64,000 nucleotides of DNA, from contig NC_031674.1 of NCBI RefSeq assembly GCF_001640025.1, positions 3,472,001 through 3,536,000 on the forward strand, written 5' to 3'. The stretch comes from Sugiyamaella lignohabitans. Its lineage: Eukaryota > Ascomycota > Dipodascomycetes > Dipodascales > Trichomonascaceae. Positions within the stretch are counted from its first letter, which is position 1. Each line of letters opens with the position of its first letter. This document shows positions 1 to 64,000 of the stretch, piece after piece. A program made the translations under genes and the position numbers. The notes beneath the pieces were generated by a model, which was given only the letters and a program-made list of their open reading frames with translations, ran no database searches and was not told the DNA's origin.

Positions 1-1481
1 CTTTGTTTATAGAAACACTACGCATTGTTCATCAATGGCATATTGAATTTGTCCCAACGCTGTGTCAATTTTTTCTACGACATTCAGATGTTAGCCTTAA
101 AACATCTTATTACTACAATCAAATGATGTGGCTTGTGAGCAAATTCGGTACAAGGTGGAGCCAGGATGACTCACTGATATTGGCAGAATCTCTCCAATTG
201 ATTGCTGCTGATATGTCCAAGGCAAATATTCCTATCGATACCAAAGGATATCTTGCTATTGCATATATTACCGGGGCAGGACCCGCTAGTGATCGAGCCA
301 GGACTGTTTTGGATGTAATTAAGAGGCATGAGTATGACTATTCAAGAGAAGAATTAATGGCTCAGAAAGTGTGGGCTGAAATGATGAAAACCAAACTCAA
401 CTCTGGAAAGAAGCATAGCCAGGAGCTCGAATATGAAAACAACAACGATGAATATGAAAGTAACGATTATAATGACGACTACGAGCAAAGTCCAAACAAA
501 AATGAAAGAAAAGAAAACAAAAACCTATCTGCATCTAATAATTCAAATACTGCTATTGGTCTATTTCCATATATCCACGGTGTATATGCTATGGAAATAT
601 TACTAGCCCAAGATACTTATGAAGCACTTCAATTGTTCGACAATATACCCCCAAATGATCGAATTGCCATGATATGGGGCCTGTTGATGACTAAGTTAAG
701 AGAGCTTGGCGACATGAATTCCGAAGCATTTGAGATACTTTGGAATAGAATTCGTACAGAAAATGTGTCACTGACCCCATTCTTGATTCAACGGATATGT
801 GAATGTCTGAAGGACACCGATGGGGCCTTCAAAATATTGAACGAGGTGATGGCCTCATCTCCTAAGGCAGCTAACTCGCTCCTACGTTCAGGAACTGTTG
901 CATCGTTTTTGAGCGTTCGAAAATTTGAAGATCTGAATAAAGTTCGGTACTTTCTCTCGAATTTTCAGCGCCGCTCTTTTGAGATTTATGATGAGCTGCT
1001 TGCTGGAGAAGCCATGTATGATAAAGAAAAGTTCTGGGATACTTATACGTTGTTTAGAAATGACGGATATGATCCTAAGGTGTCGACGCTTACATCGTTG
1101 TGCCGTGCAGCTGCTGATGTTACGATAACTTGGGGCGAGTTATTTGCAGTCCAACGAGCAGTTGTTGAATTCAAAACTTGGGTTAGAGGCGCTGCGTCCG
1201 ATGGCTCGGACAAGGGTGATGTGTTGAAGCTTTACCCCACTGCCGAGCTATTCCATCGATACATAATTATGATAGGAAGAGCCAACTATGATCAAGAACT
1301 TGTAGAGGTTCTACCTTGGATGGAGCGAATCCAGTTTAAACCCAACAAAATCTGTCTCTGTGCTTTGATCACATACTCCCCTAATGGCAAGCACCTGTTT
1401 GCACATGGACAAAAGGTGGGTGGAGAATGGCCAACTCAATACGAAGTCGACCAATATGCTCACTATAGCAAGCTAAAATAA
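1..1481 (+). CDS. PPR-like, probably mitochondrial protein (5' end outside window)
   Basis: The reading frame is open to the window edge without a convincing ATG, so this is the 3' part of a longer gene; 492 residues are visible. The protein is helical with loosely repeated 35-residue-like blocks, and an acidic, Asn-rich insert (around residues 140-170) interrupts them. The C-terminal block (FHRYIIMIGRANYDQELVEV, then WMERIQFKPNKICLCAL) looks like degenerate pentatricopeptide repeats. Yeast PPR-type proteins such as Aep3 or Rmd9 act on mitochondrial mRNAs, and the segment IPIDTKGYLAIAYITG recalls that group, but I cannot name an orthologue. The stop TAA at 1479 is about 90 bp from the convergent GCG1 stop. 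Function is inference; the coding call is solid. Confidence 0.75.
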   Translation, partial: LFIETLRIVHQWHIEFVPTLCQFFLRHSDVSLKTSYYYNQMMWLVSKFGTRWSQDDSLILAESLQLIAADMSKANIPIDTKGYLAIAYITGAGPASDRARTVLDVIKRHEYDYSREELMAQKVWAEMMKTKLNSGKKHSQELEYENNNDEYESNDYNDDYEQSPNKNERKENKNLSASNNSNTAIGLFPYIHGVYAMEILLAQDTYEALQLFDNIPPNDRIAMIWGLLMTKLRELGDMNSEAFEILWNRIRTENVSLTPFLIQRICECLKDTDGAFKILNEVMASSPKAANSLLRSGTVASFLSVRKFEDLNKVRYFLSNFQRRSFEIYDELLAGEAMYDKEKFWDTYTLFRNDGYDPKVSTLTSLCRAAADVTITWGELFAVQRAVVEFKTWVRGAASDGSDKGDVLKLYPTAELFHRYIIMIGRANYDQELVEVLPWMERIQFKPNKICLCALITYSPNGKHLFAHGQKVGGEWPTQYEVDQYAHYSKLK

Positions 1482-1572
1482 ATTATTTATTGTATTAAAA
1501 ATCATGTAACCGTAATGCAAATTATTTATAACACCTCGTTGTCTACGTTCTAATGCCGTTTCTGATAGTCCC

Positions 1573-2217
1573 CTATATCAAAGTGTTCACCCGATCCACC
1601 AAATCTTCAATATGATGATCGAAAGATTCTGGGGCGACTACTTTTAATGCTTTCGCTAATTCAAATAAATATTCGCGGTTCTCGCCACTGGGGCCTCTAG
1701 AATCCACAATGTGCTGAGCTAATTGTTGAGGATCTTGTGGTCCAACAAAAGCTTCATTTTCAGGCGTACCAATATACACGTTACAATTCACAGTTTCACC
1801 CAATTTTTCAATTATTTCTTCTGAAACTGGTTCGCCATGCTCGTCAACAATGCCCACCTTTGAGATTTGAAACACTACCGTAGCCTCTGTATAACCATTT
1901 TTTTCACGGTGATCTAAATATTCCTTCACAAATTTGATATTTTCTTTTTTGATTCGATAAGCGACTCCCCAAGTAATATCGTCATTAGAAGATGGATGAG
2001 GGTCGTTTAAAGTGAGCCAAAACTTCTTATCTATTAAAGTCACTACTCTCCCTGGTGCATCCGGGGTTCCTCTATGGTCATTAGAAGACTGCCAAAACCG
2101 CCTTACGTAGCCTTTGATATAGCCTGGAACTCTCAGGTCATAAAAAGGAGGTGGTTTAAATATCAGGCTACCATATCCGAATACCCAATACTCTGGTTGC
2201 GATTCATCAACGGTCAT
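1573..2217 (-). CDS. GCG1: Glutathione-specific gamma-glutamylcyclotransferase (ChaC family)
   Basis: 214 aa, the normal size for yeast Gcg1. The N-terminus carries the family signature YWVFGYGSLIF (substrate-binding YGSL), followed by GYVRRFWQSSNDHRGTPDAPGR, typical of ChaC proteins. The segment YLDHREKNGY holds the glutamate (in REK) expected to be catalytic. The enzyme cleaves cytosolic glutathione into 5-oxoproline and Cys-Gly, starting glutathione turnover outside the vacuole. The ATG at 2217 gives the usual short leader before the signature. It is divergent from the RNase III gene across a 0.8 kb intergenic region that contains a long poly-G tract. Confidence 0.93.
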   Translation of the reverse strand: MTVDESQPEYWVFGYGSLIFKPPPFYDLRVPGYIKGYVRRFWQSSNDHRGTPDAPGRVVTLIDKKFWLTLNDPHPSSNDDITWGVAYRIKKENIKFVKEYLDHREKNGYTEATVVFQISKVGIVDEHGEPVSEEIIEKLGETVNCNVYIGTPENEAFVGPQDPQQLAQHIVDSRGPSGENREYLFELAKALKVVAPESFDHHIEDLVDRVNTLI

Positions 2218-3008
2218 TTCGGATTGTGCTTAAGTAACAGTAGATGAGATTACAGAGTAATATGTATTACGGTATTAGTCCCCATTATGGCAAATTCACA
2301 CCTAACCCACAGAGCAGAATGTCATTATGTCATTTTTACCTAAACGACTATGTGCAGTTTTTCTGGGGTTTTCAGTAACCTGACTCAATTGTTTCTATTT
2401 AGTATTTCGGGGAAGGGGGGGGGGGGGGGGGGGGGGGGGGGGTTTATAACATTAGGAATGAAATAATGGACATCTGTAGCTTACGTTTTGCTGTCTAGGG
2501 CTAAACTAGTTCATGTAAATACATTCTAGCACGCTTCAATCGCTATCACTAGAAGCCCTCTCGTTTTGAACCGGTGATCTCGCTGTGAATCTCGGGGCTC
2601 ATTTAATCAGCCATGTCTCAATTAACTATAACGGCTTGTTTGCTTCTTTGTCGATAAAGGAGAATCCCCTTGCCTATTGATGCCATTTTTATGTTACCAG
2701 CATAAATCTATTGTCTTTCTTCTATCCTATCCTAAAGTGCTATCTCTATGTTTGTGGTGTTCATCGATGAAATTTTTTCTGGCTAGATTCGTTCAAGGAA
2801 AATAGATGAAACCGACTAGACTTATTAACGGGGATCTTGCATGTATGCAAGATAAGCTCACATTGTATGTTAATCTGCAGCCTAGACGCACTAGCCAAAT
2901 TTGGGCATGACAGTGGCATGCGTGTGGTCATGGATATGAGGTACTTTAATGACTTGTCATTTTTCCTAAGCCTTCACCTTTACTTTCAATCAGCTCTCGA
3001 TCTAAAAA
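2218..3008. other. Intergenic: divergent promoter region of GCG1 and the RNase III gene
   Basis: No convincing gene is seen. The region holds a 28-base G homopolymer at 2415-2442 and otherwise ordinary AT-rich promoter-like sequence. Short open frames (for example near 2837-3019) show no recognisable protein. Confidence 0.6.
2415..2442 (+). repeat. Poly-G homopolymer, 28 G
   Basis: An uninterrupted run of 28 G on the plus strand, not adjacent to a palindromic element, unlike the 25-G run at 26740. It could form G-quadruplex structures; the exact length may be affected by sequencing error. Confidence 0.9.
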
Positions 3009-4568
3009 ATGATTTTTGAGAAAGTTCAAACAAAAGAAAGAAAACTCAAGTCTTGGGACAAGCAGCACCAAAGTCAAGGATTGAAGGGAAAAGATCCTGC
3101 TCGCATGAACCCCCAGCATGTCAAGTCTTCGAAGCCTCAGGATATATCAATTGAGCAATTGGAGCAAATCAAGTGGACGATGATAACCATTTCAACGGAA
3201 TTGAAGAATTTGCTTGCCATATGTCCAAAGTTGGCCGAAATGGACTTGAGCGAACTTGATGAATACTATGATCAGGGGTTTTACGAGCACAAACCTCCTG
3301 AGTCTACGATTGATAAGACCAAAACTAAATCGCCTTCTACTGTATTAATTGAGAACCTTGATATCAATGTTTCTCATATCATTCGAGAATCGCCCATTAT
3401 TCGTACAGCTTGGGAAATAAAGCACTCCTATGAGGGATACCAGTTACCAATTCTTGATAGTATCATGAATTTTGAATCTCTCCCAGTAGTGGATAAATAT
3501 GTGTCGCCCTATAGACCCAGTACGTCAGATATCGAAGATAGTAATGATGTCATCTACTGGCCACCGCCTTTACCCCCAATAAAGGACAAGCGGTTGGAAA
3601 ACCAAGTTTTTACTCACAAGTCGGTTGCAAATGAATGGGGCAATTATAAACAAACAAAAGACAACGAGAGACTTGAATTTATCGGTGATGCAGTCTTGAA
3701 TTTCACAGTTTCAAATATTATTTACGAATGGTTTCCCGATGCCAACGAGGGCGATTTGACTAATATGCGCTCTCTTCTTGCATGTAATTCAACTTTGTGG
3801 GATGTGTGTACCATGTATGGAATTGACAAAAGCTTGGATACCGGCTTTGAGATGATTAGTGAAATTGATGGTAAGAAGTCTAAAGTGGTAGCTGATATCA
3901 TGGAAGCCTATATTGGTGCTCTGTACACTGAGACTGAGGAGGGTCCTACCGTCGTAAAAGAATGGCTAATAGACCTGTTCAAGCCAATGATGAGAGAACT
4001 ACATAAACAGAAAGTGGCAGAAGAGCCTATCGACAGGGAGGCCAAACAGAGATTGTATGGATTGATTAGTATTGCAGATGTGGGCCCCGAATATACCACT
4101 TTAATTGAAGGCAACAGCGAGTACCCTTTTGTTGTACAATGTGTGATGGGGGGCGAAGTTATTGGGGTAGGTGTGGGTAACTCTATGAAAACAGCAGGGC
4201 TCCGGGCTGCAATGATGGCTCTTTCTACTCCGGTGACTATTTCTAGATGGCTTGCAAAAAGAAGACAAGTTAGTATGGGAAGGACCGTTATTCCAAAAGC
4301 AAGTTCATCCAAAAAACAAGCAACCAAGTCACCCGGTACTGGCCCCAAATCGGAGCTTTATGCTATAATTGGATCAGCGGAACAGCGTCCTGTTTATTCT
4401 TGTATACCAGTCGCCGAAGGCTTTAAAGCCAAGGTCTCTATTTTTGGGGAATTCTTAGGAGAAGGAATCGGTCGTACCAAGAAACTTGCTGAAGCAGAGG
4501 CAGCACAAGATGCTCTCGTGAATAATAAATCCACAATTTCCAGATGGGCTATCGCCACTAAGGATTGA
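3009..4568 (+). CDS. RNT1: RNase III with two dsRNA-binding domains (Rnt1/Dcr1 type)
   Basis: 519 aa. An N-terminal helical domain (about 40-180) precedes an RNase III domain (about 185-330) with the signature NERLEFIGDAV (residues 219-229; E220, E223 and D227) and the second catalytic pair in ADIMEAYIGALY (D296, E299), so the metal-binding residues are intact. Two dsRBD-like segments follow: about 345-407 (NSMKTAGLRAAMMAL) and 447-503 (RTKKLAEAEAAQDAL). S. cerevisiae Rnt1 has one dsRBD, whereas budding-yeast Dicer (Dcr1) has an RNase III domain plus two, and the single Candida albicans enzyme serves both roles. Expected work is cleavage of stem-loops in pre-rRNA, snRNA and snoRNA precursors, possibly also dsRNA dicing. 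The start is the first ATG of the frame; an upstream coding exon cannot be excluded. Confidence 0.92.
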   Translation: MIFEKVQTKERKLKSWDKQHQSQGLKGKDPARMNPQHVKSSKPQDISIEQLEQIKWTMITISTELKNLLAICPKLAEMDLSELDEYYDQGFYEHKPPESTIDKTKTKSPSTVLIENLDINVSHIIRESPIIRTAWEIKHSYEGYQLPILDSIMNFESLPVVDKYVSPYRPSTSDIEDSNDVIYWPPPLPPIKDKRLENQVFTHKSVANEWGNYKQTKDNERLEFIGDAVLNFTVSNIIYEWFPDANEGDLTNMRSLLACNSTLWDVCTMYGIDKSLDTGFEMISEIDGKKSKVVADIMEAYIGALYTETEEGPTVVKEWLIDLFKPMMRELHKQKVAEEPIDREAKQRLYGLISIADVGPEYTTLIEGNSEYPFVVQCVMGGEVIGVGVGNSMKTAGLRAAMMALSTPVTISRWLAKRRQVSMGRTVIPKASSSKKQATKSPGTGPKSELYAIIGSAEQRPVYSCIPVAEGFKAKVSIFGEFLGEGIGRTKKLAEAEAAQDALVNNKSTISRWAIATKD

Positions 4569-4653
4569 AATGAAATGAAAGGAAGTGAATACTACTTCAA
4601 AGTCAATTTGAAATATATACCTTATGTGTCATTGCTAATAAATTAATTTTCAG

Positions 4654-5437
4654 TTAAAGCAGGTGTTCGCGAGCCAGTGCAATTCCGTCAGCTACATTTT
4701 GAATCCTGGCATCTAAAATATATCCTTGTTTCGAAAGGTTTTCCAATTGTTCTGGTAACTCGGCTAATGGAACAGTGAATGTCTCGATGAACTCACCGTC
4801 CTCCAATTGAGGTTTGGGATTTTTGTTGCGAGGGTCGTTCAGATCCACCGAAACTTGCACCATCTTCATGTTTGTATTACAAAAACCAGGATCATTAAAC
4901 ATTAAAGGACTGGTTTTAAATGCTTTGCCATAGTAACCGGTTTCCTCGAGCAACTCCCGTTCTGCGCATGTTTCAATGGATTCATTAGGATCCAGCAAAC
5001 CAGCTGGAATTTCAATACAAACCCCGTTTACAGGTGGTCTAAACTGTTTTTGGAGCAAGATCTCTTTTCCAGTTGGCTTTTTCAAAATCGCAATAATACC
5101 AACACCGTCAACATTAGAACCTTCTACTCGGGTACGTCTGGAGCAAAACTCCCAGTCGCGTGGTTGGCCATTGACATCTTCATAGAAGACTTTTTCATGC
5201 TGTCGTGTTAGATATGTTCATACTTTGCAAGAGGTTTGTAACAGATTTCTTAACGGACCAGTAATTCAGTCTATTCGATCTAGCAATTATGTCCGAATAC
5301 CTGATATCAGACTGTCTGTTATACATGAACCATCACAATTGGCATAATAAGCCTTATATTGTACTCACCTTGACCCATTTGGCATCAGCTGAATCCAGCA
5401 GCTTTATATTTGTAACTTTTGCCTTGGAAAAATCCAT
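4654..5437 (-). CDS. YSA1: ADP-ribose pyrophosphatase, Nudix family (one intron)
   Basis: Two exons on the minus strand: 5437-5369 (MDFSKAKVTNIKLLDSADAK...) and 5199-4654, giving 204 aa. The intron (5368-5200, 169 nt) starts GTGAGT and ends CTAACACGACAG; both exons are phase 0, which confirms the join. The Nudix box is complete: G-x5-E-x7-RELLEETGY within GLLDPNESIETCAERE. It is preceded by the EIPAGLLD segment typical of ADP-ribose hydrolases. The enzyme splits ADP-ribose to AMP and ribose 5-phosphate, and the length is close to yeast Ysa1 (about 230 aa). The 5' end is 153 bp from the divergent SUS1 start, so the two probably share a promoter. Confidence 0.93.
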
Positions 5438-5590
5438 TATTGATCTTCTCTGAGAATATGGTCTATATTTCCGTCTGTAATATTGAAGTTGGCGGGTTTA
5501 GTCCTCCTGTTGCATAAGTAGACATTATTGACCTATATAGTACTCGATGTTGGACCCTGCCGATGATCTGTTTTATTAACATATCCAGAG

Positions 5591-6083
5591 ATGGCGGTCC
5601 AGTCAGCTGAGGAGCTTAAAACCAGTATCCAGGATCGTCTGGTTGAATCTGGTGAATATGAGAAGTAGGTACCAAATATAAAAAGGGTGTGGTGATTTTC
5701 ATAGGTACTAACAGTTTATCCAGAATGATGGTATATTTGAGAGAGCAGTTGAGAGAATCTGGATGGTTTGATGATGTTAATGATCTGGCTTTGGGTAAGT
5801 TTTTTTTATTATAAATTACATCTTGGTTAAGTTCGTTAAATCCATACTAACTGTCTGCTGTAGAAGAGCTAAGTGGGCAAGAAAACCCCAATTTTGAAAG
5901 AGTGTCAAAGAAAATCGAATCTCGTGCTTTAGGTATGTTTACACCAAACAAATTATTTTGATTTTCGGAATACCTTTTAGTACCCGATCTAACAATATAG
6001 TAATGGTTCCAGATGAGATCAAGCTTGATATGCTTCGGAAAATTAAATCTTTCCTCGACTCTGCTATAGAGAAGGCACCTTAA
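5591..6083 (+). CDS. SUS1: SAGA/TREX-2 subunit Sus1 (ENY2), four exons
   Basis: Exons 5591-5664, 5724-5794, 5864-5932 and 6001-6083 join to 98 aa (S. cerevisiae Sus1 is 96 aa). The protein starts MAVQSAEELKTSIQDRLVES and contains REQLRESGWFDDVNDLALEEL and DEIKLDMLRKIKSFLDSAIE, which follow the Sus1/ENY2 pattern throughout. Introns begin GTAGGT, GTAAGT and GTATGT and all carry CTAAC 7-12 nt before the AG. Sus1 links the SAGA deubiquitination module to the TREX-2 mRNA-export complex at the nuclear pore. The gene is easily missed because no exon exceeds 83 nt. S. cerevisiae SUS1 has two introns; this copy has three. Confidence 0.93.
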
Positions 6084-6518
6084 ATAGATGGACTCATTCC
6101 TGTGACAGACACTGGGACTTAGACAACTTTTTCATTATAATTCACCAATCCCATTTCACTTGGTTACGAGGCTCCTTGTGTTTGACATAATTTGGCAGGT
6201 TATTTATTCGTTCACTGCTATCATTTATATTACAGTGCATAATTATCCTATACCTCAGATGGTGCTAAAAGCAGCGTCTGACTCTCATATAAACCGGTTG
6301 GATAAAAGATATTGCCTCACAATAGTCTTTTCAAGATAGTTCAAGTACCGAATTATGTAGTTTTCTGTTGTATTATTATATTTATAATTTCTCGCAATTG
6401 TTTGTACACCTCGAAAATACTGGAAAAGTATCACGTGATACTATTTGTAGCTGGGTATCAATGATAATATTTACATGTTGGTTTATTGTGATCCTATTTG
6501 CATACCAGAAGAAATAGA
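6084..6518. other. Intergenic between SUS1 and DCN1
   Basis: AT-rich sequence of 435 bp with no visible gene, repeat element or long frame; it holds the SUS1 3' end and the DCN1 promoter. Confidence 0.6.
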
Positions 6519-7732
6519 ATGAGTAGCTCGGTAGGTGTTGAATTATGGAGAATCAGTTCCTGTTTATTATTTCACTAACACGTCACAGGCTGCAAAAAGA
6601 GAGCTTGAACAGAAGCTTGCGAGTCTGGCCAATATCAATACTCGGCAGGCTCAAGCAGTGTTGAAGAAATATTCATATAAACTGGACCAAGCAGCCGATG
6701 CTATTTTCAGTGGTCAAATCAAAGGTATCTCCGTGGGCAATCTTCCAGTCGATAATAGTGCCCTTGAAAAGATTTTTGCCAACTATAAAGGTATGTCTGG
6801 AATTTGAACGAGTTCTTATTCAAGTGCCGCATAATTCCCCTGATTCCAGGTGAGCAAGACCAAACCCGATGACAGTGAGGGTCGGCTTTATCGTATAAGA
6901 TCGTTGATAATACTACTTGCTAGAGAGCTCCTGACTCAGAAAATGGATCCTGGATCCAGTTTCATATGTGTACTGTCACATGTCACTGTCTAAGAAAGCA
7001 ACTAACGAACATTTCAGAAAATGACTCTGATGAAATTGGCATTGATGGCACAATCAAGTTCTTCACAGATCTCGAACTAGATTTAGAAGACCCTGTGGTC
7101 CTTGCGGTTGCCAAAGAGCTTCAATCTCCTCGCATTGGATTTTTCACCAAGCAAGGATTTGTCGACGGCTGGAGGGACTTGAAGTGAGTATATACGAGCG
7201 TCCAGCGAGATAAGACCGGTCCCCAGGTCGAAACAGTCTCAGTATTTTGTATCCAAGAGCTAGCAGTGACATTCAAACAAGTTACTAACAAACACCAGTG
7301 CCACAACGATAGATCAGATGCGGTCAGCAGCCCAGAATTTAGACCAGAAAATGAAAACCAATGACGACTACTTCAGTCAGGTGTACCAGTTTACATTCAC
7401 TTATAATCTGCAGGAGTCCCAGAGACTGCTTCGTAAGTATTTCTCGCATGCTTTCAAACTTATAAATCCACAGACACTAACGTATGACAGCATTTGAAAC
7501 GGCAGTGGCCAACTGGAACTTGCTGCTGAACGGGAGATTCAGCGAGCTCGACAAATGGTCTGAATTCGTGCTCAACAAGTACAAACGAAACATTTCTAAA
7601 GACGTTTGGAACATGACGTGGGAGTTTGCCAAGTATCTAAAAACCGACCCCGAACTCCAGGAATACAGCGACGAAGGAGCGTGGCCGTCTGTCATTGACG
7701 AGTTTGTAGCATACCTTAAAAACAAGCAGTAG
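6519..7732 (+). CDS. DCN1: NEDD8 E3 ligase Dcn1 (five exons)
   Basis: Exons 6519-6530, 6589-6790, 7018-7183, 7299-7432 and 7491-7732 join without frame error to 251 aa. The first coding exon is only four codons (MSSS). An N-terminal UBA-like domain (about residues 5-48, with NINTRQAQAVLKKYSYKLDQ) is followed by the potentiating-neddylation (cullin-binding) domain: DPVVLAVAKELQS, GFFTKQGFVDGW, DYFSQVYQFTFTYN, and AWPSVIDEFVAYL near the C-terminus. Dcn1 binds cullin and the NEDD8/Rub1 E2 (Ubc12) and promotes cullin modification. Four introns all carry CTAAC 9-11 nt from AG. It is convergent with the M28 peptidase, with a palindromic element between the two stops. Confidence 0.93.
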
Positions 7733-7799
7733 TTTGTTTTTAACTCTTTTTATTTATATAGTGCTATCAAAACCCTTTGCACTGACGCTTAGAGGGGCG

Positions 7800-7940
7800 T
7801 GCCTCCGGCGGCTGGGGCTCCGCCCCAGACCCTGGTTGCTCCTGCTTCGCAGGAGTTGGCGGGGGACCGTCGACGGAACCGACTCGAGCGGAGCGAGAGG
7901 AGCCACGGGGTCTGGGGCAGAGCCCCAGCCGCCGGAGGCA
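7800..7940. repeat. GC palindromic element 1 (left arm A, right arm B)
   Basis: Complete element: the left arm carries the CTCCTGCTTCGCAGGAG hairpin, the right arm the CGACTCGAG...GAGAGGAG module, with a centre of about 20 bp. It sits between two convergent stop codons, 67 bp after DCN1 and 33 bp after the peptidase gene. Confidence 0.95.
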
Positions 7941-7973
7941 CACCGGCAAACAGCACATATATTATATTACTAA

Positions 7974-9266
7974 TTAGAATTCGGCCCTAGCAAGTTCATA
8001 GGCGAAACCCAGGGTGAGCTTGGCATGTTGGTGCATGTGGTCGAAGTCGAGCACGTCGACAGTGTCGCGGGTGGTGTGAAGGTAGTGGTCGGAGCTCGAG
8101 AAGGCCGACTCGATGACGAAGGCGCTGGGGTAGCCGACCTTGGCAGCACTGGCGTGGTCAGAACAGGCGTAACCGCACTTGGTCTCAACGTAGCCGATAT
8201 CGCAATACTCCTCAACAACAAGCCTGATGAAATCGGTAAGACCCTCATCCACAAAGTCGGTGATCAGACCCAAAGAGTCGGGAGAACCATCAGCAGTGGT
8301 TCCGGCAGAGTAACCAGTCATGTCCTGTTGCAACATGGCAACAACATCAACCTCCTTCTTGGAGTAGCTGTTGAAAATGTCTTGGGATCCCCACAAACCA
8401 AGCTCTTCGGCAGAGTACCATTGGAACTCTAAAGTGTTTTCGGGCTCAAAGCCGGCCTCGGTCAAAACACGGAACACCTCGAGAATGGTAACAGTTCCAC
8501 TTCCATCGTCATCAGCACCAGGAGCAGCCAACAAAGAAGGGAACAAAAGATTGATCGAGTCTTGGTGGGCTCCAACAACTACAACCTTGTCAGGGTTCTT
8601 AGTACCGGGAATACGGGCAATAACCGACTTTTGCAGCCAGGAATGGTCGAATAAAGTAACAGTGGCCTTGTAAGCCGACTTATCAGCAATCTCCTTGACA
8701 TGATCGAACAACCATAAAGAACTGTTGAGTCCGTGCTCACTCTTGGCATAACGGGTGTGGAATGAAGAGAACTCCACCAAATTGGACTTGAGGTTGTCTT
8801 TATTCAATTGTTCAGAGAGTTTCTTGACTTCTTTACGGTAACCGACCTCAGAAGGAAACTCAACAGTGGAATTGATTCTGAGAGCAGCATTGGCAGCAGC
8901 AACTGCGACATCAGAAGAAGCACCAGATTCGGAAGCTTGGCCAAGAACTGAGTTGATTTGTGCCACATTAGAAGAAGAAGCTTCTTGGACAAGATTATAA
9001 AATTCGATATGGTCAGTGACATCGAAGAAAGTCTTGCCTTGGCGCTTAAGTTGGAGCATCTCGTCCTCAGTGGCCCAAATCTGCTCAGTTTCACTCAATT
9101 GAAGCAATCTCTGTTCAGAGCTGGCACCCAAAGGAAGTTGGACCTCACCGTTCCATAAATCGGAGACAGCTCCAGAAAAACCAGCAACCAATCCCGAAAC
9201 ACTAAGGGCATTGGCGACACCGGCACCGGCTGTGAGACCAGCAATAGCAGGGGCAAAATACTTCAT
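7974..9266 (-). CDS. Secreted leucine-type aminopeptidase, M28 family
   Basis: 430 aa with a signal peptide (MKYFAPAIAGLTAGAGVANA). After a propeptide-like region (about 20-170), the M28 zinc-peptidase domain shows the ligand set in order: VVVGAHQDS (His, Asp), GADDDGSG (bridging Asp), YSAEELGLWGS (catalytic and ligand Glu), QQDMTGYS (Asp) and SDHASAAKVGYPS (His). This matches fungal extracellular aminopeptidases of the Lap1/LapA type, which remove N-terminal residues from peptides outside the cell. The ATG at 9266 is set by the signal peptide. A short palindromic element lies just past the stop. Confidence 0.92.
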   Translation of the reverse strand: MKYFAPAIAGLTAGAGVANALSVSGLVAGFSGAVSDLWNGEVQLPLGASSEQRLLQLSETEQIWATEDEMLQLKRQGKTFFDVTDHIEFYNLVQEASSSNVAQINSVLGQASESGASSDVAVAAANAALRINSTVEFPSEVGYRKEVKKLSEQLNKDNLKSNLVEFSSFHTRYAKSEHGLNSSLWLFDHVKEIADKSAYKATVTLFDHSWLQKSVIARIPGTKNPDKVVVVGAHQDSINLLFPSLLAAPGADDDGSGTVTILEVFRVLTEAGFEPENTLEFQWYSAEELGLWGSQDIFNSYSKKEVDVVAMLQQDMTGYSAGTTADGSPDSLGLITDFVDEGLTDFIRLVVEEYCDIGYVETKCGYACSDHASAAKVGYPSAFVIESAFSSSDHYLHTTRDTVDVLDFDHMHQHAKLTLGFAYELARAEF

Positions 9267-10230
9267 TTTTAACTTAAAACAGACTTTGATTGAGACTAAC
9301 CCGGATTCAGGTCAAAAAATTATTCAAAATGAAAAAATCTCAATAACAAAGACTGATGACGAATGTTGAGATAACGATGTTGATGGCAAATATATATATT
9401 TTGATGCCGTACACACAATCCATGCAACAGTTGCGTTATCGGCGTTAGCCGGTCTGATAAGTAAGTATGGGACTCCGATGCATCTGACTGCCGCATGGGG
9501 GTACACCTGCGAACATCGCCATCACCGCCGTCCAATAGCCCTCTCACCTGCCCACTTTTTTGCAAATCGCACCCCAGGACACTCCTCTGCCCTTCGCACC
9601 ACTCTCAGCCCCCTTTCCAACTCTCCCCCTCTCCCCATCCAACCAGCAACTGCCCGTCCCCATATCTGCTTATCCGCGGCGCCCATCCGTTTACGCAGCT
9701 ACCCTATCTGGGCGCACTCCATAAACGGTATACGCATTGCCACATTGGGCCCATCCACTATACCGTTTCCGATCTCCGATACCTGGACCCTGCGTCTCAC
9801 CGGCCCAGGGGGGGTGCGCCTCCGGCGGCTGGGGCTGCGCCCCAGACCCCCCGGCTCCTCTCGCTGCGCTCGAGTCGTTTCTCCACGGTGCCAGCCAACT
9901 CCTGCGAAGCAGGAGCAACCAGGGTCTGGGGCGGAGCCCCAGCCGCCGGAGGCAGGTCCCTTCCCCTATGTGTTCCCGAGGCATATGCAGGGGGTAATTA
10001 AGCTACATAGATCGCGTCGCTAGTCTAGAAAAAAAAAAGTGGGATCTGATAGTTTAAGAGATACAAAAAGAAAACAAAAAATTCGTTTAAAGTGTAAATG
10101 AGATTATCCGGATTGAGTGAGTTCGGGGCGGTGAGGAGTGGGCTGAGGTGTGAGAGAGAGTGACGCGGCTGGGTCAGCGGTTTACGAGACTGACGCATGT
10201 TCGTGACTGGAGTCTCTATTGATTCATATC
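9267..10230. other. Intergenic: divergent promoters of the M28 peptidase and DFR1
   Basis: About 960 bp. Besides palindromic element 2 (9815-9954) there is a C-rich stretch (9540-9700) and an A-tract at 10029. Overlapping open frames here come from GC-rich repeat sequence and are not considered genes. Confidence 0.6.
9815..9954. repeat. GC palindromic element 2 (left arm B, right arm A)
   Basis: Complete element with the hairpin types in reverse order to element 1. The left-arm first hairpin reads CTGGGGCTGCGCCCCAG, a loop change that keeps the stem. Confidence 0.95.
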
Positions 10231-10833
10231 ATGTCTAGCGGCCGACCAGTTACTTTGATCCTTGCCGCGGCAGTGCCGTCGCTGGCTATTGGTAGGGGCG
10301 GGACTTTGCCGTGGAGGCTAGCCAAGGAAATGAAGTATTTTCGACAGGTGACGACCAATGGCATTGTCATCATGGGCCGCAAGACCTGGGAGTCGATTCC
10401 TGCCAAGTTCCGACCGCTGGCCGACAGGACCAATGTCGTTATTACTCGTTCTCCAGAGAACCTTCAGCTGCCAGATTCGGTGCTTGTCGCGTCGTCGCTG
10501 GAAGATGCTCAATCGAAAGTCGCTCATCTCGATGGCAGGTTATTCGTTATTGGAGGTGCTCAGTTGTACAAATCGGCTCTGCAGTTGCCGAGTACTAAAC
10601 ATGTCCTTCTTACAGAGATTTCTCATGAATTCCCGGACTGCGACGCCTTTTTTGACTACTTTCCATGGTATTCTGCTGAGACTGCTACTCCAGAAGGCGC
10701 TGAATGGACTCGTCGCTCGTTCGACCAGCTCAAGGAGTTCCTTGGTGACCAGATCCAGGATTTCACAGGTGACGATGGTAGTGTCGAGGAAAAGGGCATC
10801 CCGTACACATTCACGCTGTGGAGTAGAGACTAG
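10231..10833 (+). CDS. DFR1: Dihydrofolate reductase
   Basis: 200 aa starting MSSGRPVTLILAAAV at the first ATG of the frame. Family landmarks: the active-site stretch IGRGGTLPWRLAKEMKYF, the NADPH-binding GRKTWESIP, RPLADRTNVVITR, the glycine pair in FVIGGAQLY, and the C-terminal YTFTLWSRD. It reduces dihydrofolate to tetrahydrofolate with NADPH for thymidylate and purine synthesis. The length is normal for a fungal monofunctional enzyme. A 23-bp tandem repeat begins 31 bp past the stop. Confidence 0.96.
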   Translation: MSSGRPVTLILAAAVPSLAIGRGGTLPWRLAKEMKYFRQVTTNGIVIMGRKTWESIPAKFRPLADRTNVVITRSPENLQLPDSVLVASSLEDAQSKVAHLDGRLFVIGGAQLYKSALQLPSTKHVLLTEISHEFPDCDAFFDYFPWYSAETATPEGAEWTRRSFDQLKEFLGDQIQDFTGDDGSVEEKGIPYTFTLWSRD

Positions 10834-10864
10834 TCTGTATATATTGAGGTGTTATTTGTTCATA

Positions 10865-10970
10865 GGTGCTCTCGTTGAGGTGCTCTGGGTGCTCTCATTG
10901 AGGTGCTCTAGGTGATCTCGTTGAGGTGCTCTGGGTGCTCTCGTTGAGGTGCTCTAGGTGACCTCGTTGA
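10865..10970 (+). repeat. Minisatellite, 23-bp unit, about 4.6 copies
   Basis: The unit has the form GGTGCTCTCGTTGA plus GGTGCTCTG, repeated with few changes over 106 bp. It lies in the 3' region of DFR1, between it and the convergent PPS1. Confidence 0.88.
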
Positions 10971-11245
10971 TTACCCGATAATGAGTCGTCGGGTGTATAC
11001 GTTTCAGAATCTGTCTGTCTACTGGAAACATGTACAGGCCAGTCTCAAGTCAGAGCCCGAGCTGACACTTTCGTGATTCAATTCATATGTATGCATTAAA
11101 AACAATAAATACGACATGATACAAGCCTAAACCCACAAAACAAGCAACTAACAAAACAAAATACAGAAAAAATTATTAGAAAAAAGTAGCAAAAAACGTA
11201 ATGGTTCATCATTCGTTCACATTTATCATCACATCACAAAAATCA

Positions 11246-14200
11246 TCAGGAAATATACACCTTGTTGATGATTGAAATCTCTCTACACAGAATATGCCAG
11301 TCAACTTCTCGCAGCCAGCCCTCGCCGTTCTGCCGGTTCATCTCTTCCCATTTAACCAACTCGTACATAAATCGAAGGTTGGGTTGAATAATCACGTTCA
11401 ATCGTCGAACTCGTACAAACAAATATGCTCTTGGTAATCCCACACTGAGTCGTTTCATAACTTCTGCAATACACACGGTAGCTGATCTGGATACTCCTAC
11501 TCTACAATGCACTAAAGTCGGCTCGCCAGCTTTGTATCCCTCATCTATAAACTGCAAACAAGCTGCCAATGAGTTTGTTAATGCGTCTACACCATCGTCC
11601 TGGATGTTGTCCATGTACATGACCTTTGAAAGCCCTTCAGATGGCTTGTCATATATAAACCCGCTAGACTCGGACGTTCGCGGCATTTCATTTTCATAGC
11701 ACATCCAAGTCAGTGACTCTCCTACACTGAGAATTCGTTTAATTCCTAGTTGAACAAGCATCTCGGGGTTCTCCGCATGGTGTAATGATCCTAGGTACAT
11801 GTGAGGCAAAATCTTCGATGGCAAGCTTCCATCGAGCTTCACAAACCATGCGGGCATTTCATTCGATATTTGCAGGCTATTACCAATGGATGGTTGTTTA
11901 TATACCGCTCCATTGTTGTTGTAATACCTACTAGTGGGGATGGCTGGTGAGTATTCTAAGAGAACTCTTTCTAATGCCATGATCACCAGTACGTCGACAG
12001 TGAAACAGAAAAATGGTCGACTGTATTTCACGTGTAGATCAATCCATGCCTGTGATGAGCTTACCCCTGTAGCGTAGATAGTATATGCCAATGCCAATAG
12101 ACTTGTTTCCGTATAGCCGTCGTTGCAGTAAATTAGTACACCAGCTTGTCCATCGCGATGAGGGACTTTCGACCGTAAATACATCAACTTGCAAAGACTG
12201 ACAATGGCGAAAAACACATCGTCGTTACATTCAGATAGAGGAATTGATCCAGATGAAGGAAACTGGATAGACAGAGGAGTCAAGCTGGTAGTTGGTCGGG
12301 TCTTATTCTCGGTATATGCAATAATCGTCTCGGCTTCTTTAATATACTGATCAATCACTTGGAACGGTGGGAGTTGTGGCCCTTCAAAACATTCAATAAA
12401 TGTAGCCCAGTTTCTGGTGCGAATCGATTCGTCAATCACACTAGTCTCAATGGGAGATTGGCACATGTCAATGTATGTCTCGAAATCAACAGTATTTCCG
12501 AGCCACACTCCTCCCGACAGATTGGTATTTGTTACGTCACAAGCTATTGGTGAAGCACTTGACATCATCGACATCTCGACTCTCTCATGAAACAAAAAGT
12601 TGGAATCCCAGTTCTTCAGTCTGACTTCTTCTTCATCCACTACTAATAGCTGAGGGGGTATCGACACTGTGTGAGGGGCAATTTTCAACATTTCGTCGAC
12701 AGTGGCATCACACACAAATGTCTTGTACATGCTGATATGAGGATTGGACTGGTGAAAGTCTCGTTGAGCTTGGTTGACGAGCAACGCTAGTTTTCTAGCG
12801 TACCCACGGTCTTTGGGATCTGGTGCATAAATACAGATGTTGGATAGAGTGGCCCATTTGGCGACTTGGATTTGAAAGTTTCGCAGTGAAATGCCTTCAG
12901 GAGGGTCGAGACAGAGAAATTTGCCAATATAAGGACAGTAGTTGTCGGGCGAGTCTGTATCTGACTCGTCTACCATGACAAAATCAGCATCAGCTGAATT
13001 GTCAGAGGAGTCTTTGACAGTAGTAGTATCGCCGTTGAAACTCTGTTTTCTCATTTGTTTGGCATAGTTCACAGCGTCTTTAGCTGCATTGGTCACTTCT
13101 ACAGGCACAGCCACTGGGGTCGAACTAGCAGCATCTGCATCGACAATATCCATTTCTCCGGCAGAGTTCAGAGTCTCTTCAGATACAATTGCTGAAGCGG
13201 TTGTTGAGGTATCACCCGAAGCTGTCGTAGAAGCTATTACTGTCGCAGTTGCGCTGGCAGTTGCCGTTGCATTTGTGCTCTCACTCTCACTCACACTCGC
13301 ACATGCCGTTGCAGTAGCACTCTCAGTGGCACTGGCAGTCGCAGTCGCAGTCGCATTCACAGTCGCAGCAGGAACTGTACCCAATCTCCACTCATCCAGC
13401 TCGTCTTCGCCAAGACCATCTCTTCGTGCAAGAATCTCGTCAATACCAACTGTACCCACTAATGTACCGTAATAGTTGTTCTCATCGCCAACTTTAACAA
13501 TCATCAGTCCATGAACATCATTCGGAGTCAAAAAAATCGACGAGTCGTCTAACAAGTCCTCATTAACCCGAGACAGATCGAAATAAACTCCCGAACTATC
13601 CCGATACCTCTTCAACGGATCGAGAAACGCTCGCTGGCATAGGTTCTTAGGATGCAGTCCGTGCATCCAGGGAAACACAGAATCCACTTCCGGCAGATGT
13701 TTCGAGTAATGGTCGTCTATCGCTGACGCCAGCGTTCGTGCCGAGATCAATGGAATTCTACTTGTGGCTGATTCACACGCCGTTTGTGCGGTATTAAGAG
13801 GATTCTCGAGAGGAGCCAGTGGTGGTGGTGGAGTATGTGATTCAGACTGTGGAGGAGATTGTGACGGAGATATTGATTTGCCAGATGTTACAGTCGAAGG
13901 TGCTGTAGAAATGTCTAACGACTGGTCTTCAATATGCTCTGCCGTCTCTTTAGTCGGTGACATGGGCGGAGTAGCCGGTGTGCTCTTAGCAGGAGGAATC
14001 ACTAACGGGTCAATGCTTTTAAACCCATTGCCCGATGGCGGCGTTAGTAAATTGACGATATTATCAGTATGAGCAGTGGGAATGGGCGGTAACGGGATGT
14101 TCAAATGAGCAGTCGCTCCATTATCACGTATAATTGGATTCGAACTGGACCGCGTATGAGACTGTGAACGAGTACGAGAATGCGAACTGGCTCGTGAACT

Positions 14201-14671
14201 GGAACTCGATGGCGAGCTTGATGCAACATTAGACCCTGATCCGGACCCTGCTCCTGCTCCAGCCCCTCCTCCAGCTCCTCTTCCTGATCCCAATGCCGAA
14301 CCCGATACAGACGCAATCACCGCACCCGCACCCAGATCCGATTGGTATCTCATCTGCTTCGCAGGATTGATCCTCATGGCCTTGATATGTAGTTTGGGCT
14401 GGATATCCATATCTGGTTCATTGTCCCTCTGACCGCCTGCCGACCCCGGAACCGACGACCCCGACAAAGACGACGATCTCGTCACCGGTCCACTGGCAGC
14501 TGTAGCAGACCTCTTCGCACGCCGTGACTGCCGCAAATGTTTATTCAGTTTCAACGAGATCCCGCCTGCTGGAGCCGACGCCGGTGGACATATCTCACCA
14601 GCCGAGGCCAGTTCCTCCGGGTCCGAACCCGGCGTCGTTGCCGGTGCAACTGCCACTCCCATGAATGCCAT
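11246..14671 (-). CDS. PPS1: Dual-specificity protein phosphatase, Pps1-like
   Basis: 1141 aa, longer than S. cerevisiae Pps1 (807 aa) because of a low-complexity N-terminus (about 1-300, Ser/Gly/Pro rich) and an Ala/Thr/Ser array (around residues 420-520). The conserved N-terminal block VFPWMHGLHPKNLCQRAFLD matches the Pps1 family. The C-terminal phosphatase domain begins LPHMYLGSLHHAENPEML and has the CX5R loop VHCRVGVSRSATVCIAE. In this loop Cys and Arg form the active site; the general acid Asp probably lies in YMDNIQDDG. A second, degenerate phosphatase-like segment precedes it (GQAGVLIYCNDGYTETSLL), as in other Pps1 proteins. Known role: S-phase checkpoint-related dephosphorylation of Tyr/Ser/Thr. 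Confidence 0.9.
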   Translation of the reverse strand: MAFMGVAVAPATTPGSDPEELASAGEICPPASAPAGGISLKLNKHLRQSRRAKRSATAASGPVTRSSSLSGSSVPGSAGGQRDNEPDMDIQPKLHIKAMRINPAKQMRYQSDLGAGAVIASVSGSALGSGRGAGGGAGAGAGSGSGSNVASSSPSSSSSRASSHSRTRSQSHTRSSSNPIIRDNGATAHLNIPLPPIPTAHTDNIVNLLTPPSGNGFKSIDPLVIPPAKSTPATPPMSPTKETAEHIEDQSLDISTAPSTVTSGKSISPSQSPPQSESHTPPPPLAPLENPLNTAQTACESATSRIPLISARTLASAIDDHYSKHLPEVDSVFPWMHGLHPKNLCQRAFLDPLKRYRDSSGVYFDLSRVNEDLLDDSSIFLTPNDVHGLMIVKVGDENNYYGTLVGTVGIDEILARRDGLGEDELDEWRLGTVPAATVNATATATASATESATATACASVSESESTNATATASATATVIASTTASGDTSTTASAIVSEETLNSAGEMDIVDADAASSTPVAVPVEVTNAAKDAVNYAKQMRKQSFNGDTTTVKDSSDNSADADFVMVDESDTDSPDNYCPYIGKFLCLDPPEGISLRNFQIQVAKWATLSNICIYAPDPKDRGYARKLALLVNQAQRDFHQSNPHISMYKTFVCDATVDEMLKIAPHTVSIPPQLLVVDEEEVRLKNWDSNFLFHERVEMSMMSSASPIACDVTNTNLSGGVWLGNTVDFETYIDMCQSPIETSVIDESIRTRNWATFIECFEGPQLPPFQVIDQYIKEAETIIAYTENKTRPTTSLTPLSIQFPSSGSIPLSECNDDVFFAIVSLCKLMYLRSKVPHRDGQAGVLIYCNDGYTETSLLALAYTIYATGVSSSQAWIDLHVKYSRPFFCFTVDVLVIMALERVLLEYSPAIPTSRYYNNNGAVYKQPSIGNSLQISNEMPAWFVKLDGSLPSKILPHMYLGSLHHAENPEMLVQLGIKRILSVGESLTWMCYENEMPRTSESSGFIYDKPSEGLSKVMYMDNIQDDGVDALTNSLAACLQFIDEGYKAGEPTLVHCRVGVSRSATVCIAEVMKRLSVGLPRAYLFVRVRRLNVIIQPNLRFMYELVKWEEMNRQNGEGWLREVDWHILCREISIINKVYIS

Positions 14672-14751
14672 CTCTCTCTATACACGCTAAATTATGATGC
14701 TGGTGTCACTGTTTTCTTGGTTAGACCTGTTTCTTGCTGGGGAGGTGGGCC

Positions 14752-14812
14752 TGCCTCCGGCGGCTGGGGCTCCGCCCCAGACCCCATGGCTCCTCTCGCT
14801 TCGCTCGAGTCG
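14752..14812. repeat. GC palindromic element 3 (solo left arm B)
   Basis: Only the left arm is present, running from TGCCTCCGGCGG to the CTCGAGTCG end; no right arm follows within 1 kb. It lies about 80 bp upstream of the PPS1 start, so it is in the promoter or 5' leader. Confidence 0.92.
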
Positions 14813-15909
14813 TTACGTCGGGTTCCCTAACAAACGAGGTTTTTCTGACGGTCTGGGTTCCTGTTTAACATACCTTGATTGTCAAGTTTTGGTTGTTGGA
14901 TATTGGATATCGGAAATACGAGCCGGTTGTAACGTGCTTGATAAGGAAACAGCACAAAAAGAGCTCCTAGAACAGGCTCCTGGTCTTGTCACAACTCCTT
15001 TCCCCGATCTATTCCGGTCTATGGAGAAGAAAGGACGACTTAGAATCGGTACAAGATACGATTCAAGCGCAAATGGAACTCGAACTAAGTCAAAATCAGT
15101 GTGACTGGGGGGTTAGTGAATGCGATTGCTGTTGGTGATAAAGTCACCCGGGAAAAAAGTGCCGTTCGTTGTGGAAATGGTTCCGATGGTTGCTATTTGA
15201 GTGTCGAACGGTTCGGAATCGACGATTGAATGTGGTTTGGACTACAGTTGGGTCGAGAGGTGACTGCTGATGGACAGAGAAAAAAGCCCGTCGGTCGTAC
15301 CAGTCCTAGTGTAAAATGCGAAAAACTGTGAAGTAAAGCAGCAGAAGCAGCGGAGTACTCCAGCGGCACAGTTAAGACAGCATCGTTGCATATGCCGCAC
15401 GTCTGCTGCAACTTTTGCCTGCGTTTCGGCCACTGAACATGCGCTGATAAGCGCTTGCCCCGCCCCAGACCCCTCGCTGCTACTACCAGTCAGCCGGCCG
15501 ACTCCCCCTCGGCCGCGCCCTAACCCTGCACATCCTTACCCCAACCTGGGCGATGGCTTGCCCATCCGCTGCACTGATAGATCGGCCGGCGCCGATTGTT
15601 CCACACTCGTCCACAGCACCCCGGCTGCCCCTCCCCCTGAGACGGCTGCGACGCTGCCACGGCGGGGTCGCCAACCGAGTCATCCTCAGTCATCCTCAGT
15701 CATCCACTCTCCTCACCCCCCCTCTCTCCACCTCCTCCCCTTACTCTCTACAAACCACGAGCACATTCCACCGCCGAGCTCGGACCTGCCCGCCAACTCT
15801 CACCACTCAAAAAAAGGTTTCACATTCCGCTCCAAGCCAGTGGGCCCTCGCCCGCCTGAAACACATGTCTCAAGCACCATCCAATCCCAGCCCCCCGGCT
15901 CCCGACGCC

Positions 15910-15970
15910 CGACTCGAGCGCAGCGAGAGGAGCAGCGGGGTCTGGGGCGGAGCCCCAGCCGCCGGAGGCA
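15910..15970. repeat. GC palindromic element 4 (solo right arm B)
   Basis: Right arm only, followed 16 bp later by a diverged left arm, so the two arms face away from each other and not inward as in a normal element. Confidence 0.93.
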
Positions 15971-15986
15971 TACGGGGAGTGCCACA

Positions 15987-16039
15987 TGCCTCCGGCGGCC
16001 GGGCTCCGCCCGGACTGGGTTGCTCCCGCTTCGCGGGAG
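15987..16039. repeat. GC palindromic element 5 (diverged left arm, compensated hairpins)
   Basis: Variant left arm: hairpin 1 reads CCGGGCTCCGCCCGG and hairpin 2 reads CTCCCGCTTCGCGGGAG. Both differ from the consensus at paired positions so that base-pairing is kept. It lies 56 bp downstream of the SDR stop codon. Confidence 0.9.
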
Positions 16040-16095
16040 GCGTGGGAGGGTGTCAGAGGAGATACAGTTTATTCAGTTACGGAGAGAGTACAGAG

Positions 16096-17052
16096 TTAGT
16101 TGTTGGCGGCGAGCCAGGCTTGTGCGTAGATATCGACCTCGCTGAGCATCGACAGTTTGGTGGGACGCCAGCCGGTGAGGGCGGTCAAACGGCTACCGGA
16201 GCTGTTGAGCGTGGTGCCGAAGGCACGGGGGAAGAGCCCGTCTGGCCCGTCGGGGACGTGGTACTCGAGCTTGCCTTTGTAGCCAAGGGCTCGGGCCGCC
16301 AGTTGGTTGATGAGGGCCACAGGCTCGAAACTGGTGGACAGGTCGAAGACAGGGTACGTCTTAGACAGGATAGGCAGGTTCTCGACAGCGGCAACAAATC
16401 CAGTAGCTACGTCGTCCACGTGGATCAGAGATGCAATGGCTTCAGCATCAACGGGAATGGTCACAGAAGAGGCATTGCTGGAAAGTCCGGCGGCAATTGG
16501 ACCCCAGGGAAGTCCCCAGATGGGTGAGATGCCTCCGTAGACAAGAGCAGGACGAACCACAATCGAGTCGAACAGATCGGTTTTCGACAAAATGGTATCT
16601 TCGAGAGCAGGTCTCCAGGCAACCAACTCAGGAGGGTTGGTAGTGGCACGATCAGTACCAACTAACTCGAGATCACTGACGGGATCAACTGAACTTCCAT
16701 GAACCCACATACCACCACAGTAAATAAATCCAATCTTGTTGGAGGGACCATGCGAGAACTTCTTGTTTCTGGCTTCAGCAACTGGTGCTAGATCAGCCAA
16801 TAATTTCTGGGTGGTGGAAGGAGGGCCGGCAATGTCGATAATAACATCGATAGCGTGCTTTTCAATTTCCTTGGCATACGAATCAGATTCGTCGACAGAG
16901 CCTTCAATGGGAATGATTTCGTTTTGAGCAAGAGCCTTGGCTTTATCAGCAGTTCGTGCCAATCCGTAAACTCGGTGGTTGTTCTTTCTCAGAGCAGCAG
17001 CAGTGGCTCCTCCAATGTAGCCAGTAGCACCAATAATTAATACTTTAACCAT
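16096..17052 (-). CDS. NAD(P)-binding epimerase/dehydratase-like SDR protein
   Basis: 318 aa. The N-terminus VKVLIIGATGYIGGATA is the Rossmann motif GxxGxxG of extended/atypical short-chain dehydrogenases, followed by VYGLARTADKAKAL, the usual position of cofactor-selecting residues. IDIAGPP occupies the strand-4 position. A classical YxxxK is not obvious, though RPALVYGG and the HVDDVATGFVAAVE segment are typical of NAD-dependent epimerase/dehydratase and NmrA-like proteins. The substrate cannot be told from the sequence. The start is set by the Rossmann fold. Its promoter contains a degenerate AATTGAGTAA-like repeat. Confidence 0.88.
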   Translation of the reverse strand: MVKVLIIGATGYIGGATAAALRKNNHRVYGLARTADKAKALAQNEIIPIEGSVDESDSYAKEIEKHAIDVIIDIAGPPSTTQKLLADLAPVAEARNKKFSHGPSNKIGFIYCGGMWVHGSSVDPVSDLELVGTDRATTNPPELVAWRPALEDTILSKTDLFDSIVVRPALVYGGISPIWGLPWGPIAAGLSSNASSVTIPVDAEAIASLIHVDDVATGFVAAVENLPILSKTYPVFDLSTSFEPVALINQLAARALGYKGKLEYHVPDGPDGLFPRAFGTTLNSSGSRLTALTGWRPTKLSMLSEVDIYAQAWLAANN

Positions 17053-17084
17053 GACGAAATTTATTCAGTAATAGCACTTGTAAC

Positions 17085-17240
17085 GAGAATTGAGTAGCGA
17101 CAATTGAGTTATGGCAATTGAGTAATAATAATAATTGAGTAAAGAGAATTGAGTTATGACAATTCAGTGATGACACTCGAGTAATAGCACTTGTAATAAT
17201 ACTGAGTAATAACACTTGAATAATAGCAACTGAATAACGA
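17085..17240. repeat. Degenerate short tandem repeat (AATTGAGTAA-like words)
   Basis: About ten imperfect copies of a 15-20 bp unit built on gagtaat/aattgagt words, in the SDR promoter. Unit boundaries are blurred. Confidence 0.6.
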
Positions 17241-17645
17241 CAGCTAGTAATATTTCAGGCTGAATTGACTTGTATCAGATCAGATCGGGAGTAGAGAGAT
17301 GAGTGAGGTGAAAATAAACCTGATCAAGGCTCGGCTGGCCCCTATTTATACTTTCTGGATCTAGCCATTTCGCCACGGACCAGGTCTTTGTAACCAAACT
17401 GGCCGCTAACGTAATTCGCCATGACACACCAATCGACGCGGGGTTAATCCGTTGATTACTAGCTTAAATCACACTTAAACCGCGTCACCTGGGCTAAGTT
17501 TCAAGGTTATGATTAAACAACGGTCTTTTCGGAGTTAGCGCATGGAAGCTTACTCACCGCTGCAACGGTCCTAGTTTGAACGTTTCTAGGCAGGGATGCA
17601 TGTGTCGATCGGCACGTTGTGCATTAAGTCCGGTCCAGGGGGGAC

Positions 17646-17784
17646 TGCCTCCGGCGGCTGGGGCTCCGCCCCAGACCCCGCTGCTCCTCTCGCTGCGCTC
17701 GAGTCGTTATGTCCATGGACCAAGCCATCTCCTGCGAAGCAGGAGCAACCAGGGTCTGGGGCGGAGCCCCAGCCGCCGGAGGCA
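17646..17784. repeat. GC palindromic element 6 (left arm B, right arm A)
   Basis: Complete element with runs of G before and C after it, extending the terminal inverted repeat slightly. Confidence 0.95.
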
Positions 17785-18036
17785 CACCCCCCCGTCCGGC
17801 TATTAATAGTTGTAACTATCAAGATATTTTGTATATAGAACTGAAATTTGTTTTGTTTATTTTTGAGTCAAGTTAGTTAGTTAGTTAGTTAGTCAGAAGA
17901 GATAGAAGTGATATAAAGCATATGTGGCCCTTGATTAGTGATTTGCTTTGTGCCGTGGGTTTAAAAGCCTACACCGCGGAGTCGAGCGGACACCAACGGA
18001 CCAAGCGCGGACCATTCAAAACTGGCGGTCAAAAGG

Positions 18037-18363
18037 TTAGTTTACTAATGGGAGATGAACTCCGGTGGGTTTGGCAATAGGAGCATGACGAGCTCGTCGT
18101 TCGGCCCGGTAACTCTCCAGGAAAATCATGTCCCAAATGTTGACTCCTACCCACCAGTTTTGGTACATCAGACGGCAGTTGTGAAGTCGGCGGTGAACCC
18201 ATCGGCAGGTGTTGCTGATGACTGAGCCACCTGGCTCTCCGGGAGTGGCTGGTTCACTGGGTTCGGGAGTGGGGTTCTCGGGAGTGGGATTCTCAGGGGT
18301 AGGATTCTCAGGGGTAGGATTTTCAGGAGTGGGGTTATCTACTGGTGGGGGTTCATCAGACAT
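18037..18363 (-). CDS. Small proline/glutamate-repeat protein, unknown function
   Basis: 108 aa. The N-terminal third is five consecutive NPTPE pentapeptides after MSDEPPPVD, then a basic, Trp-rich C-terminal part (CRWVHRRLHNC, NWWVGVNIWDM, SYRAERRARH). I do not recognise the family. A TATA box (TATAAAAA on the minus strand, 18405-18398) lies 35 bp upstream of the ATG with a C-rich box next to it. That supports expression, but the gene is short and could be fortuitous. Confidence 0.45.
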   Translation of the reverse strand: MSDEPPPVDNPTPENPTPENPTPENPTPENPTPEPSEPATPGEPGGSVISNTCRWVHRRLHNCRLMYQNWWVGVNIWDMIFLESYRAERRARHAPIAKPTGVHLPLVN

Positions 18364-18397
18364 TGTCAGTGATACGATTGATTAGTTGCGGGGGGTG

Positions 18398-18405
18398 TTT
18401 TTATA
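18398..18405 (-). promoter_or_regulatory. TATA box of the small NPTPE ORF (putative)
   Basis: TATAAAAA on the minus strand, 35 bp before the ATG at 18363, next to a CCCCCCGC box. Confidence 0.35.
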
Positions 18406-19015
18406 AGGTTTTTTTTTTTTGTTGTGAGTCTTTTGTTTAGTGAGTTTGTGGTTTAGATGGCTCGTTAACTTGACTTTGACTAACTTGTCGACTTCGTGGC
18501 TTAATTTGGCAGTTGGCTTAGCAGACTGTAGACTTGCTTGAATCAGTGTCTTCGTGGACCAGTATCGTAGCTAGAGTAGGTTTGTCTGAACAACTGTTAG
18601 GTGTTAGTTCACTTTCGTTTCGCCTTTCTGGACTCAGCTGAGTATCCTCCCTCTTTTCTTCCTCTCGTGTGACCTCTCCTCTCCTCTCCTCTCTCTCATA
18701 CCTTCTAAACTCTTTATGTTCTAGTTATGTATCAGGATAGGTCCATATCAAACAACCTCCCCTACTTATACCCTTTGCTCAGGCATTATGGATCAGTCAA
18801 TGTTAATAAATTGATACTTAAATATTATGTAGTCATAAATAAAATAGGATAACAGATACAAACAGCATACACCACATAAGTCACATACATACCATACCCG
18901 TACACAGTAGAGGTAGACAGCAGACGGCAGACGGCAGACGACAGACAGAAGACAAGAGAAAAGAGACGATTCAGATACATCAATGTCAACCACTTCCTGG
19001 TTAAAAAACAGCGTA

Positions 19016-19071
19016 CTCACGCACTCACGCACTCACGCACTCACGTACTCACGTACTCACGTACTCACGTA
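19016..19071. repeat. 8-bp tandem repeat ACTCACG(C/T), about 7 copies
   Basis: Perfect 8-bp periodicity; early units end in C and later units in T. It lies immediately 3' of the CYC3 stop (19077), so it is probably transcribed in the 3' UTR. Confidence 0.85.
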
Positions 19072-19076
19072 AAACA

Positions 19077-20293
19077 CTACTTTTCCCAGCCCATGGCTTT
19101 GGCCAAAATACCATCAGTAACTTTGTCAAACCGGTCTACCGCACTAGAAACACTGTCTAAAGCCGGACGCACGTCAAGAATAAACGTCGGCATACCATCA
19201 TCAGTATCAGGACCGGCATAATAATCAATAACATACCGCACCTGCTGCCAATCCTGCTGCTGCTGGTCCTTGGTAGATGATGCTCGCAGAACCGTCCAAT
19301 CGTGGCGATCAAATGGAGGTTGTGTGCCATATTTAGCCGGGAACACTTTACCCAGCATCTGGAGCATCTGTGCACGAGGCGACATATCGTCAGGACGGCC
19401 TGTAAATTTCAGCAAACGAGGACTTACCGTCGACTTTTTTGTGTATGGTTCTTCCCATTTCAGAATCTCTTCCCAAGCCTCTTCATTGAGAAAGTTGTGA
19501 ACATCGACCATTGACTCGACTGCATCTTCAGGAATCTCCCCTCCTCCTTTACGAATCATGGCATTCAGCATCTGTTGAGGCGATGGATACTCCCATACAC
19601 CGTCGCCATTAGCAGTACCCTTTGGAATTGACGACATTGTCCTCTCAGTTGGCAACGCCAGTTTCTGACCTGGCGCTCGCTGCGACGACAAATCCGGCAT
19701 GTTATTCAACGGATTGATATCTGACGACCCTGTCGACACACCACCAATCGAACCAAACGGCCACCACCAGCTACCACCACTTGCACTGTTGGTGCTGGTG
19801 CTACTGGAACTGGCTGGAGCACCTGAACCAGAACCACCAGCGACTTTGGCGAACTTCGAATGGTCAACCGGACACTTTGCTTCCTCAGCATTCTTTTCAG
19901 TAAACTTTTTAGTGAACTTCGAATGGTCCACTGGACATTTAGCACCGTCTCCGCCCTCTGGCTTCGCAAACTGGCTCGTGAACTTGCCGTGGTCAACTGG
20001 GCACTTGGCCCCCTGGGACGTCTGTTAGGGTCTGTTTCGGGCACGGGACTGCCTCCGGCGGCTGGGGCTGTGCCCCAGACCCCGCTGCTCCTCTCGCTTC
20101 GCTCGAGTCGGGCGTTGGGGGTGTCGAGCTCGCGGCGGTGGCCGGCCGGTTGCCGGCTCTACCAGGGCCTATGGAGACCGATTTGCGAGTCTGGGAACGA
20201 AAAAGTGGCCGCAAAACAAAAGAAATTACTTACCTCTGGAACGGCAGCCACCGGCTGCACGCTAGCACTGGAATCAGCCCAAAACCAACCCAT
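19077..20293 (-). CDS. CYC3: Cytochrome c heme lyase (one intron containing a GC element)
   Basis: Exon 1 is 20293-20234 ([20 protein letters not shown], phase 0, donor GTAAGT) and exon 2 is 20012-19077, giving 331 aa. The acceptor is placed at CTAACAGACGTCCCAG; the AG directly after CTAAC would add three residues, but that position is skipped in other introns here. The MGWFWA start and three CPVDH(S/G)KF heme-binding CP motifs precede the lyase domain ([84 protein letters not shown]). It attaches heme to cytochrome c in the mitochondrial intermembrane space. The 221-nt intron holds a solo left arm of the GC family. Confidence 0.94.
20050..20110. repeat. GC palindromic element 7 (solo left arm B) inside the CYC3 intron
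   Basis: Left arm from TGCCTCCGGCGG to CTCGAGTCG, entirely within the CYC3 intron (20013-20233), 38 bp from the acceptor. Hairpin 1 loop is TGT in place of TCC. Confidence 0.93.
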
Positions 20294-20457
20294 GTTTGCA
20301 CTGGATGATAACGAAAAGTATCTGTATCGCTAGATCCGGATCTGCCAAAAAATATATATTGCATCAGACGCGGCGCTACACAGTTGCTTATCGCACAGCA
20401 TGCGGCTCCTTTTTCCTGCGGCGATGCTCAGGGTCCACGTCTCCAGGGTCGGGGGTC

Positions 20458-20613
20458 TGCCTCCGGCGGCTGGGGCTGCGCCCCAGACCCCCCGGCTCCT
20501 CTCGCTGCGCTCGAGTCGGTGCGTCGGAGAGCCCAGTGACCCGGGGACGGACCTAGTCTCCTGCGCAGCAGGAGCAACCAGGGTCTGGGGCGGAGCCCCA
20601 GCCGCCGGAGGCA
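20458..20613. repeat. GC palindromic element 8 (left arm B, right arm A)
   Basis: First of two tandem copies. It and its upstream flank (CAGGGTCCACG) are repeated about 198 bp downstream, so the copy arose with the next one by tandem duplication. Confidence 0.95.
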
Positions 20614-20654
20614 GGGTCCGGATTCAGGGTCCACGTTTTCGGAGTCGGGGGGTC

Positions 20655-20798
20655 TGCCTCCGGCGACTGGGGCTGTGCCCCAGACCCCCTGGCTCCTCTC
20701 GCTGCGCTCGAGTCGGTGCGTCGGGGAGCCCAGTGACCCAGTCTCCTGCGAAGCAGGAGCAACCAGGGTCTGGGGCGGAGCCCCAGCCGCCGGAGGCA
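20655..20798. repeat. GC palindromic element 9 (left arm B, right arm A)
   Basis: Second tandem copy. The left arm has GGCGACTGGGG in place of GGCGGCTGGGG and a TGT loop. The centre is shorter than in element 8 (deletion of about 12 bp). Confidence 0.95.
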
Positions 20799-20940
20799 GG
20801 GTCTGGACCCTGGCCTGTGCCCCGAGCCAGCACCCATTACATCTCCCCTGTACCCCGCTCAGTGCACCCCTCTACCCTTCCACCCGCTTCGCGAACCCCA
20901 CCAGCTCCCCACGGCCCCGCGCTGCCCCTCGCCCCACGCC

Positions 20941-21000
20941 CGACTCGAGCGAAGCGAGAGGAGCAGCGGGGTCTGGGGCGGAGCCCCAGCCGCCGGAGGC
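20941..21000. repeat. GC palindromic element 10 (solo right arm B)
   Basis: Right arm only, ending GGAGGC, about 180 bp before the DCP2 start. Confidence 0.93.
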
Positions 21001-21182
21001 TGAGCCAGCCCACCCCCGCCAGGAGGACCCTTGCACCGCCGTGCGGTGGGCCCTAGCCCTGGTGGATCCAGCCAGGCACATTTCGACAGATGAGCATTGA
21101 GAGAGTGATAGAGAAGAAAGAGCATCGAGAAGAGATTGAAGAAGAAAGAACGCACCCCGTGGGCGAGAGAGAGAGAAAGAAA

Positions 21183-23175
21183 ATGTCGTTGCAACTGAGC
21201 AGCGGGCTTAAAGATAAGGATCTGGCCACGGTGCTACAGGATCTGGTGGTGCGGTTTGTAATCAACTGCCCGCCGCAGGATTTGGCGTCCACGGAACGGG
21301 TGTTTTTCCAGCTCGAGGAGGCGCAATGGTTCTATGAAGACTTCTGTCGGGTGGAATCGCCGTCGTTGCCGTCCATGAAAATGAAAACGTTTGTGGAGCG
21401 CATGTTTCAATGCTGTCCGGTGCTGTATTTATACAGTACAGACATGCTCACCGACCTGTCCAAGTTCCAGAGCTATAAAAACCTGATCCCCGTGCGCGGT
21501 GCTATCATCCTCAACAAGAAAATGACCAAAGCTCTCATGGTCAAAGGCTGGCGGTCAGACTCGCCATGGGGCTTCCCCAAAGGCAAAATCAACAAAGACG
21601 AACCCGACGAATTGTGCGCCATTCGCGAGGTCTATGAAGAAATCGGCTACGATATCTCGCCGTTCCTAGTGTCCCCCGACTACGTCGAGGTCACCATCCA
21701 ACAGAAGAGCATCCGTCTCTACATCGTACGTGGCATCCCGGGCAATACTCATTTCATGCCCCGAACTCGTAAGGAAATCAGTGTAAGTTTTCACGGGGGG
21801 AGGGGTCTACCTCCGGCGGCTGGGGCTCCGCCCCAGACCCTGGTTGTTCCTGCTTCGCAGGAGTTGGCGCAGACCGCAGACGGAAACGACTCGAGCGAAG
21901 CGAGAGGAGCCACGGGGTCTGGGGCAGAGCCCCAGCCGCCGGAGGCAGAGGGGAATTGGGTATTAACAAGGCATACAGAAAATTGAGTGGCACGACGTGA
22001 AATCGTTGCCGACGTATTCGAAGAATCGGCAGTCCAATGCGGCCAAGAATAATTATTATATGGTGGCCCCGTTTATGTCGGGCCTCGCAAAGTATATCGC
22101 CAATGCCAAGGGTCTGGCTTCCAGTTTGACGAAGTCGGAGACAAAAGCTTTGAAGAATTTACTGGGAGTCGGAAAACACCAGGCTGGGAATGCGGTTCCT
22201 AATGTTGTGGCGCATGAGGATAACGACGAGGCCGCTTTCCATTTGTTAAGTTTGTTAAAGGGAAATGCTGGTTCGGGTATGGGAGGAGGTATTTCGGGCG
22301 GTGTGGGCAGTGGAGATGGTTCGAGTGTATCGGATTCTACGAGTGCTGGTGCGTCGAGTGCGGTTTCTGATAGAAAGATTCTGCTGGATCTGGTGAATAA
22401 GGGCAATTCCGCGTCAAATGAGATTAGCAGCGAGGAACACCAGCTGGAAAGTGCCAAGGAGATTCTCAGTTTACTGAGGAACGAGCTCGAACAACCACAG
22501 CAACAAGCCATGGCGGCTCCTGTTCTTCAACCTCCTCCTATGTTTACTGGGTCAAATGGCCCTGGTCCTGGCCCTGGCCCTTTGCCATATGGAATGTACC
22601 CACCAATGCCTCCCCCACCTCATCTTGCAAACGTCATGCCTCCTATGCCTCCTCATCCTATGATGTATCCAAGCATGGGATTTGTGCCTCCTCCTCTTCC
22701 ACCTCAGCAGCTTATTGGTGAACCTGTAAAAGCACCAGCTGAGACTGGTGCCGGCAACAGTAACAGCAACAGCAACAGCAACAGACCACAGACTGGTAGT
22801 GACAACAAACAGGAGAATGGGCTGGAATCCCACAGCGAGTTTCTGGAAATCAAACCAGACTACGATCCTCCTGCTGCTCCTCCCATGCCTCCTCATATGT
22901 CTTCGTTGCTGTCATTACTCAATTCTCGAAAATCTGGTCATAAGAAGACCCCTTCGACTAGTACTGCTGATAATGATACCAGTGGTAAGTCCGAAAATGG
23001 CACTGTTCCAGCCAGTCCTAAACCGGCCGACAGACGGTTTGATTCGATGAATCGAGCCAGCAAACCAATTCATTTGAGTGACTTGCAAGTACAAGGATCT
23101 AAGTCGGGCCAGTCTGGTGGACTGGCTCTTCTGTCCTTGCTGAATAAAGAACCTACACCAGAACCGAGTCAACAA

Positions 23176-23228
<53 letters not shown>

Positions 23229-24942
23229 AGAGATTGGAGGGTTTAAACCAGACGATAACCAACTTTCTAGTGACAATAACAACCGGGAGTTGAAGCCCGG
23301 TGACTCTTTAATGGATCTGTTACAGCCCAAGACATCGCTGGGGTCTGTTATGAGCACTAACAAAAACACCTCTTTCGATAACCGCAGCACCGCTGCCACT
23401 AATGGAAGTAACAGTGCTACTTCGCTCATGGCGTTTTTAAACCAGCCGTCGCAATCATCACCAAAAGAACCTGCTGTTGCATCTACGGCGTTTCTCGACC
23501 AAGAAATTCATTCGGCCGATACCACTAGCAACTCTCAGTTGCAATCTCCACAGATCCAGTCTGATGCTGGTCTTGATCTGATGGAAATGCTGAATCCCGG
23601 CAGGGCCAATCGTCAAACATCATCGTCGCCAGCAGCAGCCGCAAATACAGCTACAGCTACAGAATCAGCTCCAACGTCAGCTCCAACTGGTGTATCTACC
23701 AATCCTACATCATCATCAGCAGCTGTATCTACGAATCCAACATCATCATCAGTCTCAAACAGCACTAATGAATTGCAATCACAATTGAACGCATCAACCT
23801 CACTAATGAGCCTACTTGGTATCGGATCAACCCCATCACCATCAATCAGCTCTATTGAACCACAATTCTACGACAGCAGTATCGTGTCGAGTTCCAGTAG
23901 AGACATTGTAACTCCTGGACCAGTTCCTCAGTCATCATCCACCCCAGCACCAGAACCAGCACGAGCACCAGCACCAATCGGCGAATCATCACCCTCGTCA
24001 TCACTTATGGACCTGCTAAAACCAAAACCCACATCGATATCGCCAACTGCAGCTCCTTCAAGTGCCCCTGGACAGAGACCAATCGGCGCCAGTACCAATG
24101 CTTCCGATACATTTGCAGCTTCCCGGTCTCTTATGGAGATGCTCAGTGGACCAAGCTCGACTTCCACGTCGACCCTGACTCCTCAGCTAACAGAAACCTC
24201 GGCCGTTGCTGCTGACTCGAGCCATATTTCTAATCTGGTGTCGTCGCCATCTACCACCGACACTCATGGCACTACTCATGGCACCACTAATAGCACTCCT
24301 CATGGTACTACCTATGGCACCACTAACAGTACTCCTCATGGCACTACTCAATTCAATAGTCAGGCATCCCGGTCATTAATGGACATGCTCAACAACGACC
24401 CTGTCGACTCGTCGGCCAGTTCATCACCCCTTCAAGCCCCTGTCCAGCATCAGTATCAGCAGCAGCAGCAGCAGCCAACTGCGCCAGTCAGCACCGGTAC
24501 CTCGACCCAATCAACTGATAAATTCGCTTCTCGCTCGCTCATGGACATGCTGAACAGCAGCTCTCAACGGTCTACTCCTGAAACCGAACCCTCACCGTCA
24601 AACCCCCGACCCACCAACCCCATTGGCCCTCCTGGCAGCTCATCATCCGCCACTCGCTACGGTGCAGTCGGCGAATCGCGAACCACTCAACCCGGCCGTC
24701 AATCCAGTTCGGGCCAGAACCTGCTCAACCTGCTCAACCTCGGCCAGAACCGACAGTCCCCTGTCCCCGAATCCACGACCTCGCCAACCACCTCACAACC
24801 TCCACCACCCCCTCCAGCTCCTGTCACACCCACACCCACGGCTGACGCAGCACCGGAACCTCCAAGCCAACAGGAGCCCACCGTCCAGCCCGAAAAGTTC
24901 CTCACCTTCCTCAACAACTTCGCCAGCGGCGCATACGCTTGA
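21183..24942 (+). CDS. DCP2: mRNA decapping enzyme Dcp2 (one intron containing a full GC element)
   Basis: Exon 1 is 21183-21782 (200 codons) and exon 2 is 21979-24942, giving 1187 aa. The start MSLQLSSGLK aligns with the usual Dcp2 start; an in-frame ATG at 21090 would add 31 charged residues. Regulatory domain (1-95) with DLVVRFVINCPPQDLAS and QWFYEDF; Nudix domain with the complete box G-x5-E-x7-REVYEEIGYD after WGFPKG. The join KEIS|KIEWHDVKSLPT restores the conserved post-Nudix segment. The long disordered tail has at least eight leucine motifs of the SLMDLL/SLMDMLN type, the helical leucine-rich motifs known to bind Edc3/Lsm proteins, plus a polyQ tract (23169-23230). It removes the 5' cap in P-bodies. 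Confidence 0.96.
21808..21947. repeat. GC palindromic element 11 (left arm A, right arm B) inside the DCP2 intron
   Basis: A complete palindrome occupies 140 of the 196 nt of the DCP2 intron (21783-21978). The left end reads TACCTCCGG, one change from consensus. Splicing it out is required to restore the conserved frame. Confidence 0.95.
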
Positions 24943-25005
24943 ACCACCTCCGGCCCGTGTACATACCAAAATAGACACTCACACCGCACTCCGGGGGTGT
25001 CCTCG

Positions 25006-25222
25006 TGCCTCCGGCGGCTGGGGCTCTGCCCCAGACCCCGTGGCTCCTGCTCCGCAGGAGATCTCGCCCATGGCCCTCGTGCCTCCGGCGGCTGGGGCTC
25101 CGCCCCAGACCCTGGTAGCTCCTGCTTCGCAGGAGATTTTCAGCCCGGGACCCCCATCGCACGACTCGAGCGAAGCGAGAGGAGCAGCGGGGTCTGGGGC
25201 GGAGCCCCAGCCGCCGGAGGCA
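25006..25222. repeat. GC palindromic element 12 (two left arms A, one right arm B)
   Basis: Left arm at 25006-25061, a second left arm at about 25079-25136, and a right arm at about 25163-25222. The extra left arm looks like a tandem duplication. The element begins 63 bp downstream of the DCP2 stop codon. Confidence 0.93.
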
Positions 25223-25660
25223 GACCCCCCTCTAGAGGGCCCCGCAAGTCTGTATCGGTCGAGGCCAGAACCGATCTGGAGAAGCGAGCCAACTTTAAAT
25301 TTGGCAGGCCGGTGGGGTAATCAGGGGGGTCTGTGTTACCGATGGGGATTTAATTAATTAATTGAGTGATTCTGGTAATAGATAAGTCATGGAGGGGTGG
25401 AAGGAGGAGGAGGGGTCAGGCCGGAGAGGCATTATCCGGAGACCCAGGGGCCATTGCGTCACCCAGCAGGCTCGGGTTTATTGTTGACGCATCGGCATTA
25501 TATTAAACCTCAAAACAGAAATAATGGTGTATGCATGGTTAAATTGCGAGACAACGGTTTTCATGTACACCGCTGCAACAGGCACCTCGCGTACCGATCC
25601 CTGCCCACCCAGACCTGATCGGTGTGTCGCTCGGGTACAGGTACCGAGGGAGGGGGGGCC

Positions 25661-25840
25661 TGCCTCCGGCGGCTGGGGCTCTGCCCCAGACCCCGCTGCT
25701 CCTCTCGCTTCGCTCGAGTCGGGCGAGGGGGACCAGGCACCAGACCTAATCCCCCTAGCGGCCCCTCTGCCCCACGCACCGACTCGAGCGAAGCGAGAGG
25801 AGCAGCGGGGTCTGGGGCAGAGCCCCAGCCGCCGGAGGCA
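25661..25840. repeat. GC palindromic element 13 (left arm B, right arm B)
   Basis: Complete element with the same hairpin type in both arms. The inverted repeat extends outward into GGGGGGCC on the left and GGCCCCCC on the right. Confidence 0.95.
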
Positions 25841-26194
25841 GGCCCCCCTCAAGAGAATGTCTCGGATGCGGGTGTGATAGAGTTTGGCGGTAGAGGGGGG
25901 GTGGTGGATGAGTTGGTAATTATTGGCGAGTCTGGCGGATTGAGGGGGGGTTGGCCGTTCCTGCTGGGGATGTGGTAGCGGCAGCCCCGCTGAGGGCCCT
26001 ATGCCCCGCTGTGACAAAACAGGCCTGGTCGGACAGACCCCTCGTGGCAGAGGGGCCCTTTTGCGATGCGGGCAGCTGGTGAGCAAAAATAGAATAAAAT
26101 TAAATAACATAAAAAATAAAAATAAAAATAAAAGACGACAATCGCCGCCCGTTTGAGTGACTATCAGTGAGCAGCAGTGGCCTGAGGTTTCGGT

Positions 26195-26222
26195 GCAGCA
26201 GCAGCAGCAGCAGCCAGCAGCA
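26195..26222. repeat. CAG triplet tract
   Basis: About nine CAG triplets with one interruption, in non-coding DNA. Confidence 0.85.
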
Positions 26223-26739
26223 GATGGCCCGTGTTACAACAATAAACTTCAGGGCGCTTAGCGAAAAACCTTAAAACCATGAACAAAATTAAAGTTGATA
26301 GCTGAGAACCCGATTCCAGGGTGCACCTGGCCCAGACGGGCAATGGGCTGCTACCGCGACCACCGTATATCGGCATATTAGTATATCGGAGCACGGTATC
26401 ATCGCGAAAGGACCCCGTCGGGTGCCGCCAACAGCCAAGCTAATGTACCAGATCACGATAGTCAATCAGAGGGTCGATGGACGAGAAAAGACGACCAGAG
26501 ACTACCACAGAGGACCAACATCGGCAGAAAGCAGGTGGGAAACAGATCGCTGCTGCTGCTGACGGTCAATTAACAGTCAATCAGCAGCCCCCTGTCTCAG
26601 ACAAGTAAAAATAACTGGCCAGAAAGGCGCCCAAAACAGCAACCCCCGATGACCGACACACATGGTTCCTGAATCCCACCTGGCCGTACCTGAATCATAC
26701 ACGATCCATTTAATATAAGCAAGCCCGATCGATCACCCA

Positions 26740-26764
26740 GGGGGGGGGGGGGGGGGGGGGGGGG
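26740..26764 (+). repeat. Poly-G homopolymer, 25 G, abutting element 14
   Basis: An uninterrupted G run ending two bases before the left arm of element 14. Confidence 0.9.
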
Positions 26765-26766
26765 CA

Positions 26767-26922
26767 TGCCTCCGGCGGCTGGGGCTCCGCCCCAGACCCT
26801 GGTTGCTCCTGCTTCGCAGGAGAGTGCGGGACCGTGGGGGGCGGGAGGAGGGGGAGGGGACCGACTCGAGCGAAGCGAGAGGAGCAGGGGGGTCTGGGGC
26901 GCAGCCCCAGCCGCCGGAGGCA
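26767..26922. repeat. GC palindromic element 14 (left arm A, right arm B)
   Basis: Complete element. The right-arm first hairpin has a GCGCAGC loop variant that keeps the CTGGGG/CCCCAG stem. Confidence 0.95.
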
Positions 26923-27049
26923 AGCGGGGCCCTGAGGTGGGCTGGAGGGGCTGATCGGAGGGTGGGATCGGCGGGTACAAAGCCATGCAGAGTGTGCAGT
27001 TGGAGCCGGAAACAGGTTGCTGGCAGAGAGGTGGTTGAGGGGGACTGCC

Positions 27050-27106
27050 TGCCTCCGGCGGCTGGGGCTCTGCCCCAGACCCTGGTTGTGCTCCGCTTCG
27101 CGGAGC
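27050..27106. repeat. GC palindromic element 15 (solo left arm, variant hairpin)
   Basis: Second hairpin reads GCTCCGCTTCGCGGAGC, a version found nowhere else in the window (type D) but again perfectly self-complementary. Confidence 0.92.
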
Positions 27107-27489
27107 GGCGGGGCCTGTTGACCTAGCGGGCTGCAGGGGTGGGGTAGCAAGGTCTGCTCGCCAGATATCAGACCTCGAGAGCCTGGAGAAGCTGACAGAT
27201 GAGCGACGAGGGGGAGGGGGGGTTGGATGAGGGGCATGAAGGACAACGGATTACGATTGATGGACTACGGACGACAGACCCAGGACTTTGAGTTCGAGGG
27301 TCAGGAACAACCACCCAACCCGGCCTAGCCCAGGGGCCTGACACTGACCCCGTTGACACGAACTGCCTCACCACGCAGGGGACTCGCGGCTGCACTGAAC
27401 GCCTCGATCAGTCTAAGTTTGGGCTTGCCCATGTCCGCCGGCTAATCACGGACCCGGTCCTAACCCAATCTCCGACGGAGGGGGGCCTA

Positions 27490-27629
27490 TGCCTCCGGCG
27501 GCTGGGGCTCCGCCCCAGACCCTGGTTGCTCCTGCTTCGCAGGAGTTTGGTGGGGTTCAACACACAACCGACTCGAGCGAAGCGAGAAGAGCCACGGGGT
27601 CTGGGGCAGAGCCCCAGCCGCCGGTGGCA
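27490..27629. repeat. GC palindromic element 16 (left arm A, right arm B)
   Basis: Complete element. The right end is GCCGGTGGCA in place of GCCGGAGGCA, and the type B module reads GAGAAGAG. Confidence 0.94.
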
Positions 27630-28578
27630 CACACTCCCCCTTTCCCTTACCTCAGAATCGGATCGCCCGCTGATTAGCCGGTTTGGTTTTAACTTTTGAC
27701 ATTTTTCCTTTTGCGGCTAGCGCCAGCACTATGCTGGGTCGAGCTAGTGGTTTACCCTGGCCGGTCTAGTGCTAGTCAGTCTGTAGCGTTTAAACTCTAA
27801 CGTGACAGGGGCCTCTGATAACGACTGCCGCCGGACTGCGAGTGTGAGATTGAGTGAGTGAGTGGGTGAGTGGAAGGGCGATTGGCTTCGCGACCGGATT
27901 CTCGTTGGTTTGGCCACCGAACAAGGACAGCTCGGTTGCTCGTACGATAGGGATGCCGCCGACGGCACTGGTTTCCGGGTGTTCTCGTATCCAATTGGAC
28001 ACCAACAGCGAAAACAACGACAATAACATAACAATCGGCAGAGATCAAAATATATAAAGGTGGATGGCGAATGGTCAATGGCTGACAGCCCAGTTCAGGG
28101 CCAGAAACGGTCGGGTGTCACGGGGAATCCGGTGCTCGCTTGGCTACTGTCGGTCGGCCTTAAAACCCAGTACCACAACCGGCGCGGCGCTATGCGTCTT
28201 CCCCACCCCTGTCGGTCACTGCCGCATCTGGACCACAGGCGGAAGACACACCGATTATATAACGCATGCTGCATATGCACCTTAGCTAGCATACCCGCAG
28301 ATTTCTGTAGCGAGGTGGTCGCCAGTAAAGTTCACCCGTCCGACCAGCCTGTTAACCTGTCTGCCAATCTGACTGTATCCATCGCCTCGATTCCTCTCGG
28401 TGGGGCTGTCAAACTGTGCTGCTGCCTGCCCGAAAATAAAGTTAAGTTTGACGCTGTTTCATGGCTCTGCTCCGGAACTGGCACCCATCTCCATCTGACA
28501 AACTTCAGGGGGTTCACCAATTGCCTCATCACAAGTGGGTCCGGTTACCGGGTTGGGGAGGCCTCCGGGAGAGGTGCC

Positions 28579-28864
28579 TGCCTCCGGCGGCTGGGGCTGC
28601 GCCCCAGACCCCCCGGCTCCTCTCGCTTCGCTCGAGTCGGTACGAGCGAGGCCGTCCTGGGGGGAAGGGGGCATGCCTCCGGCGGTTGGGGCTGTGCCCC
28701 AGACCCCCCGGCTCCTCTCGCTTCGCTCGAGTCGTTGCGTCGAGGGCCCCCTCACTCGCTGCCCCTCACACCCCGCACCAAACTACCGTCACCGTCGACG
28801 CAACGACTCGAGCGAAGCGAGAGGAGCCGGGGGGTCTGGGGCGCAGCCCCAGCCGCCGGAGGCA
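28579..28864. repeat. GC palindromic element 17 (two left arms B, one right arm B)
   Basis: Left arms start at 28579 and 28674; the right arm ends at 28864. The second left arm and the right arm pair further inward: CTCGAGTCGTTGCGTCGA on the left and its inverse around 28794 on the right. Confidence 0.93.
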
Positions 28865-29116
28865 GGCCCCCCCTCCCCCGCTTGCATTAGTGTCTACAGG
28901 GAACTAACCGTATAGGACGTGAATACGTGGACTCAAGCCCGATAGCGGGCGGTCGGCCCGTGGTGAGGAGTGGAATGAGTAGGACGGGGAAAGTGAAGTT
29001 ACCGGTGTGCGGAAGAGGTGGTTGGCAGCAAGCAAGCATGTCAGACCCACCGACGACAACCACAGCGACAGAGTGTCTGGTGATGCTGGTGGTGGTGATT
29101 CAGGGGTGGTGGTGGC

Positions 29117-29134
29117 CGGTCGGTCGGTCGGTCG
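29117..29134. repeat. CGGT tetranucleotide repeat
   Basis: About four and a half perfect CGGT units in non-coding DNA. Confidence 0.8.
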
Positions 29135-29354
29135 ATATCGCTATAGCGCGGCCCGCATGCAGCTGGCATTAAACGTGGGCGATTGTCGGTCGCAAGATCT
29201 GCTGGCGTCACTAAGTGCATGTACGTTTTGAGGTAAATTTAGACCCCGCTGGCAGGCCAAAGTGAAAAAGGCAAAAATGGCCTGCAGGCTCTGCAGCTAA
29301 GGAAACAAGGTCGTAGAGGGAGGCACACCCCTCGGCCGGGAGGGGGGAGGGGTC

Positions 29355-29412
29355 TGCCTCCGGCGGCTGGGGCTCTGCCCCAGACCCCGTGGCTCGCTTC
29401 GCTCGAGCGTCG
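29355..29412. repeat. GC palindromic element 18 (solo left arm, shortened B)
   Basis: Outer block and hairpin 1 are intact; the second module is shortened to GGCTCGCTTCGCTCGAG. No right arm follows within 500 bp. Confidence 0.9.
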
Positions 29413-29578
29413 GGTGAGGGGCTCGTCGCTGGTGGGGTGTGGTGGTCTGGCCAGCGGGGACTGGGGAGAGGGCAATGCTGGTGCTGGAGTGCTGGTTTCA
29501 GGCGATGCAGCTCTCATCGGCAGCAGCAGGAGCAGGGTGGAGACGGGATCGTGTGGGTTGGGTGGCCGGCCGGTTAAC

Positions 29579-29601
29579 GCTGCTGCTGCTGCTGCTGCTG
29601 G
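29579..29601. repeat. CTG triplet tract
   Basis: About seven uninterrupted triplets, about 170 bp after element 18. Confidence 0.85.
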
Positions 29602-29751
29602 GTAACTAGTGAGCAGGTTGGTTCGTTAGCAACGGCCGGGAAGAGCCGCTAATTCACTCGTTGGTGGTGACTGTACGATCTGGATCTGAGATCTGGTAGC
29701 AGCTGTTCGCGATAGATGGCGGGTGGATTGCCGACTGACGCTGCCTCATAA

Positions 29752-29766
29752 CCCCCCCCCCCCCCC
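29752..29766 (+). repeat. Poly-C homopolymer, 15 C
   Basis: Uninterrupted C run on the plus strand, about 180 bp before element 19. Confidence 0.9.
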
Positions 29767-29947
29767 ATTGAGATCTATGCCTGTGAATTATAGGGTAGCA
29801 TCGAGTGGACATTGCGGTTCTTCTGCTGCTGCCGCTGCTTCTGCTGGTGACTGATCTCACCGCCTGCTCACAGCCTGCACCGCGACCCATCAGAACCACT
29901 CCAGCCAGAGCCACCTTCGCCCCTTTCCCGCCAGTGAGAGGGGGGAC

Positions 29948-30131
29948 TGCCTCCGGCGGCTGGGGCTCCGCCCCAGACCCTGGTTGCTCCTCTCGCTTCG
30001 CTCGAGTCGTTTCTCCCCCCCCCTCCATCGCACCCCTCCCCTCCGCCAGCCAGCGGGGGACCCCCAACCCCGACTCGAGCGCAGCGAGAGGAGCAGCGGG
30101 GTCTGGGGCGGAGCCCCAGCCGCCGGAGGCA
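29948..30131. repeat. GC palindromic element 19 (left arm B, right arm B)
   Basis: Complete element with one of the longest centres (about 60 bp, C-rich). Confidence 0.95.
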
Positions 30132-30631
30132 CCGTGGCCCCACCCAGCAGGCCCCCCTCAGCGCGAACCGTGTGAGGAGGGGCACCCCCTTAAAATGGTT
30201 ATCATTTGATGTTGAATATAGTAGTAGTAGCGAGAGCGCTGATTATGCAGTGGATATAATTTGTTTTTCGGTGGTGAGAGACTGGTAGAGGGGTGAAATA
30301 TTTTATTTTATTTTTCAGGTATCGGCAGTTTGCATGGTTGCTTTTTTTTGCAAGATATTCTTTTTCTTGCGTGGGCCGCGCAGAAGGATATCAAAAATCG
30401 CTACCCACTTCGGATGGTATATAATTTGGCAGGTTTCTTCCAAACCATTTTATAGATACGGTTTTTTTTCTTGTTCAACGGGAAAATCTAGTCACAAAAC
30501 GACAATTGGGGTTTTTGGCCACTTGTCCCTAGTTTTTTTTTTTTTGTTCCTTCTGCCGGTTGTGTGGTTGTGTTTTTTGAGAACAACTTTTGTTTCTGTC
30601 TCTCTTTCTTTCATTGGTTTCCTACTTCTAT

Positions 30632-31385
30632 GATTGGTACTGGTACTAATTAGAAGTTCTAGCCCCATTTCCCTACTGAACCGATTTTTTTTCCTTTTAA
30701 CCTCCAACTTTTCCACTTTTGAGCTTTGGTTCAATTGGAAGTTGTTGTTTGATATTTGGAATTGTCAATTCAGTTTAATATTTTTTTTATTCTGATTCCC
30801 TTTTTTTTTTTTTTGACTTGGTTGTCTCCCATTCATTGACGCACTACAGTGCCTAGGCTACGTTGCCGACCAACCTATTTAATACTGCATTGTCTCCTAC
30901 CAACGGTTTTCGGCACTGGTGGTAAAAATTATATTTTTGCAACTGGACTGGTTTGGATATTTTAGTTTATTCAATCCACTGTTTTTGTCATTGTCATTGT
31001 CAGTAATTGTTCAATTGAGTGATTGTTGACTATTGACCTTGTGGTATCATCATCACATCACATCACTGGTCTAGTGTTACTGTCAGAGTTACTGCTAGTG
31101 TTACTGCTAGTGTTACTGTTAGCGTTGCTGCTAGTGTTACTGTCACTGCTGTGGTTAGTTAAGGCTAATTGTGGTACTTTTATTCGCACCTGCTACTAAT
31201 TGTGTTTGTGTGAGGAATATAGAGTTTGGCTGTTGCATCTGGTACTTTACTCTCGTTATTGTTCGTTACTGTTCTGTACTGTTCTGTTCATTCCTGTCGT
31301 TGACTCGTGATTCCTGTTGACTTCCCCCTGACTCCCTCCTGTCTTTACTACTATCGTTACCTCTGTCGTTCACTCGTTCACTACA
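30632..31385 (+). promoter_or_regulatory. ATG-free leader/promoter of the cyclin gene
   Basis: I find no ATG on the plus strand from 30632 to the cyclin start at 31386, about 750 bp. The stretch is T-rich with T homopolymers and a 12-bp CTAGTGTTACTG repeat at 31070-31148. Loss of ATGs over such a length is what a long, scanned 5' leader would show. The transcription start is not visible. Confidence 0.5.
31070..31148 (+). repeat. 12-bp tandem repeat (CTAGTGTTACTG), about 6 imperfect copies
   Basis: Imperfect copies in the presumed 5' leader of the cyclin gene. Confidence 0.75.
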
Positions 31386-32825
31386 ATGTCTCTGTCTACT
31401 TCCCCCACTGACGAGTACAAAGATGACATTCTTCGTCATATGTCGTGTATGCAAAGAACCACCTGGTGCGATCCTAACATGATTGACCTCCAGCCTGAAC
31501 TGGAATGGCATATGAGACCGTATCTGTTAGATTTCCTTGTGGAATCCCACTTTGGCCTGGAGCTGAGTGCGCAGACCCTGTTTCTGGCCGTCAACATCAT
31601 CGACCGCTACAGTTCTAAACGTATCATCTACAAACGTCACTATCAATTGGTTGGCTGTACTGCTTTGTGGATCGCCTCAAAGTACCAAGACAAAAAAGAC
31701 CGAGTGCCTACTCTGCAAGAGTTGAAGATGCTTTGTTGTGGAGCCTATGAATCTCACATGTTTGTACAAATGGAGTCTCATATCCTCAGTACTTTGGAAT
31801 GGACTATTGGCCATCCTACCTGCGACTTGTATATTGATATCAACATTGACGATATCATCAATCAAGGTTACAAGTACTCGAGTCAGGATGTCGAGATTAT
31901 TCGCAATTTGGCCTTGTTTGCATGTGAACTGGCAATGTTTCACAAGTCGCTGTTGGTGTATTCATCGGCTACTATTGCTACTGCTGCTGTTGCATTAGCT
32001 CATTGGATCTGGTCTTATAGCCGGTGCTATAACACCCCTCCTTATATTTGTTCGGGTATTCCATATCATGGACCAGCCCCAAATACTGCTGGTGTTGGCG
32101 ACTCTTCAACTGACTCGTGCCTTCAACTCTTGACTAGTTGTCTTGCATATCCTTCCAACTGTCTGGAGAGAAAGTATTCTAGAAGTCGTTACTGTCGTGT
32201 TTATCAGTATGCTTTTGACTTTTGTCAACGATCTAAGAATGCTGATGCTGTTGCTACTCCTGCCACCACTGTCAGTGGTTCGGCCAGTATTGCTAATGGC
32301 TTGGCTACTCCTTGTGCATCTACAGTTGCTACTCCTACCACGACCAGTTCGGTTGCTGACGACCTTCCTCCATCTCCATTGTCGGTCAACACTGCCAGCT
32401 CAGTCACTAGCTACGGTACTGGCACTAGCTACACCTTTTCACAGCCCCAGCATCAACATCATCAACTTCAACAACATCAACAGCATTCTAGACCTCAGCC
32501 ACAATCACAACAAATTCAAATGTCAGTGCAAGTGCAAATTCAAACATCCAATGCATCACACGTTTCACACGTCTCTCACGTCTCTAACGTCTCATCGCAT
32601 GCCTCATCTTCACAACCGTCGCATGCCTCGACCATGTCGCACCATCAGCATTGTCATCCTACCACAGGCACTAACTTGCCTTATGCCTATGCTACTGGTT
32701 TAGCAGGCAAGGACCGCTCCGGTGTACAACAGGCTACTGTCTACTACGACGAACATCCCAGTGGATACATGACTCCTCCCTTTACCCCTGAAGAAGGTTA
32801 CAGTCATACTCAGTATCTGGCTTAA
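31386..32825 (+). CDS. G1-type cyclin (Cln family-like)
   Basis: 479 aa. The cyclin box is near the N-terminus (about 36-165): LEWHMRPYLLDFLVESHFGL, FLAVNIIDRYSSKR, the hallmark GCTALWIASKYQDKK, PTLQELKML and MESHILSTLEWTIGHPT. A second helical cyclin fold follows (to about 215). The C-terminal half is low complexity: Ser/Thr/Ala, His/Gln repeats and HVSHVSHVSNVS, ending with a proline-rich PPFTPEEGY. The box resembles yeast G1 cyclins (Cln1-3) that activate Cdc28 at Start, but I cannot say which paralogue. It has 6.4 kb of upstream intergenic DNA and an ATG-free leader, which suggests complex control. Confidence 0.9.
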   Translation: MSLSTSPTDEYKDDILRHMSCMQRTTWCDPNMIDLQPELEWHMRPYLLDFLVESHFGLELSAQTLFLAVNIIDRYSSKRIIYKRHYQLVGCTALWIASKYQDKKDRVPTLQELKMLCCGAYESHMFVQMESHILSTLEWTIGHPTCDLYIDINIDDIINQGYKYSSQDVEIIRNLALFACELAMFHKSLLVYSSATIATAAVALAHWIWSYSRCYNTPPYICSGIPYHGPAPNTAGVGDSSTDSCLQLLTSCLAYPSNCLERKYSRSRYCRVYQYAFDFCQRSKNADAVATPATTVSGSASIANGLATPCASTVATPTTTSSVADDLPPSPLSVNTASSVTSYGTGTSYTFSQPQHQHHQLQQHQQHSRPQPQSQQIQMSVQVQIQTSNASHVSHVSHVSNVSSHASSSQPSHASTMSHHQHCHPTTGTNLPYAYATGLAGKDRSGVQQATVYYDEHPSGYMTPPFTPEEGYSHTQYLA

Positions 32826-33847
32826 AAAAAAAGGCTTCTTGGGACTCCTTGGTTCAGTCGCAAAAAAAATGTGTTTTCTTTTTATTATTATTTTTATTTT
32901 CCAATCCTTTTTTTTATTATTCTTTCGCCTCTGTCTTTTTTGCAAGTAATCTGTTTCATACTGCAGTTTTTTATTTCGCACCATTTTCTTATTATTTTTT
33001 TCTTGCTTGTTTTTTGTCTCATTTTCATTTCTCTTATTTTGTCCATTTCCAGCATAGTTGTGCACCACAACACCCATCATCGCATAGCGGCCACTGCTCG
33101 GCCAGCCATAATCTGTATCTATTTACGATTACTTAAAAATCTCTAGTAAACATATCTCTAAATGTGCTTTATACGTGCAGATCTGCTCGAAGCTGTCTCC
33201 ATCTCCATCTCCATCTTCATCTTCATCCTCCAATTATCGAGATTTTCTCGTCAAAGCTATTTTCCTGCTATTTTCCAAGATATTCACCCAATCACAGCTC
33301 TCAGGTCGTAGTCCTCTCCGCTGATATCTGTTAGCGCCTCTTCATCCAACCCCCGCCCACCCTGCCGATTACCCCTGACGCGATAAGAGCCATGGCAACG
33401 ATCTGCAGCTCGTCGGCCGTTATTTCCTGTTTCAGATTAACCTTTTATTTCTGGGGTAACCATCGAAAGCTTACGTAAACCATTAGTCACCCATTAGTGA
33501 AATCGCTCTCACGTGATATTGCATCTCCGATGACCGATACCAACCAATCCCGCCAACCCACCAACTTCTCAAAAACCATCCTCACAAAACCACACCCCTT
33601 CACGACCCACTACCTAGCACATCTCTCATTCTCCCCACCACCCACATCTCATAAACCCACTGACACCTGCCCCACCTCTGACCCGTTTGCAGGCAGGCCA
33701 CGAGAAAAAATTTCACCACGTGCAACCACCTCCCTCAAGCCCCGCCAGCGATGCGGGGCTGCACTCTGCACCACACCATTCGTATGAAATATTGCCGCAT
33801 CGGGAACCTCTGATAAGGGTGCATACGGGACCCTGAGGGGTCCAGGT

Positions 33848-33988
33848 TGCCTCCGGCGGCTGGGGCTCTGCCCCAGACCCCGTGGCTCCTCTCGCTTCGC
33901 TCGAGTCGGTTGCGTATGGTGCCCCGCTCAAACTCCTGCGAAGCAGGAGCAACCAGGGTCTGGGGCGGAGCCCCAGCCGCCGGAGGCA
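33848..33988. repeat. GC palindromic element 20 (left arm B, right arm A)
   Basis: Complete element, followed by a C-run extension (GGCAGACCCCCC). Confidence 0.95.
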
Positions 33989-34286
33989 GACCCCCCTCCC
34001 CCCGCCCACCAGGCCGGTTGACGAGTTACTGGATGCGGCAGAGAGAGAGAACAAGAAACAAAAGTGAGATCCAAGCTAGCCGCGAACGGCAAAAATCAGA
34101 CGCACTACCACAATAGGCCCCACTTGGGAACCCCGGTTTGAGCGAAATTCTGCTTTCTGCCTAGTGTTGCGATGCGGTGCGGTGCTAGAGGTTGCTCCCC
34201 CGCTGCTGCTGCTAGCCACTATCACTAATTGACTGACCGACTGACTGCCCGTCTGGCCCTAGTCCCTCAGTAGACCCGACCGACGA

Positions 34287-34312
34287 GCTGCTGCTGCTGC
34301 TGCTGCTGCTGC
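34287..34312. repeat. CTG triplet tract
   Basis: About eight uninterrupted CTG triplets in non-coding DNA; a shorter CTG run lies at about 34204. Confidence 0.85.
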
Positions 34313-34492
34313 GCTCCGTGCATGCATAGCAATCCCACCACCGACTCTTCACATGCATGGCCTATCTCTCTAACTCTCTTCCACTCGCTGCATTGCTATA
34401 TTTGGCCCGCAATGCGCTCACCAATCGCGATCGCCGATTGCCTAGCCTCACTACGTCACCCCACCACCACCACCGTCGAGGAGGAGGGGTCG

Positions 34493-34624
34493 TGCCTCTG
34501 GCGGCTGGGGCTGCACCCCCAGACCCCTGGTTGCTCCTACGAAGCGAGGGGACCGTGGGATGACGACTCGAGCGCAGCGAGAGGAGCAGCGGGGTCTGGG
34601 GCGGAGCCCCAGCCGCCGGAGGCA
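34493..34624. repeat. GC palindromic element 21 (degraded left arm, right arm B)
   Basis: The left arm has GCCTCTGGCGG and an extra C in hairpin 1, and its second module is shortened to CTCCTACGAAGCGAG. The right arm is intact. Confidence 0.92.
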
Positions 34625-34831
34625 TGACCCCCCTTCCCAACACCGGTGTTAGAGTTTGTAGCTATGTTTAGCAGGGTGATATTATTATCATGCCATGCCA
34701 TGCCATGTACGCTGCTGGTGGTGTGTTCGGGAGGCATGCGCCGGCCGGTTCGAGCAGGCCGTGACGTAACGGCCGGGACGCTACTGCTGCTATTTTTGCG
34801 GAACGGAAGGAAGCTGGGCTTGGCTGGCAGC

Positions 34832-34989
34832 TGCCTCCGGCGGCTGGGGCGCTGCCCCAGACCCCGTACCTGCTTCGCAGGAGAGTGCCGGGGGCCCCTC
34901 GTAACGACTGGTGAGGGCCCCACGCAACCGACTCGAGCGAAGCGAGAGGAGCAGCGGGGTCTGGGGCGGAGCCCCAGCCGCCGGAGGCA
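34832..34989. repeat. GC palindromic element 22 (shortened left arm A, right arm B)
   Basis: Left arm loses part of the spacer between hairpins and the first bases of hairpin 2 (ACCTGCTTCGCAGGAG); the right arm is intact. Confidence 0.93.
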
Positions 34990-35266
34990 GGGCCCCACAC
35001 TCCAATAGGGGCTCGGCTAGGAGGAAAAGGTACCGTGGTAGGCCCAGCTGGCACGGTACCGTGGGTGCGGTATATGAATGCTAAAAAGGGGTTAAATAGA
35101 GTTCCAAACTGTTGGCACGGCGTACTCGAGAATGTCTGTACGGTTCCTAGGCTGGATACGTGATGCGGTAAGGTATCTGTAGTCAGAAGCATTGAGTAAC
35201 TGTAGCTAACAATTGTAACTGTCAGGAATTGGCGGTACAGCAGAAAATAGGCTCAGAATCAGGGTT

Positions 35267-35318
35267 TTGGGTTGGGTTGAGTTGAGCTTAGTTGAGTTGA
35301 GTTGAGTTTAGTTGAGTG
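35267..35318 (+). repeat. TTGAG pentanucleotide repeat
   Basis: About ten imperfect copies of TTGAG/TTGGG words in intergenic DNA. Confidence 0.75.
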
Positions 35319-35710
35319 CATATTCGCCTTGACAATATGTACCTGGCTAAGTCAGTGAGCGACTCAGTAACGCTCTATCGAACCTTCTATTAAACCCTCT
35401 TCGAACAGCCTGCAAGCGACAGTACTTCGTTCGGTACGGCTTTGCCAATTACGGCTACCGCAGCGACCGCAGCTATCGTTCTGAGCTGTCCACCAATGGT
35501 CTGGTGGGTCGTCTGCTCCCCTCACCCCACCATCTCCCCTCGTCCTTTCCCTCGCTGCCACCCTCCCTCTCACCGCTTCTCACCGCTAGCTCTTCCGCTC
35601 CCCTCCCTCCCCTCCACCGCCGGTTAATCTCCTCCCTCCCCCTCCCTGTCCCACTACCCCTCGCCCCGCCAACGCGCCTGTAACGAACTCCCCTTCACGG
35701 TCCCAGCAAC

Positions 35711-35761
35711 CGAGCGAAGCGAGCAGCGGGGTCTGGGGCGGAGCCCCAGCCGCCGGAGGCA
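35711..35761. repeat. GC palindromic element 23 (solo right arm, shortened B)
   Basis: Right arm only, beginning CGAGCGAAGCGAGCAGCGG and ending at GGAGGCA. Confidence 0.92.
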
Positions 35762-37047
35762 CTCACCACCTTCCCCCAAACAACCCCCCTTACAATACGG
35801 GCCAGTTACCCTGCTCGATCGCGGAGATATATGTATTGTTCTTTGTTCAGGGATAATTGCTTTTTGGCATCAGGCTAATCAACGCCTGATTAGTGGGTGA
35901 TATGTACCATGGCCACGGCTAAGGGCCAGCCAGTCAGCATAGAACAGATGATGACGATGATGCTGATAGCAGCGAACGAGCCTGCGTTGGTCTGGTGTGA
36001 GGTGAGGTGGCTGGGTCAGGGTTGGCGTGGAACCCTCTATTTTGGCATTTTCCATTGCTATAACAACCGACTACATCGCCACTAGCTCATACACGAGATA
36101 TTTCATGTGCTGATCAAGCGAAAGAATTTGGTTTTGTTTAAGACGACTGAAGTTTAATAACAATAGAATTTCAAGGGGGGTTTTGTGATTGTGAGCAATA
36201 AACAATAACACATAAAAAAAAAATAATCAACTTTGATTGTTCGGTTGGTTTTAGATTTTCAATTGTGTCGTCCATAACCATACCGAGTATTCTACTGGTT
36301 TTGAAAGAGACTTGCTTGCGTACTTGTTTTCTCGATCATCCGACGTCCCTGCTTGGTATCTGTTTGCTTTCCCGACATTGGTTTTGTTGTGTATCGACAT
36401 TGTCAAGTAAAGTGTTGTAATTCATTGTTTGCGTTTGCTTATCGGACTAGGGATTTTGTGTGTACTTGTTTACTTCATTTCTTCCTTCTTTCCTTCTTGT
36501 CTTTTTTTATTGTTGTTTAGAGAATTTGCCAGAATTAGGCTTTGGGCTTGAGTGAGGTGATAGGTAATATTGTAAGTATTGACCAGGTTGTGAGTGGTGT
36601 GTTCGTGGTGTGTCAGTGGTGTGTTACTAGTAGTGAATTTACTGAGTTGACTTTTTATTTGTACTGAGTGACTTAGTTGACTTCGTTGTCTGTGTTCATT
36701 CATTTCACTTGCAAAGCGACAATTCTATATCCTGTACAGAGCTAATTTGGGTGACATCTAATATATTGCACCTGAGCTGGATTTTAAGTTTTGCTTATTG
36801 TTTTCAGTGCTTGTTTTTGTGTTTGTTTTTGTTTCGGATTGTGGCGAGTTTAATTATCTCTTCAAGCCGAGTCAATACAGTGCTACTACTTTGGGTGCAG
36901 TTGGTAGTATAATTTGTAATTGCAACCGGCATTGTTCTAACTAGTGTCTAGTAGTTCGCTATTTTACCGAAATAACTCAGCAAATCATACTTTGTGCAGT
37001 TTGTCCGGTTTATCGATCCCTACGTCGAGGTCCTGTTTTATTACACA

Positions 37048-38673
37048 ATGGCTGTGGTCACCAGGAGACGTAATTATGAGACAAATGGTCCAAATACTGG
37101 TCCTGTTAAGCTACCGACTCCTCCAATTACTAAGCCAGCACCTGTAGCCGATGACAGTGGTGAGAATCTGAAATCTAATGCGAAAAATAGCACAAAAACG
37201 CAACCCATGACGACGGAACTGAAGTCGAAGCTAGGTCCGAGTGAAATGGATAGTGTGAAGAACGAGAACGAGAACGAAAATGAAAATGAAAAGACGACAG
37301 TAAAGCCCGAATCTGAAACCAACAACTCTGACGATGGCGATTCTGATTTGTCAGATCTGTCTCAGTCTGACTTGGAAATGGATGTAGACGACGACGATGA
37401 GGAGGAAGAAGAAGAAGAAGACGACGATCAAAATGAATACCAAAACGAAGACAGCTCAGTTGCATCAATTCAAAAAACAAAACATACCACCCCTATCAGC
37501 GAGTCAGCAGCACTTCCTCCTACTCCAGTATCTACTGCAGTATCTTCGAGCTCCTCACCAAAAGCAGACACTGCAACCCTATCTTCAGAAACGGCATTAA
37601 AATTACCATCGTCGTTTACCTCGACACGACGACGGTCGTCTCCAAAAGATCCTAATGACGACAAGTTGATGGCCATGTGTATCAATGTACTGAAACAGTC
37701 GTACCCCAAGGGCCTGACTATTCGCGAGATCAACGAACTGATTCTGAAATCAAACGCCAAAACTGAATACGAGGAAATATGTAAATCGTCGACTATTCTG
37801 TCAACCAAAATCAACTCATTTTATAGAAGATGTCACCCTGAAGGTGGTGAGCTGGAAATCTCGGTGCTCATGGCAGTATGTCCCATTATTCGAATTCAAT
37901 CTGGCGATCCTTCACGTCGTCTTATTTACAAATGGGCTACTAAAGAAGATTTGATTAACGAACGACAGCACTTCGAAGAGGAATCTGCTAGATTGCATGA
38001 AAAGAACCAACAAAAACAGCTTATGAAGCAACAACAAAAAACCGGCAGTGATAGCAATTCGAAAACTGGATCATCTGGATCTAAAACTCACGGTCCAGAT
38101 GGGCGACCAAACGGATCTCTGACCCCTCCATTTGATAATACTTCGTTACAAGCCATGACTCCCATGACATCGACGCACTCAGAACGAGAACGTAGCGAGT
38201 CAACGTTTGACTCTGACGACTCTGATTTCGACGATGATGCTCGACATAACAAACCATCGAATCTCGTTCATCGACTACCAACGCCACCACCAATGTCTGC
38301 CTCGTCACCACCACCATCACCACCGTATCAACTACGAAAAGTAATTAAAAGAACGCCCCACGCTTTCACACCACCATCCAAAAGAACCTCTGTTTCGCAC
38401 GCTACCAACAGCTCTAATGTGTCGACTAAAAAGCCCAAAAAAGACCATCCCCACTACCACCCAGCAGCCCGACCACTATCCCCAGTGGCCTCGTTCGGAA
38501 CGAACCCGTACTACGACCACGAGGCTCAGGTCAGCTTCAAATGCGCTCTCGAAGGGAATATTTATTCAAAAGACTGGCTTTACAGCTCCCCCAAGAGCTC
38601 GCTGGAAATCTTCGACGACGTCGTGTCCCCGGAGGACCTCAATGTCGACGACCTCGACGGAATGGTCGTCTAA
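37048..38673 (+). CDS. Nuclear protein with winged-helix-like domain (possibly Gds1 family)
   Basis: 541 aa from the first ATG (MAVVTRRRNYETNG). An acidic region includes ENENENENEK and a D/E run (37386-37430). A folded domain of about 100 residues follows (roughly 190-310): DDKLMAMCINVLKQSYPKG, LTIREINELI, SSTILSTKINSFYRRC, ISVLMAVCPIIRIQSG, RLIYKWATKEDL, with the spacing of a winged-helix/HARE-like DNA-binding fold. The tail is basic and Ser/Pro-rich with several TPPP motifs (possible Cdk or MAPK sites) and an acidic end. The Gds1 assignment is from memory of the domain pattern and is uncertain; a nuclear role is inferred. The long upstream region is T-rich. Confidence 0.82.
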   Translation: MAVVTRRRNYETNGPNTGPVKLPTPPITKPAPVADDSGENLKSNAKNSTKTQPMTTELKSKLGPSEMDSVKNENENENENEKTTVKPESETNNSDDGDSDLSDLSQSDLEMDVDDDDEEEEEEEDDDQNEYQNEDSSVASIQKTKHTTPISESAALPPTPVSTAVSSSSSPKADTATLSSETALKLPSSFTSTRRRSSPKDPNDDKLMAMCINVLKQSYPKGLTIREINELILKSNAKTEYEEICKSSTILSTKINSFYRRCHPEGGELEISVLMAVCPIIRIQSGDPSRRLIYKWATKEDLINERQHFEEESARLHEKNQQKQLMKQQQKTGSDSNSKTGSSGSKTHGPDGRPNGSLTPPFDNTSLQAMTPMTSTHSERERSESTFDSDDSDFDDDARHNKPSNLVHRLPTPPPMSASSPPPSPPYQLRKVIKRTPHAFTPPSKRTSVSHATNSSNVSTKKPKKDHPHYHPAARPLSPVASFGTNPYYDHEAQVSFKCALEGNIYSKDWLYSSPKSSLEIFDDVVSPEDLNVDDLDGMVV

Positions 38674-39043
38674 CCCCCCTCACTCCCAGCGCTGCTGTCT
38701 TTCTCCCTGCTCGCTGGCTATTTATTCACTGGTCACCACCCGGTCAACCTCCTTCTCTCTTATATATATGTATATAGCGCATATTGATCTGACTGATGAC
38801 CTTTCTACTTGGGTCGGGGAGTCTGCCTCCGGCGGCTGGGGCTCCGCCCCAGACCCTGGTAGCTCCTCTCGCTGCGCTCGAGTCGTTTCGTCGACGGTTC
38901 ACACAACTCTCCTGCGAAGCAGGAGCTACCAGGGTCTGGGGCGGAGCCCCAGCCGCTGGAGGCAGGGTCCAGCGCCGCGTGAGCCGCATGAATGAAGATG
39001 TGATCTGAAGTTGATCTGAGGTCGAACTGAAAAATAAATAAAA
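38674..39043. other. Intergenic between the winged-helix gene and NDUFAF6
   Basis: 370 bp holding element 24 and otherwise unremarkable sequence. Confidence 0.6.
38824..38964. repeat. GC palindromic element 24 (left arm B, right arm A)
   Basis: Complete element, 150 bp downstream of the preceding stop codon. The right end has GCCGCTGGAGG (one change). Confidence 0.95.
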
Positions 39044-40208
39044 ATGGGGATGTTGACGAGGCGAGTTGGAGTAGCGGCGAAATGCTGGGCGAGGGAGTTT
39101 AGTTCGGCCAGCGGTGGCGAGATGTCGGTGGATGGAGCTCGGGTTTATTGTGAGAATCTTGTGAGGTGAGTTTGAAGGGTCGAGGTCAGAAGTTGTGAAG
39201 TGGTCGGGTTTGATCTGGAGTGAAGGGAACTAACGAGGGTTTAGAGATAAAGACAGATCTTCGTATATACTGAACGGATATGTGCCGAAACCGGCTCGTG
39301 ATGCGTTTATTGCGATTAGAGCGTTTAATATCGAGACTTCACGGATTGCAGATTCGGTGAGTCGGCCGGAGATAGCTAAGATGCGATTCGAGTTCTGGAA
39401 ATCAGCCATTCAGAAAGTGTTTGCCTCGGTGAATAATTCCTCGGTGGCAGTTCCTTCAGAACCCGTGGCATTGTTATTAGCTCATTGTTTGGGCAAAAAC
39501 GCAGCACCGGCGCAGATCGAGCTGTCGAAACGGTTTTTCATTACTATTCTCCAGACTCGTGAGACATACGCAGGGTATCCTCCATTTCGCAATCTCGACG
39601 CAATGGCTTCATATGGTGAAGGGACTTATTCACAACTTAATTATTTGACACAAGAAGCATTATATTCGATATCTCCTACCACCAGCAAGTTTTTGAACGA
39701 GAACCCTCAACTCATCGACCAGGTCAATGACATTGTTGCACATATCGGACAGGCCACTGGTATCACCAGCATGCTACGAGGATTCCCCTTTTTTGTAGGA
39801 GCCAAGGGATTCGTTCCTCTGCCAGTGGATCTACTGACCAAACACAACATTTCTCAAGAAAGCATTCTCCAAGCAGCCAGAGCTCACCAAGAGTCACAAC
39901 AGCCAGACACTCCAAAACAAACCAAACTCGAGCTCGATCCTGCTATCAGCGACATCGTCTTTGAAACAGCTACTCGTGCCAACGACCATCTCATTTCCGC
40001 GTCCACTCTGTTCGCCAACCTGAAATCAACCCTCGACGGTTCCGTTCCCGATGCCATTTTTGTGCCCACGATGACCTCGATCCCGGCCAAACTGTTCCTC
40101 GAAAAACTCGAAAAATGCAACTTCGACCCTGTCCACCCGGACCTCACGAAACCCGAATGGCGACTGCCGTTCCGGTCCTACGTAAACTACCGCTTCCGTA
40201 AATTGTAG
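39044..40208 (+). CDS. NDUFAF6: Complex I assembly factor, squalene/phytoene synthase fold (one intron)
   Basis: Exon 1 is 39044-39165 and exon 2 is 39245-40208, giving 361 aa. The intron starts GTGAGT and ends CTAACGAGGGTTTAG; phase 2 joins at the Arg in YCENLVR|DKDRSSYIL. The N-terminus (MGMLTRRVGVAAKCWAREFS) is a good mitochondrial presequence. The SQS/PSY-like fold shows CENLVRDKDRSSYILNGYVP, FNIETSRIADSVSRPEIAKMR, FWKSAI and GQATGITSMLRGFPF. The aspartate-rich metal motifs of true synthases are absent, as expected for NDUFAF6. It helps assemble NADH dehydrogenase, so this yeast probably has complex I, unlike S. cerevisiae. A solo GC arm starts 26 bp past the stop. Confidence 0.92.
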
Positions 40209-40233
40209 TTTTTATCTTTTGACGGTAGGGGTC

Positions 40234-40270
40234 TGCCTCCGGCGGCTGGGGCTCCGCCCCAGACCCCGTT
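40234..40270. repeat. GC palindromic element 25 (solo left arm, outer part only)
   Basis: Only the outer block and hairpin 1 (to AGACCCCGTTG) remain; the second hairpin is missing. It begins 26 bp after the NDUFAF6 stop codon. Confidence 0.9.
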
Positions 40271-40630
40271 GCGGTTTCTTTTAGACAGGCGTATCTCGCG
40301 ATCTTGCTTCGCTGAGGTCTGATTCCAAAAGATCTCTGGAACCAGTTGATAGCCGGAGCCTGACCACTGCATTGGCACCCCGAGCCATCACACTTCACAC
40401 GAAATGGTAACATTGACCACAAACCACTCTTGAAAACTGGGAATCACGGAAATCGGACTCATCATTCTGGACATGACTGAGGAACTGGGAACAGGCCCAA
40501 GCCTGACCTACTTCTGTTTTCTACTACTTTTTGTATTCATATCTAATAAACTATTCCTATTCGTTACATTCCGCAAACATGCCAGTGCACATCTTCCAAG
40601 CTCCTCAAAATTTTGTTCTAACTAGAGATG

Positions 40631-41174
40631 TGCCTTCGAAGGCTGGGGCTCCGGAACGGGCATGTCAGTGAATGGACATGTCAGTGAACAGGCGCGTCAG
40701 TGAATGGGCATGTCAGTGAATGTCAGTGATCGGGCATGTCAGTGAATGGACATGTCAGTGATCGGGCATGTCACTGAATTGAATGGGCACGTCAGTGATC
40801 AGGCGTGACATGTCAGTGAATGGACATGTCAGTGATCGGGCATGTCAGTGAATGGACATGCCAGTGAATGGATGTCAGTGATCTGGCATGTCAGTGAATG
40901 GACATATCAGTGAACGGACATGCCCTGCCCAGATCCCGTAGCTCCTGCTTAGCAAGAGATTGATAAGGCCGTCGGCGGAAACCAGAGTGAAGCGAAAGGT
41001 GCTAGGGTCCTTTGCAACCACGTAACGGGACTATGGGTGTTTATGATTCAGGGTTCTCAGTGCGACAGCAGCATATGGAAAGGACCCTCCGTCAACCACT
41101 CTTTAGGGTCCTAGCAATCTCCTGCGAAGCAGGAGCAACCAGGGTCTGGGGCGGAGCCCCAGCCGCCGGAGGCA
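40631..41174. repeat. GC palindromic element 26, left arm split by a minisatellite
   Basis: The left arm starts at 40631 (TGCCTTCGAAGGCTGGGG), breaks in the loop of hairpin 1 at about 40654, and resumes near 40923 with CCCTGCCCAGATCCC and a mutated CTCCTGCTTAGCAAGAG. A degenerate centre leads to an intact right arm A at 41119-41174. The right arm ends 41 bp from the INSIG stop. Confidence 0.88.
40655..40922 (+). repeat. Minisatellite of a 16-bp CATGTCAGTGAATGGA-type unit, about 17 copies
   Basis: Alternating units of the form CATGTCAGTGAATGGA and CATGTCAGTGATCGGG with scattered indels. It occupies the loop position of a GC-element hairpin. Confidence 0.9.
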
Positions 41175-41215
41175 GACCCCCATTGTCACAGTAATTAAAT
41201 TAAAACTTTTCATGA

Positions 41216-42421
41216 CTATCGTCTGGCGCGAGAGGTTTCTACGGAGAGAAGACGGCGGCCCAGGTTGCCGAAGCATATGCTACAGCAGAAGAAGACGCTC
41301 GCCACGAGCGCTACTACCGATAAATAGTTCTCAGAGACCGATCCCGCGAGTGTGTATCGTTCGGGCAGGTGGTCAGGGAAGATGAGTGCGAAGACAAAGG
41401 TGCCGACCGTGGCGACGAGGGTCGACAGAATGAACCCGTTACGGGTGGCATCGAGAATGAACCACAGACACGGGTTGACCATTCCCCAGTAGAAAGCTGC
41501 TTGCATTGTTGAGGTCCAGGCAATTTTACGAATGCCATAAGCCACGCCCATAAACGCAGCAACTGCTCGTACAATGGACGACCAGTCGGCTCCGCCTTTT
41601 CCGTGAAGTCGTTTGCGTTGTTCGGGGAACAACCAGTCAAAAAGTGGTAACAAAAACCCAAGAAGAATACCTTGGAACCCCCAGATCAACGAGAAGAAAC
41701 CCGTGTGGTCAATGTCAAGGGTATGTTCAGTGACAAAATGATTATCGTGTAATTGTTTCGACAATTGGCCATAGGCCACGCCGAATCCGAATAAAAGAGC
41801 TAATCGGACAGCCAGGGTAGGTGCTGATAATGGAACTCCTGGTAGTGAGTATGTTACAGAAGAGGAATTGCCTCTTGAAGATCCCGATACATCTTCATCC
41901 GTCTCGTCCTCGTCGTCTGCTGCTGATAATGACGGGATGGATGGTGAGACTCTGCCGCCAGGAGAATTGCCCTTGCGTCTATTTAATTTGTTAATTCCAC
42001 TTTGAAGTTTATCACGGCCATTGACGCGACCGTTGATTCCGTTGTAAAAAGCGGTTTTGTCGGAGAACTCGTCAATACCCCTGGTGGCACGGTCTCGTCC
42101 AACAGGTGTCTGAACACGAGATGGCGCGTTGGACACATCTCCATTCAACTCTGCTAACGAGACTTGTGACCCGAATACTCCGGCTAAAGCTGATGTGGTT
42201 AAATTGAGAAACGATTTGTTACTGGAAAGTCCATTACTGTAGGGAGAAGCGGCGGCTGGGCTCGAGCTATTGCTGGTGCCATTCACATTGACAGATCCGT
42301 TAATAGTTCCATTAACTGATCCATTAACTGACCCATTGATTTGTCCATTCAACGACCCGTTATGTCCGCTGTTGGAACTGGATCCATTAACCCGTCTAGT
42401 ATCTCTAGGAGGAGTAGCCAT
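41216..42421 (-). CDS. INSIG-family ER membrane protein (sterol regulation)
   Basis: 401 aa from the first ATG (MATPPRDTRRVNGSS). The N-terminal 200 residues are disordered, with (I/V)NGS repeats (INGSVNGSVNGTINGSVN). The C-terminal half is an INSIG domain with six hydrophobic segments: LAVRLALLFGFGVAYGQL, FSLIWGFQGILLGFLLPLFD, IVRAVAAFMGVAYGIRKIAW, AAFYWGMVNPCLWFILD, STLVATVGTFVFALIFPD and YLSVVALVASVFFCCSICFG. INSIG/Nsg1 proteins sit in the ER, bind sterol-sensing domains and regulate HMG-CoA reductase stability and sterol-responsive processing. Assignment rests on the domain pattern; the partner is inferred. Confidence 0.9.
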   Translation of the reverse strand: MATPPRDTRRVNGSSSNSGHNGSLNGQINGSVNGSVNGTINGSVNVNGTSNSSSPAAASPYSNGLSSNKSFLNLTTSALAGVFGSQVSLAELNGDVSNAPSRVQTPVGRDRATRGIDEFSDKTAFYNGINGRVNGRDKLQSGINKLNRRKGNSPGGRVSPSIPSLSAADDEDETDEDVSGSSRGNSSSVTYSLPGVPLSAPTLAVRLALLFGFGVAYGQLSKQLHDNHFVTEHTLDIDHTGFFSLIWGFQGILLGFLLPLFDWLFPEQRKRLHGKGGADWSSIVRAVAAFMGVAYGIRKIAWTSTMQAAFYWGMVNPCLWFILDATRNGFILSTLVATVGTFVFALIFPDHLPERYTLAGSVSENYLSVVALVASVFFCCSICFGNLGRRLLSVETSRARR

Positions 42422-43366
42422 TTTTCTGTTGAACACCTAATGAAACTGTCAGAACTAAAAAATGATCTAGATACTAGATCTTATTGTGAATCTCTTATTT
42501 TCCTTTTTTGGTCTAAAAACAACAAGTCAAAATACCAAACTTTTGTAAATATCAGGTTTAGTGAGGATGAAGTTAATCCCTGCTGCAATCTCCTATTTTG
42601 AGTAGACGTATGTTAGTAGCAAAAAGAGCAGTCTGATGAGCCGAAATACTGTCAAATATTGTCTTAAAAACGCAACCAGAAGTCTATGGTCCGTTCACAC
42701 TCTGGTGCTAGGCTCAGATTGAAAGAGAAAAATCGAGATCAAAAATTAACAAATCAAGATCAAAGTCAAGATGTACCAAAAGGCTGCTTTTGAGTTGTTT
42801 GAAGTGGATAAATAGAAAGATCTGTGCCAAAAACAGCACTTTATAAACCGACACAAGAAATAAAAACAGTTGTATGGACTCCTGTTTCAAGACAAGAGTT
42901 GTGTGCGATTTCGGATTCCGTGCTACAGATTTGTATTAAAAGCTCACGCCAGATCCAATGAAGAGCTCAGACCCAGAACCGTTTGTTATGGTAACTCGGC
43001 TGCATCAGCGTTTCTCATCTTAAATTACCAGGAGCACCTCGCTAACAGCCCTAACCCGCGAACTTTGCAAGTGATCTGGGATCCGGATTAGGGCAATGGA
43101 TCAGATGTGAGAGATCGAGGAAGATATAAATATAGATAATGAATCCATTCAACATTTTCACACTCATCACCTGATTAAATAACCAACTACGATTCAATTT
43201 CTTTGGACCATTGCCCCCAATCAACTCCTGCGAAGCAGGAGCCACGGGGTCTGGGGCGGAGCCCCAGCCGCCGGAGGCTAGAGTCCCCCTCACCCGTAGT
43301 TTCATAGGCGTGAGGATTATGGTACATATAATAAAGAGATTAATAAATAGCATTAAAAATTAGTAA
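42422..43366. other. Intergenic upstream of INSIG, downstream of the PH protein
   Basis: 945 bp of mostly AT-rich sequence with one solo right arm (43225-43278). No gene seen. Confidence 0.6.
43225..43278. repeat. GC palindromic element 27 (solo right arm A)
   Basis: Right arm only, 88 bp downstream of the stop codon of the minus-strand PH-domain gene. Confidence 0.93.
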
Positions 43367-45751
43367 TTAGCGAAGGACCGACTTGAGAGAGGCAAGCCAG
43401 CTCGTGAGGTCTTCTTCATCTTCGGCACAGAAGCGCAGTCGTTTCTCGGGAGTGATGATTTGCATGCAGTACTTTTTGGATTTGGACAGCGGGTCGATAT
43501 CGACGACATCGACTATGTTTTCGACAAGAACCACTTTGATAGGGCCCCCTTTGAGGTCGTCGGATTTGTAAAAGACGATTCTGCGATTAGTAAGCACGAC
43601 CCATTGTCGACGCCACTGGGCGTATCGACGTTTGAGTCGTAACAGGTATCCTCGTTTTATAATATGCTCTTTGTCCAAAGGGTCGCCGACTCCAACAGTT
43701 GCTAAAAGTTCACTCGGACTCACTAGAGGTGGAACGTAGCGGGCATAGGATTCCCGAGTTTCAAGTGATGGGTGTGGAAGTGAGTGTGAGTGAGTATGAA
43801 CATGAGCATGAGAATGAGGTTGTACCGGTACTGGCTGAGGATGCGAATGTGAATGCGACGGATGTCGAAACTCTTCAGTTTGTGCTTGTGGATCTTGTGG
43901 TTGTGAGGACGGTACAGTTGGTGATGTCGATGCTTGTACTTGTTGTGATTGTGATTGTGGTTGTCGTGGTTGTTGTGATTGTTGTGTTTGTTGTGACTGT
44001 GACTGTTGTGGTTTTAGAGGTTGTTGTGGTTGTGATTGTGGTTGTTGTTGCAGTTGTGATTCGAGCGACTGTGGCTGGTGTTGCTGGTAGTTAGTGGGCA
44101 CCGAAAAGTAGTTGTGTTGGGCAGACGACGACAGCATCGGCGATATTGGCGTGTCTTTTGGATAGCCGCTGTCTGAGGCGCACGAGGAGAACCCCTCTGT
44201 ACCGCTGTAATCGGTGTATCCAGGACCAGGACTGCCTGGTTTCGGATACTGTTGGTAGTCTGGCATTCCATTGGACACTGCTGATTGTGGTACAGGCATA
44301 TCTAATGGAAGTTGTTGTTCTTCCTCTTCCAAGGGTCCATCCAGCTGATCGCGCTGAGAAAGATATCCCAGTCGTTTGAACGAGCTGCTAAGACCACTTT
44401 CACACGCCTCATTCGCAGTTTGTTTAATGATATCAACCCACTCTTGAGCATCAGCACCGTTATCGGCCTGTAAATGGAGATTATGATTAGATGTGAATAC
44501 CGCAAAATGATTAGGTTTTTTGTGTTCAGGAAGCATTGCAGCACTCATGATATCGGCTGTGGATATAATGGACTCTGCTTTATACTCCCTTTCATCTTTA
44601 TAGTATGACAATTGGTGATCTCGTAACACAAACCAGCGTCTAGCCCAGTTCTTTCGTTTACCTCGTTTATGAAGCCAACCGTTTTTAATGACCCGATTAT
44701 CAGCACATTCAGAAGCCACAGAGGTCGGAATAGGTTTACCACCACTGTGAATTGCTGCCATAGCAGTAGCTACAGTCAATGGATGACGATGATGCGGGTG
44801 GTCCTGGTAATGACCCTGTCCTTGTCCGTTATCAGTAGTTACACTTGATCCAGCAGCAGGACCAGTAACCGGACCAGCAACCGGACCAAGACCAGGAACA
44901 GAACCAGAATCAGCACCAGAACCCGAAATTGTGCCTGGAATGGCTATGGGATTCGACACTTCTCTTCCTGTAACGCTATGACTAGCAGCACCACTACTGG
45001 AACCAGTTCCACTGTTTTCTCCAGTGTTCTCTCCAGTAATGCCGTTGCCATTAGCATTAGCATTTCCATCAACATCAGTTTCGTTTTCACCTTCCAATTC
45101 AACATCATCCAATCCAGACTCCGAGTCGTAATGACCACCCTGTCCCTCATCTCCACCGTCATACACTTTATCATTTTCAGCACGGATATTAACAGACAAG
45201 CGATGACCATGACCATGACCATGGGAAATAGCATTAGCATTAGCAGTCGATACCGACCCTGCTGAACCAGGACCAATTCCAGTTCCGTATCCAAATCTCG
45301 TGACCGAATCAATTGAACCATTAGCACCATTTACATTTGGAGGAGTGGCCACTCTTTCCAAACCCACTGGCCATTTGTTATGATTTCTCAGTTGACGAGT
45401 GCTCATAGTAGCACCTCTTGGCACAAAAGCAGGTGTCGGAGCACCTGTAGAATCGAGCGAACCGTCTCCAGTAATAAAAGCTGACCCTATTCTTCGAGAA
45501 TAGCTGCTGGCACTTTCTGCCGAAGACAGCGAGTACGAAGGAGAAAGGCCATGAATCGACAGTCTCTTATAACCGCCAACAGCACCAGCTTTTCCAGCCG
45601 ACGAAATAGGAATGGATTTCGATCTTGGCGGACCGCCAATTCCAGCCAAACCATCTCCTTCATTCCGTGGAGACGTCGAACTTGTTCGACTGGGTCCGAC
45701 AGTCGGCGGTGCAGTTGCCGACACAGGAACTCCTGTACTGGGCGAACCCAT
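43367..45751 (-). CDS. Double PH-domain protein (Opy1-like)
   Basis: 794 aa. PH domain 1 (about 352-447): IKNGWLHKRGKRKNWARRWF, LSYYKDEREYKAE, ADAQEWVDIIKQ. PH domain 2 at the very C-terminus (about 692-794): IIKRGYLLRLKRRYAQWRRQ, WVVLTNRRIVFYKSDDLKGG, LTSWLASLKSVLR. Both have the basic first strands of phosphoinositide binders and the terminal Trp. The rest is low complexity: Ser/Gly-rich N-terminus, Gln/Pro repeats and a His-rich patch between the domains. S. cerevisiae Opy1 also has two PH domains and binds PI(4,5)P2, but is much shorter (328 aa), so orthology is only likely. Probable role: lipid-dependent signalling at the plasma membrane. Confidence 0.88.
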   Translation of the reverse strand: MGSPSTGVPVSATAPPTVGPSRTSSTSPRNEGDGLAGIGGPPRSKSIPISSAGKAGAVGGYKRLSIHGLSPSYSLSSAESASSYSRRIGSAFITGDGSLDSTGAPTPAFVPRGATMSTRQLRNHNKWPVGLERVATPPNVNGANGSIDSVTRFGYGTGIGPGSAGSVSTANANAISHGHGHGHRLSVNIRAENDKVYDGGDEGQGGHYDSESGLDDVELEGENETDVDGNANANGNGITGENTGENSGTGSSSGAASHSVTGREVSNPIAIPGTISGSGADSGSVPGLGPVAGPVTGPAAGSSVTTDNGQGQGHYQDHPHHRHPLTVATAMAAIHSGGKPIPTSVASECADNRVIKNGWLHKRGKRKNWARRWFVLRDHQLSYYKDEREYKAESIISTADIMSAAMLPEHKKPNHFAVFTSNHNLHLQADNGADAQEWVDIIKQTANEACESGLSSSFKRLGYLSQRDQLDGPLEEEEQQLPLDMPVPQSAVSNGMPDYQQYPKPGSPGPGYTDYSGTEGFSSCASDSGYPKDTPISPMLSSSAQHNYFSVPTNYQQHQPQSLESQLQQQPQSQPQQPLKPQQSQSQQTQQSQQPRQPQSQSQQVQASTSPTVPSSQPQDPQAQTEEFRHPSHSHSHPQPVPVQPHSHAHVHTHSHSLPHPSLETRESYARYVPPLVSPSELLATVGVGDPLDKEHIIKRGYLLRLKRRYAQWRRQWVVLTNRRIVFYKSDDLKGGPIKVVLVENIVDVVDIDPLSKSKKYCMQIITPEKRLRFCAEDEEDLTSWLASLKSVLR

Positions 45752-46373
45752 GTTGTCAATGATGTTGTACTTTTAGTTTAGTTTAGTTTAGTCGTTGTTG
45801 TATTGCTGCCGATTCGAACTGTTGATGATAAAATCGCAATTACAAAAAGACCCAGTCAAAGTTCGAACACTGACAAGAAAATAACCTGACTTCAACACTA
45901 GCAACCCACTCATGTACAACAAATAACACCTGGTAATTACCAATCACCAAACCGCAAACCAGTGTCCCTTTTTAATTCAATCTACCGTAATCCGATATAA
46001 CCAACGTCAAAAGTTCCCAAGAAACGCACCTCAACTTCAAATACTGCCGTTCGCAAAATAACCGCTCGTCCTTCCAACCGGCTCTAATTTAATTACGTCC
46101 GCCAAACGTTGTTTTGCATCCCCAACCACAGAAGTCACGTGACCATGAACTTCATGGGCCAGAGCTCTGGGGGCATGGGTGATGGCCTCCGGCGGCTGGG
46201 GCTCCGCCCCAGACCCCGCTGCTCCTCTCGCCACGCTCGAGTCGTTGCGTAGGGGGTGCCAGGAAACTCCTGCGAAGCAGGAGCCCCAGCCGCCGGAGGC
46301 AGCGTGGCACATGAAGGGTGTGATAAAATACAGAATATTATTTACATAGTACAAAAAAGAGGTCGTTAGCGGG
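45752..46373. other. Intergenic upstream of the PH protein, downstream of THO2
   Basis: 622 bp: TTTAG repeats just upstream of the PH gene start (45772-45792) and element 28. No gene seen. Confidence 0.6.
46185..46301. repeat. GC palindromic element 28 (left arm B, deleted right arm A)
   Basis: The right arm has lost the stretch between the second hairpin and the CCCCAGCCGCC block, including half of hairpin 1. It lies 72 bp downstream of the THO2 stop. Confidence 0.93.
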
Positions 46374-49300
46374 CTACTTTTTGCGCATGCGCTTTTCGCG
46401 GTCGGTTTGGGACTGGTTGGCCGAGTCGTCTTCGGCTCGGCGTTTGGTTCGGCGATAGTTGGGGTCTTCGCGTTCGCGCCCGTCTCGGCCGCGTCGTTGG
46501 TAGCTGCGACCGCCATTGCTCGGTCCGGGAGCGGAAGAGGGACCGGTTGATGGAGGTGCAGCAGCAGGTGGGTCGGATGGTGGTGGTAGAGGAGGTAGTG
46601 AAGTGGCGGTGCTGTGGTCATCACTGACATCACGACCTCTTCCTCGGTAGCCAGAACGTCGTCTGTCGTTTGTTTGGTCATTTGGCGCTTCAGAAGGTGG
46701 ATGTAGTGGTAGAGGTTGTTGTTCGGATGTTGAACCGGTTAGGTTTCGATGACGGTCTCGAGAATCGCGGGCGTCACGGGAGTCACGGGAGTCACGAGTA
46801 TCACGGGAATCTCGGTCACGACCGTTTCGTAAAGTGTCACGACCGTGGTCACGACGGTCTACATCACGACCCCGTCCATGGTCACGTCCGTAGGGTTCAC
46901 GCTGGTTCCGCTGGTCGCGGTCGCGGTCGCGGTCACGATCACGATCACGATCACGGTCTCGTTGATCTGGTCCCTGGTCTTTATCCCATGCACGTTCTCT
47001 GAGATCACGATCCCGTTCTCTTTCTCGTTCACGTTGTTCACGCTCGCGTTCGCGGGATTCCCTGTTATTTCTCCTTTCATCACCAACTGACAAAGATGAT
47101 GCTGGTGGTGGCGGACCCTCATCTTTATCCTTTTGTCCTCTGGATGCTATCTTTTTTGGACCCAAAGGAATTGAATTTACTGATCCAGATGAATCGTTGT
47201 TGCGTGATCTGTCGTTGCTGTCAGGTCTAGAGGCTGCTTGAGATGGTCCTCTTGTTGTGTCTAACAGATCAGACTGTCTACCACCGCTGTTACGTTGGTC
47301 TCGTGACGATTCAGGTCGGTCGTTGCTGCTATCGAGAAGACTCTTTTGTAATCTTTGCATCCGTTGGTCCTTACGTTGGTTCTTGGATTCTCCTTGTTCA
47401 GACTCTTTAAAGTCTCGACCATTTCTTTGAAACCTTTGGTCTCTGGGTCCAGTTGGTTCTTTGTTGTCAACCAGATCGCGATCTCGTCCACTGTCTCGTC
47501 CATCTCTTCCACCGTCTCTTGGACCATCTCTTGGACCGTCTCTTGGACCGTCTCTTGGTCCATCTCTCCCGCCGTCTCTTCCACCATCTCTTGGTCCGCC
47601 TCTTGGTCCGTCTCTTGGTCCATCTCTTCCATCTCTCCTAGCAGGCTCCTTTCCATCACGCAAATTTCTACCACGATTTTGGTTCTGCGAAGCAGTTCTA
47701 GAAAGAGCTGGCCCGTCAGACTCACCAACGTCTTCTTTTCGGTTTTCTCGACGGTCCCATTGGTCACCTCGTGAGGGCCATTCTCTTCCTCCTGCACGGT
47801 CATCTCGTCTGTCACGACCACCAGCTCCTCGGGTATTACGGTCACGATCCCGATCTCTGTAGTCCATACGACCACCAGAGGGCGATAAAGTTCGTCTGGG
47901 TGACCTATTTCGAGGTGTGTCCGAGGGTGTATTAACAGCTGAGGCACGTTTCGAGTCTCTACCTCTGGTTTCATCTCGTCCTTCCTTAGAATTTTCATTA
48001 GTAGCCCCCTTAGACTGCAGAGCCTGTGGTCCCAATGGAGTTCCACCGCGTGAATCTCGAGTTCTTGATTCTAATGATGCAGGACCAGTGGGTTGGGAAG
48101 ACGCCGAAGCTGCTAGCGATGACGCTGGAGCCGTGGGAGTCTGTTGCTGATTCTGTCGTTGTTGCTGTTGAGAATTTGCAAGTACCTTCTTGCGAAGTCG
48201 TTCTTCTTTAGCCAAATCCAACTGTCTCTTCATATCGTCCGTTACTAATTGGAATTTATCCATTGGAATCCATTCTTTTGATTTTGAATTCAAGTGGCCA
48301 GCAAGTGCTGTGGCTGCCAGTTTCAAGTCTTCACGATCTTCTTCCTTGCCAATAGTTTCAAGTAAGTCACAGATTTCCCATGCTAGGTGCTCAATAATAG
48401 GGAACACTCCCATCACATTTTTAAGCATGGTAATAGCATTATGACGATGCATATAGTCCTTACTCTCTAAACAACCCATAACAGTAGCAGCAGTCGAACG
48501 ATGCCATTTACCGAGAATACGCTTGAAATCTTCATAGGCCAAATATGTCAGGTTATCTCCTTCATATTTCAGCCTCATTGTTGGAAGATATTTAACAATC
48601 TCTTCGTCATTTTCGCCCTTTCCAATACTCTCACCCAGTCCTTGAGCGGTATACACTTCTTCGCTTGCATGCCATTTACTCAACACTGTGAATACTTGAG
48701 ACAAGAAAATACCCAAGTTTTCTGCTTCATATGGAGTACACGTCAATAAAGTAGCATAGAGCATGTCGTCTGAAAATAGAGCATCGAAAAATTGCAATGT
48801 AGAGAATCCCTCAGTACCAAGTCCGTGTAATAACTCAATAAAACGTGAACAAAACATAGCATCTACAGGCGAATGAATCGCTCGCGGAAGTAAACAATGA
48901 GCTAAAAGTTGCTTGCTCTGGTTTCTTCGTCTTATCTTACCAGGTACCGATTCTGATGAATCAGGAGCAGCTTCTGAATCAGAAGCATCCTGGCTGAACC
49001 ACAAGTCTTTTTCTGCCTGCAATCTAGCGATCGATTTGCTATAATGTAAAGCATGACGTTTAGACTCTGCAATCAGCTTTGTACCTTGTGCCATGAGCTG
49101 TTCACGCTCTGCTCTCTTCTGTCTGATCTGACTCGAGTCAGAGTTACGACTCTTCTCCAGGGTGGTAATTGAAGAAGAAACTGTGGCCACAGCTGCTGTC
49201 AACCGTTTCTGCTCGACTTCATACTTGTCTTCTGGATATTGCACATCATACAACGACAACTGCCAAAATGTTACATAGAATCCGGGCTTTAAGAAATCCC

Positions 49301-52300
49301 ATTCTGATTTTGGCAGAACATCAGGAATTGAAGAAATAATTTCCCTCAATAAAGGATGCCACTGTCTAACGTTAGTAACTGGTCGCCTTTCCATTCTTCT
49401 GGAGCTGTAAAATAACTTACCTGACCTTCGTCTTCCATATGGTCATCCATATTATAATTCCGGATGTCGTCGACAAGGGTATCTCGCCACAGACTAAAAG
49501 CCCAAATAGGTGAAAGACCGTAGTCATTACAAAGTTCTGGAATGGTAGGAATGCTTTCTTTGAATTTGTCACTGTCCATAAAGTCGTTTAGTAGTTCAAT
49601 GTATTGGGATAGAATGTGGCTCAATTCGTCGTAACGGAAAGCCAAGAATTTCTGGTGAGCCAATGATTCGTCCACATTATAAATGAATTTACCTTGAGCC
49701 TGAGCAAGAAGAATAAACACCTCGGCAGTAATGCCCAAATCGACTAGAGCATCCACAAGTCGTCTGGCAGATCGAGACGACTGGTCTCTACGGTCCTCAA
49801 TCGTACTGAGAACCGACATACGTAAACATGGACCACCTCCTAATCCTTCAAGCTGGCTGAGGTTCATATTAGAAAGTTGGGCAATTCCACCCATTTGTGA
49901 AAGAAGTTCTCTGATCATAATATAGTCTGCACCAGTTTGCGAATGAAGCTGTTTGAGAAGGAATAAAAGAATAGGCTTTGGATCCATCAACGAGTATCTT
50001 CGACATAATTTAGCAGTAAATGCAGCCAGCGCTGTTGTTCGTTAGTATTATCCAAGTTCCAGGTGGACGTAATAGAAGCACTTACATTGAATCCACTTTC
50101 GATCATATAATCCATCAACTTGCTGCGTGCCTCGTCCAGAGGTCAATTGCATCATAATTACAAACGGCAAAGCATCCCAACCGATATCGGTAAAATATCT
50201 TGCCGCTTCAATAACAAGTTCACCCAGATTATCATAACTCTCGACCTGACTTATAAACACAGTAAAACTAGGAATAGGGTTGGAATAAGAGATTTTAGCC
50301 AGTTTGCGCATCATCTCTTTAACGTTGGTTTTGGATAACCGTTTGAGCACATTTTTAGTGTCTTTTTCAGCTTTGGAAGTTGCTAGTTTCAGGAATGGAG
50401 AGCTTTTACTGATAACAGCATGCCATTCTCCATACAAAGCATATCTTTCTTCAAACGAGAAGTTGCGAAGTAAGCTGTAGATTTCATAAATGGCTCCTGG
50501 ATTTGCCTCTATAAGTGAAAGACATGGCAGGAGATAAAGTCGAAAGTATTCCAGCCAAAACTCTCTTGATTGTTTCTGTGATTCTACAGACTCCGCACTT
50601 GCTGATCCATTTGCCGTTGAAGGTCTGCAAAAATGCGATCCTATTCTACATAATTTGACGACAAGTGAGATTGACTTACCCACAAGTGGACCCGAAAAGT
50701 TCAAATATCTTTTGGAAATAGTGAGCAGTTCTTCTTGATTATGAACCAGATCTAATTCACTGTCCCAGTCGCGGTAGAAAAACCTGCTAGTGGTTCCATC
50801 TGTATCAATTGGAGGATGCAAAACGTAAATGGTTTTCGATATTAGCTGTGGAGCTAAAGTTGTGTCTTTAATTGATGAAACTGGTAACAGCTTTGGTGTC
50901 ATTGATGCTATTGATGTAGGAGGGAAGCTGCGAATAGATTCGTACAAGGGATAAATCGACCGTTCAACAAGCCGATTGATTAATACTGGAATTTCTGGAT
51001 AGGGCCCTATAATAAACGGAAACTTCGATAAAAGATATAAAGGAGGATATACCGAGCCTACTGATAGCAGACACTGTAGTAATAGCGCCTTTGGACAATG
51101 AGTGATTGGTAGTGCCGAGTCATCAGACAGGCTATCGAGTTTAATGTTGCTTTTATCAGATGGAGAATCAAGAAAAGTGTCATCAGCATTCTTACCTTCA
51201 CCTCTAGATCCATTAGTCTCGTCCTTGCTTCCATTCGTCGTTTTCCCATCAGCACCGTCGGGTTGTGTCCCGCCAGCTGCATTCTTGGATGGCATATCAT
51301 CCTCATCAGTAAGTGGAGCAGCCATGGCAAGAGCAGAAGCACCGGCAGAAAATGCCTTTTTATCCATCTCCTTTTTCCATTTTTCTTCATACTCTTGAAA
51401 CTTATCGTCATCGGGGGTCAAAAAGTTGTAAATATCTCCAAAACTAATAAAACCTTCTTTAATCAGAACAGCGATCAGCATCATCAGCTGTTCAGGCGTC
51501 GCTACACTAACATTGGTGTTTGTACTTTTATAAATATCTAGTTTGAACCCTAGTAGTTGAGCAGCGATTTTGTTTCCTCCATTGCCAATGTCGGTTATAC
51601 TCTTATGACCAGTGGCAGGCTCTGTAGGCCACCAAGGAGAATTTTTTAACAAGCTCATGAAAAAGTGACATCTATCCACGAGGTTTGTGGATGCCACGTC
51701 CAAAATAATATCCAATGCACGGATAGGATCCAGATCAAAATATCCAATGATAGATTCTACAGTTCGAGCAGCAGTGGCGACTTTCTTATTAAAAGCATCA
51801 GAATCTTCCTGTAGCTGACCCGATGAGCGAGCAGCACTATAAACTTCGACAAGAAGCTTGGCATAACCCTCCGATTCCTCTCTCATGAGATTGAACCGTT
51901 TTTGTTTATACAGACGATTTGTATTTTGACGGATCAGTTTCTTTTCAAAAATAGGAGGCGCAATTCCAAGTTCATCCAACACATTAGGCTCCAGCACTAG
52001 AAGCATGAGAGATTTGTCGATATCCAGTGAGAGTACTAATTTCTTGAGTTCGCTATTTACGACTCCACTCTGAATGGCACCATTAGTAGCACTAGCAGCA
52101 TTGGCACTAGCAGAACCAGCAGAATCAGCACCATTGCAACTGCAGACAAATGACAATGTATAAAGAAAAGTCCTTACAACATCAGGAAACTTCTCGAGGG
52201 CCTCGTCCATCATGTCCTTGAGAACAGGCCCTATCAGTTCTACCTCCATCATGCCAGTCTCAACAGCCTTTAAACATTCATAAAATATACTGACAATAAC

Positions 52301-52613
52301 ATCAGATATCAGTTCATCAACAGCATCTCTGAATTGTTGACGACTATGACCCCAGTTAGACATATTCCACACAGCTGACATATTCAGCGAGAAATTAAGA
52401 GATTTTTCTTTGCATCAACACAATTTAACAAACTTTCAAAATAGTATCCGAGAAGCAGAACAAATCAAATACAATCTGGTCCTCCTGAAGTCGAAACTCA
52501 GCTCTAATACAATCAACTTACATGTTTTCAGCACCTTCTTCCTCCCATAGCTTGACTACCGACTCGGTTAAGTACTGGTGGTCCATGACCGAGGTCGCGA
52601 CGGCTTCACCCAT
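46374..52613 (-). CDS. THO2: THO complex subunit Tho2 (four exons)
   Basis: Exons 52613-52522 (MGEAVATSVMDHQYLTESVV), 52343-50086, 50031-49421 and 49361-46374 join in frame to 1982 aa. Introns end CTAACTGGGGTCATAG, CTAACGAACAACAG and CTAACGTTAGACAG. The joins restore Tho2-like sequence: RKWIQSLAAFTAKLCRRYSL and EDEGQ|WHPLLREIISSIPDVLPKSE, followed by the FLKPGFYVTFWQLSLYDVQYP block. The large helical body ends in a tail of about 450 residues rich in RD/RE/RG repeats (RDGPRDGP, then a long RD run), predicted disordered and RNA-binding. S. cerevisiae Tho2 is about 1600 aa. Tho2 scaffolds THO/TREX, coupling transcription elongation to mRNA export. It is divergent from YSF3, 293 bp away. Confidence 0.94.
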
Positions 52614-52906
52614 GGTTACTTAAACCAGATGACTCAGTTGATAGCAGATCGATTCGAGTCAAGCAGTGTGCGAGGCAAGTCACGAATGCTTTAGATATCC
52701 AGTTAATGAATCACTTGTTAATAGTCGATACTGGACCTCCGCTGCTCATAACCGACAATTTCAACTGTCAACAATGATGGTGCGGCGTCAGATCTGATCT
52801 GCAAGCCGCATGCTGATAACATGAGTTCGCAGGTTCACGAACTTTCATGTTCAACTCTATTATATCATAGGAAATCGGAGAAAGACTTAGAAAGATTTGA
52901 TAAGAA

Positions 52907-53487
52907 ATGGTGAGTAGTACTAGTACATTTACCAGTTAAGTACCAGATGGTATTATTATGAAGATTACGACTATTGAAGAATAAACTGGCATATATTATA
53001 TTTTGAGTGGTATACTAACACAGTTGCAGGCCGACAAATTGCGAGATGAGCAGAATTTCGAGCAACTCCAGTCACGATTTATTGGAGTTGGTAACACAGA
53101 CACGACTAGAGAGTAAGTGATACAATCACAAAATGCGGTCAAACAGAGATATTCGATAGAGAGAACTAACAGCGGCACAGTCAATGGCAGTTGAACGTTC
53201 ACAGAGACAGTCTAGCGTCGTACGTGGGACACCCACCATTGCTGGAGCATTTTTCCATTGCCCTTGGAGAACCGCAATCCAGAGTTCGACAGAAGTTCAT
53301 AGACGTAAGTTCACGTTCACCCGAGGTTTTGTGTGTCGCCCCGACAAACGAGCGAAGCGAGCCACGGGTTCTGGGGCAGAGCCCCAGCCGCCGGAGGCAG
53401 ACACCGACCCCAGAATGAAACAGCGCTAACAGTGAACAGAAGATGGTTCAACCTCTCGGAGATCCAGCTAAAAACAAGGAGAAATAA
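52907..53487 (+). CDS. YSF3: Splicing factor SF3b subunit Ysf3/SF3B5 (four exons, one codon in exon 1)
   Basis: Exons 52907-52909, 53030-53112, 53181-53304 and 53440-53487 give 85 aa; human SF3B5 is 86 aa. The first coding exon is the ATG alone, followed directly by GTGAGT. The protein reads MADKLRDEQNFEQLQSRFIG, then VGNTDTTRDQWQLNVHRDS, LASYVGHPPLLEHFSIALGE, and ends KMVQPLGDPAKNKEK. It matches the SF3B5 pattern (QLQSKYIGTGHADTT, NQHRDS, YMGH, KMLQPCGPP) along its length. It is a small subunit of the U2 snRNP SF3b complex. Intron 3 (53305-53439) carries a solo right arm of the GC family. It is convergent with the queuosine gene, 26 bp between stops. Confidence 0.94.
53349..53399. repeat. 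GC palindromic element 29 (solo right arm) inside YSF3 intron 3
   Basis: A shortened right arm from CGAGCGAAGCGAGCC to GGAGGCA, with GGGTTCTGGGG in place of GGGGTCTGGGG. It is wholly within the 135-nt intron. Confidence 0.93.
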
Positions 53488-53513
53488 AGAATACTAAACG
53501 AAAAAAAAGTGGA

Positions 53514-54662
53514 TTAGTAGAAGACGGAGCGGGTGCGGTGACAGGCAATCATGCTGTGCTGGTCGAGACCCAGCTGTTTTTGGATGGCTTTAGCAGTGTC
53601 CCATAAATAATAGTCGATGAGGATGGAGTTTATAGGAGCAGATGGATCAATGGCGAGAATTTCGCGGCGGATGATTTCTACCGACCAAATACTACAAGCA
53701 CGAATCTCGACTTCGCGAGGGTCGCCATTGTCAAGAGGCAGATGACTAGTGAGGTGGTGGGTCAAGTCAGTGCTATATGAGATACAGTTTAGTGAATGCA
53801 GCATTTGTGGAACTCGGTAGTCAGCGAACATAGTGATTTGGTCGATGTCGTTGAACTCACCATACGACTTGCCCTGAAAACAGGCCCAGATATCGGCCAC
53901 GAGGATTTGAGCCCGTTTCATGATATGTACAGTACGGCCATGGTAGCTCGCGGTGTCGCAGAACGAGGGGAATTTCGTGCTCACGAGTTCAACTAGTTTG
54001 AGCGCTGATTTATCTGCTCGTGTAATAAATAGGTCTATAAATGCATTTGTCGTTGAAGAAGCGGTATCGAAGATATCGGTTGAAGAAACAAGTTTGCGTT
54101 GTTGTTGTTCTTGTGATAGTAGTTCGTTCTGAATGACCCTTCCAGCTTCTTTTAAAACTCTGTATCTCTCGTCGAAAAGAGGAACCTGTTCCGCGGTGCT
54201 ACTAGCAAAAACCTTTCGAAGCACGTCTTCAGTAAACTCGTCAGAAGCCCAATATTCTGGGCTTGTAATCGGAATGCCATATTCATACACAGCTCTATTA
54301 ATAGCGGCGACCAGACTCCAATAACCAGTGAACTGTTTACCGTGATACTCTACAGCAAACCTCTGAGTATCAGGACTACCCGTATCATTCGAGTCGAAGT
54401 TCTCAGACCAAAAACTGAAATTCAGCAGATCCACCGTCAAAATCCAATTAACAGTGCTAGCATCTGGATTCTTAGGATTCAGTTCGTGACTCGACCAGGT
54501 TGCCATCGAATACTTCTGTTGAACCATGGCTTCATGGATAACCTTCGCAGCCGTCTGACAACCGCTAACCACGACCTGAACGTCCTTAGCTGCCGAAGCC
54601 ACGAACTCAGCATCCACCAGCACTCTATTTTCCACTGCCACAGACCCCGCACGACCCGACAT
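53514..54662 (-). CDS. Queuosine salvage protein (Qng1/DUF2419 family)
   Basis: 382 aa, beginning MSGRAGSVAVENRVLVDAEF. Family landmarks include NWILTVDLLNFSFWSENFDS, FTGYWSLVAAINRAVYEYGI, PLFDERYRVLKEAGRVI, RAQILVADIWACFQGKSYGE, ITMFADYRVPQMLHSL and EVEIRACSIWSVEIIRREI. Proteins of this family release queuine from queuosine nucleotide so that it can be inserted in tRNA anticodons. S. cerevisiae lacks queuosine, S. pombe has it. So this yeast probably salvages queuine; a tRNA-guanine transglycosylase would be expected elsewhere in the genome. Confidence 0.9.
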   Translation of the reverse strand: MSGRAGSVAVENRVLVDAEFVASAAKDVQVVVSGCQTAAKVIHEAMVQQKYSMATWSSHELNPKNPDASTVNWILTVDLLNFSFWSENFDSNDTGSPDTQRFAVEYHGKQFTGYWSLVAAINRAVYEYGIPITSPEYWASDEFTEDVLRKVFASSTAEQVPLFDERYRVLKEAGRVIQNELLSQEQQQRKLVSSTDIFDTASSTTNAFIDLFITRADKSALKLVELVSTKFPSFCDTASYHGRTVHIMKRAQILVADIWACFQGKSYGEFNDIDQITMFADYRVPQMLHSLNCISYSTDLTHHLTSHLPLDNGDPREVEIRACSIWSVEIIRREILAIDPSAPINSILIDYYLWDTAKAIQKQLGLDQHSMIACHRTRSVFY

Positions 54663-54904
54663 TTTTTATTTTATTTTATTTTATCTTATCCTATTTTTGT
54701 TTCCGAACCGCAGTCGTTACTTGCCTGTCTGCCTGACTACCCTCTCAATGTACCCTGAAAAATAAACTCTGGAGATCCGATCCGATCGGGACCAACCTGT
54801 CTCACATCCACACCCGCCGCACTCGCGCATAAAACAACCTCACTGTGCGGCACCTGGACCCTGACACACGGGCCCTGCCTCCTTTCCACCACCAACCCCC
54901 ACAC

Positions 54905-54957
54905 GCTCGCGAAGCGAGCACCACGGGGTCTGGGGCAGAGCCCCAGCCGCTGGAGGC
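54905..54957. repeat. GC palindromic element 30 (right arm, type C hairpin)
   Basis: Second hairpin is GCTCGCGAAGCGAGC, spaced by ACCAC from the common block. It faces away from the neighbouring left arm (element 31). Confidence 0.93.
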
Positions 54958-54978
54958 GAATCTAGGGGCCCGAGGGTG

Positions 54979-55032
54979 TGCCTCCGGCGGCTGGGGCTCC
55001 GCCCCAGACCCCGTGGTGCTCGCTTCGCGAGC
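54979..55032. repeat. GC palindromic element 31 (left arm, type C hairpin)
   Basis: Exact counterpart of element 30 in the opposite orientation (GTGGTGCTCGCTTCGCGAGC), so elements 30 and 31 form an everted pair only 21 bp apart. Confidence 0.93.
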
Positions 55033-55388
55033 GCGTGGAGGGATGAGACGCGAGGTGTTACCCCTGAGTTAGGTGAGAGGTGGACGGAGGAAATCAGAGG
55101 CTGAGAGGAAATCGCGGTTGTTTGGAGGAAACGATACTGGATCGAATAAAAAGTGTGGAACGAGGGTGCGACCGAATACAGACAGGCAATGCCCATCGGA
55201 AAAAATATGGGTGCTAAGCCCATTTTGAACCGCGAAACACGCATGCGCGGTTAGTATCATGCGATGCAATCGCAGATGGTAATCAGAGTTCGGTTGGCCG
55301 GGCTGCCAGGGTCATTTTCAGTCGGACGGTGCCAGGACTACCGATTTCCATTATCCAACGTGGATGAATGCCGTTGAGTGCACGAGCT

Positions 55389-55389
<1 letters not shown>

Positions 55390-55427
<38 letters not shown>

Positions 55428-55440
55428 GAAGCAGAAGCAG
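55390..55440. repeat. CAG/AGC triplet tract
   Basis: About eleven perfect CAG units followed by AGAAGC hexamers, in non-coding DNA. Confidence 0.9.
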
Positions 55441-55570
55441 ATGTGAAACCCAGACAACCGAAATTTGACCGCCCGAAAAACCAATTGCATTTTTTTCCAG
55501 GTTTCAGGTTCCAGGTTCGAGTCCCGAAAACCGAAACAAAAGCAAACCCAGTCCCCACGAACCGAAAAAT

Positions 55571-55625
55571 CTCCTGCGAAGCAGGAGCCACGGGGTCTGG
55601 GGCAGAGCCCCAGCCGCCGGAGGCA
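55571..55625. repeat. GC palindromic element 32 (solo right arm A)
   Basis: Right arm only, starting CTCCTGCGAAGCAGGAG and ending GGAGGCA. Confidence 0.93.
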
Positions 55626-55760
55626 GCGGAGACGAACCCGATCACCGGAACGGACCTTCGTGACAAGTTAACGGCTCGACAAACGGATTGGCAATGATGG
55701 ACATGCAGCTGCACAAAACAATAACACATCCCCCAACGTGTGCAGACAGGCGGCTGATGA

Positions 55761-55786
55761 AATAAATAATAATAATAATAAATAAA
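55761..55786. repeat. AAT triplet tract
   Basis: AATAAATAATAATAATAATA-type microsatellite. Confidence 0.8.
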
Positions 55787-55807
55787 TGCAAGTCCACAGT
55801 ATTGAAG

Positions 55808-55809
<2 letters not shown>

Positions 55810-55844
<35 letters not shown>
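55810..55844. repeat. CAG triplet tract
   Basis: About eleven uninterrupted CAG units in non-coding DNA. Confidence 0.9.
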
Positions 55845-56569
55845 TAAGCAAGCGGATTATTGAATATTTTTCGCGACTATAATTAAGGTTTCATGAAGAA
55901 GGTCGTGTTTGGAATAAAGTAAACAGTAACATCTTTGTTTTTGTCGAGGTGCTCATCGACTGAACACGAAGAGACGTTGGTATCAGACCGGTATATAGAA
56001 GATTTCTGGTGTCGTTCGTGGTGTTCTGTGATCAGGATCTAGTAGAAGAAGAGTGCAGACCTAATTGAAATAATTGTGTCTGTGATTATCCGTTGGAAAT
56101 TAGTACTGCAAATAAAAGTATGTTCGAGCTGTGGATGTGTTAAAAGAGTGAAGTATCGATTGAGGAGAGGGTTGTCGAACAAATCGTGTTTTGAGTGTGG
56201 TCTTTTCAGGGGAAGTCAGTTGGAGTGATTTGTTTATTGAGTACAGATGAAAACGAGTACAGAACTAGAAAGAAAAGAGAACGAGAAAAAAACGAAAAAA
56301 GGACTTTTTGCTCGTGAAACATTTGAAATCTAGTTCTGTTAATTCAGTTTACTCGTTATTTTAATGTTCGATCGGACTCTGCGACGAGTGATGAGACAAG
56401 CAGCATCTGATGTTCAGTTGCTTGGAGTAGCATATCCAGTAGATCTGGGTCTGTTTGTGCGATTTCTATTGAATGCTGGTGAATACTGGTGAATACTGGT
56501 GATATCTTTTGAACTCGACGTTTTCGGATCATTCACGATTGCAGACGTTTCCAGTGGGACCCTGACGGC

Positions 56570-56631
56570 CGACTCGAGCGAAGCGAGAGGAGCAACCAGG
56601 GTCTGGGGCGGAGCCCCAGCCGCCGGAGGCA
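56570..56631. repeat. GC palindromic element 33 (solo right arm B) in the leader of the Sel1 gene
   Basis: Right arm only, ending 64 bp before the ATG of the Sel1-repeat gene, so it is probably in the 5' UTR or in a 5' UTR intron. Confidence 0.92.
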
Positions 56632-56695
56632 TGGCCGACCCAATACTAACCAATTGAGTAGAGAAAAGACACAGGAAGAGAGTGGTCGCTGAAAG

Positions 56696-59600
56696 ATGAC
56701 CTCAGATAGTGTGATGGACCCAGCACGGGGCCCTGAGGAGCTGCCGTTTATTTTTTCGGATAGCGTGTTTCCAGAGGTAGAGTCGCCGTTTCCCAGTCTG
56801 CCGCTGGCGCCAGAAACGAAGATCGCGAAATTTACCAAGGATTATAAGATAGTTTCCTCGAAAGTGGACAATTCGGAGAATATTCACCGGTTGTTTCGAT
56901 GGGCTCGTGAAGTGCTGGATTTTGCAGAGGCTCAGCCAGGGCTCAGTAGGAACATGATAGATACAGCCATTGATGTGGTGAAACTAATATCGGACTCTGC
57001 TCCTGCTGATGTTGGCTCGTCATCAGGCTCGTCAGGCTCGACAGGATCTACCCCGTCTAAGTTTTATGGGGCTGCTAATTATACTATTGGACTTTGGTAT
57101 CTTTTTGGACTGTTTGAATATCCAGTTAATAGTGATATTGCTATGGAGAAGTTTTTGACTGCCGCCAAACAGGGCTATTCAAGAGCTCTGTATAGATTAG
57201 GCGCTTTTTATGAGACGTCAGGGCAGATCAGTTCGGCATTGGCGTATTTTGAACATGGAGTACGACGAAAAGATGCCGCTTGTTATTATAGAATGGCCAC
57301 TGCGTATCTACAGGGCCAGTTGAACAAGTCGATAGATGTGAAACGAGGTATGGAATATCTTGAAAAAGCATCGTTTCAAGCCGATCCTGATTGTGCACAA
57401 GCAGCGTATATTTATGGTTTGATTCAGTTGAAAGAGATTAATATTGCATCTTTATCACAGCTGAAACAGCCACTTGACCAAGAAGCAGGTATTCTTGCTT
57501 TAGAGAGATCTGCTTGGCTGGGTTTTGGGCCGGCACTTCTTCGAATGGGAAAAGCATGGCAAGGTGGTGAAAAGGGTTATGATACTGCAGTTGCTTTACG
57601 TTATTTCCATATTGCTAGTCGACAAGACCAGTATACTATTCATAAAGAGAAAATCAAGCGAGCAGTTGCTAAACAGAAACTTGGTGATATCAGTAAGGGT
57701 GGTGATAGTGGAGATAAACCGATAACTGGTGCGTTATTAGGAGTTCCAGAGCTGGAGATTTCGAAATGGATGGTATGTGGATGTGATGGCAGTTTTGCTG
57801 CGAACGAAGAGTGGGCTTTTAAGTTTGCTCTTATGGCAGCAGAACAGGGCAATGTCACTGCAGAGTTTGCAGTTGGGTATTATTATGAGGTAGGTATTTA
57901 TGTCCAGCCTAGTGCTGAGAATGCTGTCAAGTATTATAAGCTGGCTTCAGATCATGGATTTGATGATGCAAAGGTTCGTTTAACTGTTTTGGAAAAGGAA
58001 CTAGAAAAGAAAGCCAAAGGTCAGCAGGCTGCAGGAAGTACCTCTCCGTTGTCGAAGAACCAGGAAAGTAGTATCAGTTCAGATCCGTTTGGAACGGGAA
58101 TACAGAGACAGTTGACACGGAAAGACCATGAGCGAAGTGTGTCGATGAGGCGGCAAAAGTCATTGATGCTGTCTCGCGAGAACTCGAGAAGTACTCCTGC
58201 TACGAGTCAGTCGGATTCGAAGGCGCTTCCTGAACGACCATTACAGAATGAAACCCTGCGAACTGCCCAGCAGCAGCAGCAGCAACCACAACAACAACCA
58301 CAACAACAACCACAACAACAACCACAACATCAGCAACAGCAGCAGCAACAGCAGCAGCAACAACATCCTAATGCTTCAGAGGAACCTCCACAAACCGTAC
58401 CTACTGAAGCAAGACCCCGATCAGACTCAGAATCTAAACCTCTCCCACCAACGCCTCCTCACAGACCCCCTCGGTACCATGCGTACACCAGTCCATATGG
58501 GTCACCTCCTGTGAGCCGGTCACCCAGTCCTAAAAGACCACAAAGATCACTTACAGAAGAATCTCCATTACCAGCACCTCCAAATGACTCAATCCAGCCA
58601 TTCAGTTTCACATCTGGACCAGCGGCACTTAATCCCCCCTCCCAATCTGCCATTGAAATCAATAGACGCAGCCCCTCACCACGAAGATCTCACAGATATT
58701 CTTCCAGCATTGCTACTGAACAACCAGGTCACACCCTCAACAATCCAGGAAGTCTAGGTGCAAGAGTAAGTCCTCGAAAAGTTTCCTCTCCTGTTCGTGC
58801 TCCCATTTTAGAAGAATCACATCCTTCAGATCTTGAACTCAGCGGACCTCGATCGGTCGTCAGAACTCCATCTCCATCGAAACCAGGACCTGGTCGAATG
58901 ACTAGCATGGAAAGACTAAGTAACATGCGAAATATGCCACCACCCTCAATGTATGATCTATCAGTCAGTCCTAAACGGTCTTCCTTTGGTGCCAATTCAC
59001 AACCACCACCTCCTAGACCCATTTCATCTCCTCGAACTGTTTCTGGCCACACTGTATCTCGACTACCTAACCTGCCATCTGACGAAACACCTGGATCCGA
59101 TTCAGGATCAAGTTCAGGACCCGGTCCTGGTCCCGGTGATAATGAAGTTCTTTACCGAGTAGTCCCCCTTAGAGTGAAAAAATCTTCAGAACTTCTGAAA
59201 AGACACTCATTCCCCTCTGAACCACTTTATGACGACCGAACTGTCAGTCCTGAACCCCGAGCTCCTGGACTCGCTTCCTCCCCTCCAAACGACCCCATGA
59301 AACGTCGTAGTGCCCGATTATCCCCAGTCTCGTCACCAGTCTATCAAACTGATTTCTCGAACAATTCGACACCTCAGCGATTACATAGCCCAACCACCCT
59401 TTCACATCCTGACTTACAGTCTACCTCGAACAATTCCACCCCCACCAGAGCAAGACAATTGCGTCCATCCGGTTCACAGCCGATGTTAGAGAAACTCAGC
59501 AGTTTACAACTGGAGGACACGACTAAGACAGTTCCCTCGTCCCCTGCACAGACCATCCCATCAGCTTCATCAACATCAAACCTCTCACCATCTAGTGCTC

Positions 59601-60019
59601 CAGTAGCGATTCCAATGCACAGAGCCTCGACATCTCCAATCCCCGAGCGGTCGATATCGCGATCTCCCGTGGCTCGCCAACAGTCCCCCGACAAAGGACG
59701 TAGCCCTATTTCCCGACCCCTGTCGTTCTTCTCGACCAAATCCAGTCCTAAATCGCCGCCACCTCAACCCACTTTCAGCTCTAATGGCTCTTCTCCACCC
59801 TCGCAATTCTCTCGTACCTCCACTGTAAGCTCACTATCCACTACCACAACAACCTCTACCTCCAGCACCGCCTCAAACCTCCCTGCCGTCAGCGGAACCC
59901 AGAAACCTTCCGACCCAATCTCGTCTTCCATCAACCCTCCCCCTCGCATCCCCATGAGCTTCGACGAAATGGGCATCCCCCACGGCACCGAAAACGAAAA
60001 AGAATGTATTATAATGTGA
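56696..60019 (+). CDS. Sel1-repeat protein with C-terminal CaaX box (Skt5/Chs4- or Dsf2-like)
   Basis: 1107 aa. The N-terminal half (about 120-430) is a chain of Sel1-like repeats: FYGAANYTIGLWYLFGLFEY, AKQGYSRALYRLGAFYETSG, KDAACYYRMATAYLQGQ, QAAYIYGLIQLKE, GFGPALLRMGKAWQGG and GNVTAEFAVGYYYEVGIYV. The rest is disordered, with Gln/Pro repeats (58268-58370), many SPS/SP sites and polyproline. The last four residues CIIM form a farnesylation-type CaaX box. Skt5/Chs4, the activator of chitin synthase III, also combines Sel1 repeats with a CaaX end; Dsf2 is an alternative. A membrane-anchored role in cell-wall or polarity control is inferred. Confidence 0.88.
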   Translation: MTSDSVMDPARGPEELPFIFSDSVFPEVESPFPSLPLAPETKIAKFTKDYKIVSSKVDNSENIHRLFRWAREVLDFAEAQPGLSRNMIDTAIDVVKLISDSAPADVGSSSGSSGSTGSTPSKFYGAANYTIGLWYLFGLFEYPVNSDIAMEKFLTAAKQGYSRALYRLGAFYETSGQISSALAYFEHGVRRKDAACYYRMATAYLQGQLNKSIDVKRGMEYLEKASFQADPDCAQAAYIYGLIQLKEINIASLSQLKQPLDQEAGILALERSAWLGFGPALLRMGKAWQGGEKGYDTAVALRYFHIASRQDQYTIHKEKIKRAVAKQKLGDISKGGDSGDKPITGALLGVPELEISKWMVCGCDGSFAANEEWAFKFALMAAEQGNVTAEFAVGYYYEVGIYVQPSAENAVKYYKLASDHGFDDAKVRLTVLEKELEKKAKGQQAAGSTSPLSKNQESSISSDPFGTGIQRQLTRKDHERSVSMRRQKSLMLSRENSRSTPATSQSDSKALPERPLQNETLRTAQQQQQQPQQQPQQQPQQQPQHQQQQQQQQQQQHPNASEEPPQTVPTEARPRSDSESKPLPPTPPHRPPRYHAYTSPYGSPPVSRSPSPKRPQRSLTEESPLPAPPNDSIQPFSFTSGPAALNPPSQSAIEINRRSPSPRRSHRYSSSIATEQPGHTLNNPGSLGARVSPRKVSSPVRAPILEESHPSDLELSGPRSVVRTPSPSKPGPGRMTSMERLSNMRNMPPPSMYDLSVSPKRSSFGANSQPPPPRPISSPRTVSGHTVSRLPNLPSDETPGSDSGSSSGPGPGPGDNEVLYRVVPLRVKKSSELLKRHSFPSEPLYDDRTVSPEPRAPGLASSPPNDPMKRRSARLSPVSSPVYQTDFSNNSTPQRLHSPTTLSHPDLQSTSNNSTPTRARQLRPSGSQPMLEKLSSLQLEDTTKTVPSSPAQTIPSASSTSNLSPSSAPVAIPMHRASTSPIPERSISRSPVARQQSPDKGRSPISRPLSFFSTKSSPKSPPPQPTFSSNGSSPPSQFSRTSTVSSLSTTTTTSTSSTASNLPAVSGTQKPSDPISSSINPPPRIPMSFDEMGIPHGTENEKECIIM

Positions 60020-60075
60020 TAGATATCAGTAATTTAATTTTTATGAACCACCACCTCTCCCTCCACTCGCCACTC

Positions 60076-60136
60076 TGCCTCCGGCGGCTGGGGCTCCGCC
60101 CCAGACCCCGCTGCTCCTCTCGCTTCGCTCGAGTCG
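60076..60136. repeat. GC palindromic element 34 (left arm B)
   Basis: Left arm starting 56 bp past the Sel1-gene stop; followed by a second left arm and not by a right arm. Confidence 0.93.
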
Positions 60137-60157
60137 GATTTCAGGGGCCCGCTCGAC

Positions 60158-60211
60158 TGCCTCCAGCGACTGGTGCGCTGCCCCAGACCCCGTGGTGCTC
60201 GCTTCGCGAGC
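60158..60211. repeat. GC palindromic element 35 (diverged left arm, type C)
   Basis: Outer block reads TGCCTCCAGCGACTGGTGCG, diverged and with hairpin 1 weakened; the type C hairpin is nearly intact (GCTCGCTTCGCGAGC). It leads directly into the decayed 90-bp array. Confidence 0.88.
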
Positions 60212-60890
60212 TCCGAGGACTGTGAAGGTCAGCTCTACAACACAACTGGGGTTCGTTCTACTAGCAACAATGCCTCTGATCTTGTTTCTCGCTTCTGAGC
60301 TCCAAAAACCGCAAAAGTGGACTTCTAACGTTGCAAAAGTGGTCTGGATATTGGCCACAATGCCCCGCGCATCCTTTCATTTTCTCTCGTTAGCTTCTGC
60401 TTCTAAGACCGTTAAAATCTATTTCGTGCGCTGCTAGGACTTCTAAAATAGAACTCTAAGACTACTACAGGGGTTTGAAACCTTCCATTATGCCCTAGAG
60501 ATCGCTTTCTTCTCACTTCACGACCTGTCAGGATCGTGAAAGTTGACCCCAACAACTCGAGGGCCTTGGTACGGGCCACAATTCTTCAATCTCATTATTC
60601 TCGTTTCGCGAGGGTTTGAAATCATGACAGTCAACTCTAACGACGCAGCAGGGGCCTGATATGGGCCACAATACTTCAGATCCCGTTATTACCGCTTCGA
60701 GAGCTGTAAGATGGTCAGCTCTAATGACACAGCATTAGTCACAAAGTCCTAGATCCGGTTATTCTCGCCTCTCGAATGTGAAAGTCGACTCTCGAGACGC
60801 GGCAGGGGTCTGGTTTTCGGTCGCGATGCCCGAAATCTCGTTGTGCTCGCTTTGCCAGTTTACAGGACCCTGACTGTCGATTCGAGTAAT
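60190..60890 (+). repeat. Decayed tandem array, about 8 units of roughly 90 bp
   Basis: Recurring words in fixed order: CTCGCTTCGCGAG-like, GTGAAAGT(C/T)GACTCTAA, GACGCAGCAGGGG, GGGCCACAATGCC, then GATCTCGTTATT. Each unit is strongly diverged. The first word matches the type C hairpin of element 35. Confidence 0.75.
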
Positions 60891-60911
60891 CTACTGGGAG
60901 CTTGCGAAACC

Positions 60912-60972
60912 CGACTCGAGCGAAGCGAGAGGAGCCACGGGGTCTGGGGCCGAGCCCCAGCCGCCGGAGGCA
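60912..60972. repeat. GC palindromic element 36 (solo right arm B)
   Basis: Right arm closing the decayed array. It ends 130 bp from the stop of the WOPR gene; the loop reads GGCCGAGCC. Confidence 0.93.
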
Positions 60973-61102
60973 CGAGTGGCACGAAAAGCGGGTAAAGGTG
61001 GATTTGATACAAACCTACTAATACAGGACAAGAATAAATAAGGCAGGGGGAGGAGCTGCCAGAGGTTATACGGGTGGTGAAGCTAAGTTTTCTCACAGCA
61101 GT

Positions 61103-61617
61103 TTAGATACTGAAGTTGAAGCTTTTGTCGAGCACGTTAATGGCACGGGCGTCTTCGCTCCAGAGAGCTTTGTCGACGCCGTCGCGAGAGGCTACAGGGC
61201 CAGCGGGGAAAGCAGGTAATGGTTTGCGTTCGGGGGGAGGAAGAGCCAGGATCGCGGGAGCGCCACTAGGAGGGGTTTGGGAGATGGGAGGTGGCGTCTT
61301 ATGTACAACTAATGGAGATGGGGTTGTGGTGAAGGATGTTGTTCCCGGCTCAGTTTTGATATAGGTTCCTCCAGTGACGTGAGATGGAGGTGGTGTGGGA
61401 ACTTGTGGTGACACCGATGGTAGAGGGGTGGTTGCGGCAGTAGAGATCCCGCTAGGTGGACCTGCCGAACTAGGAGGAGGACCGTATACAACCATTCCAG
61501 GCCGCTGGGGTGTTTGAGGGTGTAAAGTAGCGGGGCCAGGAGGAGGGAAATGGTGTTGACCAGGTGGAGGTGGATGTTGTAATGGTGGTTGAACATGGGT
61601 TTGACCAGCGTAGAAGT

Positions 61618-61653
<36 letters not shown>

Positions 61654-63178
61654 GAGGTGGTGGTGGTGGTTGTTGCTGTTGTTGTGGTTGTGGTTGTGGT
61701 GGTAAACCCATTTGTTGTTGAGGATGAAGAAGTTGCTGCTGTTGAACAACTTGAGGAGGGGGTTGTTGTTGTGATGGTGGTGGTTGCTGTTGTTGAAGGG
61801 TGTGATGGGGAGGTGCTAAATGAGGAGGTTGTTGTTGATGAGATGCGACAGGTTGAGGACCTGGTGGTCCCTGCTGTTGTTGATGTTGTGGTGGGAGTTG
61901 TTGAGGGGGTTGTTGTTGGTAGATTACGGTTGTTTGAGCTGGCAATTGCTGTTGTTGTTGCTGCTGTTGCTGCTGTTGTTGATGTTGTTGATGTTGTTGA
62001 TGTTGTGGTGGGGAATATGGATGGGGTCCAGGTTGAGGACCAGGTCCGGGTCCGATTATTTGAACTGGACCACCTACTGGTTGGCCATATCCTGGTGGAC
62101 CAGGTTGATAAACTTGACCATAACCAGGACCAGGACCCTGAACAGCTCCAGGACCGGGACCAATAGCAACTTGACCAGGTCGTGGCGACGTGCCGTTATA
62201 GATAACTTGAGTAACGGTAGTTCCAGGAGGACCACCATGACCGCCATGAAGATTGCCAGAGTTTGGAACCACATTGCCAGCTGAGTCCCGCTCAGGTGTG
62301 TAAATCTGCACAATTGTGTTGGGATGAGGATGATCTAAAGGAGACGAATGGTCGGGATACAGACCTTTGGGGATCACGATGTTTCGTAGATTAGGATCTC
62401 GCGATGGAACAGGAAGCATTTCTCCGTTTTTCAGCTGGGCTCGTGAAAAGTATGAAATCAGATGCAGTTTAAGATTGGTTGAGGTGGTAATTGAAAACGA
62501 CTGTTTCATAAGTCCATTGGGTTTATATCGATATCCGTCCTGAGGGATCCAGTGAACATCGTGTTCATCATCGTCAGCCATATCACCAGATGTATTGTTG
62601 GGATTGGTGTTGTTGTTGTTGTTAGGTGAGTTTGATGATGATACTGATCGGTTATCAACTGGTGATAGAATGTTATCGGGGTATGACGGTTGATTCTGTC
62701 CCTGTTGTCCCTGTTGTCCCTGTTGTCCTTGCTGACTCTGTTGTCCTTGTTGCCCCTGCTGATTCTGTGGTCCCTGACCGGATTGCTGGTTATTGGGTTG
62801 ACCAGGCATTCGCACCTCGACTGGCTGCATAAGACGGTCTGTGTTGACAGGAGGTAGATGTCTTTCAGAAGGCACTGAAGTATCTACAACCAATTCAACA
62901 CGCTTTCCTTCCATTTCACGATACGTGAGAAACGATCCAGAAACTCTCGAGGCGCTCCAGGACTTGCCGTCAGTCCATCTTCTCATACCAGCTTCACGTT
63001 CATCCCATACAAACACCGAGCCAGGTTGAATTGCCTTGCGTTCTTTCTCAGAAAGTCTTCGCTGAACACGGGGTAAAAGACCAATTCGACATGCCTCAAA
63101 CAAAATAATAGCGTCCAGAGTCGTCCGGACATATCCGTGATACGACTCCATTCTAGGAGGAGGCGGATACATTGTCAT
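61103..63178 (-). CDS. WOPR-family transcription factor (Wor1/Gti1/Pac2-like)
   Basis: 691 aa. The N-terminus is the first half of a WOPR DNA-binding domain (about 12-95): ESYHGYVRTTLDAIILFEAC, LSEKERKAIQPGSVFVWDE, MRRWTDGKSWSASRVSGSFL, TYREME. After a Gln-rich linker (GQQGQQGQQ), the second half follows (about 205-280): GYRYKPNGLMKQSFSITTST, NLKLHLISYFSRAQL, IPKGLYPDH. The C-terminal 400 residues are Gln/Pro-rich with several polyQ runs, typical of an activation or condensate-forming region. WOPR proteins control dimorphism, white-opaque switching and mating (Wor1, Ryp1, Gti1, Pac2); which paralogue this is cannot be told. No in-frame ATG precedes 63178 closely. Confidence 0.93.
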
Positions 63179-64000
63179 AGATACCAGTGATATATGATTG
63201 ATGCCACAATTTACCGGTTAACGTAGAAAGTTGATGTGGGGTATTAGTAGCTTGGTACAGAATACCACGACTGAAATGAACGAAATAAAATGAAAATAAA
63301 ACAAAAAAAAAAAAAAAAATTTAACCAAATAAAATGATCCAGAGATGATAAAAATATAAATACTCCAGAAACAATATCTGACGATGAACTAGTGCCGGTC
63401 CGCCAAGAGGGGCTCTGTCACTAATACAAAACCGGTCGTGCCAAAATAAGCACCTCCTCGTATCAACTTAGTCACTTTCCAGCCGAGCTGACTCAGTGTG
63501 TTAAAGCTCTTAACTCGCAGGTAAGATTTCGACCACTGTCTTTATCAGACTCAACAGAACACTTATCAGATATACTGTTAGCAAGCGAGCAATCCAGCTA
63601 TATTCGACGTTCACAGTTCGTTCCACTGTTCGACAGTTCAAGTTTCGACGTTTAACGTTCGTCTGTTTGTTATTACTGTTACGAGACTCAAATACAACCT
63701 CGACTGTGCAACTACAACAGACTTCAACGTACTCGCGACAATCACAAACACTTTTATCAACTCGTCTGTTCACCAGTCAAAGTTGAATCTGCAACTGTAA
63801 AGCTGTTGATGGTGGTGATGGTGGTGTGGTACTAGCCTCGTGTCGCCGTCGGTCGTACCAAGTTATGGATGGATGTTTATATTAGGGTTGGTGATACTAC
63901 TGACACTCACAAAAGTTACCGGGCAAAAAAACCAAAACAATTCAATATTCAAAATCAGTTCAAGTTCAACTGCCAATGACCGAATCTTTGCTAATCAAGA
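63179..64000. other. Upstream region of the WOPR gene, running to the window end
   Basis: About 820 bp of AT-rich promoter-like DNA with an A-tract (63302-63319). No gene or GC element is seen before the window ends. Confidence 0.55.

Follow-up and report, generated by a model that had tools for sequence, protein, structure and literature searches.

The nuclear genome of the yeast Sugiyamaella lignohabitans harbours a family of non-coding palindromes of about 140 bp, likely selfish hairpin DNA copied by the break repair of its host, with arms whose key blocks match those of bacterial palindromes. We assign this reading a probability of roughly one half. Bacterial chromosomes and organelle DNA are known to carry short palindromes that look selfish, but the manner in which these palindromes spread is unsettled.

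Each yeast arm is composed, in this order, of an outer block of 18 letters (searched as the exact pattern TGCCTCCGGCGG), hairpin 1 (CTGGGGC-NNN-GCCCCAG), an ACCC tail and a second hairpin. Among the arms listed in the window, by which we mean the whole analysed stretch of 64,000 nucleotides, the outermost letters are TGCCTCC or differ little from it, and the tract beyond them is G-rich. In the most frequent full copy, some 140 bp long, a 22-bp spacer separates an 'a' arm from a 'b' arm; half of the pairs have this length. The first-pass annotation had described full copies as an arm plus its inverse. Seventeen facing pairs in the window bear this out in part, but the two arms often differ in their second hairpin (a+b in 22 of 44 pairs), so that the majority of full copies are asymmetric, and many arms stand alone (68 of 156). 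These counts come from a wider yeast sample of 156 arms, four of which repeat one and the same stretch, with 88 arms in the 44 pairs. Folding of one copy as DNA gave a z-score of -10.1, and Rfam returned no match above the gathering score in the 64-kb window.

The window contains 44 exact outer blocks, 22 per strand, and the four contigs searched (2.3-5.9 Mb, 15,932,016 bases together, none of mitochondrial size) contain 5,858 (2,942 + 2,916 on the two strands), compared with 0 + 2 for the same pattern read backwards. The dense family first recognized in the window is thus real and extends genome-wide. The outer block followed by the CTGGGG stem base, CCCCAG and the ACCC tail was found exactly 5,471 times (control 0) and the exact a-b core 1,058 times, with spacers of many grades of divergence among the matches listed. 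By simple arithmetic (5,858 x ~65 bp) the arms make up about 2.4% of the genome. In the window the exact outer blocks are more closely spaced than in the genome as a whole (0.69 versus 0.37 per kb). When up to three mismatches were allowed in the outer block, it contained 56 arms in 31 clusters, close to the roughly 50 arms at 36 loci counted earlier; the numbers of loci differ because the clustering rules do. One of these arms, at 40631, has three mismatches and no hairpin 1; it is probably a chance match. The 17 facing pairs span 118-191 bp, and 15 of them fall within the 130-185 bp originally given for full copies. Elements cover about 6.2% of the window, each solitary arm being counted as 65 bp, and are richer in GC than their surroundings (73% versus 47%), as had been noticed from the letters. 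Their positions are collected in Table 1.

Table 1. Palindromic elements and solitary arms in the window (ends of solitary arms are approximate).
Positions	Strand	Feature
7800..7940	+	Full a-b element, 141 bp
9817..9954	-	Full a-b element, 138 bp, b arm first on + strand; between divergent M28 peptidase and DHFR genes
14752..14816	+	Solitary arm, type b
15906..15970	-	Solitary arm, type b
15987..16051	+	Solitary arm, variant second hairpin CTCCCGC-TTC-GCGGGAG
17646..17784	-	Full a-b element, 139 bp
20050..20114	+	Solitary arm, type b
20458..20613	-	Full a-b element, 156 bp; copy 1 of local tandem duplication
20655..20798	-	Full a-b element, 144 bp; copy 2 of local tandem duplication (copy 1 at 20458..20613)
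20937..21001	-	Solitary arm, type b
21783..21978	+	Predicted DCP2 intron, GTAAGT ... TATTAAC ... CAG, holding element 21808-21947
21808..21947	+	Paired element, 140 bp, within predicted DCP2 intron
25006..25070	+	Solitary arm, immediately ahead of full element
25080..25222	+	Full a-b element, 143 bp
25661..25840	.	Paired element, two b arms, long spacer, 180 bp
26767..26922	+	Full a-b element, 156 bp, adjoins long G run
27050..27114	+	Solitary arm, variant second hairpin GCTCCGC-TTC-GCGGAGC
27490..27629	+	Full a-b element, 140 bp
28579..28643	+	Solitary arm, type b
28674..28864	.	Paired element, two b arms, 191 bp
29355..29419	+	Solitary arm
29948..30131	.	Paired element, two b arms, 184 bp
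33848..33988	-	Full a-b element, 141 bp
34493..34624	.	Paired element, one degraded arm, 132 bp
34832..34989	.	Paired element, 158 bp
35697..35761	-	Solitary arm
38824..38964	-	Full a-b element, 141 bp
40234..40298	+	Solitary arm, second hairpin not clear
41110..41174	-	Solitary arm, type a
43215..43279	-	Solitary arm, type a
46184..46301	.	Paired element, right arm truncated, 118 bp
53335..53399	-	Solitary arm
54894..54958	-	Solitary arm, type c (second hairpin GCTCGC-TTC-GCGAGC)
54979..55043	+	Solitary arm, type c, back to back with arm 54894..54958
55561..55625	-	Solitary arm, type a
56567..56631	-	Solitary arm, type b
60076..60140	+	Solitary arm, type b
60158..60222	+	Degraded arm, 3 outer-block mismatches, end approximate
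60908..60972	-	Solitary arm, type b

The copies largely avoid coding DNA: 28 of 137 yeast arms lie in open reading frames (ORFs) that span 58% of the bases. Twenty-two of the 28 are window arms, held by nine ORFs of at least 150 amino acids. Eight of these have no Pfam match and the ninth is DCP2, whose arm pair sits in a predicted intron and fills most of it, which upholds the view that the repeats in the window have no coding capacity. No preference for gene orientation was seen, as 104 arms were distributed over convergent, divergent and tandem gaps in proportions of 0.19, 0.23 and 0.58, compared with 0.16, 0.27 and 0.57 of the gap bases. The copies track GC-rich domains: in 5-kb bins the number of arms rises with arm-masked GC content (rho 0.77, n=50), and bins below 42% GC hold 0.08 arms per 5 kb, a near absence from AT-rich domains.

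Arms and spacers vary very differently. Among 22 aligned copies, per-site diversity was 0.011 in the outer block plus hairpin 1 of arm a, 0.031 in arm a, 0.073 in arm b and 0.437 in the spacer, the arm values being biased low because the copies were chosen by their arms. The outer block plus hairpin 1 is about 97% conserved at a spacer identity of 45% as it is at 95%, and the two identities are uncorrelated (rho 0.17, p 0.45, n=22). Of the 88 paired arms 67 have an exact outer block, as do 45 of the 68 solitary ones. The facing partner of a solitary arm lay at no more than one edit of 30 in 4 of 62 cases, at 2-7 edits in none and at eight or more in 58, a gap that the method partly creates, as partners with no more than three mismatches had already been scored as pairs. 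Facing partners at 8-10 edits (11/62, versus 4/62 upstream) hint that some solitary arms have decayed partners. There is no support for conversion within an element, from one arm to the other, because a triloop (16/34 versus 13.6 shuffled) or linker (16 versus 12.5) common to both arms of a pair was not clearly more frequent than by chance.

We suggest that the palindromes have been mobile without an enzyme of their own, spread and homogenized by host break repair. The arms would likely extrude as hairpins or as a cruciform while the DNA is single-stranded, and the spacer would be scrambled by cutting or faulty repair at the palindrome centre. Repair that copies arms from other copies would keep the arms alike, and the same repair might seed new sites at G-rich tracts, giving rise to whole elements or solitary arms. 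There is a precedent in algal plastids, for which palindrome-driven breaks and error-prone repair have been proposed (PMC7043297). Letter-exact outer ends are unexpected from sloppy repair alone, and a transposase-driven MITE would produce the common 140-bp structure of half of the pairs as well.

The nearest sequence relatives found, unsuspected in the first-pass annotation, are mostly intergenic palindromes of some bacteria, this yeast being the one fungal genome searched. The same 26 letters, CCTCCGGCGGCTGGGG ... CCCCAGACCC, recur in these bacteria around a variable, covarying stem, the bacterial form being CCTCCGGCGGCTGGGG-stem-CCCCAGACCCC with the outer block CCTCCGGCGG. At least 120 bacterial stretches carry a matching arm, in Acetobacteraceae MAGs, Roseococcus, Polymorphobacter, Sphingomonadales MAGs, Solidesulfovibrio and a Myxococcota MAG, and 15 bacterial genomes picked because they matched contain 1 to 278 copies each (control 0). 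Stem covariation reached 0.746, compared with 0.508 in shuffled data (0/1,000 shuffles). The inner stem is mostly CC..GG in alphaproteobacteria and mostly GGCCTGAGGCC in Solidesulfovibrio. A facing arm was detected within 320 bp of 96 of the 156 bacterial arms with room for one, and among 33 neighbouring exact arms 30 faced each other, two stood back to back and one pointed in the same direction; myxobacterial neighbours were back to back among the matches listed. ORFs, which cover 84.5%, contain 63 of 170 arms. The yeast second hairpins a, b and c each scored zero among the 120 bacterial loci listed, and type a was absent from the viral contigs. In samples of one phylum and of two orders, the centre genome was the sole match (1/398, 1/150 and 1/118), and the host range among the genomes sampled is patchy.

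The letters shared by yeast and bacteria exceed chance as judged by the reversed control, at about 20 independent positions, too few for a phylogeny. We further suggest shared descent of the two groups of repeats, probably via DNA transfer; the similarity may also have arisen convergently, through a common protein that recognizes the sequence. Tentatively, the break-repair reading can be extended to a single enzyme-less lineage in bacteria and a eukaryotic nucleus, in which the arm would be the replicator that crossed domains, reached thousands of yeast copies homogenized by repair and became concentrated in GC-rich, presumably recombination-prone domains.

The family could instead consist of MITE-like, non-autonomous DNA transposons with terminal inverted repeats of about 60 bp, whose transposase was lost, is divergent or belongs to another family. 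We regard this as rather unlikely. Facing inverted arms, sharp outer ends, the common length, thousands of copies and their scarcity in coding DNA would all fit, and direct repeats beside pairs are slightly longer than expected (4.49 versus 4.07 shuffled, 1/200 shuffles as high). However, the target-site duplication that the first-pass annotation had proposed to look for is not consistently present: in 43 pairs, flanking direct repeats at no offset or length exceeded the 95% level of shuffled maxima, although three of four lengths equalled it. Four transposase families were searched, with named control genomes that were prokaryotic. Neither MULE nor DDE_3 had a match in the yeast genome, nor did Y1_Tnp (RAYT), which matched 5 of 14 control genomes and 2 of 12 arm-bearing bacterial genomes; the hAT search was uninformative, with no control genome matched. 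Solitary arms are moreover frequent, and the decay of arms alongside spacers expected of MITEs is not what the arms display. The original suggestion of a non-autonomous mobile family therefore holds as far as dispersal, thousands of copies, the lack of an own gene and of a partner transposase among the families searched are concerned, but classical transposition is unsupported.

A functional element (a bidirectional terminator, boundary, protein-binding or replication site) kept by selection on its sequence in bacteria and yeast, and hence convergent, is improbable. It would explain 26 specified letters identical in unrelated genomes, the covarying stems and the A-rich purine tract outside the bacterial arm, which resembles a terminator if read outward. 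The yeast copies, however, favour neither gene ends nor a gene orientation, are also located in a predicted intron and in gaps between divergent genes and are all but missing from AT-rich domains, and the single matches in the phylum and order draws argue in the same direction. It is very doubtful that mitochondrial GC clusters or double-hairpin elements moved to the nucleus, an alternative raised in the first-pass annotation that gained no support here: their general form is similar, such elements exist in fungal mtDNA and organelle-type palindromes do reach the Volvox nucleus, but there they amount to about 0.06% of the nuclear sequence analysed (PMC2670323), far from the share of the yeast arms, and the relatives found are bacterial, in a search that covered the nuclear contigs of this yeast as the one fungal genome. 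An assembly artefact has a negligible probability: although palindromes are hard to sequence, these number thousands with differing spacers and flanks on megabase contigs, one of them within a well-formed predicted intron.

Near-identical arms by the thousands beside scrambled spacers in a yeast nucleus make spread by break repair or by a transposase genetically testable. Descent of the shared arm would mean that a gene-less repeat passed from one domain to another; convergence would mean that unrelated genomes select one specific sequence for some reason. Either outcome would be new.

Several known systems resemble the family. MITEs share terminal inverted repeats, the lack of a gene and high copy number, but in the yeast family no consistent target duplication and no partner among the families searched was found, and many arms are solitary. 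REP/BIME sequences with RAYT (the GTAG- and CGTC-tagged families) are likewise short intergenic palindromes in high copy, single or in inverted pairs; the yeast arms have neither tag and the yeast genome no Y1_Tnp match, and, according to a survey of these families, CGTC repeats are missing in Acetobacteraceae (PMC3733652). Organelle palindromes of Volvox and other chlamydomonadalean algae are described as nested, with loops of 3-5 nt, filling intergenic and intronic DNA and also present in the nucleus (PMC2670323, PMC7043297); the motifs described there are different and the nuclear copies are judged rare and inert. GC42 clusters of Saccharomyces mtDNA are GC-rich palindromes (PMC4478555) with stems better conserved than loops and units that merge and shuffle, all as in the yeast family, but they are mitochondrial and have AG target nucleotides, whereas the latter is nuclear and without a constant flanking repeat. 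The bacterial CCTCCGGCGG palindromes, for which no family name was found, differ in an inner stem that varies by genome, in the missing yeast second hairpins (120 loci listed) and in an outer tract that is A-rich rather than G-rich. Their copies nevertheless number tens to hundreds where a genome is rich in them; they form frequent inverted pairs with variable spacers and a purine tract outside, are under-represented in ORFs and equal the yeast family in outer block, stem base and ACCC tail.

The palindrome family that the first-pass annotation had described in the window is borne out by counts. The outer block has 22 + 22 exact matches on the two strands of the window and 2,942 + 2,916 in the whole Sugiyamaella lignohabitans genome (15,932,016 bases in four contigs), i.e. 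5,858 against 2 (0 + 2) for the reversed control. The family is real, abundant and unusual; Rfam gave no match in the window.

The anatomy was deduced from a yeast sample comprising the window and the yeast stretches L001-L008 and L132-L150, in which up to 3 mismatches were allowed in the 18-letter outer block. The sample contains 156 arms, 152 of them distinct, and the outer block is exact in 112 of the 156. An arm consists, in order, of TGCCTCCGGCGG, hairpin 1 (CTGGGGC-NNN-GCCCCAG, in most arms with the triloop TCC or TCT), ACCC plus a linker, and a second hairpin of type a (CTCCTGC-TTC-GCAGGAG), type b (GCTCCTCTCGCTTCGCTCGAGTCG) or type c (GCTCGC-TTC-GCGAGC and similar); in 31 of the 156 arms the second hairpin matches no type pattern. 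The 14 bases that flank the arm on its outer side are G-rich and mostly end in (T/C)C ahead of TGCC. There are 44 facing pairs with a median span of 140.5 bp, and 68 solitary arms. Half of the pairs (22/44) combine an a arm with a b arm and can be aligned end to end, with a spacer of 22 shared columns. The a-b core GCTCCTGCTTCGCAGGAG-N14-40-CGACTCGAGCG is found 529 + 529 times in the genome (control 0), and the spacers of roughly one hundred listed cores range from near the consensus ATTGCTGGGACCGTCGACGGAA to unrelated. The DNA fold of one copy has an energy of -65.8 kcal/mol (z -10.1). Individual features are collected in the table.

Features located in the window (plain positions) and at the start of contig C2 (yeast stretch L133)
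Position	Feature	Details
20428-20807	Tandem duplication of a unit of ~197 bp (element plus left flank)	The two element halves are 96% identical, a 28-nt flank 86%
21783-21978	Predicted DCP2 intron, 196 bp (GTAAGT ... TATTAAC ... CAG)	Inside the NUDIX-domain coding region; the ORF finder breaks the gene there
26740-26766	About two dozen consecutive Gs immediately beyond the end of an element	Extreme case of the G-rich outer tract
40660-40760	Minisatellite-like repeats of CATGTCAGTGAATGG	Near a probable chance match of the outer block
L133:1-60	Terminal repeat with the hairpin AAATTTTAGGC-TTC-GCCTAAAATTT	TTC triloop as in the second hairpins

The 22 aligned a-b copies vary most in the spacer, where per-site diversity reaches 0.437, compared with 0.073 for arm b, 0.031 for arm a and 0.011 for the outer block plus hairpin 1 of arm a; the arm values are biased low since the copies were selected by arms and second hairpins. 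Identity of the outer block and hairpin 1 (0.866 to 1.0) shows little correlation with spacer identity (rho 0.17, p 0.45); it averages 0.970 in the 5 copies whose spacers fall under 60% identity and 0.975 in the other 17. Among 62 solitary arms with room for a partner, the best facing sequence lay within 1 edit of 30 in 4 cases, at 2-7 edits in none and at 8 or more edits in 58, a gap that exists partly by construction because partners with up to 3 mismatches had already been scored as pairs. When the same arms were queried upstream, 2 best matches had no more than 2 edits and the other 60 had at least 9, and the excess of facing partners at 8-10 edits (11 downstream versus 4 upstream) hints at some decayed partners. 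Fourteen matches were found by spacer only. In 10 of them one or both arms come within 2 edits of the 33- or 34-letter consensus (both in 5), and in 4 neither does. These partner-edit and spacer-anchored counts indicate that yeast arms are mostly retained or lost and rarely half-decayed. Conversion within one element is unsupported, as the two arms of a pair agree little above chance in triloop (16/34, 13.6 by chance) and linker (16, 12.5 by chance); homogenisation, if any, would thus operate between copies.

Only 28 of 137 arms lie inside ORFs of at least 150 aa, though such ORFs make up 58% of the bases. Six of the 28 are outside the window, and the other 22 fall in nine window ORFs, eight of which lack a Pfam match. 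A protein query from a translated element-bearing ORF, aimed at other yeasts, returned nothing at E <=1. For one gene of the window, the closest named proteins belong to Trichomonascaceae and further early-branching yeasts. The ninth ORF is DCP2. Removal of its predicted intron joins ...RTRKEIS in frame to KIEWHDVKS..., so that a 140-bp copy would occupy most of the intron; three other splice choices also keep the frame open, and the present one was picked as restoring the expected Dcp2 sequence. Convergent, divergent and tandem gaps hold 20, 24 and 60 arms, in proportion to their bases, and this absence of orientation bias speaks against a terminator or promoter role in yeast. Arm number follows arm-masked regional GC (rho 0.77, 50 bins of 5 kb), rising from 0.08 arms per bin where GC is under 42% to 5.5 where it is 48-52%, and the GC3 of nearby long ORFs tracks the arms too (rho 0.44, n=59). 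No arms occur in the initial 10 kb of any of the four contigs. In the window and L132-L150, GC domains extend from 41% to over 50%, coding GC3 follows them, and they coincide with element density.

Spread of the yeast palindromes by break repair is the preferred reading, with a probability of about one half. This reading draws on the lack of a known enzyme or target duplication, the solitary arms, the scrambled centre, the conserved arms and the GC-rich domains. Mre11/Sae2-type nucleases open hairpin tips. No constant target-site duplication was detected beside 43 pairs, the best offsets never exceeding the 95% level of shuffled maxima and equalling it in three of four lengths; the mean longest direct repeat beside pairs is 4.49 compared to 4.07 after shuffling, with 1 of 200 shuffles as high. 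The main rival, a MITE moved by an unseen transposase, is less likely, at roughly half the weight of break repair. Searches of the yeast genome for MULE (Mutator-like) and DDE_3 (Tc1/mariner-like) proteins found no match, each of them matching in 3 of 14 control genomes, and the hAT search is uninformative because it matched in 0 control genomes. Mobilisation by RAYT is unsupported, with no match in the yeast genome (5 of 14 controls matched) and matches in 2 of 12 arm-bearing bacterial hosts.

The part most worth pursuing is the letter-exact arm common to this yeast and scattered bacteria. Among species genomes of bacteria and archaea, the pattern CCTCCGGCGGCTGGGGN{3,20}CCCCAGACCCC matched at least 120 stretches, and names are listed for 80. 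The matches listed include Acetobacteraceae, Roseococcus, Polymorphobacter, other Sphingomonadales and alphaproteobacteria, as well as Solidesulfovibrio, Pseudodesulfovibrio, a Myxococcota MAG and singles elsewhere. The 26-letter pattern occurs 5,471 times in the yeast genome and 278, 228, 182, 166, 56, 47, 45, 44, 33, 12, 9, 4, 3, 1 and 1 times in 15 bacterial genomes picked from the matches (control 0 in all 16). The bacterial distribution is patchy in the draws made: three partly overlapping draws had 1/398, 1/150 and 1/118 genomes with a match, each the centre genome itself, and a draw with a relaxed pattern had 3/110, two with a single match.

Between the fixed blocks, the bacterial stem varies by genome and retains pairing (0.746 versus 0.508 shuffled, reached in 0/1,000; 46 distinct), and the stem-base variants T-A and C-G listed with the relaxed pattern were found as pairs. 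A facing arm lies within 320 bp of 96 of 156 bacterial arms; exact neighbouring arms are facing in 30 cases, back to back in 2 (the listed myxobacterial ones) and in the same direction in 1. ORFs contain 63 of 170 bacterial arms, though they cover 84.5% of the bases. The outer tract beyond the arm is an A-rich purine tract in bacteria, whereas it is G-rich in yeast. None of the yeast second hairpins a, b and c was present among the 120 bacterial loci compared, and hairpin a was absent from the viral contigs. Blastn gave no match for a yeast or a bacterial element against plasmids, nor for a second yeast element against phages.

An exact search for TGCCTCCGGCGGCTGGGGC recovered three viral contigs. 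Two of them (L010, L011) carry the arm in inverted pairs and are phage-like and alphaproteobacterial judging by their ORF lists; the third looks like a chance match. The half motif CTGGGGCTNNGCCCCAGACCC was found in 28 viral contigs (L156-L183, 41-73% GC, some near-identical) as CTGGGGC-NNN-GCCCCAGACCC hairpins, several with tandem hairpins and repeated ACCC tails, a second hairpin with its own ACCC tail being added after the first. No outer block precedes it in the listed viral contexts, and CCTCCGGCGG occurs elsewhere in 1 of the 28 contigs; the half motif alone may therefore have originated repeatedly, and the case for a shared family depends on finding the outer block and the half motif together. 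By a rough estimate, yeast and bacteria agree in about 20 independent letters, 17 of them G or C, and a given GC-rich hairpin family would agree to this extent by chance with a probability of the order of 1e-10, an estimate that leaves selection-driven convergence aside.

A text search of 5.39 million papers did not find the arm letters, the titles and abstract starts matched do not describe such a family, and passages on the genomes of related yeasts in PMC4022394 and PMC13130702 make no mention of palindromes of this kind. By analogy, break-repair spread would have precedents in organelle palindromes. Excerpts propose that algal plastid palindromes undergo error-prone repair (PMC7043297) and report shuffling and stem conservation of mitochondrial GC42 (PMC4478555) and the arrival of organelle palindromes in the nucleus of Volvox (PMC2670323). 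Among short palindromes, the yeast family is set apart by its nuclear setting and its copy number.
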